Positions 1-39,008 of a DNA stretch of 39,008 bases are shown piece after piece. A model generated the notes under the pieces. The model worked only from the letters and a program-made list of their open reading frames with translations. It ran no database searches and had not been told where the DNA came from. Position numbers and translations under genes: made by a program. Position 1 is the stretch's first letter, and each line of letters begins with the position of its first letter. The DNA comes from Bacteroidaceae bacterium. GTDB taxonomy: Bacteria > Bacteroidota > Bacteroidia > Bacteroidales > Bacteroidaceae. Where the stretch lies: contig JAFYMW010000060.1 of the NCBI GenBank assembly GCA_017548165.1, positions 1-39,008 of the forward strand, in the 5' to 3' direction.

Positions 1-83
1 AGAACTGCTGCCCCATAAATGGAAACAGCAACGTATGAATCCAAATAGATAGCAAATATACACATATAGTTACATCAAAAAAC

Positions 84-122
84 AATAGCAGCGATTATCT
101 CAAGTGGGTAATCGCTGCTATT
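84..122 (-). terminator. Second (distal) rho-independent terminator of the FAS1-Sus operon
   Basis: A perfect 14-bp inverted repeat (84-97 with 109-122, arms AATAGCAGCGATTA / TAATCGCTGCTATT) has an 11-nt loop. On the minus strand it is followed by a T-rich run (complement of 76-83). It lies downstream of another hairpin and so forms a tandem terminator for the operon that ends at 226. Bases 1-83 hold nothing I can recognise. Confidence 0.75.
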
Positions 123-165
123 GGTAGTATAGATACACTGACCTGTAGTTTATCGGATGCTTACA

Positions 166-198
166 TTAAAAAGGTGCGTCCCGTGAGGAACGCACCTT
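166..198 (-). terminator. First rho-independent terminator after the distal susD-like gene
   Basis: Arms AAGGTGCGT (171-179) and ACGCACCTT (190-198) form a perfect 9-bp stem with a 10-nt loop. Read on the minus strand, the stem is followed by five T residues (complement of 166-170 and the edge of the stem). The hairpin starts 28 nt after the stop codon of the SusD-like gene, which is the expected place for intrinsic termination. Confidence 0.8.
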
Positions 199-225
199 AG
201 TGAATATAGGTTGTTAAATGTTGAT

Positions 226-2583
226 TTAACGGTTGCTGTTGTCAGGGAGGGGAAGGTACCAGTTCTTGATGTTGGTTTCCAACTCGCTTGCCCATTCAGT
301 ATTCTCGCCACGAGCCTTAATCTTATCGGCCATGAACTTACCAGGATTGTCGCGACGGCTAGCAACACGCATCAAGTCGAAGAAACGGTTACCCTCGAAT
401 GCCAACTCAAGACCAGCTTCGTCGAGAATCAACTCCTCAATGGCCATCTGTACGAGACCCTGATAGCTGGGATCATAGATTTCCTGCTTGGTGAGTTCTG
501 TATAGCCATTAGCCTTGAGCTTGAGGTTGATCTGGTCAACAAAGTTGTATACACTACGCTTCTCGTTGTACATCAACAAACCACAGCCCTTCTGATGGAT
601 ACCACGAACAACGTACTCGTTGGGAGTGGGTGACTTGGGGTAGTTGGTGGTATTCAACGCAGTTTCTTTCAAGAGGGGGAAGTCCTTAACCCAACCTACA
701 GGCAGATCCTGCTTGCCTTCGAACTGACCCTTGTTGAAGTCCAACCAAATCAAGCCCTGGCTCTTCTCCCATTCATCCTTGCTGATGTAGTCACAAACAA
801 CGTTGTTCATCGTAGGCTGGAAGTTGGCATACTCAATAACCTCGCTCTTGATGTAGCTTTCAAAGTGTGCCTGAAGTTGATCAGCGGGGATGGTGTCAAA
901 GTGAGCAGGTGCCTCGGCCTTGATAGCCTCTACGAAAGCTGCAATATTATTATTGTACTCGGTGCTGTCGTAGTCGGGACCAGTGATAACACACAACTCG
1001 TCTTTCTCTTCCCAGTTTTCAGGAAGGATGATTGTGGTGTCCTTCTGGTTACCTTCAGCATCGGTGTAGGTACCAGTGTATTCATAATGTACGCGTGCTG
1101 TTTTTACAGCGAAATCGCTTTCCTCGCTGGGCAACCATTCTGTATTCTTGGTAAGACCGTTCTTCAAGATGGCAAAAGCGTAACCAGGATAACCTGCACG
1201 GTTCAAAGCCTCTGCAAAGCGCAGCCATACCATGCTCTTGCGGTATACCATGGGGAATACGGTGCTGTAGCCAACCTTGGGATTCTGCTTCATGATGTAG
1301 CGCTCGGTCTTGATCTCGTCGATGTAGTAATCGCCAGAGTTGAAGCGGCTGATGTAGCCTTCGCCATTGCTGGCAGCAATACCGCGAGCATCACCTACAG
1401 AGTCAAGCACAACAAGTGCTGCTTTGGTTTCGTCTTCGATATAGGTAAAGTCGGAAACATGATAAGCCTCGAACTTCTGTGACAAACGCAGACTATCGTA
1501 ACCAGCGCTAGGACCAAGCTGACGCTCCCAGTTCTGTTCCAAACGGATGGTGGCACGTGCCAAAGAGTCGTTACCAGTCTTCTGAGTGATAGTAGCCTTG
1601 AAACCATAGAGGTCGTTCACACCACGCTGTACTGTACCCCACAGAATGTTTGTACTTGAGGGAATAGAGGTGATGGCTTCCTTGCTCTTGCTGGTCTCGT
1701 CAACTTCGTTCCAGGGAGTACCGTTGTTGAACACCATGGGATTTGTCTCGCCCTGAGGAAGGTAGGCATAGCTGAAGTAGTCGGTAGGAATAGCACCGCC
1801 ATACTTCTTGTGATCAAGATACTCATAGTAGTATTGTGCTGCCTTTTCGTATTGGTCGCCCATGAGGTAGATGTCGGCCAGAACAAGAGATACGGGGAAC
1901 ATCATCTTGGTAGAGTGACATACCTTGGTGGTGTAGCCATACTCATTGTACTGGGGCCAGCCCCACTGCTCCTCAACACGGTATGCAGTCTGTAGTCTTG
2001 TCTCCAACTGCTGCCAAAGGGTCTTGGCATTAACGCGGTTAGCCTTGGAGTCGAAAGCCTCAATCTCGTTAGTGCTGAGCATAGGTTCGAGATAGAAGGG
2101 AACGTCGCCATAGTTGACAACCAACTGCATGTACACCCATGCACGGATAGCCTCTACCTGTGCATACTCGCGGAGCATATACTTTTCGCCATCGGTCTTC
2201 TTGATGGTGGTATCAACCTTTGCTAGATATGCATTACATGAGTTAATCACGTGATAGTAGTCGCTTACCTTCAAGTAGCGGTTTGCACCGTCCTTGATAT
2301 TCTCTGTATCGCCATTCAAACCGAAAGACAGAATAGCATTTACACTATCGGTAGTGAATTCACCACCATCGATGAGGTCACCACGGCACTCGCCAAGGAT
2401 GACATAGCGCTCGCCAATGTTCTGCAGACTCTTGAGAATACCCCAATAAGAATACAGGGTATCACCAGCAACTTCGTAGGAGTGACGGTTGCTGTCTGAG
2501 GTCAGCATGTCTTCGCAAGAGGTGGTGGCCATGCTCAGCCCCAAACAGAGGCTGAGAATGGTTATAATTGATTTGTTCTTCAT
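226..2583 (-). CDS. SusD/RagB-family outer-membrane lipoprotein, unusually long (785 aa)
   Basis: This is a surface-exposed nutrient-binding lipoprotein that should cap the adjacent SusC-type channel. The signal peptide ends in a lipobox (ATTSC, Cys23). The N-terminal TPR-like SusD core is visible as the KVSDYYHVINSCNAYL segment (about 105-120) and the EAIRAWVYMQLVVNYGDVPF segment (about 144-163). The C-terminus carries the family's ELAFEGNRFFDLMR-type motif and ends in a WYLPLP-like segment. At 785 aa it is longer than the usual 500-650 aa; the extra length seems to lie in the region of about residues 490-660. It begins 8 nt after the SusC gene and is the last gene of the operon, with terminators directly downstream. 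The ligand cannot be deduced from the sequence. The family call is firm. Confidence 0.93.
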   Translation of the reverse strand: MKNKSIITILSLCLGLSMATTSCEDMLTSDSNRHSYEVAGDTLYSYWGILKSLQNIGERYVILGECRGDLIDGGEFTTDSVNAILSFGLNGDTENIKDGANRYLKVSDYYHVINSCNAYLAKVDTTIKKTDGEKYMLREYAQVEAIRAWVYMQLVVNYGDVPFYLEPMLSTNEIEAFDSKANRVNAKTLWQQLETRLQTAYRVEEQWGWPQYNEYGYTTKVCHSTKMMFPVSLVLADIYLMGDQYEKAAQYYYEYLDHKKYGGAIPTDYFSYAYLPQGETNPMVFNNGTPWNEVDETSKSKEAITSIPSSTNILWGTVQRGVNDLYGFKATITQKTGNDSLARATIRLEQNWERQLGPSAGYDSLRLSQKFEAYHVSDFTYIEDETKAALVVLDSVGDARGIAASNGEGYISRFNSGDYYIDEIKTERYIMKQNPKVGYSTVFPMVYRKSMVWLRFAEALNRAGYPGYAFAILKNGLTKNTEWLPSEESDFAVKTARVHYEYTGTYTDAEGNQKDTTIILPENWEEKDELCVITGPDYDSTEYNNNIAAFVEAIKAEAPAHFDTIPADQLQAHFESYIKSEVIEYANFQPTMNNVVCDYISKDEWEKSQGLIWLDFNKGQFEGKQDLPVGWVKDFPLLKETALNTTNYPKSPTPNEYVVRGIHQKGCGLLMYNEKRSVYNFVDQINLKLKANGYTELTKQEIYDPSYQGLVQMAIEELILDEAGLELAFEGNRFFDLMRVASRRDNPGKFMADKIKARGENTEWASELETNIKNWYLPLPDNSNR

Positions 2584-2591
2584 ATTTGTTA

Positions 2592-5500
2592 TTACAGGTT
2601 AAGTGTGACACCAAAGTTGAAACTACGACCGCTGGGGATTCTGCCAACGTCGACACCCTGGTACATTGTGCCATTCTGGGCGCTGGTCTCGGGATCGGTA
2701 CCGAGGTACTTGGTGAGGCAGAATACATCGTTGGCCTCGCCCCATACCTTAACACCATGCAACCAGTTGTTGTGGTAAGGTACGGTATAGGTGAGACGTA
2801 CGTTCTTGAGCTTAAGGTAGCTGCCATCCTCAATCCAACGACTGCTCATACGCTCGTTCTCTACATAACCAAGATTGTTGGTGAAGCATGCACGGGGGAT
2901 AGTTGTAATCTGACCTTCATGAACCCAACGACGTGCCATGGTTGTTGTCTGGTTGTAGGTGGTATTACCTGCCTCGAGACGTGAACGCTGGTAGTTGTAG
3001 ATGTCGTTGCCCAAGCTATACTTGAAGTTGATATCCAACTGGAAGTTCTTCATGGTCATGTTGGTGAAGATATTACCGTAGATGTCGGGGGTGGCATTGC
3101 CAAGAGCTACCTTATCGCTCTCGTCAATCCAACCGTCACCATTTTGGTCAACAAATGCCATGTCGCCAGCACCGAACTCGCGGTAGCTACCAACTACGCC
3201 AGTATAATAACGGAGCTTGCTGGGAGCACCGAAGGCTGTTGTTGCCTGACTAGCTTCTGCCTCAGTAGCATATACACCAGTACCGCTGGGGTTGTTGTTG
3301 TTAACTTCCCAACCATAGAAAGTACCTGCGCTATAGCCAACAGCAGTGAGAACATTGCTCTTGCCGTATACGCTTGATGTGTAACCGTGAATTACCTCGG
3401 GAGTACCATACTGCTTGCCATCAGCGTCGCGCATGTAAAGCTCGATGGTGTTGTCCTTAGAAACGGGCAGAGCTGTAACCTCGTTGGTGTAGTGACCAAG
3501 GGTTGCGCCCAACTGCCACTTGAAGTTCTTTGCATTTACCAAAGCACCGTTGAACTTGAATTCAACACCCTTGTTGGTCATCTCACCTTCGTTGGTCCAG
3601 AAGTCAGTAATACCAGAGTAGTAGTACTGGTCTGAGAGGTCGCGCATAGAGAGCATGTTGCTGGTCTTGTTGCTGAACAAGTCAACACGTGCATTCAAGC
3701 GGTTGTTGAAGAATGAACCTTCTACACCAATATTGAACTTACGTACGGTTTCCCACTGAAGTTCGCTGTTAGCGATATTGCTTAGGTACTTACCGAATAC
3801 GTTCTCGAACATCTGGGCTGTTTCCCAATATGTACGTGATGCGTAGTAGTCAAGGTTGTCGTTACCGTTGATTTCTGCACCAAGAGTGAGCTTCAAATAG
3901 TTAACATTGCGAGAGGGCTTGAACCATTTTTCGTTGGTCAAGATCCAACCCAACTGCAATGATGGGAAGAGGCCCCAACTTACACCTGCTGCGCGGAATC
4001 CGTCCTTGGTGTGTGAACCGAAACGGCTACTAGCCTGTGCACTGGCACTGAACTCAGCGAAATAACGGTTGGCATAGTTGTAGTTAGCGTGCAAATAGTA
4101 TGCCATGTCCTTCCAGTTGTCGTTAACACCGCTTGAGCTGATGTATTGCAAGCTCTTTGAGATGTTGGGCAACTTATCGTTCTCGTTGTTGTAACCGTTC
4201 AAGTAGGTGTAGCTATAGTTGTAAGAGTTCAAACGCCAACCTGCGAATGCGTCGAAGGTGTGGCTACCCCACTGATGACCATATTCAATACGGAAATCGT
4301 TGTTGATAGTGGTTTGCTTGGTAAACTGGCTCTTCAACACTGATGTAATCTCACCCTGGTCCTGAATCAGGTAAGGAGTTGTACCATTGATGGGAAGGAA
4401 GTACATCTCGTTGTTACGGTTCAGACTGAAGTTGAATCGGTCAGAGATGGCCAGGTCCTTGGTGATCTGGTACTTAGGACGTACATTGATGTTGATCTGG
4501 CTCATTTCGGCGTAGTTCTTATTGTTGCCACGACCGTTTTCAAGAATCCAGTAGGGGTTGCGTAGTACCTCGTTAACCTCGGGCAAGTGCTGTGAGAACA
4601 TGAAAGGGTTCTTTACATACTCGCTCTTGGTAGAGGAAGCAGCATACTTACCTGCCCAGTCCTGTGTGAGCTTCAAACTTGAATGTCCGTTCTCGTCTGT
4701 GTCTACATAGTAGCTATAGGGGCTGATGAAAGGTGCCTGAACCAAACCAAGTACGTTGACAGAACCGATGTTCTGTTTTGCATAGCTCTCGCTCCAACCA
4801 TTGTCCAGAATATTGTATGCTGTCTGGTTGTAAGAGAAGTCCAACTCGGTATTGATCTTGTTGCTGATACTGATGTCGGTGTTGAAGCGAAGATTCAAAC
4901 GGTTCATGTCGTTGTTCTTCATTGTGCTCTGAGAGTTGGTATAACCCAAAGACAAAGCATACATACCTACATCGTCACCACCTTCTACGCTGATCTTGTA
5001 GTTCTGAGTGGCAGCTGTGCGATACATGCCATCCTGCCAGTCAGTGTTGTTGTTGTATACGTTGCGGTAGAAGTTGCTGGGGCTTTGGTCAAGGAAAACG
5101 AATGAGTTGAGCTTGCTCTCGTTCATATCCCTGATGGTAGAAATCAAGTCACCAAGGTAGGTGGTATACTGAGGACCATCCATGACGCTAATCTTCTTGG
5201 GCATCAATTCTACACCACCATAGATGCGAGCATTAATCTTGGTTGCCATGCTCTTACCACGCTTGGTATTGATGATAATCACACCATTGGCACCTTTAGC
5301 ACCATAGAGGGCTGTACCGTTCTTCAGTACCTGAATGCTTTCTACTGTCTCAGGATCAAGACCAGCAAGTACGTTGTTGTAATAACCCTCGTGCTGAGCT
5401 ACACGGTCGTACTGCATGTCGATCATGTTACCATCCAGAATCACCAATGGCTGTGCATCAGCGTTGAGGCTGTTGATACCACGGATGTTCATATATGCGC

Positions 5501-6050
5501 CCTGAGTGGGAAGACCATTCTTCTTGATAATATTGATGTCACCAGCCAACTTGTTCATCATGTCGGTCTCAATGCTCAAACTGCTGGTCTCTTCCAACTC
5601 CAAAGTGTTCTGGGCAGTAATCTTGTTACCAGTTCCGTAGAATGCACTGAATGCGGTGCTCATCAACTCAATGTTGGTACCTTCCTCGTTGATAGCAATC
5701 TGTAGAGGATTGTATTCGGGAGCGTAAACATAGAGTGTGTTGATGAAAACGGGAATATTCACCTCGTATGTACCATCTTCATTGGTAAGGGTAGAGTAGC
5801 GGTTCATACCCAATGCCTGAACGCGTACACCACCCATGGGGGTACCTGTAGCACTATCGATGACACGGCCTGTTACAACGCGTGTCTCGTGCTTGGGAGC
5901 GTTTCTCTTGATTTTGCTTACCTGTGCAGTCTGAGTTTCCTGTGCTTCTTGAGCGTAAGCAGAATTGATGCCAAATGCTGCAAGTGCCAAGAAACAGAGA
6001 CCCACGCGGTGCGCTTTGCTCATAATGTTGTTACTTATTGTATTTTTCAT
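2592..6050 (-). CDS. SusC/RagA-family TonB-dependent outer-membrane receptor (1152 aa)
   Basis: This is a TonB-dependent transporter that imports a ligand handed over by its SusD partner, powered by the TonB-ExbBD system. The signal peptide ends near AYA/Q at residue 34; Met10 is an alternative start that leaves a similar signal. A carboxypeptidase-regulatory-like (CarboxypepD_reg) beta-sandwich follows at about 57-130. The plug domain lies at about 150-265 and has the SusC signatures RGINSLNADAQPLVILDG and LYGAKGANGVIIINTKRGK. The rest is a 22-strand-type beta-barrel ending in GVTLNL. It pairs with the SusD-like gene 8 nt downstream and follows two FAS1 lipoproteins. It is not a close duplicate of the other SusC in this operon: signal, linker and barrel sequences differ, so the two transporters probably take different ligands. 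Substrate unknown. Confidence 0.95.
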   Translation of the reverse strand: MKNTISNNIMSKAHRVGLCFLALAAFGINSAYAQEAQETQTAQVSKIKRNAPKHETRVVTGRVIDSATGTPMGGVRVQALGMNRYSTLTNEDGTYEVNIPVFINTLYVYAPEYNPLQIAINEEGTNIELMSTAFSAFYGTGNKITAQNTLELEETSSLSIETDMMNKLAGDINIIKKNGLPTQGAYMNIRGINSLNADAQPLVILDGNMIDMQYDRVAQHEGYYNNVLAGLDPETVESIQVLKNGTALYGAKGANGVIIINTKRGKSMATKINARIYGGVELMPKKISVMDGPQYTTYLGDLISTIRDMNESKLNSFVFLDQSPSNFYRNVYNNNTDWQDGMYRTAATQNYKISVEGGDDVGMYALSLGYTNSQSTMKNNDMNRLNLRFNTDISISNKINTELDFSYNQTAYNILDNGWSESYAKQNIGSVNVLGLVQAPFISPYSYYVDTDENGHSSLKLTQDWAGKYAASSTKSEYVKNPFMFSQHLPEVNEVLRNPYWILENGRGNNKNYAEMSQININVRPKYQITKDLAISDRFNFSLNRNNEMYFLPINGTTPYLIQDQGEITSVLKSQFTKQTTINNDFRIEYGHQWGSHTFDAFAGWRLNSYNYSYTYLNGYNNENDKLPNISKSLQYISSSGVNDNWKDMAYYLHANYNYANRYFAEFSASAQASSRFGSHTKDGFRAAGVSWGLFPSLQLGWILTNEKWFKPSRNVNYLKLTLGAEINGNDNLDYYASRTYWETAQMFENVFGKYLSNIANSELQWETVRKFNIGVEGSFFNNRLNARVDLFSNKTSNMLSMRDLSDQYYYSGITDFWTNEGEMTNKGVEFKFNGALVNAKNFKWQLGATLGHYTNEVTALPVSKDNTIELYMRDADGKQYGTPEVIHGYTSSVYGKSNVLTAVGYSAGTFYGWEVNNNNPSGTGVYATEAEASQATTAFGAPSKLRYYTGVVGSYREFGAGDMAFVDQNGDGWIDESDKVALGNATPDIYGNIFTNMTMKNFQLDINFKYSLGNDIYNYQRSRLEAGNTTYNQTTTMARRWVHEGQITTIPRACFTNNLGYVENERMSSRWIEDGSYLKLKNVRLTYTVPYHNNWLHGVKVWGEANDVFCLTKYLGTDPETSAQNGTMYQGVDVGRIPSGRSFNFGVTLNL

Positions 6051-6083
6051 TGTTCTTTGCTTTATGTGATTGACATCTTCAAA

Positions 6084-8054
6084 TTACTCGGCCTCCTTAC
6101 TCTTAAGAATGATTTGGTCGATGTTGAATGTACGAGAGTAACCCTTCTTGGTATCTGCAGTCTTGACATTGCTCTTGAGGTGGAGAATGGGATAAGCCTG
6201 AAGAATGTTCTTGTAAGATACGGGGAATTCAACATCTGTCAAAACAGTGATGGTATCAACTTTCTCACCGCTGTATTCGATGTCCTCGCTAACCAACTTG
6301 TTCTGCTTGGTGTACTTGAGGTCAGAACCGCCAATAAGACTTTCATCCCAATAGTAGAGTGTACATGTCAAACGGTTCTTCAAAATGGTCTCGGGGATTG
6401 TAGCAGTGTCTTCGCTGTTTTCATACCAACGGGGAACCAATACAATCTGTACGTCGTACTTGCCACTCATTACATCGGCAGAACCCTGCTTGCTGCCTTC
6501 CAAACGGAATGCCACTTCTGGGTTGGTAGAACTTGAAGATGCTGCAATCTGAGCGTAGTTTTGCTCGCTGCAACGACCATACTGGTCAATCCAAGCTCTG
6601 GCGGTAGAGTTGCTGATATCATACTGGGTAAGGTTGGTAGATGATGCCTTCTCGTACATTGTAAACATGTGAGTATCAAGTTCGATGTTGCGCTTCCAAT
6701 AGTCGCGGGGGAAATTCCACTTATCGGTCACTATGGCATAACCATTACTCATCTCCTTGGTTTCTACTACACCAGCGCCTTCAAACAACCAATCCTTCTC
6801 CCATACCAAAGTCTTGACACCGTCAATTACTTCATATACGTCACGGATGGTGTCACCTACTGTTGTCAACAGGAATTCGCAGTTCTTGTAACCACCATTG
6901 ATGAAGCTTTCTTTGGTCCATACTTCACCATTGTGCTGAGGCTGGAGGTTGATGTTGAATACCAAAGGACGAATAATGTCCATTTCGATGTTAACGAGTT
7001 GCAGAGAGTCTATGGTCTCATAACCCATACCATTTGTGTAACTCTTTCTAGCACCGAAAATGTCGCTAGTCTTTGCTTTGGTAGTAGGAATGTTCACCTT
7101 ATCCATTCTGGGATATGTGGTAACATAGTTGTAGAAGGGCTTGAACTTCTCTACTGCACTTGACCATGCCAGGTCGGTGGGAACAATCATAACGAAGGCA
7201 GAGTCCTCGGTGTTGATCTGTGCCTTGAACATGTTCAGGTTGTTCATCCATGCGTCGTCAGAGTCGATACCTGTGGGGTTTTCCCAGTCTTTGTCGAACA
7301 TCATGTTGTCCAAACGATAAACACTGTCCACATAGGTGGGGTTACCATTCTCGTCGGGCAAACCTTCGATACTCTTTGATTCCTCGAAGTAAACGGTGTC
7401 GCGCTTCACAAGGTACTTGCTGAAGGTCTCTACCTCACCGCTGAACTTGATATACTCATAGAGGTTGTAGAAGAATTCGTTCTTTTCTCCAATCACATGC
7501 ATGAGACCATTGCGAGCGCCAATATTCTTCTCAATAACCTGAGTTTTCTGGATCAACCCCTCATCGTAGTTGAGGCTTGCGAACTTGTCGTTAATCAACT
7601 TGATAGTCTCTTTGCCAGTATTGGTCATGCTCTTGCGGAACAGTGCCATGTGATTGCCAAGGAACTGCTGCTGCAGATTGTAACCATCGTTCAAAGCCAT
7701 TTCCTCATACTTTGCCCAATCTTCGGCTGTGAGAGCCTCGTTGGTGGGTACCCATACTGTGACGGGAGTGTTACCATTGAGAATGTCTTTGAAGGTGTAG
7801 TACAAAGTGTCGCCTGTCTCAGCGATGGAGTAGGCAGGATGGTGTTCATCGCGATAGAAATTGGCCTTGCTAACGATTGAGCGGAAGTTGCTCAAATCTT
7901 CGCGAGTTTCCAGGAGTTCCCATAATGTTTCACCTGGTGTATGTACGCACTCAGGCTCGTAATGGATGTCCCATGTGTCGGTGCATGAGGGGACTGCCAC
8001 TAAGGCAGTTCCCATCATCATTGCTCCGAGATATTTCTTTATTCCTTTTTTCAT
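6084..8054 (-). CDS. FAS1 (fasciclin) domain lipoprotein, two FAS1 units (656 aa)
   Basis: This is a probable outer-membrane, surface-exposed lipoprotein. The signal peptide ends in VAVPSC (lipobox Cys24). The first FAS1 unit spans about residues 40-190: TLWELLETREDLSNF, the core strand VTVWVPTNEAL (99-108), and the closing motif NGLMHVIGE (182-190). A second, more diverged unit follows, with its core at FVMIVPTDLAW (287-297). The last ~170 residues look like a beta-rich module ending in TFNIDQIILKS, which may be a ligand-binding jelly roll. FAS1 domains are known mainly as adhesion or interaction modules; no catalytic function is implied. It lies between another FAS1 gene and a SusC gene, in a position where ordinary PULs carry surface glycan-binding proteins, so a SusE/F-like accessory binding role is an inference. 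The 33-nt gap to SusC suggests co-transcription. Confidence 0.85.
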   Translation of the reverse strand: MKKGIKKYLGAMMMGTALVAVPSCTDTWDIHYEPECVHTPGETLWELLETREDLSNFRSIVSKANFYRDEHHPAYSIAETGDTLYYTFKDILNGNTPVTVWVPTNEALTAEDWAKYEEMALNDGYNLQQQFLGNHMALFRKSMTNTGKETIKLINDKFASLNYDEGLIQKTQVIEKNIGARNGLMHVIGEKNEFFYNLYEYIKFSGEVETFSKYLVKRDTVYFEESKSIEGLPDENGNPTYVDSVYRLDNMMFDKDWENPTGIDSDDAWMNNLNMFKAQINTEDSAFVMIVPTDLAWSSAVEKFKPFYNYVTTYPRMDKVNIPTTKAKTSDIFGARKSYTNGMGYETIDSLQLVNIEMDIIRPLVFNINLQPQHNGEVWTKESFINGGYKNCEFLLTTVGDTIRDVYEVIDGVKTLVWEKDWLFEGAGVVETKEMSNGYAIVTDKWNFPRDYWKRNIELDTHMFTMYEKASSTNLTQYDISNSTARAWIDQYGRCSEQNYAQIAASSSSTNPEVAFRLEGSKQGSADVMSGKYDVQIVLVPRWYENSEDTATIPETILKNRLTCTLYYWDESLIGGSDLKYTKQNKLVSEDIEYSGEKVDTITVLTDVEFPVSYKNILQAYPILHLKSNVKTADTKKGYSRTFNIDQIILKSKEAE

Positions 8055-8123
8055 ATATTCTAAATGAATAGTGAAATGTTTAGGTATTAAATCTCTTTTG
8101 TTATCTAAATTTGTATTTTCTGA

Positions 8124-10352
8124 TTACCAGATATCCTCAGGTACCAAGGGGTTATCGTACACTTCTTTGGGACAGAACTCGAAGTAGTCTACGAAGAACT
8201 CGGTCTGGTCGTCGTCCAATACGCTTCTGAACTGGAGGTAATAGGTCTCATTGGCCTTCATGTGCTCTCTAACAATGATTCTTCTCAAAGCCTGAGAACG
8301 GTCGCGGAGCAATTGACCACCACCCATGTAGTTGACGTACTTGGGACCCTTCATGTACCAGTTGTTGCGCATCTTCTTGTCAATTTCTGCATTAACATCG
8401 TCATCACCCTTAACGTCGGCTTCCCAACCTACGATACTGGGCAACTGCTTACCACCCTTGATTTCGGTGATAGTACCCTGCATACGGATGTCAACAGGAA
8501 TACCTGCTGCGGGAAGAGCGTTCTTGTTGGTACCCCAGTAAACCTGAGTCATACCACGGAGATAACTGGTTGACAAACCCATGCGGAGTTCGTAAATACC
8601 ATCCTTTGGTACGGGAGGCAACTTCCATGTGAGCTCGTAGTTACCATTGATACAAAGTTCATCACCCTGATAGTTAGCCCAAGAGTTGTTCTTACCTACA
8701 CGACCAGAGAGATAGAAGAACAAGGTGTTCTTACCAATCTCCAAATCTTCAACATAGTTGTACTTCTCACTGATGGGAAGACCAACGCACTGGTACTGGT
8801 AGCTCTCGTTCTCGTTAGAACGGATGTTGTTGGTGATAAACTCATTGAACATAGTTGCCACGTCGATACGGATACGCTCCTTACCAAGGTTCTCGGCGGT
8901 CTGCTCGTTGTAGAAGAGACAACCATTTACGGGATAGATGTATGCATTGTATGTTTCTGCTACACCAGCAAGATCAATTTCAATACCTTCCTTGCCTGCG
9001 TCGCAACCGATTTCCTTATAAGTACCATCTGTAGCATTGTCGATGATGGGGAAACGGTTCAGGTAGATGGTATTGCGCTGAGGAGCCTTGAAGGTCTTGA
9101 GCAAACGGCGCTTACCCATAGTGGTGTAGTAGTCGTAAACACACACGGTGGGGTTCTTGATATCGTGGTTGTAACCATACTCGTTGAAGTGGATAACCAA
9201 CTTACTGTTCTCTACCTTTGCGGGGAGAATGTGGTAGGTTACAAACTGATTCAAAGCGTTGTCAACATTGGTGTAGTTGTTGTCGACCTTAGCATCTGAT
9301 AGGTGAAGCTTGTTGTCGGCAACATACTTTGCAACCATTTCTACAACTTCCTCAGCTTCGTATGCTGTGATACTGTCGGTCAGACCCAAAGTCTGTTCCC
9401 ACCATGTGTCGTTCTCAATGAACAAGGTGTAACCATAGTAGCGACGCTCGGGGTAGATACCATAAGAGTCACCCTTGTTGTCGGTAGGACCACCACTAGC
9501 GGTATAGGTTGAGTGTGCCTTTGGAGTGCGGCTCTCAATCTGACCAGTCATCTTCAAACGATAGTATTCTTCGTCCTCGGTCTTGGACAACTCTTCTGTC
9601 AAACCAATGGCTTGAATCAAGGCAGCGTAAGTATACATACCATGCTTCTTGTTCTTGATCATCTTGGTGAACATATCGGTAGTTGTCTCGGTATTGGGAG
9701 CAATTACCTTAGTTACCTGATGAATGTAGCCATTGATAGTGTAGATGTTACAGTTTGTATCTGAAATGGGACATCCCTGAATGGTATAATTTGTACTGTC
9801 ACCCTTGGCGATAATCAGCTTACGAGCCATCATGTTGGGCAAACCTGCAACGGTACCACCATCGGTTTTTGCACATTCGCTGAAGTAGGTAACCTGATAG
9901 GCTTCCTGTTCGTCGCCAGCGTCGATGACACTATTGTAAACAACTACCTTTCTCTTCTCCTCCAAGAGTTCCTTCTTGCCTGTTTCTGGGTCAACAACGT
10001 GGAACTCGGGAGCATCCCAAGAAGCTTCGCTGATTATACCCTCTGCCTTCAATTCTTCCAGATAGTTCTGGATAGCTTCGTTGGTTGGTGCAAAGCAGGT
10101 GTAGTTACCGCGTGCAGACAACAACTGGCTTACTTTTGAATCAGAGAAATCACTGATATTAACAGAGTCGAGAAGCGCACAATATTCGCTATATACATTT
10201 GAGTGCTTCTGCAGATAACTGATTACAGTGTTACCGGTGAAGGTATATCTTGCAGAGGTGTCAATCTCGTCTTGACAACTTTGCATCACTGCTACTCCTG
10301 CTACCATAGGAAGCAGAAGGGCCAGATTCTTGATTTTTGATACTATTTTCAT
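8124..10352 (-). CDS. FAS1 (fasciclin) domain lipoprotein with C-terminal beta module (742 aa)
   Basis: The signal peptide ends in AVMQSC (lipobox Cys26). FAS1 unit 1 covers about 36-215; the core motif YTCFAPTNEAI is at 84-94 and the closing strand YTINGYIHQVTKVI near 204-217. A second unit (about 225-480) has the diverged core YGYTLFIEND (307-314) and closes near YIYPVNGCLFYN. Residues ~485-742 form a beta-rich, glycan-binding-like region: it contains a YELRMGLS segment and ends with FFVDYFEFCPKEVYD, a pattern typical of jelly-roll C-terminal modules. The gene lies 20 nt after the first SusD and 69 nt before the next FAS1 gene, with no convincing internal promoter. It is probably a surface accessory protein of the SusCD transporters. 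The partner and ligand cannot be read from the sequence. Confidence 0.85.
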   Translation of the reverse strand: MKIVSKIKNLALLLPMVAGVAVMQSCQDEIDTSARYTFTGNTVISYLQKHSNVYSEYCALLDSVNISDFSDSKVSQLLSARGNYTCFAPTNEAIQNYLEELKAEGIISEASWDAPEFHVVDPETGKKELLEEKRKVVVYNSVIDAGDEQEAYQVTYFSECAKTDGGTVAGLPNMMARKLIIAKGDSTNYTIQGCPISDTNCNIYTINGYIHQVTKVIAPNTETTTDMFTKMIKNKKHGMYTYAALIQAIGLTEELSKTEDEEYYRLKMTGQIESRTPKAHSTYTASGGPTDNKGDSYGIYPERRYYGYTLFIENDTWWEQTLGLTDSITAYEAEEVVEMVAKYVADNKLHLSDAKVDNNYTNVDNALNQFVTYHILPAKVENSKLVIHFNEYGYNHDIKNPTVCVYDYYTTMGKRRLLKTFKAPQRNTIYLNRFPIIDNATDGTYKEIGCDAGKEGIEIDLAGVAETYNAYIYPVNGCLFYNEQTAENLGKERIRIDVATMFNEFITNNIRSNENESYQYQCVGLPISEKYNYVEDLEIGKNTLFFYLSGRVGKNNSWANYQGDELCINGNYELTWKLPPVPKDGIYELRMGLSTSYLRGMTQVYWGTNKNALPAAGIPVDIRMQGTITEIKGGKQLPSIVGWEADVKGDDDVNAEIDKKMRNNWYMKGPKYVNYMGGGQLLRDRSQALRRIIVREHMKANETYYLQFRSVLDDDQTEFFVDYFEFCPKEVYDNPLVPEDIW

Positions 10353-10372
10353 TTTATATTCCTCCTCCTTGA

Positions 10373-12187
10373 TTATCTGTCATACTTAGACTTGTTCCAT
10401 ACAGGGTTCTGTGTGAAATTGTATCCACCTGCACGATATGCCTTACACTCCATGTAGTAGATAGGACTGTACATACCCCAAAGGGTCTCGCAACGGCTCT
10501 GTGCCAACTCCTGACCGGGGAAGCTCTTAAGGAAGTCGTTATATGCTGCATCCTTGCCTTCCACAGCATCGTCGCTAGCACTGAGACGCTCTGCATAACG
10601 AACGAGGTCGAACCAACGCTTGCCTTCGCCGATAAGCTCAATCTTACGTGTGTTCATTACATCCTTGATGTCACCATTGGTATAGATGTCGTAGTCTTTC
10701 TTGACAGAAACGTCGTTGTCTACGTTACCACCATTAACTACGTCAACCCACCAACGACGGTTGACCATACGAAGAAGCTGTAGACATACCTTCTTGTTCT
10801 CTGCTGCGTCAACGCCGAGTTTGGCAAGACATGCACGAGCCTCTGCATTCTGGAGCAGAACGTCGCTCAAACGGTAGATAATCCAGTTGTTGTAGTCCTC
10901 AACCTCGACCTTGGTATAGATCTCGACTTCGGTGGTACCGAGGTTGTTCTTGAAGATGGGATCAGCCTTAGCCCACTTGATACAGTAGGGGTCGAATGAG
11001 TTGTCCATACCTTCGATGAACTGCCAACCGCTGAACCAGTAACGTGCATCGTTGTTCTTCTCGGGCTTGGTCAGTGTTGATACCAACTGAGCGCCTTCAG
11101 ATGCACCCCAGAAAGCATTAACAGCACCATTGCTACGGCTGTCATTCTTGCTGAACTGCAACTCAAAGATGCTTTCGTATGAATTGCCCTTGCCGAAGAT
11201 CTGGTTGTATGCATTGAGGTCAATGAAACCACGGTTGGCTTCCTCAACATTGTTTCTATACATGAAACGGATCTCCTTGCCGTCGAAGGTGGGAGCACCA
11301 CCCCAACTCATGTAGTCGTTGGAGTTCTTGATACCAAAGTTCTTGGTCTCTTCTTCGAACTGTTCTGCCAACTTTGCAACAGACTTTTCACTATAGAGGA
11401 TACATTTCTGATAGTCGTCAGCCACCATTTCCAGAGTGATAGTGGTGTCGTTTTGCATTCTACCCTCACGCAGACTAGCACGCCACAGGTACATATCGCT
11501 CAAGAGTGCATAAACTGCAGTGTTGGTGATTTGACCCTTTGTCTCTTTCTTGTCAACAAAACGGTTACGAGCCTGACCTTTGATAGATTCAACATCTGCA
11601 ATCAAACTGTCCATCACATCCAATACGGGCAACTGGGGGAAGTACTCCACGTCTGTATCGCTATTGATAATCTTGGTTGTGTAGGGAATGCTCTTAAATG
11701 CACGTACCAAATAGAAATAGGCCAGTGAGCGCATTGTCACCATTTCGGCTTTCATCTGGCGCCATTCTGCGGCAGTGAACTGCTTGTCTCTTTCAAGAAC
11801 CTTCTCGCCATTGTAAAGCACCTTGTTGCAATAGCCGATTGCCGAATACATTCCGCTCCAATCGTATTCGGACCATGTGGTATCGATATTGGCCTGCATG
11901 ATCTGGGCATACTTGTTACGGTTGGTCTGTGAACTGCTTTGGTTGCTGGGCAAAGTATAAATGTCCGCAGCTCGTAGGTCACCCCAGACAATCATATTGC
12001 TTACTTGCTGGCTCATATTCTTGTATACGGCATAGCGTACACCATCCAGGTCGTTCTTGTCTTCCCAGAAGTTCTCTTCAACAATCTGGGTTTGAGGCAA
12101 AACTTCCAGCCAATCGCTACATGAGGTCATGGAGAGTGACATCATTGCCAGAAGCGAAGTTGTTTTGATTATATTTTTTGTTTTCAT
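10373..12187 (-). CDS. SusD/RagB-family outer-membrane lipoprotein (604 aa)
   Basis: This is the nutrient-binding lid for the SusC encoded just upstream. The lipoprotein signal ends in SMTSC (Cys23). The typical SusD start SDWLEVLPQTQIVEENFW is followed by the TPR core; the segment AEMVTMRSLAYFYLVRAF is near residues 138-155. The C-terminal signature TRKIELIGEGKRWFDLVRYAE is strongly diagnostic of SusD/RagB. Its length of 604 aa is ordinary for the family. It begins 12 nt after the SusC stop, as is usual for the pair, and is followed after 20 nt by a FAS1 lipoprotein gene in the same direction. Substrate unknown; glycans are usual for the family, but some RagAB-type pairs import peptides. Confidence 0.95.
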   Translation of the reverse strand: MKTKNIIKTTSLLAMMSLSMTSCSDWLEVLPQTQIVEENFWEDKNDLDGVRYAVYKNMSQQVSNMIVWGDLRAADIYTLPSNQSSSQTNRNKYAQIMQANIDTTWSEYDWSGMYSAIGYCNKVLYNGEKVLERDKQFTAAEWRQMKAEMVTMRSLAYFYLVRAFKSIPYTTKIINSDTDVEYFPQLPVLDVMDSLIADVESIKGQARNRFVDKKETKGQITNTAVYALLSDMYLWRASLREGRMQNDTTITLEMVADDYQKCILYSEKSVAKLAEQFEEETKNFGIKNSNDYMSWGGAPTFDGKEIRFMYRNNVEEANRGFIDLNAYNQIFGKGNSYESIFELQFSKNDSRSNGAVNAFWGASEGAQLVSTLTKPEKNNDARYWFSGWQFIEGMDNSFDPYCIKWAKADPIFKNNLGTTEVEIYTKVEVEDYNNWIIYRLSDVLLQNAEARACLAKLGVDAAENKKVCLQLLRMVNRRWWVDVVNGGNVDNDVSVKKDYDIYTNGDIKDVMNTRKIELIGEGKRWFDLVRYAERLSASDDAVEGKDAAYNDFLKSFPGQELAQSRCETLWGMYSPIYYMECKAYRAGGYNFTQNPVWNKSKYDR

Positions 12188-12199
12188 TATCTGTAGATA

Positions 12200-15100
12200 T
12201 TAGAAACCGAGATTTACACTGCACTGAAATGACTTTGAAGGTGGAACCTTTGCACCGTCGGTTGCGGGATTGTAACCGCCAGAGCTGATTTCAGGGCTCA
12301 GACCAGAATACTTGCTCAATGTGAAGATATTATTCACTGAAGCAGAGAGATTCAGGTTCTTGATACCGCACTTCTTCATCCAACCGAACTTCTTGGGATC
12401 CATGCTATATCTCAACTGGATGTAGCTGAACTTGAAGTAGTCACCATTTTCAACGAAGCGGTCGTTGGGTAGTGAGTTGTAGCTATATGCACCAGTACCC
12501 TGTGTGTTGATTGCACGTGGAATTTCGGTGATGTCACCATTCTTACGCCAACGCCATGTTACTGCATATGACTGGTTGTTGTTGTTGGTCATGCTCTCGT
12601 AGGTCTGACGAGCGAGGTTGACAATCTGACCACCCATACGGAATTGGAAACCAAGGTTCAAGGTAAGTTTGTCGTAGAAGAATGTTACGCTACCACCACC
12701 ATTGAGCTTGGGGTTTGAGTTGCCAAGATAAACCATATCATAACGGTCAATCTGACCATCGCTGTTAACGTCTTCATACATAACGTCACCGCCATTGAAC
12801 TGGTAGCGTGTGCCACCATCGTTGTTGTAGCAGTAGTACATAGCCAAAGGATTGCCCTTAGCATCAGTCAGCATATTGCCGTTTGCATCGAATGCAATGG
12901 GGCAGGTTGAGTTTTCGCCACGACGCTGAGCTGCAGCTGCAGTGTTGATGGGGTTACCCTTCATGTCGCGACCAGTAGCTGTGTGCTTGTACTGGAGGAA
13001 CTCTGTGTAATCCTTTGCAGGACGTGTCTTACCGTCAACAACGATGGTCTCGTTGTAGCCATAGTCGCTCCAACTCTGGATGGTGTGACCGTTGTGGTCG
13101 TAGTCGTAGCGGTAAACACCCTTGTAGCGCAGACCATAGATAGAGCTTAGAGCATTGCCAATCTGTACACGGCTCTGGTAGCTCAGGTTGCTGGGCTGGT
13201 AGTTCTCTGAGCCATTGAGGTTTTCAAGAACAAGGCTGTTCAGTTCCTCTACACTATTGAAGTTCTGAGCAAAGTTAACAGAAGCTCTCATGCTGAACTT
13301 GCCAACCTTTGCAAATCTGTCGGTATTGATGTAAAGCTCCCAACCTCTGTTGGACATTACACCACCATTGATACATCCGAGAGAAGAGAAACCGTTGGCA
13401 GAAGGAATACGCAAACCGTGGTTAAGCATGTCTGTAGTCTTTCTGTGGTAGTATGCGAGGTCAGCGGTGAACATGTTCTTGAGGAAACCAACGTTAAGAC
13501 CAAGGTTGGTCTCGGTGTTTTTCTCCCAACGTGCATTGTGCAGTGACAGGTTTTCGGGGATGATGACGGTGTGGCCATTGTAGACACCGCTGCTGCTGTA
13601 CTTGTTGTACTGAGGGTAGCTACCGATGTTACCGTTACCTGTGTAACCCCATGATGCCTTGACACCCAACATTGAGAGCCAGTCTTCTGACCACTTCATC
13701 CACTTCTCGTCAGAGATGTTCCAACGTGCATTGAAACCAGGGAAGCGACCGAATCTGTTGCTGCCACCGAAGTTAGCGTTACCATCAATAGTTAATGATG
13801 CGTCAAGAATGTACTTGCCGTCATAAGCATAGTGAGCCTTGAAGTAGAATCTCTGCCAACGTGATTCTCCGCATGAAGCGCTTGCGCTGTAGAGCATACC
13901 AGGAGAGGTAGGATCCTGTACACCATCGGGAACGTTCCATATAGAGGTGTTCTGGCTGCTGTAGCTGCTGGTACCCATACGCATGTTAGCCTCGGCGCTC
14001 AACTTGTGCTTGGTGTTCTTGAATGCACTGTAGAAGTACAAACTATGGCTGGTGCTGAAGCTCATTGTCTTGCTCTCAGAATTGGTAACCTGGTTACGCT
14101 CGTTGTTGTAACCACCCTTACCATTGCTACCACCATACATCCAGGGCATGTTGATAACCTCTGAGGGAGTGTATGAATCTGTGCTACTGTTGTTGATACC
14201 CAAAAGTACATCACCACGATAGTCAAGACGCCATTCGTCGTCAGACTTACCTAAAAGCTTGTATGAAATACTCAACTTGGGAGAAAGGTCGTAGTTTTTC
14301 TGCTTGTCTTCCTTAAGGTTGGCGTATGCGATAGCGTTGCCGTTACCGAACATGTCGCGCAATTCCCAAGAGGTGTGCAAACCATCGTTTTCTATGCCCT
14401 TGCTATAGCTTTCGTCTGTTGCCAAAGGAAGCATGTGGAAATATTCGGGGTTGCCGTTCTCGTCGTATACCATGTTACCATTGGTGTCGTGAGCATAGAT
14501 GGCCATGTTGGGCATTGCCTTCCATGCCTTGGAGTTAGCTGCGTTAGCAACCATGTTGTTGTGACGTGTACCGAATACCATGTTAATGTCGGTTCTCACG
14601 GTAATACGGTCACTTACCCAATAGTCCAATGCTGTAGAGGTTGTGAAACGCTCAAAGTCCTGGTTGATGTTAGTACCATGCTCCTTGTCGTAAGAGGCAC
14701 TGATATAGAAAGCAGCCTTTTCACCACCACCATTGAGGTTGATGTTGTACTTATGGCTCTTACTCATACGTCTTACAGCATTCACCCAGTCGGTATTCTT
14801 GTTGTAGTTGTGGAAAATACTCTCATAGGTATTGTTGTAGTCCAACTCAAGAATAGACTTAGAGGTGTTGGTGGGGTTGAAGTAAGATTCCTTCATATAC
14901 ATGGTGTACTCGTCACCATTAAGCATCTTGTAACCTTCGGGCTGCCAGTTGCCAGCGAACTTGTAGCTGAAGTTTACTGCAGTGGGACCGCGCTTACCAC
15001 GCTTAAGTGTAATCTCGATAACACCATTAGAACCGTCGGTACCATACTTTGCTGTAGAAGCGGCATCCTTCAATACGGTAATCTTTTGGATATCCTCGGG

Positions 15101-15775
15101 GTTTACGTTCAAAAGTTCAGCGAACTTCTCCTCATTGTCAAGGTCGTTTACGTCAACTTCTCCAGACAAATCTGTAGCTTTCTTGGGGTCACCGTTAACA
15201 ACAATCAGGGGCTGACCGTCACCAGCGTTCAATGTGCTGATACCGCGGAGACGCATTGTAGTACCTGCACCAGCGTTACCAGAGTTGGCAACGATGTCCA
15301 AACCTGCAATTTGACCTTGAAGAGCCTGGTCAACTGATGTAAATGCCAAACCTTCTACATTAGACATGTCGAAGCTCTGTACGGTACCACCATACTCACG
15401 TTCAGGAATCTCAAGACCAGTTGTTCCTGCAAGTTTCTTGCCTTCAACGATAAGGTCTTTCATGGTCTTGGAATCGTCCTGCATGGTAATCTTGAACACA
15501 GTCTTGCCAGCAGTGGCTACGGTAACAGTCTTATAACCCATGTAAGAGATAACAAGTTTACTCTTGTCGTCCTTCAAAGTCATGGTAAAGTTACCGTTGA
15601 AGTCGGTTACCGCTGCATTCAGGATACGATTGTTCTTGTCGACCTCCTTTACATTGGCACCGATAATCACATCGATATCGTCCGATACTGTACCGGAGAT
15701 ACGGCGCTGTGCGTTAGCTGGAAGAGCCAGCATTATAACTGCCCACAGCAAAAATAACTTGATGATTTTATTCAT
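12200..15775 (-). CDS. SusC/RagA-family TonB-dependent outer-membrane receptor (1191 aa)
   Basis: The cleavable signal peptide ends at ANA/Q (about residue 23). A CarboxypepD_reg-like domain follows (about 24-100) with the family pattern VTDFNGNFTM ... LVISYMGYKT. The plug (about 110-265) carries DQALQGQIAGLDIV, MRLRGISTLNAGDGQPLIVV and ITVLKDAASTAKYGTDGSNG, all SusC hallmarks. The remainder is a beta-barrel that ends in VNLGF, with the terminal aromatic typical of outer-membrane proteins. The position 11 nt after the large FAS1 gene and 12 nt before susD indicates tight co-transcription. It should form a SusC2D2-type complex with the downstream lipoprotein and take up an unknown ligand using TonB energy. 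No N-terminal signalling (STN) domain is visible, so it does not itself look like a sigma-regulator transducer. Confidence 0.96.
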   Translation of the reverse strand: MNKIIKLFLLWAVIMLALPANAQRRISGTVSDDIDVIIGANVKEVDKNNRILNAAVTDFNGNFTMTLKDDKSKLVISYMGYKTVTVATAGKTVFKITMQDDSKTMKDLIVEGKKLAGTTGLEIPEREYGGTVQSFDMSNVEGLAFTSVDQALQGQIAGLDIVANSGNAGAGTTMRLRGISTLNAGDGQPLIVVNGDPKKATDLSGEVDVNDLDNEEKFAELLNVNPEDIQKITVLKDAASTAKYGTDGSNGVIEITLKRGKRGPTAVNFSYKFAGNWQPEGYKMLNGDEYTMYMKESYFNPTNTSKSILELDYNNTYESIFHNYNKNTDWVNAVRRMSKSHKYNINLNGGGEKAAFYISASYDKEHGTNINQDFERFTTSTALDYWVSDRITVRTDINMVFGTRHNNMVANAANSKAWKAMPNMAIYAHDTNGNMVYDENGNPEYFHMLPLATDESYSKGIENDGLHTSWELRDMFGNGNAIAYANLKEDKQKNYDLSPKLSISYKLLGKSDDEWRLDYRGDVLLGINNSSTDSYTPSEVINMPWMYGGSNGKGGYNNERNQVTNSESKTMSFSTSHSLYFYSAFKNTKHKLSAEANMRMGTSSYSSQNTSIWNVPDGVQDPTSPGMLYSASASCGESRWQRFYFKAHYAYDGKYILDASLTIDGNANFGGSNRFGRFPGFNARWNISDEKWMKWSEDWLSMLGVKASWGYTGNGNIGSYPQYNKYSSSGVYNGHTVIIPENLSLHNARWEKNTETNLGLNVGFLKNMFTADLAYYHRKTTDMLNHGLRIPSANGFSSLGCINGGVMSNRGWELYINTDRFAKVGKFSMRASVNFAQNFNSVEELNSLVLENLNGSENYQPSNLSYQSRVQIGNALSSIYGLRYKGVYRYDYDHNGHTIQSWSDYGYNETIVVDGKTRPAKDYTEFLQYKHTATGRDMKGNPINTAAAAQRRGENSTCPIAFDANGNMLTDAKGNPLAMYYCYNNDGGTRYQFNGGDVMYEDVNSDGQIDRYDMVYLGNSNPKLNGGGSVTFFYDKLTLNLGFQFRMGGQIVNLARQTYESMTNNNNQSYAVTWRWRKNGDITEIPRAINTQGTGAYSYNSLPNDRFVENGDYFKFSYIQLRYSMDPKKFGWMKKCGIKNLNLSASVNNIFTLSKYSGLSPEISSGGYNPATDGAKVPPSKSFQCSVNLGF

Positions 15776-15786
15776 GGCTTATGTTT

Positions 15787-18700
15787 TTATCGGATTGCGA
15801 ATCTCTGAAGGTACTGACGTGCCTCAGATTGATCTTCAAATGTGGGATATCTGCCGTCCACAAGGGCTGCATGGTTCAAAACACCATTTACAAGATGGAT
15901 AACAGAGTAGCTGGTTGCATCCACGGTCTTACCGTTCATGGACTGGTCTTTTACCTTGCCGTTACATTCTCTGTCACAAGCCATGATGTTCTTCAAGTCG
16001 CAACCATTAACAGTGTACTGTGCCTTAATCCACTCACCAGTGCCGGTGTTGTCCTTAATTTGCAGCATAGTCTCGCCACCGTCCTTGACGCGTTGAACCA
16101 AAATCTTACCAAACAGACCGCTCTCGCTGTCATAACTGCTGTTGAACATCTCTGCATTGAGTTCAGACTTGTCGGCATACAAACTGTTGTCGGCAAAGTG
16201 TGTACGGATGAAATTGGTCAAATAGGTAATCTTAGCCTGAATACGTGCACTATCGGCAGCATTGGTCAAGTAACCCTCTTCATCTGCAGAGTTTTCAAAG
16301 TCAGCCTGAATGCTTTCCCATGTGGGCAAGCCCTGCTCGATAGCAGCCAAAACAGCTTCGTTTGTGGGAGCGAATACAGTGTAGTGATAGTTGTCAAAGA
16401 ACTGTACATTGTAGTCAACAGCATTGTTGTCTACGAAAGTCAAGAACTTGTTAACAGCATTGGTCAAAGCCTTCTTACCTTCAGAGGTGTTGGGGTCGTA
16501 CTTGGGGTTGGTTTCGTCAACCAAACCAGACTTAACGATCAAATCCCAATCAGCCTCGTTGCAGAGTCTGAAGAACTGGGCATAGGGGTTCTCGTTCTGA
16601 ATAGAGTCTGCATTATAGTCGGTGGGCTCGCCCTTAGCACCACGCTTCATGCCTGACATCACGCTGAATACGCTTCGAGATGCAGGAACCAGAGGTGCGT
16701 CGAGGGTGAAGGTGCAACCATTCTTAAAGTCACCCTTCTCAATGACGTTACAACGCAGAATACCAGGATTGGTGTGTGTCAGGCCTTCACGCTCGTTCTC
16801 GATTTGGAAGCCGCCCTGAGCGCTGATTACACCATTTTCATCGCGTTTAACCTTGATACCCATACCATTCTTAGACAAATAGTACTCGTCCTCGTCTGTG
16901 TTGATGGTGTTCACACCACTCTCGTGTACGATGGTGTTGTGCTCCAACATCTGGCGCAGACGGTTGACAATTTCGTCAGTATTGGTTGACTGAGTGTTGT
17001 AGGCGTTACCGATAGTACCAGTGTTAACATCAAAGTTTCTAAGTACGTAGGGGTATTTAGTACTGTTCTTAGTAGCGAAGGGGAAGCTACCTGTTGATGT
17101 GTAAGCAAAGCCCATTACACGGGGGAGCTTACTGGTGAAACTCATTGGGTCGTAATAGTACTGGAGAGCCTCGTCGTTGGGCATGAAGAAACTGAAACGA
17201 CTCTGCATGGCCTTAAGGTATGCATAGTAGTTCAGACCCATATAGTTGCTACCATCAAAGTCGCTATAGATAGCCCAACGCATGATGCGGTTGGTAGAAC
17301 GGATGTAGGCAGGAGTAGCTACACAGTTGAAGTCTGAAGGTACGAATACATTATTCATAATATATACGGCACCATTACAAGCTACAAATACAGTATCGAT
17401 GGTACCACCTTCCTTAGTGAGCCTTGAATCGCGCTCCTCAAAGATCTGCTCCTGAGTAACAGCCTCACGAATAGTGGTCATCTTACTGGGTACTGAAGCA
17501 GTGAACTTGTCTACCATACCCTGGTTAACCATTGCCTGAACAATCTTCAAAGGAATCTGGTCGATGTCTTCATAAAGAAGTTCCAGATTCTCTTTGGTGT
17601 ATTGGCCTATGTGGTTGTCTAAAGTGTACTCTTCCAAGAATGCCTTACCACCACCTTCGTTGAAATACCACAGCATCTGATCGTCGCTGGGAACGAACAT
17701 GGCACCCATGTCGCTCTCTTCTGTACGACCGATGGGGAAGTAACCATTCCATCCTGGGTCGAACTTAAGGATAGCTTCACCAGTGTTGGCAAACAACTTA
17801 CCTCTTTCGTCGTTCTTCAACTCAACATCAGCGTCTCTGGTAGAACCGAATGTTCTCTTAGAATAGTAACGCTTGGTGTAGAGTGTGTCGGTTACGAGGA
17901 AGTTGGGGTCCAACTTGGAATACAGATTGCCTACGGTCTTGTTCTGGAAAGGAACAGAGAAACGATCAAGCATATGGCTGTAGATGTTGGTGCGGCCATT
18001 GGTGCGGATAACCTCAGCCATGTTTGCCAAAGGTACCAAAGGCTTGGCAGTCATATTGATATAACCATTCTCACAAACGATGTCGGCGCTATCAAGATGT
18101 GCATCGTAGATGTGTACATCGCTGGTGATACGCTCCTGGCCCATGATGATGCGGAAGTCCTCGTCGGTGATGAGCTCCTTGGCCATGTATTCGTTGGTGA
18201 AGTGAATCATCATTGACAATGAACTGTCGAGAACCATGTAGATAGAATCGTAGCCGAGAAGACCACCATTACGGATGCGGCTCCACTGGTCAACTTCAGG
18301 AGAGGCCTTGCCTTCCTCGGTTGCTTGCTTGTCGGCTGTCCAATAAGTCTTGGGCAGGTCTGTAACAGCAATACGTGTTACGGTGTCAACCACTTCCACG
18401 TCGGTCTTTCTGCGAAGGAACTCACCGCGGATGGGATTCTTGCCAGAACTGCTGGAGAGGTTCTCCATCACGATGGCATTGTTAAGCATGCTGGTGTGCA
18501 ACAGCAATTTCTTTTGGTTTTTTGACAAGGTCTCGTAACTCTGGGCATAGTGCCAAGGGTTGGACTGGGGGAGAGTCTTGTTGTACTCAAAGAAATTCTC
18601 CCAAGCCTGGTCGTTTGCGACAAACAGGGTCTTAGAACCTGTTCTTGACAAGATCTGTACCAATGAACCTTCTTCGGTGTCGCCCGAGTTGACATCGGGG

Positions 18701-18900
18701 TCGGCAATCAGGCGCAGGTAGTTCTTGTAAGTTCCGTCGCTCTCAAGAGTCTCATAGATGCTAGAGTTGAGCCATACTGGTTTTGCATCGTCCAGTAGGT
18801 ACTCGTCCTGGCATGCAGAGAAGCTTCCGCCGAGAGCTAGCATGCAAGCGGCGAAAGCCACATGCTTGCTACATTTGCTTAAACGGTTTCTCATACGCAT
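15787..18900 (-). CDS. Large multi-FAS1 (fasciclin) surface lipoprotein, four FAS1 units (1037 aa)
   Basis: This is the first gene of the seven-gene operon. Met3 is an equally good start. The signal peptide ends in GSFSAC (lipobox Cys30). Four FAS1 units are recognised from their core strand: KTLFVANDQAW (90-100), GAMFVPSDDQM (399-409), RFSFFMPNDEA (568-578) and YTVFAPTNEAV (840-850). The last unit closes with YSVIHLVNGVLNHAALVDG (998-1016). Units are about 220-270 residues long, larger than the ~140 of a minimal FAS1 domain, so each carries insertions. A string of FAS1 domains on a lipid anchor resembles extracellular adhesion proteins. Given the SusC gene 11 nt downstream, an accessory binding role for the transporter is equally possible. 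No catalytic motif is seen. Confidence 0.87.
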   Translation of the reverse strand: MRMRNRLSKCSKHVAFAACMLALGGSFSACQDEYLLDDAKPVWLNSSIYETLESDGTYKNYLRLIADPDVNSGDTEEGSLVQILSRTGSKTLFVANDQAWENFFEYNKTLPQSNPWHYAQSYETLSKNQKKLLLHTSMLNNAIVMENLSSSSGKNPIRGEFLRRKTDVEVVDTVTRIAVTDLPKTYWTADKQATEEGKASPEVDQWSRIRNGGLLGYDSIYMVLDSSLSMMIHFTNEYMAKELITDEDFRIIMGQERITSDVHIYDAHLDSADIVCENGYINMTAKPLVPLANMAEVIRTNGRTNIYSHMLDRFSVPFQNKTVGNLYSKLDPNFLVTDTLYTKRYYSKRTFGSTRDADVELKNDERGKLFANTGEAILKFDPGWNGYFPIGRTEESDMGAMFVPSDDQMLWYFNEGGGKAFLEEYTLDNHIGQYTKENLELLYEDIDQIPLKIVQAMVNQGMVDKFTASVPSKMTTIREAVTQEQIFEERDSRLTKEGGTIDTVFVACNGAVYIMNNVFVPSDFNCVATPAYIRSTNRIMRWAIYSDFDGSNYMGLNYYAYLKAMQSRFSFFMPNDEALQYYYDPMSFTSKLPRVMGFAYTSTGSFPFATKNSTKYPYVLRNFDVNTGTIGNAYNTQSTNTDEIVNRLRQMLEHNTIVHESGVNTINTDEDEYYLSKNGMGIKVKRDENGVISAQGGFQIENEREGLTHTNPGILRCNVIEKGDFKNGCTFTLDAPLVPASRSVFSVMSGMKRGAKGEPTDYNADSIQNENPYAQFFRLCNEADWDLIVKSGLVDETNPKYDPNTSEGKKALTNAVNKFLTFVDNNAVDYNVQFFDNYHYTVFAPTNEAVLAAIEQGLPTWESIQADFENSADEEGYLTNAADSARIQAKITYLTNFIRTHFADNSLYADKSELNAEMFNSSYDSESGLFGKILVQRVKDGGETMLQIKDNTGTGEWIKAQYTVNGCDLKNIMACDRECNGKVKDQSMNGKTVDATSYSVIHLVNGVLNHAALVDGRYPTFEDQSEARQYLQRFAIR

Positions 18901-19032
18901 AATTTTTTTGGTTTATTAGATTGTTTTGTATAAATGTTAATTTCTCTAAAATGTTTTGGTCGTGTTGTTTTTAATGGTTCTTTTTTTAAGGCATAGTATG
19001 GGCTTTTGGTTATTAATCATAGATTATACAGA

Positions 19033-19041
19033 GCAAATTTA
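19033..19041 (-). promoter_or_regulatory. Probable -7 promoter element of the FAS1-SusCD operon
   Basis: On the minus strand this reads TAAATTTGC, matching the Bacteroidetes -7 consensus TAnnTTTG followed by a pyrimidine. It lies about 130 nt upstream of the first operon gene. No clear TTTG -33 box is present at the expected 19-21 nt spacing, so this is a candidate only. The leader of about 125 nt is AT-rich with no obvious riboswitch fold. Confidence 0.4.
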
Positions 19042-19829
19042 AGATTTTTTTTGCTTATAAATGCTCTTTGACTGTCTCATAGTTGTGTAAATGCTCCATT
19101 TTTGTGAGAAAAATGCTTATGTGTTGCGCTCTATGTGTTAAAAAGCATTATAAATTGATGGTGTCTTAGGAACACTTATTAACGTTTTGTGACTTTGTGT
19201 TCCTTTATTTCTCATTCTTTGAAAATCGATGTGGAATAGATGTCTAATTATGGTTGATTCGGTTTATGTACATCAAGTTACTTATGTGCAAGGGTATAGA
19301 ATTCTAAGTGGTATAAAAATAAGACAAAATAGCCTCTGAGAATTTGGTATTTGTAAACGATGTTTTGTTTGTTTCCTGATATTTGTTTTCTATACAGGCA
19401 TTTTGGGTATAATAATAGGAGTTTGCGTGCTTGCTTTTTATATCACCGCGCTTACTTGTTCAAGTCAGTATGCTTACTTCGCAAAGTAAGTACTACTTCG
19501 TTAGAAAGATAGTAGCTTTGCAGAATGGGATATTTTTGTGTTTTTGATGAGAATAGGCCTCAAACTTGTCTATTTTAGTTGAAAAATAGTATAAACCCGA
19601 CAAATAAAGTGGTTCGGATAGCTTACCATGACCTTTGATCATGGTATTGCGATATTCTAGAATGTATATAAAAAACTACCAAATTATTGATAAAATATTT
19701 TGACATACAGGTTTTGCTTATCCTAGAGGATATGTTGGATATTTTTTTGAGGTTAAGTATCTCTGTAACTGTGGTTTTGGGTTAAAGATAATGAACCGAT
19801 TTTGTTATAAGCAATTCTTTATTGTTGTT
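19042..19829. other. Gene-free AT-rich gap with short palindromes
   Basis: No ORF here has family-like sequence. I see three small inverted repeats: TGCTTACTT/AAGTAAGTA with loop CGCA (19471-19492, one G-T wobble), TACCATGA/TCATGGTA (19624-19646, 7-nt loop), and the near-continuous palindrome TATCCTAGAGGATA (19719-19732). A plus-strand TAGCTTTGC (19513-19521) resembles a -7 element but has no -33 partner and no gene follows it. The segment separates the ends of two minus-strand transcription units and may hold upstream regulatory sites for the FAS1 operon or a small RNA. Nothing in the sequence proves either. Confidence 0.4.
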
Positions 19830-19873
19830 TAAAAAAAGAGGGTGTGTCATAATCTTGTGGATTAGACACACCC
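19830..19873 (-). terminator. Rho-independent terminator of the lpx-miaA operon
   Basis: Perfect 9-bp arms GGGTGTGTC (19840-19848) and GACACACCC (19865-19873) have a 16-nt loop. Read on the minus strand, the stem is followed by CTC and then seven T residues (complement of 19831-19837). It starts about 73 nt downstream of the miaA stop, which fits termination of the whole housekeeping operon. Confidence 0.85.
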
Positions 19874-19945
19874 AGTTATATAGTCTGTAAAATTTTATTC
19901 GATTATTAGGCATTGCATGTCGTTTGCGCAGCCTAAATTGAAGAG

Positions 19946-20893
19946 TTATCTTATTTGTTCGTTTGTTAGATTGTTAGTTATGAATTCTATAATTTTATTG
20001 TGCTCGTTGGGATGAAACCAATTGATGGTGGTGTCGTGTTTGAACCATGTCATCTGTTTCTTGGCGTATACCCTAGTGTTTTTCTTTATGCGTTCAATTG
20101 CCATTTGAAGTTCCCACTTGCCTTCAATAACGTTGAACATTTCTTTGTAACCAACAGTATTCAGTGCGTTTTTATCTCTATGTGGATATAGTGTCATTGC
20201 TTCGTGGAGCAGGCCATCGTTTATCATTTGGTCTACTCTGTTGTTTATGCGTTGAAACAATTCTTCACGTGGTCTTTCTAGGCCTATTTTCAGTATGTTG
20301 AAAGGACGTTTTGCCGTTTGCTCTGTATTGTTGCTATTTCTAAGTGTTTTTCGCGTTAGGAAACTCGAATATGGTTTGCCTGTAGTGTAGAATACTTCCA
20401 GAGCATGCACGATGCGTTTGCCATTTTTCTTGTCAACGAAATCATAGTGCTCTGGGTCGATTATTTTTAGTTCGGCCAAAAGTTTGTCTATTCCTTCGTT
20501 TTTGAGTCTTTCTGTAAGGTTGTTTCGTACCTCGTTGTCAATAGTGGGGATGTCGTCTATACCATTGCATATAGCATCGATGTACATCATACTGCCACCA
20601 GAGAGAATCAGGGCGTTATGTGTCTTAAAAAGTTCGGATGTTAAGTTTAATACGTCTGATTCGTATTTTGCGGCACTATAATAGTCGTCTAATCCTAATT
20701 CTCCCACAAAGTAATGCTTTGCTCTGCTTTTTTGTTCCTCGGTGGGTGCAGCTGTGCCGATGTACATGTCTCTGTATATCTGACGAGAATCACAGTTGAG
20801 TATTGGACAATGCAATTTTTCGGCTAAAGATAGTGTTAGCTCGGTTTTGCCTACAGCAGTTGGCCCCAATACTACGATTAGTAATGGTGTCAT
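19946..20893 (-). CDS. miaA: tRNA dimethylallyltransferase MiaA
   Basis: MiaA transfers a dimethylallyl group from dimethylallyl diphosphate to N6 of A37 in tRNAs that read UNN codons. The P-loop GPTAVGKT is at residues 10-17. The family motif NCDSRQIYRDM follows at about 33-43, then ILSGGSMMYIDAICNGID, and the C-terminal half contains the tRNA-binding and TWFKHD segments. The length (315 aa) is normal. It is the last gene of a long minus-strand operon, 26 nt after the PRiA4-like gene and before a strong terminator. It has a more AT-rich codon choice than the SusCD operon. No oddities. Confidence 0.96.
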   Translation of the reverse strand: MTPLLIVVLGPTAVGKTELTLSLAEKLHCPILNCDSRQIYRDMYIGTAAPTEEQKSRAKHYFVGELGLDDYYSAAKYESDVLNLTSELFKTHNALILSGGSMMYIDAICNGIDDIPTIDNEVRNNLTERLKNEGIDKLLAELKIIDPEHYDFVDKKNGKRIVHALEVFYTTGKPYSSFLTRKTLRNSNNTEQTAKRPFNILKIGLERPREELFQRINNRVDQMINDGLLHEAMTLYPHRDKNALNTVGYKEMFNVIEGKWELQMAIERIKKNTRVYAKKQMTWFKHDTTINWFHPNEHNKIIEFITNNLTNEQIR

Positions 20894-20919
20894 TATTTTT
20901 GTTGTTGATTAAGTGTGGC

Positions 20920-21489
20920 TTATAGGTCCGTTACTTCAAATCCTTCCATATCAATTTCTTCTACAGAGAAGTCGTCGTTGCTTATGGTGTCTTCATCGTT
21001 GAGCTCGTCAATTGATTGGTTGGCTGTATTGCTGTCTATTGCTGACAAAATACTCTCCTCGTTGATGAAAGTAAATTCTTCAGAGGATTGTAAAGGTGCA
21101 ATTCCTTTCTGACGGCTAACAAATGCTTTTTCTGCCTTTTCACCGAAGACATTTTCAGTATGTTCAATAAGAAGGGTCTTTTTTGCAGTTACATCGTATA
21201 TGTATGCTATGTGTTGCCCTTCTTCTTCGATGAAATCTTCCAAAAAGGTGGACTCCATTAGGTATAGATCTTCATCGAGTGACGAAGAACCAGAGTCTGT
21301 GAGATGGACTTTTTCCTTGACTCTCCAATTCTCGTCGCATATCAAGAATTGGTGATTTTCTTGCTCAGAATAGTTGCAAGTTTTAAGTATGAGTTTGTGC
21401 AGTTCGAGGAATGATGCTGATGGTGGAGCTTTGATCTCCATAACGAAATTTTCGACTTCCTCACTGAATGCAATAAATCTATATGTCAT
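20920..21489 (-). CDS. PRiA4_ORF3-like (IS1096 TnpR-passenger-type) small protein, function unknown
   Basis: This 189-aa soluble protein has no signal peptide and no transmembrane segment. The N-terminal ~135 residues (YRFIAFSEEVENFVMEIKAPPSASFLELHKLIL ... HQFLICDENWRVKEKVHLTD ... HIAYIYDV) match the pattern of the plasmid pRiA4b ORF-3-like domain. In databases this family often carries the misleading name 'IS1096 element passenger TnpR'. The last ~50 residues are strongly acidic (many E/D) and probably disordered. There is no sign of a transposon here: the gene lies 5 nt after lpxA and 26 nt before miaA in a clean operon. Its placement suggests a housekeeping or envelope-linked role, but the function is not known and I do not assign one. 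Confidence 0.75.
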   Translation of the reverse strand: MTYRFIAFSEEVENFVMEIKAPPSASFLELHKLILKTCNYSEQENHQFLICDENWRVKEKVHLTDSGSSSLDEDLYLMESTFLEDFIEEEGQHIAYIYDVTAKKTLLIEHTENVFGEKAEKAFVSRQKGIAPLQSSEEFTFINEESILSAIDSNTANQSIDELNDEDTISNDDFSVEEIDMEGFEVTDL

Positions 21490-21494
21490 GATTT

Positions 21495-22262
21495 TTATCG
21501 TATAAAACCTCGTGAACTTGTTCGTATAAAGTCAAGAATGTATTCTATTTCGCTTGATGAGGGTATTTCTTCTTCCACCTTTTTGAGTTGGTCTTTAAGC
21601 AAGCCACCTTCTTGTATTATTATTTGGTATGCTCGATGTATGTTGTCAATAACATTTCGTTCAAAGCCACGACGACGCAGACCAACAGTATTCAAACCGC
21701 AGAAGGCTCCAGGCTCTCGTGCAATAAGCGAATAGGGGAGGACGTCCTGAGGAATTTTTGTTCCACCTCCTACCATGCAATAGCTTCCAATTCTGGTAAA
21801 CTGATGAACTAGTACATTGGCAGAAAGAATGGCTTTGTCATCAATGGTGACTTCTCCTGCTAGTTTAGTTCCGTTGCCGATGATGCATTCATTACCAATA
21901 ATGTCATCATGCGCTATATGCACTCCTTCCATGAACAGGTTGTTGCTACCCACAACGGTTTTGTTCTTGGCGGCTGTGCCACGATTTACCGTAACATTTT
22001 CTCTGAAAGTGTTGTCATTGCCAATTTCTACAGTAGTTTCCTCGCCATGAAATTTGAGATCCTGAGGGATAGCGCTAATTACAGCACCGGGGAAGAACTT
22101 GTTGTTATTGCCTATTCTTGCGCCATAAAGAATAGTAACACTGTTCATAATGAGGTTGTTGTCGCCGATTACTACATTTTTGTCAATGTAGCAGAAAGGA
22201 CCAATCTCACAATTTTCACCAATAACAGCTTCGGGATGTATGTATGCTAATGGGCTAATCAT
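21495..22262 (-). CDS. lpxA: Acyl-ACP--UDP-N-acetylglucosamine O-acyltransferase LpxA
   Basis: LpxA carries out the first step of lipid A synthesis: transfer of a 3-hydroxyacyl chain from ACP to the 3-OH of UDP-GlcNAc in the cytoplasm. The N-terminal two thirds are left-handed beta-helix hexapeptide repeats (for example AVIGENCEIGPFCYI and KTVVGSNNLFMEG). The catalytic histidine is expected in VHIAHD (His118, equivalent to E. coli His125). The C-terminal helical part starts near residue 200. The length (255 aa) is normal. The start codon overlaps the lpxC stop as ATGA (22259-22262), which indicates translational coupling. In most Bacteroidales lpxA follows a fused lpxC-fabZ gene; here it directly follows lpxC alone. 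Confidence 0.97.
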   Translation of the reverse strand: MISPLAYIHPEAVIGENCEIGPFCYIDKNVVIGDNNLIMNSVTILYGARIGNNNKFFPGAVISAIPQDLKFHGEETTVEIGNDNTFRENVTVNRGTAAKNKTVVGSNNLFMEGVHIAHDDIIGNECIIGNGTKLAGEVTIDDKAILSANVLVHQFTRIGSYCMVGGGTKIPQDVLPYSLIAREPGAFCGLNTVGLRRRGFERNVIDNIHRAYQIIIQEGGLLKDQLKKVEEEIPSSSEIEYILDFIRTSSRGFIR

Positions 22263-23164
22263 TTTGTTTCTTGTTTTATCAGTCTTGCAAATTTGTTATT
22301 GATTGTGTGACCAGGTTTTATTGCTTCGATATGTCCTTTGATAGGTCTTCCAATCAAAGCCAGATCACCTATGATGTCAAGGAGTTTATGTCTTGCTGGT
22401 TCGTTGTCCCATACGAGAGGCTTATGTTGAATATATCCCAATTCTTTTGCGTTCCTTTTGCTGCCATTTGCCAGCATACAGAGTTTATCCATATTATCTT
22501 GGCTTGTTTCTCTGTCGTATATCACAATGGCATTGTTAAGGTCTCCACCTTTTATTAATCCTAGTTCTAAAAGAGGTTCTATTTCTCTTACAAAAACAAA
22601 TGTTCGGGCCTGAGATATTTCTTTTTCAAAATCTCCCAGACTACATAGTGTTGCTGTTTGTTCTGGAAGAATATCAGAATTGAAATCTATGGTAACGGAG
22701 ATGGAGTAGTCTTCAGCAGGGGTTAGCTTTATGTAGGAACCGGTTTTCTCGTCCTTGCATTCAACTATATGGCTTATTTCAAGCCAGTTTCTTTCAGCTT
22801 CTTGTTCTAATGTGCCTATTTCTTTAATTTTTTCTACATATGGAACGGCGCTGCCATCTAAAATAGGAAATTCCGGACCATTGACCTGAATAAGAACATT
22901 GTCAATACCAAATACGTATAATGCACTCATGGCATGCTCTATGGTGCTGCATTTAGCATCTCCTGCACCCAGAACTGTTCCTCTAGTTGTTTCTATAACA
23001 TTTTCTGCAATAGCATCTATGATAGGTTGTGCTGGTAAGTCTATGCGCTGAATTTTGTAGCCATGATGCTCTGGAGCAGGCTGAAACGTGACAGTAAGAT
23101 TCATGCCAGTATGTAGTCCCTTGCCTTGCAGAGTGAATGCAGATGCCAGTGTGCGTTGTCTCAT
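22259..23164 (-). CDS. lpxC: UDP-3-O-acyl-N-acetylglucosamine deacetylase LpxC, without the usual FabZ fusion
   Basis: LpxC is the zinc hydrolase that commits UDP-3-O-acyl-GlcNAc to lipid A by removing the 2-N-acetyl group. Zinc ligands are visible: His77 in STIEHAMSAL, then His259 and Asp263 in RHKLLDIIGDLALIG. The catalytic His286 lies in KPGHTINNKFAR. The protein is 301 aa. In Bacteroides, Porphyromonas and Prevotella this protein is normally ~460 aa because FabZ (3-hydroxyacyl-ACP dehydratase) is fused to the C-terminus. Here the ORF stops right at the end of the LpxC domain and its TGA overlaps the lpxA ATG, so no FabZ or remnant is present. A weak minus-strand -7-like TACATTTGC (23200-23208) lies upstream, but the gene probably depends on the operon promoter. 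Confidence 0.95.
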   Translation of the reverse strand: MRQRTLASAFTLQGKGLHTGMNLTVTFQPAPEHHGYKIQRIDLPAQPIIDAIAENVIETTRGTVLGAGDAKCSTIEHAMSALYVFGIDNVLIQVNGPEFPILDGSAVPYVEKIKEIGTLEQEAERNWLEISHIVECKDEKTGSYIKLTPAEDYSISVTIDFNSDILPEQTATLCSLGDFEKEISQARTFVFVREIEPLLELGLIKGGDLNNAIVIYDRETSQDNMDKLCMLANGSKRNAKELGYIQHKPLVWDNEPARHKLLDIIGDLALIGRPIKGHIEAIKPGHTINNKFARLIKQETK

Positions 23165-23211
23165 ATATATATATAAAGGTATATTGGTATCTTAAGAATG
23201 CAAATGTATGA

Positions 23212-24270
23212 TTATTCTTTGGGAGTCAGGTTTTGTAGTTTTGCCTTCAGCGTTTCAATTTCTTTTTTCATCTGATTCATGCTTGTCCACATATCGGGGA
23301 GTTGTTTGGCAATGACTTGCGCCTTCCACCATGTGCGGGCCTCAATGGCAGGTGTGCCCATCAGTTCTTGTCCTGGTTTCTTAACATTGTTTGGAATGCC
23401 AGACTGTGCACCAACCATTGTCTTGTCGGCTATAGTGGCATGTCCTGCAACTCCAACCTGTCCTCCAAACATGCACCATTGACCAACCTTTGTAGAACCA
23501 GCAACACCTACTTGTGCAGACATTACGGTGTGAGTGCCAATTTCGCAGTTGTGACCTATCTGTACCAGATTATCCAATTTGGTACCCTTTCTGATGATGG
23601 TTTCGCCAAGCATTGCACGGTCAACGCAGGAGTTTGCTCCTATTTCGACATCGTCTTCTAATACAGCAATGCCAATTTGGGGAATTTTTTTGTAGCCATC
23701 TTCTGTTGGTTCGAAACCAAAGCCATCTGCTCCGATGACGCAACCTGCATGGAGAATACATCTTTCTCCCACCTTGCAGTCGTGATATACCACACTGCCA
23801 GCGTACATTTCTGTATTCTTGCCAATGCGTACATTTGCTCCAATAGTGACATGGGGATGAAGAATGCAGCCATCTCCAATGATAGCCTTAGGTCCAATAG
23901 CAACAAATGGTCCGATATAAACGTTCTCTCCAATCTGTGCAGATGGGTCGATGAATGCAGATGAGTCAATGCCTTTTGGCTTGGGCTTCATGCTGGCATA
24001 TAAGCTGATGAGTTGTGCTACGGCTTCTCTTGCATTGGCAACTTTGATTAGAGTTGCTTTTACTTCACTTTTGGGTTCGAAGGAATCGTTTACAAGAACA
24101 ATACTGCTTTCTGTGGTGTAAATATAATTCTCGTATTTCTCATTCGCCAAGAAGCTGATGCAACCAGGACGGCCTTCCTCTATCTTTGCAAAATCAGATA
24201 CCATGGTTTCAGGGTTACCAACTACGGTACCATGAACCAGACCTGCTATCATTTGTGCGCTGAATTCCAT
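23212..24270 (-). CDS. lpxD: UDP-3-O-(3-hydroxyacyl)glucosamine N-acyltransferase LpxD
   Basis: LpxD is the third step of lipid A synthesis, adding a 3-hydroxyacyl chain to the 2-amino group made free by LpxC. The N-terminal uridine-binding domain (about 1-100) contains the CISFLANEKYENYIYTT segment. A hexapeptide-repeat left-handed helix follows (about 105-300) with GADGFGF (180-186). The catalytic His240 lies in LVQIGHNCEIG, matching E. coli His239. The C-terminal helix (about 313-347) contains MNQMKKEIETLKAKL, a likely short coiled coil. The length (352 aa) is normal. It lies 47 nt before lpxC and 44 nt after pyrF. The lpxD-lpxC-lpxA order puts three early lipid A steps together. Confidence 0.97.
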   Translation of the reverse strand: MEFSAQMIAGLVHGTVVGNPETMVSDFAKIEEGRPGCISFLANEKYENYIYTTESSIVLVNDSFEPKSEVKATLIKVANAREAVAQLISLYASMKPKPKGIDSSAFIDPSAQIGENVYIGPFVAIGPKAIIGDGCILHPHVTIGANVRIGKNTEMYAGSVVYHDCKVGERCILHAGCVIGADGFGFEPTEDGYKKIPQIGIAVLEDDVEIGANSCVDRAMLGETIIRKGTKLDNLVQIGHNCEIGTHTVMSAQVGVAGSTKVGQWCMFGGQVGVAGHATIADKTMVGAQSGIPNNVKKPGQELMGTPAIEARTWWKAQVIAKQLPDMWTSMNQMKKEIETLKAKLQNLTPKE

Positions 24271-24314
24271 TTTAGAAAACTGCTTGTGAAAGTGCTATTG
24301 TTGAGATAAAACAA

Positions 24315-25142
24315 TTAGATGCCTCTGTTACTCAGTTCTACAGCCATTTCTGCCTGAACTTCCTGAGCCGCTTTTGCTGCTGCTGCTGCGAAGTTTTCGC
24401 TATTGTCGGCATATATGATGGCGCGTGAACTATTTACCAAAAGGCAACATTCGTCGGTCATACCATACTTACAAACATCGCTGAGTGAACCACCCTGTGC
24501 ACCAACACCGGGAACCAACAAGAAATGGTTGGGGACGATTTTGCGTATTTCCTCAAAAGCCTTGCCCTGTGTGGCTCCAACAACATACATCATCTGCTCG
24601 TTGTTAGCCCACTCTTGACTTTTGCGCAGAACCTTTTGGAAAAGCATCTCACCCTCGGTGCTCTCGGTCAACTGGAAGTCGTGACTGCCCTTGTTGCTTG
24701 TGAGTGCCAAAAGGATAACCCATTTGCCATCATAACCAAGGAATGGAGTTACGCTATCTTCGCCCATATATGGAGCTACGGTTACAGAATCGAGATTATA
24801 TTCCTCAAAGAAAGTGCGTGCATACATGGCGGAGGTGTTTCCGATGTCGCCACGTTTAGCATCAGCAATGATAAACTGATCGGGATAGTTCTCCTGAATG
24901 TATTTAACAGTTTTCTCGAATGCGATCAAACCTTTAACGCCAAAAGCTTCATAGAAAGCCAGATTGGGTTTGTATGCAACGCAATATTGTGCTGTAGCAT
25001 CAATGATAGCCTTGTTGAAGGCAAAGATGGGGTCTTCTTCGTTGAGAAGATGTGCAGGTACTTTCTTGAGGTCGGTGTCAAGTCCCACGCAAAGGAAACT
25101 GCGTTTAGTTTTGATATTCTGGATAAGTTCTTGTCTTGTCAT
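24315..25142 (-). CDS. pyrF: Orotidine 5'-phosphate decarboxylase PyrF (type 2 family)
   Basis: PyrF converts OMP to UMP, the last step of de novo UMP synthesis. The N-terminal [14 protein letters not shown] motif and the catalytic [10 protein letters not shown] block (Asp94, Lys96, Asp99) identify the enzyme. The 275-aa length and the phosphate-binding segment [10 protein letters not shown] (about 210-219) fit the longer type 2 class common in Bacteroidetes and mycobacteria. It lies 65 nt after prfA and 44 nt before lpxD in the same operon. No promoter-like element is visible in either gap. Confidence 0.96.
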
Positions 25143-25207
25143 AGTCTTAATTATTTTTGATATATCGTTAGAAATTCTTGACGAACTAGATGTACTTTAT
25201 TTTTGCT

Positions 25208-26314
25208 TTATAACTCGGCTTCTTTCAGTCTTTCAGCATTTTCTGCCACAATCAGGTGGTCGATGCAATCCTGAATGCTACCGTCCATGAAAGCGTTGAG
25301 GTTGTAGATGGTGTAACCGATACGATGGTCTGTGATTCTTCCCTGTGGGTAGTTGTATGTGCGGATTTTGGCAGAGCGGTCACCAGTAGAAACCATAGTC
25401 TTTCTCTTTGATGCGATGTCGTCGAGATACTTTTGGTGCTCCTTGTCATATATGAAAGTACGCAGTCGTGCCAATGCACGCTCCTTGTTCTTTGGCTGGT
25501 CGCGAGTCTCTGTGCACTCAACCAAAATCTCCTCGTCTTCGTTGGTAAAAGGGTTTCGCCACATATATCTGGCGCGTACACCAGATTCTACTTTGTTTAC
25601 ATTCTGACCACCAGCACCGCTTGAACGGAATGTGTCCCACTTAATGGCACCCTCGTTGATCTCAACGTCAAACTCTTCTGCTTCGGGCAATACTGCTACT
25701 GTGGCTGCACTGGTATGAACGCGTCCCTGGGTTTCTGTTGCAGGTACTCTCTGTACACGATGTACACCGCTCTCATACTTCATAATGCCATACACACCTT
25801 CGCCAGTAACGCTGAAGATGATTTCCTTGTATCCTCCGGAAGAACCTTCGCTGAAACTTGAAATAGCCATCTTCCAACCTTTTGTTTCGATGTATTTGCT
25901 GTACATGCGGAACAGGTCTCCTGCAAAGATGGCAGCCTCATCGCCACCAGTACCACCACGGATTTCCATAATGACGTTCTTGTCATCTTCTGGGTCGGCA
26001 GGAACGAGTAGTAATTTTATTTCATCTTCAAGTTCAGGGATGCGCTTCTCGCTTTCTGAGAGTTCCTCGCGGAGCATCTCTTTTGTTTCGGCATCATCTT
26101 CCATTGCCAGCATTTCCTTTGCGTCGGATATGTTTTGTAGGCAACCTACATATTCTTTGCGGGCATCAACGATTTTGCCTAGGTCTTTGTATTCCTTGGT
26201 CAGTTTTATGTATCTTTTCTGGTCTGCAATAACGCTAGGGTCAGTTATCAATGTAGAAACCTCTTCGAAGCGCGAAACGAGACCTTCCAATCTGTCAAGC
26301 AAGCTGTTTGCCAT
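25208..26314 (-). CDS. prfA: Peptide chain release factor 1 (RF1)
   Basis: RF1 recognises UAA and UAG stop codons and triggers peptide release on the ribosome. The universal GGQ motif is at residues 235-237 within SSGAGGQNVNKVESGVR. The codon-recognition tripeptide is PAT (191-193, within VPATETQG); this marks RF1 rather than RF2, which has SPF. The N-terminal helical domain spans about 1-105. The length (368 aa) is slightly above the usual ~360 and otherwise normal. No in-frame stop or programmed frameshift is seen, consistent with RF1. The gene sits between purM and pyrF, with 65-nt gaps on both sides. Confidence 0.97.
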   Translation of the reverse strand: MANSLLDRLEGLVSRFEEVSTLITDPSVIADQKRYIKLTKEYKDLGKIVDARKEYVGCLQNISDAKEMLAMEDDAETKEMLREELSESEKRIPELEDEIKLLLVPADPEDDKNVIMEIRGGTGGDEAAIFAGDLFRMYSKYIETKGWKMAISSFSEGSSGGYKEIIFSVTGEGVYGIMKYESGVHRVQRVPATETQGRVHTSAATVAVLPEAEEFDVEINEGAIKWDTFRSSGAGGQNVNKVESGVRARYMWRNPFTNEDEEILVECTETRDQPKNKERALARLRTFIYDKEHQKYLDDIASKRKTMVSTGDRSAKIRTYNYPQGRITDHRIGYTIYNLNAFMDGSIQDCIDHLIVAENAERLKEAEL

Positions 26315-26379
26315 TAGTGTATATGATTGTCAGTGTTTGTAAACGTTTATGTGTGTTGCAAGTGTGAGTAGCTTTGGCT

Positions 26380-27546
26380 TTAGTAGTTAAATTCGCCAAA
26401 CTCGCTCTTAATTGTCAAACTCTTCTTGCCTTCTTCGATATGTCCGATTATCTGGGCATCAATATTGAATGACTTGGAGATTTCTATAACTTTCTCTGCA
26501 ATTTCGGGTGCAACATATACCTCCAGGCGATGTCCCATGTTGAACACCTTGTACATCTCGCTCCAATCTGTCTGACTCTCTTCCTGAATAGCACGGAACA
26601 AGGGAGGAACGGGGAACATGTTGTCTTTGATTACTCGGCAATTGTCGCTAACAAAATGCAGAACCTTTGTCTGTGCACCGCCAGTGCAATGTACCATGCC
26701 ATGAATCTCGGGACGAAGTTCGTCGAGCAGTCTCTTTACAACAGGAGCATAGGTTCTGGTAGGGGAGAGCACCAGTTTGCCTGCGCATACAGGAGCACCA
26801 TCCACCTCGTCGGTCAGTTTGTATTTGCCGCTATATACCAATTCCTCAGGTACCTGATGGTCGTAGCTCTCGGGATATTTTTCGGCAAGATATTTGTTGA
26901 AAACATCGTGGCGTGCAGAAGTTAGACCATTGCTGCCCATGCCGCCATTGTATTCCTTCTCATAGGTTGCCTGGCCTGTGCTAGAAAGTCCTACTATCAC
27001 ATCACCTGGACGTATGTTGGCATTGTCAATGACATCGCTGCGCTTCATGCGGCATGTCACGGTGCTATCCACAATGATGGTACGAACCAAGTCACCAACA
27101 TCGGCAGTTTCGCCACCAGTACCATAAATGCCCACTCCCATTTCACGCATCTCAGCCATCAGTTCGTCTGTACCATTGATGATAGCAGAAATTACTTCAC
27201 CAGGAATAAGCATCTTGTTGCGGCCAATGGTGGAACTTACCAAAATGTTGTCTACGGCACCAACGCAAAGCAAGTCGTCAGTGTTCATAATCAAGGCATC
27301 CTGTGCAATGCCCTTCCATACCCCAAGGTCGCCAGTTTCCTTCCAATACATGTATGCCAAAGAGGATTTTGTACCAGCTCCGTCAGCATGCATGATATTG
27401 CAATACTCTGGGTCGCCACCCAAAATGTCGGGGATTATCTTACAGAAGGCCTGAGGAAATAGTCCCTTGTCAATGTTCTTGATTGCATTGTGCACATCTT
27501 CTTTGGCAGCGGAAACTCCGCGCATCATGTATCTTTGATTGCTCAT
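26380..27546 (-). CDS. purM: Phosphoribosylformylglycinamidine cyclo-ligase (AIR synthase)
   Basis: PurM performs the ATP-dependent ring closure of FGAM to AIR, step five of purine synthesis. Characteristic segments are HADGAGTKSSLAYMYW (about 54-69), the metal-binding-type DALIMNTDDLLCVGA (about 83-97), GTGGETADVGD (about 141-151) and the C-terminal HCTGGAQTKVLHFV and FNMGHRLEVYV motifs. At 388 aa it is longer than E. coli PurM (345 aa), as in the Bacteroidetes form. It is the first gene after a strong promoter and probably leads the operon that ends with miaA. The start lies about 25 nt after the -7 box, so the leader is short. purC lies on the opposite strand 2.8 kb away. Confidence 0.95.
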   Translation of the reverse strand: MSNQRYMMRGVSAAKEDVHNAIKNIDKGLFPQAFCKIIPDILGGDPEYCNIMHADGAGTKSSLAYMYWKETGDLGVWKGIAQDALIMNTDDLLCVGAVDNILVSSTIGRNKMLIPGEVISAIINGTDELMAEMREMGVGIYGTGGETADVGDLVRTIIVDSTVTCRMKRSDVIDNANIRPGDVIVGLSSTGQATYEKEYNGGMGSNGLTSARHDVFNKYLAEKYPESYDHQVPEELVYSGKYKLTDEVDGAPVCAGKLVLSPTRTYAPVVKRLLDELRPEIHGMVHCTGGAQTKVLHFVSDNCRVIKDNMFPVPPLFRAIQEESQTDWSEMYKVFNMGHRLEVYVAPEIAEKVIEISKSFNIDAQIIGHIEEGKKSLTIKSEFGEFNY

Positions 27547-27570
27547 AATGAAAAGTTATTAATTACGGGC

Positions 27571-27603
27571 GCAAAGATACGTAAAATTTGTCACTTATAC
27601 AAA
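27571..27603 (-). promoter_or_regulatory. Bacteroidetes housekeeping promoter of purM and the lpx-miaA operon
   Basis: Read on the minus strand, a TTTG -33 box (complement of 27600-27603) is followed after exactly 20 nt by TATCTTTGC (complement of 27571-27579). This matches the primary sigma consensus TTTG-N19-21-TAnnTTTG. Transcription should begin near 27565, about 20 nt before the purM start. It lies within the 142-nt gap after aroE, where no terminator hairpin is visible, so it probably adds to read-through from aroE. Confidence 0.8.
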
Positions 27604-27688
27604 CATCTTTTTAGAGAGTGATACAAAATTAACAAGATACAAGCAAAAGTGACCAAATGTGAAAAAATGTAGTGAGGAAATTAGTGGT

Positions 27689-28459
27689 TTATTTGTTCCA
27701 AATTTCCCAGCTGGCTAAGGCCTGCAGTTCAAGCATTTCCATGCCATTTTTGGTTGCAGCACCACGTAGGCGACCCTCTTTCAGGAAAAGGGTTTCTAAG
27801 GGGTTGTAGATAAGGTCATATAACAGGTGCTTGTTGGTTATACCTTCGTATGGCAATGCTGGCTTTTCTTCGGTGTGTGGAAACATACCCACTGGGGTAC
27901 AGTTAACGATAATATGGTAATGGCCTATGTTCTCCGCATTCAAGTCATCGTAACTGATGTTGTTGTCTTTCTTCTTGCGGCTAACATAGGTGCATGCTAT
28001 CCCCAACTTTTTCAGTCCATATTCTATAGCCTTGGCTGCACCACCTGTTCCTAAAATTAAAGCATTTTTGTGGTGTGGTTTGAGAAGTGGAGATATGCTT
28101 TGGGTGAAGCCAATTACGTCGCTGTTGTAACCAATGAGTAATGGTTTGTTACCTGAGTCTGTAGAGGAAAGGGTGGGAGAGGAGATGCGCTGAATTTTTA
28201 TTACATTCACGGCACCTATTTCGGCAGCTTCAGTGTCTACTTTGTCCAATTCTGCCATAATGGCTTCCTTGTGTGGGATAGTGCAGTTTAATCCCTCAAG
28301 ATTAGGATGTTCTGCTACAATGTCCCTCAGTTGTGATGCATGAGCAATCTCAAAATTATCATACCTTGCATCTATTCCTTCCCTGGAGAATTTGTCTGTA
28401 AAGAATTTTTTACTGAAGCTATGTTCCAAAGGGAAGCCGATGAGTCCGTATTCCTTCAT
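27689..28459 (-). CDS. aroE: Shikimate dehydrogenase AroE
   Basis: AroE reduces 3-dehydroshikimate to shikimate with NADPH in aromatic amino acid synthesis. I place the start at 28459 (protein MKEYGLIGFP..., 256 aa) rather than 21 nt upstream, because that ATG overlaps the stop of the preceding gene as ATGA and family members start this way. Residues visible are the shikimate-binding HSFSKKFF (13-20), the catalytic Lys64 in NCTIPHKE, Asp114 in YNSDVIGF, and the NADP-binding loop GTGGAAKA (137-144). It is translationally coupled to the DUF5715 gene. The 142-nt gap to purM contains the purM promoter. Confidence 0.95.
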   Translation of the reverse strand: MKEYGLIGFPLEHSFSKKFFTDKFSREGIDARYDNFEIAHASQLRDIVAEHPNLEGLNCTIPHKEAIMAELDKVDTEAAEIGAVNVIKIQRISSPTLSSTDSGNKPLLIGYNSDVIGFTQSISPLLKPHHKNALILGTGGAAKAIEYGLKKLGIACTYVSRKKKDNNISYDDLNAENIGHYHIIVNCTPVGMFPHTEEKPALPYEGITNKHLLYDLIYNPLETLFLKEGRLRGAATKNGMEMLELQALASWEIWNK

Positions 28460-29259
28460 TTTGCCGTTATGTGAAAGCATCCTTGTTTTACCTCATATTT
28501 TATGTGGCACAGACCATTTTTTCTTGCATCCCTAAGTACCTCTGCCAAAATCCATTTGAGTGTGTCGTTCTGCACGGTACGTCTGGTTTCAGATGGTGGC
28601 GAAACGGTATGATATCTGTTGTAAGGGATATCAAATGTAGTGCCATATCTGTGGCACGATTCGGGTGAAGCGTTGACATTGATTTTGCGCAACCGTTCGA
28701 CGTCTTCGTCGGTTCTCAGCACACTGCTTACCAGAATTTTGTGCAGTGGTATGCCTTTAATATGAAGGGAGTCGAGAAAGTTCTGTGCAATGATTTCGAG
28801 AACATTGGCAGCATGGGGGACGAGATACGGTATGCTACTGCTCATTCCAGGATCGATTTTGTAATATGGATTGTTGCCCACGAAAACAAGTTCGTCCTTT
28901 CTCTTTTCAGCCATTTGGCGGTTTCTTACTGGCGAAACACCCCATTTCCTTGCACTTACGACATGTACGTCCTGAAGGTCGGGAAAGGTTCTGCTAAACG
29001 ACGGAACGGAATATATGGGATGCACTTTTCTTTTGCTTTTAGCAGGTGCTTCCTTCTTCTCCTCTTGTGCGATATGACTATTGGTGTTGGATTCCGAGGT
29101 TGTTGTGACAGACAGCGTTTGCTCTGTGCTGACTTTGCCTGCTACACTATCGTTATCAACCTGTGGTGTTTCGATGTCGAATATCCACCGTACCATTCCC
29201 AATATGCCCACTATGCCCCAAAAGATGGCTAGATAGTAATTTTTCTTTAATCGTCTCAT
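28456..29259 (-). CDS. DUF5715-family membrane-anchored protein with an M15-peptidase-like zinc site
   Basis: This is a 267-aa envelope protein. One N-terminal membrane segment (about 8-28) is followed by a Ser/Thr/Glu-rich linker (about 30-75) and a globular domain (about 80-267). The domain contains SCHRYGTTFDI (201-211), which fits the SxHxxGxxxD signature of M15 D,D-peptidases (VanY/DacA-like). It ends in YEVKQGCFHI (255-264), which fits the Glu/His end of that active site. Predicted zinc ligands are His203, Asp210 and His263. From family knowledge this suggests a peptidoglycan-peptide hydrolase or a relative acting in the periplasm. The activity is an inference, because several DUF5715 proteins are uncharacterised. 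Its start lies only about 10 nt from the predicted transcription start, and its stop overlaps aroE. Confidence 0.75.
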   Translation of the reverse strand: MRRLKKNYYLAIFWGIVGILGMVRWIFDIETPQVDNDSVAGKVSTEQTLSVTTTSESNTNSHIAQEEKKEAPAKSKRKVHPIYSVPSFSRTFPDLQDVHVVSARKWGVSPVRNRQMAEKRKDELVFVGNNPYYKIDPGMSSSIPYLVPHAANVLEIIAQNFLDSLHIKGIPLHKILVSSVLRTDEDVERLRKINVNASPESCHRYGTTFDIPYNRYHTVSPPSETRRTVQNDTLKWILAEVLRDARKNGLCHIKYEVKQGCFHITAK

Positions 29260-29271
29260 AAGTTTTTCGTG

Positions 29272-29304
29272 ACAAAGTTATTATAAAATGATAGATAATC
29301 CAAA
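29272..29304 (-). promoter_or_regulatory. Promoter of the DUF5715-aroE transcript
   Basis: On the minus strand a TTTG -33 box (complement of 29301-29304) is followed after 20 nt by TAACTTTGT (complement of 29272-29280). Both match the Bacteroidetes consensus. Predicted initiation near 29266 leaves a leader of fewer than 10 nt before the ATG at 29259. Confidence 0.7.
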
Positions 29305-29313
29305 TATATTCTT

Positions 29314-29322
29314 TAACTTTGT
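29314..29322 (+). promoter_or_regulatory. -7 promoter element of the phoH-purC-menG operon
   Basis: TAACTTTGT fits TAnnTTTG plus a pyrimidine and lies 25 nt before the phoH ATG. A TTTG -33 box is not visible at the expected spacing. It is the exact inverted copy (9 bp) of the -7 box of the divergent DUF5715 promoter. Confidence 0.55.
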
Positions 29323-29346
29323 GCACAAATCATACCTAAAAATATA

Positions 29347-30309
29347 ATGATAGAAAAGCATATCATACTGGAAGACGTTGATCCTGTAGTGTTCTATGGG
29401 GTGAACAATGTCAATATCCAGATGGTGAAGGCTCTTTATCCCAAACTTCGTATTGTAGCCAGAGGCAATGTCCTTCACGTTATAGGTGACGAGTTGGAGA
29501 TGTGTGCTTTGGAAGAGAATGTAGAGAAGCTTCAAAAGCATTGCCACAAGTACAATAGTTTGACAGAAGAAGACATCCTGCACATCTTGCGTGGTGAGCG
29601 TGTTTCCAAGGAAGGTTCCGATAAGGTTGTGGTCTACAGCGTTACCGGTAAACCCATCTCGGCTCGTAGCGAGAACCAGCACAAGTTGGTGGCTGCCTAT
29701 CAGGAAAATGATATGATTTTTGCCACGGGTCCTGCTGGTAGTGGTAAAACTTATATGAGCATTGCTCTTGCTGTTCGTTCCTTGAAAAACAAGGAGATAC
29801 GCAAGATTATCCTGTCTCGCCCTGCTGTTGAGGCTGGCGAAAAGTTGGGCTTCCTGCCAGGCGATATGCGCGACAAGATAGACCCATATCTGCAACCTCT
29901 CTACGATGCTTTGGAGGATATGATTCCTGCACAGAAGTTGCGCGAGATGATGGAACAGAATATCATACAGATAGCACCATTGGCCTTTATGCGAGGTCGC
30001 ACTTTGAACGATGCTGTCGTTATCCTTGATGAGGCTCAGAATACCACCGTGGCACAGATTAAAATGTTCCTCACCCGTATGGGTAACAATACCAAGATGA
30101 TAATCACTGGCGACTGTTCTCAGGTCGACTTGCCCCGTGGTGTGCGCAGTGGACTCACCGACGCATTGGAAACTCTCTCCGATGTCAAAGGTATTGGGTT
30201 CATACATATGGACAAGAAGGATATTGTTCGCCACAAGTTGGTGTCTCGCATCGTCGAGGCTTACGACAAGAAAAATAAAGAGAAAGAAGAATTAAGAAAA
30301 ACAGAATAA
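29347..30309 (+). CDS. phoH: PhoH-like ATPase
   Basis: This is a cytoplasmic P-loop NTPase of the PhoH (PhoH/PhoL) family, linked to RNA metabolism and ribosome maturation; the precise role is not settled in Bacteroidetes. The N-terminal ~90 residues are the KH-like domain typical of PhoL. The Walker A loop GPAGSGKT is at 128-135, Walker B VVILDEA at 224-230, followed by QNTT and the sensor-like [12 protein letters not shown] (255-265). The length (320 aa) is usual. It is the first gene of a three-gene plus-strand operon, 10 nt before purC and divergent from the DUF5715 gene. Confidence 0.94.
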
Positions 30310-30319
30310 AAGTAGTTTT

Positions 30320-31267
30320 ATGAAAGCATTAACCCGCACAGATTTTAACCTGCCAGGTCAGGTGAGTGTTTATCATGGTAAGGTACGTGATGTGTATGAT
30401 ATCAATGACGATTTGTTGGTAATGGTTGCTACCGACCGCATCTCTGCTTTTGATGTCATTCTGCCCAAAGGTATTCCTTTCAAAGGCCAGTGTCTCAATC
30501 AGATAGCAGCATCTTTCCTCGATGCCACTGCCGATATTGTTCCCAACTGGAAGTTGGCTACTCCCGATCCTATGGTTACTGTAGGTCTCAAGGCAGAGGG
30601 ATTCCGTGTAGAGATGATTATCCGTGGCTATCTCACTGGTTCTGCATGGCGCGACTACAAGAATGGCTGTCGTGAGATTTGTGGTGTGGCTTTGCCCGAC
30701 GGTATGCGCGAAAACGAGCGTTTCCCCGAGCCCATCATCACTCCCACCACCAAGGCCGATGAGGGTCACGACGAGAACATCAGCAAGGAAGAAATCATTG
30801 CTCAGGGTATCGTCAGCAAGGAGGACTACGAGCAGATGGAGCAGTACACCCGTGCTCTCTTCCAGCGTGGTACCGAAATCGCTGCCAAGATGGGTTTGAT
30901 ACTTGTCGACACAAAGTACGAATTTGGCAAGCGCGACGGCAAGGTTATCCTCATTGACGAGATTCATACCCCCGACAGCTCTCGTTACTTCTATGCCGAA
31001 GGTTATCAAGAGAAGTTCGAGAAGGGCGAAGCACAGAAGCAGCTCTCAAAAGAGTTTGTTCGTCAGTGGCTCATCGAGCACGATTTTATGAATCGTCCTG
31101 GCGATGTTATGCCTGAGATTACCGACGAATACGCACAGAGCGTAAGCGATAGATACATAGAGCTTTACGAGCACATTACCGGTACTACCTTTGCCCCTGC
31201 AGACAGCGAGGGTCATATCCAAGAGCGCATTCAGCGTAATGTGACTAACTGGTTGGAAAATCGCTAA
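30320..31267 (+). CDS. purC: Phosphoribosylaminoimidazole-succinocarboxamide synthase (SAICAR synthase)
   Basis: PurC condenses CAIR with aspartate, using ATP, to form SAICAR in purine synthesis. Family motifs are [26 protein letters not shown] (split near residues 20-45), the RGYLTGSAW segment (about 99-107), LVDTKYEFG (about 194-202) and [12 protein letters not shown] (about 213-224). The length of 315 aa matches the longer eukaryote/Bacteroidetes-type enzyme. It follows phoH after 10 nt and precedes menG after about 93 nt. It is the second purine gene in this window, on the opposite strand from purM. Confidence 0.97.
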
Positions 31268-31360
31268 ACTATATTGAACCTTCCGGTGGGGGAGCAGAGG
31301 TGTGTGCGCAGAGTGTTTCATACCATCTCACAGACTCCTGTTTCCTCATTCCAGATTGTT

Positions 31361-32113
31361 ATGTCGTATAATCAGGAAAAGATAAAACCCTATTCCCAGC
31401 AGGGCGAGAAAGTACAGCAGGTGGAAGCAATGTTTGACGGCATTGCTCCCACCTATGATTTTTTGAATCATCTTCTTAGTATGGGAATAGACAAAGGCTG
31501 GCGACGCAAGGCTGTGTCGGCACTGGGTCGTTATGCTCCCAAGAAGATACTGGATATTGCCACAGGCACAGGAGATTTTGCGCTATTGTCGGCACAGATG
31601 CTCCATCCCGATACGATAATAGGAGCCGATATCAGCGAAGGTATGATGGAGGTGGCACGCCGCAAGGTGTCGATGCTCAGGGAGAAAGGCAAACTGGGTA
31701 CTGTTGCTGTGAGTTTTGAGAAACAGGACTGCTTGCATCTGACCTATCCCGCCTCTTCTTTCGAAGCTGTCACAGTGGCATATGGTGTCCGCAATTTTCA
31801 AGATTTGGATGCAGGCTTGCGCGAGATGTATCGAGTGCTCACTCCTGGTGGGCATCTGCTCATTGTGGAACTGGCCACACCGCCTCGTTTCCCCATGCGT
31901 CAGCTCTTCTGGCTTTATGCCCATGTGGTAATGCCTTTTGTGGGTTGGCTGGTCAGTCGCGATTCCAGTGCCTATTCCTATCTTCCTGCCACCATGGAGG
32001 CCTTTCCTCAGGGCGAGGTTATGGAAGGCATTCTGCGCAAGGCTGGATTCCGCTCTGTAGAATGGCGCCGTTTCACGTTTGGCATTTGCACCATGTATCT
32101 GGCAGAGAAATAA
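31361..32113 (+). CDS. menG: Demethylmenaquinone methyltransferase (MenG/UbiE)
   Basis: This enzyme performs the C-methylation of demethylmenaquinone, the last step of menaquinone synthesis. The start is taken at 31361 (MSYNQEKIKPY..., 250 aa). An ATG 87 nt upstream would add a 29-residue extension with no family character. The UbiE signature MFDGIAPTYDFLNHLLSMGID (about 24-44) continues into GWRRKA. The SAM-binding loop LDIATGTGDF is at 64-73, and the second motif AYGVRNFQDLD comes later. Bacteroidetes use menaquinone, hence menG rather than ubiE. It ends the phoH operon, followed by a terminator. The upstream gap (31268-31360) shows no clear promoter. Confidence 0.93.
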   Translation: MSYNQEKIKPYSQQGEKVQQVEAMFDGIAPTYDFLNHLLSMGIDKGWRRKAVSALGRYAPKKILDIATGTGDFALLSAQMLHPDTIIGADISEGMMEVARRKVSMLREKGKLGTVAVSFEKQDCLHLTYPASSFEAVTVAYGVRNFQDLDAGLREMYRVLTPGGHLLIVELATPPRFPMRQLFWLYAHVVMPFVGWLVSRDSSAYSYLPATMEAFPQGEVMEGILRKAGFRSVEWRRFTFGICTMYLAEK

Positions 32114-32133
32114 GGTTTTAGCACCATACAAGT

Positions 32134-32194
32134 CCCTCTCGGCATTGGAGACATCATTCTATGTTGTTCCCGATGTCGAGAGGGCTTTGTTTTG
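32134..32194 (+). terminator. Rho-independent terminator after menG
   Basis: Arms CCCTCTCGGCAT (32134-32145) and ATGTCGAGAGGG (32173-32184) form a 12-bp stem with one G-T wobble. A 27-nt loop separates them, and a T-rich tract (CTTTGTTTTGTG) follows. The loop is long, but the stem is strong and sits 20 nt after the menG stop. Confidence 0.7.
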
Positions 32195-32279
32195 TGTACT
32201 TTGCTGGATGCCATGCTTATTGTTTTGAGCGAGATTTTTCTGCACTAACCCTGTGTCGGACGCATCCTCAGCTCAATTG

Positions 32280-32312
32280 TTTGGAAATGTCAAGGGAAAA
32301 TATTATCTTTGC
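32280..32312 (+). promoter_or_regulatory. Promoter of the sialidase-fucosidase operon
   Basis: A TTTG -33 box (32280-32283), a 20-nt spacer and TATCTTTGC (32304-32312) match the Bacteroidetes primary-sigma consensus in all positions. Transcription should start near 32319, giving a leader of about 25 nt. The -7 box is identical to that of purM. No operator-like repeat is visible next to it. Confidence 0.85.
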
Positions 32313-32343
32313 ACGCATAACGTAATGAAATTTAGTAAAAACC

Positions 32344-33921
32344 ATGAACTACAAAAGTATGAAATCATCTCTTTCCATGATGTTCTTGCTTGCAACTATG
32401 GCATTCCCCGTACAGGCTTTTGCTCAAACGGTCAATGTTAATGTTCGTCTCGAAGGCAAGACTCGTTATCCCAAGACCAATCTTTGGATGGGTGTGCTTG
32501 AAGCTCAGATTGGCGACAAGAAGCAGCAGCGCACCATTGAAGCCAAGGAGGCTGGTACTACCATCACCTTCGACGTGCCCCAGGGTGCAACTTTCTCGTT
32601 GAAAGAAGCCTGGAAACTGCATGGCTATAACCTCGTAGGCATTCAGCAGCAGGGTAATGAGTGGACGGTGACCTACAAGGGCGACAAGGAGAGCGAGTAT
32701 CAGTATCTCTGGTTCCACAACGATAAGGAACCCTTCCGCATCCCCAGCATCGTAACGATGAAGAACGGCAAACTCCTTGCCATCAACGATGCCCGTCCAT
32801 GTGGCAATGACATAGGCTATGGTCGTGTAGATCAGGTTATGCGCATCGGTAGCAAGGATGGTAGCAAGTGGAGCGAGGGCAAATATGTTATCCAGGGTAG
32901 CTATTCCGACGAAGGTGTTCGCGATGATGGTTTTGGCGACCCAGCTATGGTTGTAGACCGCGAGTCGGGAGCCATCCTTTTGATTGATGTATGCGGACAC
33001 ACCGTTTGCTGGCATGGCAACTGGCCCGATGGCGAGCCCAATCCCGTAGCACGCCTCTACAGTACCGACAATGGCAAGACCTGGGGCGATGCTCTCGATG
33101 GCAAGCATTCTCCTGCTCCTCAGGGTGCTTTGTGCTCATGGTCGGACATCACCAATGTATTCTATAGCGCCTTCATGCAGCGTGGCGAGGAGGGTTTCGA
33201 CCAATACCGTGTTCAGAGTCTCTTCGTAGGCAGTGGCAAGCTCACACAGAGCAAGACCATCAAGGTGGGTTCACACTATCGTGTGTATGCTCCAGTATGG
33301 ACCAAGAACCATGGCAACAGAGTGCTCTATAGCGACGATTTCGGTCAGACATGGCATGCCCTTGGTGGTAAGACAGCTTTGCCTTGTCCCCGTGGCGACG
33401 AACCCAAGTGCGAGGAGCTTCCCGATGGTAGCGTGGTGCTCAGCAGCCGTAAGGGCGCTGGCAGATACTTCAACATCTACAAGTACAGCGACTCCAAGAA
33501 GGTCAATGGTACGTGGGGTGAATGTGTTGCCAGCGATGCAGAGAAAGGCGGCATTAAGGTTGGTCGCAACAGCACCAATGGCGAGATATTGATTCTTAAG
33601 GCCAAGAAGGTCAGCGACGGCACAGAGGCCACTCTGGCTCTGCAGTCCCTGCCCACTGGCGATGGCCGCAGCGATGTGAAGATATATTGGAAGGACATCA
33701 CCGCTCCAGCATCCTATTCTTCTCCCAAGGCCTTTGCCGAGAACTGGAATCAGCAGCCCTACCATGTCAGCCACACTGGCAGTGCCTACAGCACCATGAC
33801 TCTGCAGAAGGATGGCCGCATAGGTTTCTTCTATGAGGAAGAACCCGGTTGGTATTCAATGGTTTATGTTCCCATATCCCTGAAGGATATCACTGGTGGC
33901 AAGTATGTTGTGAAGAAGTAG
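32344..33921 (+). CDS. Exo-alpha-sialidase, glycoside hydrolase family 33
   Basis: GH33 releases terminal sialic acid from glycoconjugates. A signal peptidase I leader (about 1-28, cleavage near AFA/QT) sends it to the periplasm or cell surface. A beta-sandwich-like N-terminal domain covers about 29-118. The six-bladed propeller follows, with the FRIP motif at 131-134 (Arg132 of the arginine triad) and the NDAR...NDIG region (148-157), which probably provides the acid/base Asp. Asp boxes STDNGKTW (240-247) and SDDFGQTW (330-337) are complete, and SKDGSKW (170-176) is degenerate. EELPDGSVVLSSR (357-369), SAYSTMTL (nucleophile Tyr482) and FYEEE (496-500) complete the expected active site. It is the first gene of a two-gene operon with the fucosidase, 45 nt downstream. 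All key residues seem present, so it should be active. Confidence 0.92.
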   Translation: MNYKSMKSSLSMMFLLATMAFPVQAFAQTVNVNVRLEGKTRYPKTNLWMGVLEAQIGDKKQQRTIEAKEAGTTITFDVPQGATFSLKEAWKLHGYNLVGIQQQGNEWTVTYKGDKESEYQYLWFHNDKEPFRIPSIVTMKNGKLLAINDARPCGNDIGYGRVDQVMRIGSKDGSKWSEGKYVIQGSYSDEGVRDDGFGDPAMVVDRESGAILLIDVCGHTVCWHGNWPDGEPNPVARLYSTDNGKTWGDALDGKHSPAPQGALCSWSDITNVFYSAFMQRGEEGFDQYRVQSLFVGSGKLTQSKTIKVGSHYRVYAPVWTKNHGNRVLYSDDFGQTWHALGGKTALPCPRGDEPKCEELPDGSVVLSSRKGAGRYFNIYKYSDSKKVNGTWGECVASDAEKGGIKVGRNSTNGEILILKAKKVSDGTEATLALQSLPTGDGRSDVKIYWKDITAPASYSSPKAFAENWNQQPYHVSHTGSAYSTMTLQKDGRIGFFYEEEPGWYSMVYVPISLKDITGGKYVVKK

Positions 33922-33966
33922 AAGCGACAAAAAACAGAATATTAACCCAAATAAACTTAAACGAAA

Positions 33967-36900
33967 ATGAAGAAAACACTTCTAATGCTTTTGACCCTGC
34001 TGAGCACTTCGGTATCGGTGTGGGCAGACAAGGTAACAGACTTGTCACAACTTAGCAACGACAAAGTGTATGCCATCCGCAGCGAGCGTGCATTCTTGCT
34101 CTATAGCGAGAAGATGCCCTCCGAGTTGTGCTCAAGCACAGGTAAGAATGTGGGTAGTGTCACTTACAGTCTCAGCGATCCCAATCTTCAGTTCAACATC
34201 ATGAAGAATGGCGACAACTACTATCTCTTCAGCGTTGGTGCTCAGAAATATGTGGGCAACAATGGTGCATACACCGCCAATGCATCTGCGGCACTGAAGA
34301 TAGAGAAGGTAAACAATGCCACCTATCCCTGGAAGATGTGCATTGGCAATCAGGGCATGAACACTCAGGTTTCTGGCCAGAGCAATTCTGGTATCTTGGT
34401 CAACAGCTGGACCACCACCGACGCAGGCAACTGTTTCTACATCGAGGAGGCCATCCCCGAGGACAAGGTCTACACCGTAGTAGTCCTGGGTACAGAAGAT
34501 GCTGAGGCTGGTTTCACCTATGGTGGCAATACCTACAAGAACGGTGCCACCATCGAGACCAAGGACGTTATCAAGGCCAGCGATGTGGAAGCTTCTGCCG
34601 TTGTAGGCATGATGTCTATCGTCACTATCGACGGTCTGAAGATTTATGTCAGCTATCTGGCAGAGGACACCAAGTTCTACACTCTTCAGGGTGGTCACGG
34701 CGGCTATGTTAGCTTGAATAGCGATTATACTGATGGCGGTAACTTGTTGCTAAACAACACCAACAAGCCTCGCGACAACAAGTCTCTTTGGGCTTTCGTT
34801 AAGGAAGGCACAAATACCTACAAGGTGTACAACTATTCAACTGGTCTTTCTAAGGTACTCGGCATCACTGGTACTGAAGCAAATGCACGCACAACAATGG
34901 TGGCTACAGACAATACTACATACAAGACTGTATTCTCTGGTGTATTCAAGTTCAATAGCACAAGCCCCTCTGTAATCAGAATTAATGGTACAAATCATTA
35001 CTGGAACAAGCGTGGCAACTATTTAGCTCTTTGGGAAACTTCTGAAAGTACAGCATTGAATGATACCGGTTGTAAGTTCTTCATCACTGAGGCTGCTCCT
35101 GCCGACTATCCCGACACATATTACTACGAGGCACAGAACATCACTGGTGTTTCTACCTTTGCTCCCAAGAACCCCAACACATTGTGGTACAAGACCTCTG
35201 CCGTGGCAACTGGCGTAAACTATCCCTGGATGGAATATGCACTGCCCTTGGGCAATGGCGAACTGGGTTGCATGGTATTCGGTGGTGTGCACAACGAGGA
35301 GATTCAGTTCAACGAGAAGACCCTCTGGAGCGGTGCTGCCAATACAGTTGGTGCTGGTGGCGGTAGCCGCACATTCATGAACTTCGGTTCTGTCTTTGTT
35401 GAGAACAGAGACAATGCCATCATGGAGAGCGTAACAGACTATGTGCGCTATCTCGACATCGAAGAGGGTATTGCTGGTGTTGAGTTCAAGAATGCCAACG
35501 GCAGCAAGTTCACACGCAAATACCTCAGCTCTGCCCCCGACCAGGTTATTGCTGCTCAGTACAAGGCAGAGGGCGAGGACAAGCTCAACCTCAACTTCAC
35601 TCTCGAGCCCGGTGAGGGTATCGGTGCAAGTGCTGTTACCTACGAGAACGGCATGGCTTATTTCACTGGCAAGATGACCGTTAAGCACGCTGCACGCCTG
35701 CATGTTGTTGCCGACGAGGCTGCTACTGTAGAAACCTCAAGCAAGGGCATCAGCGTTAGCAATGCCACAGAGGTTACCTTCTACCTCAAGGGCGCTACAA
35801 ACTTCAATGGCGATGTCAATTCTACTGGCTATTTCTATAGCGTCACTCCCGAAAGCATCTCCGAGGACATCAAGACCTCTATCGATGCCGTTGCTGCCAA
35901 GGGCTACGAGGCTGTCGAGGCTGCACACATCGAGGACTTCACCGCCATCACCAAACGCATGACCTTCGACCTCGGTCTCACCACTCCCACCGTCGACACC
36001 AAGACTCTTGTCGACAAGTACTATCCCAACAACCAGAACGGTACCAGCACCAACAACGACCACCTGTTCCTCGAACAACTCTATTTCCACTATGGTCGCT
36101 ACTTGGCTATCAGCTCCAACCGCAAGCCCATCGCAGCTCCCAACAACCTGCAGGGTATCTGGAACGACCGTGGCACAGACTCTCCCTGGAACTCTGATAT
36201 CCACACCAATATCAACATCCAGATGAACTACTGGCCCACAGAGATTACCAACCTCTCCGACCTTCACAAACCCTTCGTTAACTTCATCCTCCGTGGTGCC
36301 AAGAGTGCCGGTTGGAAGGAAGTTGCCAAGCGCTACAATGGCGGCTATGGTTGGAGCGTGCTCACCGAGACATCTCTCTACAACAGCATGAGCACCTGGG
36401 GCGACAACTACCTCGTGGCCAACGTATGGTACACCAGCCACCTCTGGACCCACTGGCGCTACACTCAGGACAAGGAATTCCTCAAGAAGGCTTTCCCCGT
36501 AATGTGGGATTGTGCCGAGTTCTGGTTCCACCGCCTCATCAAGGACCGCAAGGTCAAGGACGGCACCTATGTTGCTCCCGACGAGTTCAGCGCAGAGCAG
36601 CACGGCAACGAGAAGGAAGACGCTACAGCACATGCACAGCAGATGATCAGCTACTTGTTCCAGAACCTCAGCGATGCCATCAGCATCCTTGGTGTGGAGA
36701 ACACTGGCCTGACCAACGAGCAGGTTGCTAAGCTCAACGAATACCTCGAGAAGACCGACAAGGGCTTGCACACCGAAACCTACGACGGCGCATGGGGCAA
36801 CCCCTTCAATGGCGTTAAGACTGGCGAGAAGATGCTCCGCGAATGGAAGTATTCTCCCTATAGCGTAGGCGAAAGAGGTCACCGCCACATGTCACACATG

Positions 36901-37662
36901 ATGGCTCTCTTCCCCATGGACCAGATTACTCCCGAGAGCGAATACTTCACCCCCGCCGTCAATGCCCTCAAGCTTCGTGGCGATGCCGCTACAGGTTGGT
37001 CAATGGGTTGGAAGGTCAACCTCTGGGCACGTGCTCAGGATGGCGACCATGCACACATCATCATCAAGAACGCACTGAAGCACTCCACCACCTATGGCAC
37101 CGACCAGGGACAGGGCGGTATCTACTACAACCTCTTCGACTCTCACGCACCCTTCCAGATCGATGGCAACTTTGGCGTATGTTCTGGTATCGCAGAGATG
37201 CTCATGCAGAGTGCACACGGATATGTCAACGTATTGCCAGCCCTTCCCACCGTATGGCGCAAGCAGGGTAATGTCACTGGCATGAAGGCAATGGGCAACT
37301 TCACCGTAGACTTCAACTGGTCTGCAGGCAAGTGCCAGTACATCCGCATCCAGAGCCATGCTGGTGCACCCCTGAAACTTCGTTGCGACAAGGGCGCTAT
37401 GGCTCTCGACAAGGCCAGCGTCAAGGTCAACGGTGCAGAAGTTTGGGTATCTGTAGACGAGCACGGCATTGCCACCATCGAGTGCCAGAAGGACGACGTA
37501 GTGGAAGTAGACTTCACCACCGAGACAGCCATCAACGAGGTGATGACAGAAACGGAAAACGGAAACGTGAAAACTGCCGTTTACGACCTCTCTGGCCGTC
37601 GCATCAAGGAAACCACATCTGGTCAGGTCTACATCCAGAACGGCAAGAAGGTGGTCGAGTGA
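33967..37662 (+). CDS. Secreted GH95 alpha-L-fucosidase with two N-terminal beta modules and a T9SS-like tail (1231 aa)
   Basis: GH95 removes alpha-1,2-linked L-fucose (some members L-galactose) by inversion. The signal peptide ends at VWA/D (residue 20). Two beta-trefoil-like modules of about 140 residues follow (21-161 and 233-376), joined by a ~70-residue spacer; these may bind glycans. The GH95 N-terminal super-sandwich begins near 405 (LWYKTSA ... YALPLGNGELG). The (alpha/alpha)6 domain contains WNSDIHTNINIQMNYWP (741-757) with the catalytic Asn pair 748/750. His746 fits fucose rather than galactose preference (recalled from the AfcA literature). PDEFSAEQH (871-879) is the likely acid region and APFQIDGNFG (1061-1070, Asp1066) holds the base. 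The end (VYDLSGRRI ... GQVYIQNGKKVV) resembles a type IX secretion sorting signal. The partner gene is the sialidase upstream. Confidence 0.93.
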   Translation: MKKTLLMLLTLLSTSVSVWADKVTDLSQLSNDKVYAIRSERAFLLYSEKMPSELCSSTGKNVGSVTYSLSDPNLQFNIMKNGDNYYLFSVGAQKYVGNNGAYTANASAALKIEKVNNATYPWKMCIGNQGMNTQVSGQSNSGILVNSWTTTDAGNCFYIEEAIPEDKVYTVVVLGTEDAEAGFTYGGNTYKNGATIETKDVIKASDVEASAVVGMMSIVTIDGLKIYVSYLAEDTKFYTLQGGHGGYVSLNSDYTDGGNLLLNNTNKPRDNKSLWAFVKEGTNTYKVYNYSTGLSKVLGITGTEANARTTMVATDNTTYKTVFSGVFKFNSTSPSVIRINGTNHYWNKRGNYLALWETSESTALNDTGCKFFITEAAPADYPDTYYYEAQNITGVSTFAPKNPNTLWYKTSAVATGVNYPWMEYALPLGNGELGCMVFGGVHNEEIQFNEKTLWSGAANTVGAGGGSRTFMNFGSVFVENRDNAIMESVTDYVRYLDIEEGIAGVEFKNANGSKFTRKYLSSAPDQVIAAQYKAEGEDKLNLNFTLEPGEGIGASAVTYENGMAYFTGKMTVKHAARLHVVADEAATVETSSKGISVSNATEVTFYLKGATNFNGDVNSTGYFYSVTPESISEDIKTSIDAVAAKGYEAVEAAHIEDFTAITKRMTFDLGLTTPTVDTKTLVDKYYPNNQNGTSTNNDHLFLEQLYFHYGRYLAISSNRKPIAAPNNLQGIWNDRGTDSPWNSDIHTNINIQMNYWPTEITNLSDLHKPFVNFILRGAKSAGWKEVAKRYNGGYGWSVLTETSLYNSMSTWGDNYLVANVWYTSHLWTHWRYTQDKEFLKKAFPVMWDCAEFWFHRLIKDRKVKDGTYVAPDEFSAEQHGNEKEDATAHAQQMISYLFQNLSDAISILGVENTGLTNEQVAKLNEYLEKTDKGLHTETYDGAWGNPFNGVKTGEKMLREWKYSPYSVGERGHRHMSHMMALFPMDQITPESEYFTPAVNALKLRGDAATGWSMGWKVNLWARAQDGDHAHIIIKNALKHSTTYGTDQGQGGIYYNLFDSHAPFQIDGNFGVCSGIAEMLMQSAHGYVNVLPALPTVWRKQGNVTGMKAMGNFTVDFNWSAGKCQYIRIQSHAGAPLKLRCDKGAMALDKASVKVNGAEVWVSVDEHGIATIECQKDDVVEVDFTTETAINEVMTETENGNVKTAVYDLSGRRIKETTSGQVYIQNGKKVVE

Positions 37663-37680
37663 TCAACGATGAGCAATCTC

Positions 37681-37778
37681 TAGTCCATTGACTTTAGACT
37701 ACTGTCTTTAGTCTCTTGACTTTTGACTCTTGACTCTTGACTCTAGTCCCTTGTCTTTAGACTCTTGTCTTTTGACTT
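37681..37778. repeat. 14-unit heptamer tandem repeat
   Basis: Fourteen 7-bp units run without a break or phase change. The consensus is T-T/A-G-A/T-C-T-T/C. Units 2 and 6-9 are close to TTGACTC, and units 1, 3, 5, 10 and 12 are of the TAG type (for example TAGACTC). It lies 19 nt after the GH95 stop and just before an A-tract and the terminator hairpin. It is not a CRISPR array because there are no spacers. Confidence 0.9.
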
Positions 37779-37791
37779 TTAAAAAAACATT

Positions 37792-37836
37792 CCGCAGCAT
37801 CTCAATAGCGAGGTGTTGCGGATGTTTGTTTTTGTG
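37792..37836 (+). terminator. Rho-independent terminator of the sialidase-fucosidase operon
   Basis: The 12-bp stem CCGCAGCATCTC / GAGGTGTTGCGG (37792-37803 with 37810-37821, two G-T wobbles) has a 6-nt loop and is followed by a T-rich run. Seven A residues lie 5' of the stem (37781-37787), so the hairpin could also terminate minus-strand transcription. Confidence 0.8.
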
Positions 37837-37916
37837 CTGGATGGAATGCTCGTTGGAGGGAGAGGCAGAGGAGGTTGTGTAATCGTAATTGTAATCCCTT
37901 TTAAGCCAAAACGGTT

Positions 37917-37958
37917 GTTAGCGCGGAACAGTCAAATGGCTGATTTGGGTTAAAGGTT
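37917..37958 (+). repeat. 42-bp direct repeat, copy 1
   Basis: It begins GTTAGCGCGGAACAG and ends GATTTGGGTTAAAGGTT. It matches copy 2 (38639-38680) at 40 of 42 positions. It ends exactly at a codon boundary where homology to AlbA_2-type regulators starts (VREATLN). A looser match continues upstream (CCAAAA) and downstream (GGCTACT versus GCCTACT). Confidence 0.85.
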
Positions 37959-38543
37959 GTTAGAGAGGCTACTCTAAACACCATTATCCATCGAGATTGG
38001 GATGCATATAACCTAACGCCAAGCATAGCCATCTTTGACGATAGAGTTGAGTTTCAGAATCCCGGTGATTTCCCCCTCGGAAGCACCTACAAGGACTTTA
38101 TAGACAATCCTCATTCGTCACCTGTCAATCCTAAGATTGCGGATGTGTTCTTCAAAAGTGGTTTGATGGAGGCATGGGGACGAGGTATTGCCAATATTTT
38201 CGATGAGTGCGAAAAATATGGTTTGCCAACTCCAGAATTCAAGGTGGGTCACAAAATAGTAACACTTGTAATTCGATTCAAGAACTCGATTACTCCGCAT
38301 AGAAAAGGCGATGACCCTGTAAATGACCCTGTAAATGACCCTGTAAATGGCCCTGTAAAAGGTGTTTTAAAAGACATTTTAGAGATTATCAAGAATAATC
38401 CAGGAATACAGAAACCGGCTATAGCTGCTCATATAGGAAAAAGTGAAGCAACTGCAAAAAGGAATCTAAAACAATTGGTGGAACGAAACCTTATTGAATA
38501 CAAAGGCTCTGATAAAACTGGAGGCTATTATCTCAAGGAATAG
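37959..38543 (+). pseudogene. Truncated AlbA_2/Schlafen-type transcriptional regulator, C-terminal part only
   Basis: An open frame of 194 codons starts immediately after repeat copy 1 without a credible start codon. It reads VREATLNTIIHRDWDAY, then VEFQNPGDFPLGS, then NPKIADVFFKSGLMEAWGRG, which is the conserved ATP-binding-domain-like C-terminal region of AlbA_2 (DUF4325-adjacent 'putative DNA binding') regulators. The normal N-terminal AlbA_2 domain of ~200 residues is missing, and an in-frame TGA (37941-37943) lies within the repeat. A GTG at 38145 could start only a 132-residue fragment. A linker of four DPVN-like tetrapeptides and a C-terminal winged helix (ILEIIKNNPGIQKPAIAAHI ... EYKGSDKTGGYYL) follow. 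The frame itself is undamaged after the break, so the truncation looks recent. Confidence 0.8.
38313..38360 (+). repeat. Four tandem 12-bp units encoding DPVN
   Basis: The unit GACCCTGTAAAT occurs three times exactly, then a variant GGCCCTGTAAAA. It encodes DPVN-DPVN-DPVN-GPVK in the linker between the regulator's core and its winged helix. Units of 12 bp keep the frame whenever the copy number changes. Similar tetrapeptide linkers are common in this regulator family. Confidence 0.9.
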
Positions 38544-38571
38544 GAGTTTACGCCAAACCTAAAATAACAGA

Positions 38572-38614
38572 ACCCGTCAGCATCCCGTAAGAACTGCTGG
38601 CGGGTCGCTTTTTA
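38572..38614 (+). terminator. Rho-independent terminator after the regulator fragment
   Basis: The 11-bp stem ACCCGTCAGCA / TGCTGGCGGGT (38572-38582 with 38595-38605, one G-T wobble) has a 12-nt loop and is followed by CGC and TTTTT. It lies 29 nt after the stop codon and probably belongs to the original intact gene. Confidence 0.8.
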
Positions 38615-38638
38615 TAATCATCCCCAAAAGACGACTTC

Positions 38639-38680
38639 GTTAGCGCGGAATAGTCTAATGGCTGATTTGGGTTAAAGGTT
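38639..38680 (+). repeat. 42-bp direct repeat, copy 2
   Basis: This is the second copy, differing from copy 1 at two positions (C/T and A/T in the first half). The two copies lie in direct orientation 722 bp apart and bracket the regulator fragment and its terminator. In both copies the last codons read GLKV in the frame that enters regulator-like sequence. Confidence 0.85.
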
Positions 38681-39008
38681 AAAGGAGCCTACTATCGACC
38701 TATGGCATCTTTCAGTGCGAACATGCAATTTGTAGCACCATAATTTGGTGGGGTGGGGGATTTTTAGTAAATTTGTCTGCAGAAACGGAGCAGCGGCTCT
38801 GTTCTATCTTATCGAAAAGGTGTTATTGAAATTATCTTCATAAGTCAAACTTCGCAACTTTGATTAGGGAACGAAGATGATAGCGATAGCACCACATTGT
38901 TGGTATGTACAGCCATAATTGGCTACTTACATAACCTATGGTGTGGGCTATTGCTTTATCCGTTCCATAGGCAATGCGAAGGCCTGACTTTAGGATAAAG
39001 CAGATATA
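38681..39008. other. Non-coding tail with a possible short regulator remnant
   Basis: No intact gene is seen. Directly after repeat copy 2 the frame continues as KGAYYRPMASFSANMQFVAP and stops at 38741-38743. This loosely resembles the GxYYRRV...NxQ motif of the AlbA_2 N-terminal domain. The rest, up to the window end, holds nothing I can recognise. Confidence 0.35.

What the first reader, a model, noticed from the sequence alone, without database searches (positions are those of the whole stretch)
226..18900. Seven-gene fasciclin-SusCD operon without enzymes or a regulator
Transcription order is FAS1x4 - SusC - SusD - FAS1x2 - FAS1x2 - SusC - SusD, with gaps of 8-70 nt, one candidate promoter and a double terminator. 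All five non-SusC proteins carry lipoboxes. Ordinary PULs carry glycosidases and a SusR, HTCS or sigma/anti-sigma regulator; this locus has none. FAS1 lipoproteins hold the position of SusE/F-type surface binding proteins. I infer a surface complex in which FAS1 proteins capture a ligand (possibly host matrix protein, mucin or another cell's surface) and hand it to two different SusCD transporters, or an adhesin set using SusCD as a scaffold.
Basis: partly seen in the sequence, partly recalled or inferred. Interest (0 to 1): 0.75.

Follow-up and report, generated by a model that had tools for sequence, protein, structure and literature searches.

The report
Fasciclin-armed double nutrient-import operon
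A gut bacterium carries a seven-gene surface machine, two outer-membrane importers plus three fasciclin-domain capture proteins, whose gene order is kept in distant relatives, where it often sits beside sugar-degrading enzymes, so it is most likely a little-recognised kind of glycan uptake system rather than an adhesin.

Summary
Seven intact minus-strand genes read FAS1 - SusC - SusD - FAS1 - FAS1 - SusC - SusD, with 8-69 nt gaps, one promoter-like box and two terminator hairpins. Only the number of FASa copies varies, apart from two cut pieces and two profile misses. Six genes share one history, with no swaps between two paralogous cassettes.

"No enzymes, no regulator" holds for this window only. 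In some relatives the cassette lies near RG-I lyase, GH10/GH43/GH67/GH115, GH92/GH38 or GH43-like plus GH128-like enzymes, or hybrid two-component regulators. The paralogous form co-occurs with RG-I lyases (32 of 33 genomes).

I read it as a two-transporter glycan uptake machine with FAS1 lipoproteins as surface binders, kept without neighbouring enzymes in the window's sublineage. Its ligand there is open; host sialo/fucosyl-glycans are my leading guess. An adhesin is not favoured. Open-access searches found no description.

The parts
15787..18900 (-). FASx4: first gene, 1037-aa lipoprotein with about four FAS1 domains carrying insertions; predicted surface glycan-binding protein
   Evidence: profile hits to periostin/TGFBI; domain support uneven
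12200..15775 (-). SusC1: TonB-dependent transporter with CarbopepD_reg_2 and plug domains
   Evidence: 59% mean column identity in relatives
10373..12187 (-). SusD1: SusD/RagB lipoprotein
8124..10352 (-). FASa: FAS1 lipoprotein with an unassigned conserved C-terminal domain (about residues 490-742); missing in 13 and duplicated in 2 of 30 same-genus type-1 loci
6084..8054 (-). FASb: FAS1 lipoprotein with an unassigned C-terminal domain
2592..6050 (-). SusC2: second TonB-dependent transporter, told apart from SusC1 by profile in the relatives too
226..2583 (-). SusD2: second SusD/RagB lipoprotein, 785 aa
19034..19041 (-). TAnnTTTG box (Bacteroidetes -7 consensus, recalled), candidate promoter of the operon
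171..198 (-). first terminator-like hairpin, 12 pairs, followed by T's
84..122 (-). second terminator-like hairpin followed by GTTTTTT
   Evidence: read by hand; not in the list
18901..19945 (.). 1,045-nt spacer between miaA and the cassette; in 8 of 20 other same-genus genomes a GH43-like and a GH128-like gene lie just upstream of the first gene (one further ORF between in L180 and in L190)

Best explanation
This is a dual-transporter glycan capture and uptake cassette, here an orphan of a widespread and ancient PUL core. Steps shown by sequence: seven genes in one likely transcript; two TonB-dependent SusC barrels each followed by a SusD; three FAS1-domain lipoproteins; an order and inheritance as one unit kept across the class. 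Steps inferred: all five lipoproteins sit on the cell surface. The FAS1 proteins act as surface glycan-binding proteins (the SusE/F role) and concentrate a branched or charged polymer or its fragments. They pass chains to the two SusCD pairs, which are not interchangeable and import them by the TonB-powered lid mechanism known for SusCD (recalled). In some relatives enzymes and a hybrid two-component regulator lie next door. In the window's sublineage no such enzymes stand at the site, and the cassette holds two of the three SusD_RagB hits in the genome. It would take up fragments made by enzymes encoded elsewhere (for instance its own sialidases and GH95) or by neighbours.
For: Order: 74 of 74 fetched loci keep it (30 same-genus type-1, 8 same-genus paralogs, 27 from other genera of the family, 9 from other families); 52 are complete seven-gene copies, 16 lack FASa, 2 have it doubled, 2 have it tripled and are cut after SusC2, 2 have an ORF in the FASb place that the profile misses. 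Unit inheritance: identity matrices of six genes correlate at 0.78-0.96 over 62 of 68 cassettes; type-1 genes lie closer to other-genus type-1 than to own-genus type-2 in 184 of 184 gene comparisons; the SusC1+SusC2 tree agrees (no support values printed). Enzyme or regulator neighbours: PL11 and GDSL/SASA esterases in G740; GH28, SASA, GH115 and GH2 in G107, GH88 in G353, an FGGY kinase and an aldolase-dehydrogenase in G133; GH10, GH43 and GH67 upstream with HTCS and GH115 downstream in G687; GH92 and GH38 in G650, HTCS in G637; GH43-like in 9 and GH128-like in 8 of 20 same-genus sites. Paralog type 2 tracks RG-I lyase PL11: 32 of 33 with it against 5 of 27 without. A review passage puts two SusCD pairs and the binder BT4167 in the B. 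thetaiotaomicron RG-I PUL (PMC8002723). Window genome: 3 SusD_RagB hits, no HTCS (Reg_prop), GH10 or PL11 hit.
Against: No binding, transport, expression or structure data. FAS1 domains elsewhere bind proteins and other ligands besides glycans (recalled; review passages). The enzyme neighbours differ in substrate, so a shared ligand class is inferred. Flanks were Pfam-scanned only for genes that I selected, and some copies show only housekeeping neighbours by eye (window, G302, G609, several same-genus sites, type-2 copies next to panB). The type-2/PL11 link is among related genomes and is not phylogenetically corrected. The loci were chosen because they match the first gene and lie on long contigs. 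Whether BT4166/BT4167 are FAS1 proteins was not checked.
Confidence: 0.7

Rival explanations
1. Adhesin set: FAS1 lipoproteins attach the cell to matrix, mucin or other cells, and the SusCD pairs are scaffold or passengers.
For: FAS1 proteins are widely linked to adhesion; two papers read bacterial FAS1 genes that way (PMC10199937, passages; PMC2668756, passages).
Against: SusC1 and SusC2 are the most conserved members (59% and 58% mean column identity against 31-37% for the five lipoproteins; same ranking for the six genes compared). Some relatives carry glycan enzymes and HTCS regulators next door. FASa is missing in 16 of 74 loci while both SusCs and SusDs stay.
Confidence: 0.1
2. Importer of peptides or proteins, like RagAB, rather than of glycans.
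For: Some SusCD pairs import peptides (recalled); SusC1 matches RagA and BT_2264 as well as other SusC homologs; no CAZymes in the window operon.
Against: CAZyme neighbours in several relatives and co-occurrence of a paralog with PL11; no dedicated peptidase was the best match of any flanking protein that I scanned, but these were selected genes.
Confidence: 0.12
3. A decaying PUL remnant that lost its enzymes and has little function.
For: GH43-like and GH128-like genes stand at this site in some same-genus genomes; no match to the GH128-like protein in the window genome and four near relatives (0 of 5, all incomplete MAGs); a 1,045-nt spacer is there instead.
Against: All seven ORFs are intact and the promoter-like box and terminators are present; 52 of 61 same-genus genomes hold a type-1-like first gene (at least 39% identity; my count from the list) and 59 of 61 some relative of it; the cassette holds 2 of 3 SusD_RagB hits in the genome. 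dN/dS was not computed.
Confidence: 0.06
4. Within the glycan reading (odds conditional on it): the window copy serves plant or fungal cell-wall glycans such as pectin, xylan or beta-1,3-glucan, not host glycans.
For: Most enzyme neighbours found in relatives are of families known for plant or fungal wall glycans (substrates recalled); named near relatives come from ruminant and deer guts.
Against: Window genome has no GH10, PL11 or GH128-like match (81% complete), but three sialidase-like matches, one beside a GH95 gene. Sialidase relatives are common in the genus (64 of 81), so they are not specific to enzyme-free cassettes.
Confidence: 0.4

Closest known systems
B. thetaiotaomicron rhamnogalacturonan-I PUL, BT4145-BT4183 (PMC8002723, passages read)
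   Same: Two SusC/SusD-like pairs (BT4164/65, BT4168/69) with, by locus tag, two genes between them, one of them the RG-I binder BT4167, and a lyase next door (BT4170). A same-family relative (G740) has the full FAS1 cassette beside a PL11 RG-I lyase.
   Different: The passages do not call BT4166/BT4167 FAS1 proteins and I could not fetch that genome. The window has no enzymes or HTCS beside the cassette, and it has a FASx4 gene upstream.
SusCDEF and glycan utilisomes (surface glycan-binding proteins with SusCD; recalled)
   Same: Lipoproteins encoded beside SusCD in the binder position; TonB-dependent import.
   Different: Binders are FAS1-domain proteins; two SusCD pairs are locked in one cassette; no enzymes or regulator here.
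Tandem-SusCD xylan PUL of Segatella copri (PMC11784079, passages)
   Same: Two SusCD pairs in one PUL; a GH10 xylanase neighbour occurs in G687 too.
   Different: The word fasciclin does not occur in that paper's main text; here a FAS1 gene stands before the first SusC and one or more between the pairs.
Periostin and TGFBI (eukaryotic multi-FAS1 proteins)
   Same: Best solved-structure matches by sequence.
   Different: Matricellular animal proteins; similarity only at FAS1 domain level.

Membership tests
SusC/SusD (RagA/RagB) transporter pairs | SusC with TonB plug and carboxypeptidase-like N-terminal domain | tested here: met
   Plug over cut-off in both; CarbopepD_reg_2 over cut-off in SusC1, below cut-off in SusC2
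SusC/SusD (RagA/RagB) transporter pairs | SusD/RagB lipoprotein directly downstream of each SusC | tested here: met
Polysaccharide utilization locus | SusCD with linked glycan-degrading enzymes | tested here: not met
   none in the operon or among the ten genes scanned from 19946 to 29259; a sialidase and a GH95 lie 13-19 kb from the operon on the other strand. Met in several relatives
Polysaccharide utilization locus | Linked SusR, HTCS or sigma/anti-sigma regulator | tested here: not met
   none among the window ORFs scanned; no Reg_prop hit at E<=0.001 in the genome (a 24-position repeat, so misses are possible). SusR and sigma factors were not sought genome-wide. HTCS found near the cassette in G637 and G687
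Surface glycan-binding proteins (SusE/F role) | Lipoproteins encoded with SusCD | tested here: met
Surface glycan-binding proteins (SusE/F role) | Glycan binding at the cell surface | not testable with these tools
   needs protein
FAS1 domain proteins | Match to PF02469 | tested here: met
   three of three over cut-off; 19 of 19 FASa members of A2 at E<=0.01
Bacteroidota BAM complex (BamG/BamH) | BamG is a FadL-like barrel bound to BamA | tested here: not met
   SusC1/SusC2 carry TonB plug domains; BamG is FadL-like in PMC12611786 (passages)
B. thetaiotaomicron RG-I PUL | Linked RG-I lyase | tested here: not met
   no PL11 (PF21348) match in the window genome, 81% complete

The most novel reading that the evidence does not exclude
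A class-wide, previously undescribed kind of SusCD machine: two non-interchangeable SusCD transporters and three FAS1 lipoproteins form one obligate surface complex inherited as a block. In this sublineage it has become an enzyme-free core importer for host sialylated and fucosylated glycan fragments.
Probability: 0.3. Interest if true: 0.8.

Novelty: new variant of a known kind. Interest (0 to 1): 0.6.

Why it matters
SusCD systems are the main way Bacteroidota take up glycans, and their partner binders are often too divergent to recognise. A fixed seven-gene cassette with FAS1 binders, traceable across the class, gives a handle on many unannotated surface proteins. It offers a concrete bacterial role for FAS1 domains and raises a testable question: why two transporters are always kept together. 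The enzyme-free copy in a genome with few SusD hits points to a scavenger life on glycan fragments.

Tried and rejected
BAM-linked SusCD: rejected, since BamG is FadL-like. Plasmid origin: plasmid searches gave only distant SusD and SusC hits, 23-27% identity in the rows listed. Solved structures for the C-terminal domain of FASa: no usable match. Pfam over all 19 members of the FASa alignment: only Fasciclin. Homology between the C-terminal domains of FASa and FASb: none detectable. Sigma-70-type promoters: no excess over shuffles; the Bacteroidetes-type box was used instead. Structured RNA: no Rfam hit at gathering scores. GH10 as marker of the window's substrate: no match in the genome. The phylum search also gave two weak FAS1 matches (G125, G303) whose surroundings did not show the cassette. 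NanU (a sialic-acid-binding SusD) is the only NCBIfam hit of SusD1, at 51 bits against a cut-off of 425, so no weight was given to it. A first gene-order tally lost genes in some loci to overlapping or antisense ORFs; it was replaced by a six-frame tally.
Full report
WHAT IS THERE. The seven genes exist as described. I call them, in order of transcription, FASx4, SusC1, SusD1, FASa, FASb, SusC2 and SusD2. Gaps are 8-69 nt. A TAnnTTTG box (Bacteroidetes promoter consensus, recalled) lies 141 nt before the first ATG. It is found within 400 nt of the first gene in 38 of 39 same-genus loci (6.5 expected from dinucleotide shuffles) and before SusC1, SusD1, FASa, FASb, SusC2 and SusD2 at about chance: 0/39, 1/39, 2/27, 4/37, 0/31, 2/29. 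Two terminator-like hairpins close the unit. One promoter and one transcript is therefore supported by pattern, not by RNA data. All five lipoproteins keep a lipobox-type cysteine that is invariant or at least 90% conserved. The number of FAS1 domains per protein is less firm than the finding says.

HOW WIDE IT IS. FASx4 has a relative in 59 of 61 same-genus genomes and in 1 of 40 genomes outside the genus in that search. By my count from its list, 52 of the 61 hold a type-1-like first gene (at least 39% identity), and seven have only the more distant, paralogous kind. With an alignment, 213 of 301 family genomes in 18 of 30 genera match at E<=1e-5 (some matches are weak, and only part was followed). 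In the phylum, 10 of 395 match, the window included (at most two candidates per genome were scored, so a lower bound). Eight loci from seven of those genomes show the full order; the two weak ones (G125, G303) do not. Named relatives are MAGs, several from deer, buffalo and cattle guts.

GENE ORDER. I fetched 74 loci around such matches, chosen for contig length and spread, so not a random sample. A six-frame profile tally gives the same order in all 74. Same-genus type-1: 30 of 30 (15 with seven genes, 13 without FASa, 2 with FASa doubled). Same-genus paralogs: 8 of 8 complete. Other genera of the family: 27 of 27 (20 complete; 3 without FASa; 2 with FASa tripled, the piece ending in SusC2; 2, G664 and G637, with an ORF in the FASb place that the profile does not match). 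Other families: 9 of 9 complete. FASx4, SusC1, SusD1, FASb, SusC2 and SusD2 evolve together (Spearman 0.78-0.96 of identity matrices, 62 of 68 cassettes; SusD1 gives the lower values). Type-1 genes are nearer to other-genus type-1 than to own-genus type-2 in 31/31, 31/31, 31/31, 31/31, 31/31 and 29/29 comparisons. The cassette is thus an old unit that duplicated before these genera split, and these six genes have not mixed between the two copies. Vertical descent alone would also give correlated distances; the absence of swaps is the stronger sign.

FIXED PLACE. In 14 of 20 same-genus genomes with about 10 kb of upstream sequence, miaA lies upstream, usually with lpx genes, as in the window; in 6 it does not. 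In another genus two copies (G506, G571) lie directly before an lpxD-lpxC-lpxA-miaA-like run (read by eye and by clustering). This looks like vertical inheritance at a core locus, unlike the patchy spread usual for PULs (recalled).

ENZYMES AND REGULATORS IN RELATIVES. I Pfam-scanned selected flanking genes only. Hits: GH28, SASA esterase, GH115 and GH2 in G107, an FGGY kinase and an aldolase-dehydrogenase in G133 (rhamnose-type by my reading), GH88 in G353, all from other families; GH10, GH43 and GH67 just upstream, and HTCS and GH115 downstream, in G687; PL11 RG-I lyase and esterases in G740; GH92 and GH38 with an epimerase and a DHDPS-family protein in G650, GH65 in G664, GH31 in G500 and an HTCS in G637. 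By eye only: rhamnose isomerase in G133, GH28 and an HTCS in G740. In the window's own genus, 9 of 20 sites have a GH43-like gene and 8 of 20 also a relative of the 924-aa protein of L037 just upstream of FASx4. That protein matches solved Glyco_hydro_cc proteins at E 5e-10 (GH128 is the family name as I recall it) and has a weak H-lectin match below cut-off; a relative in G618 passes the PF11790 cut-off. Not all copies have enzymes: G302, G609 and several type-2 copies near panB show housekeeping neighbours by eye, and 11 of the 20 same-genus sites lack the GH43-like gene.

CO-OCCURRENCE. Among 60 same-genus genomes, a type-2 (or other distant paralogous) first gene is scored present in 33, of which 32 have PL11; of 27 without it, 5 have PL11 (Fisher p about 1e-10; for GH10, 30 of 33 against 16 of 27, p=0.006). 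Presence was read by eye from the match list, whose weakest rows were not printed; G027 and G056 rest on partial matches; and the genomes are related, so the p value is only descriptive.

THE WINDOW'S SUBLINEAGE. The window genome (81% complete MAG) has three SusD_RagB (PF07980) hits, two of them in this operon, two GH43 hits elsewhere, no Reg_prop hit, and no GH10 or PL11 hit. The GH128-like protein has no match in it or in four near relatives (0 of 5; present in 7 of the 18 genomes searched). It has three sialidase-like matches; one, at 32344-33921, sits beside a GH95 gene. Sialidase relatives occur in 64 of 81 genus genomes, so this is not special to the sublineage, but the near-cassette copy has close relatives on the cassette contig in G044 and G049.

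INTERPRETATION. The anatomy and the neighbours fit a glycan importer in which FAS1 lipoproteins take the surface-binder role, and which the window lineage keeps without local enzymes. The layout given for the B. thetaiotaomicron RG-I PUL (two SusCD pairs, locus tags of two genes between, one a stated RG-I binder; PMC8002723, passages) would match six of the seven positions, but I could not check those proteins. The ligand in the window is not settled: host sialo/fucosyl-glycans fit its enzyme set best, while plant or fungal wall glycans fit the relatives best.

LITERATURE. Full-text searches for fasciclin with SusC/SusD, SusD, SusCD, Bacteroidetes lipoproteins, Prevotella PULs or rhamnogalacturonan, and for FAS1 domain with TonB, returned none to three papers each. 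I read passages of three of them (PMC10199937; PMC6032426; PMC2668756); the others were seen in the listing only. None of what I saw describes such a cassette. Only open-access PMC papers are held, so it may be described elsewhere. Passages were also read of PMC8002723, PMC11784079, PMC3878776 and PMC12611786. Luis et al. 2018 is recalled and not held.

LIMITS. No structures could be predicted. Whole-genome results rest largely on incomplete MAGs.

Noticed in passing
window 32344-37662: A sialidase relative (best solved match exo-alpha-sialidase, E 8e-67) followed by a GH95 enzyme whose C-terminus looks like a T9SS sorting domain (by eye); two further sialidase-like matches are in the genome.
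   Followed up: partly
L037:6881-9655: A 924-aa GH128-like enzyme with a weak H-lectin-like match and a T9SS-like tail (by eye), paired with a GH43-like gene upstream of the cassette in 8 of 20 same-genus sites.
   Followed up: partly
L072-L079: A second, paralogous cassette in the same genus, in some genomes next to panB (by eye), that tracks RG-I lyase presence.
   Followed up: yes
L170, L160, L171: In G650 the cassette lies near two GH92 and one GH38 gene and an N-acylglucosamine epimerase/DHDPS-family pair, suggesting a host N-glycan version.
   Followed up: partly
L114, L115: FASa is tripled in tandem in two genomes of genus g237.
   Followed up: no
window 38145-38543: ORF with a match to the C-terminal part of putative ATP-dependent helicase RecG and a winged-helix domain, near the window end; possibly a fragment.
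   Followed up: no
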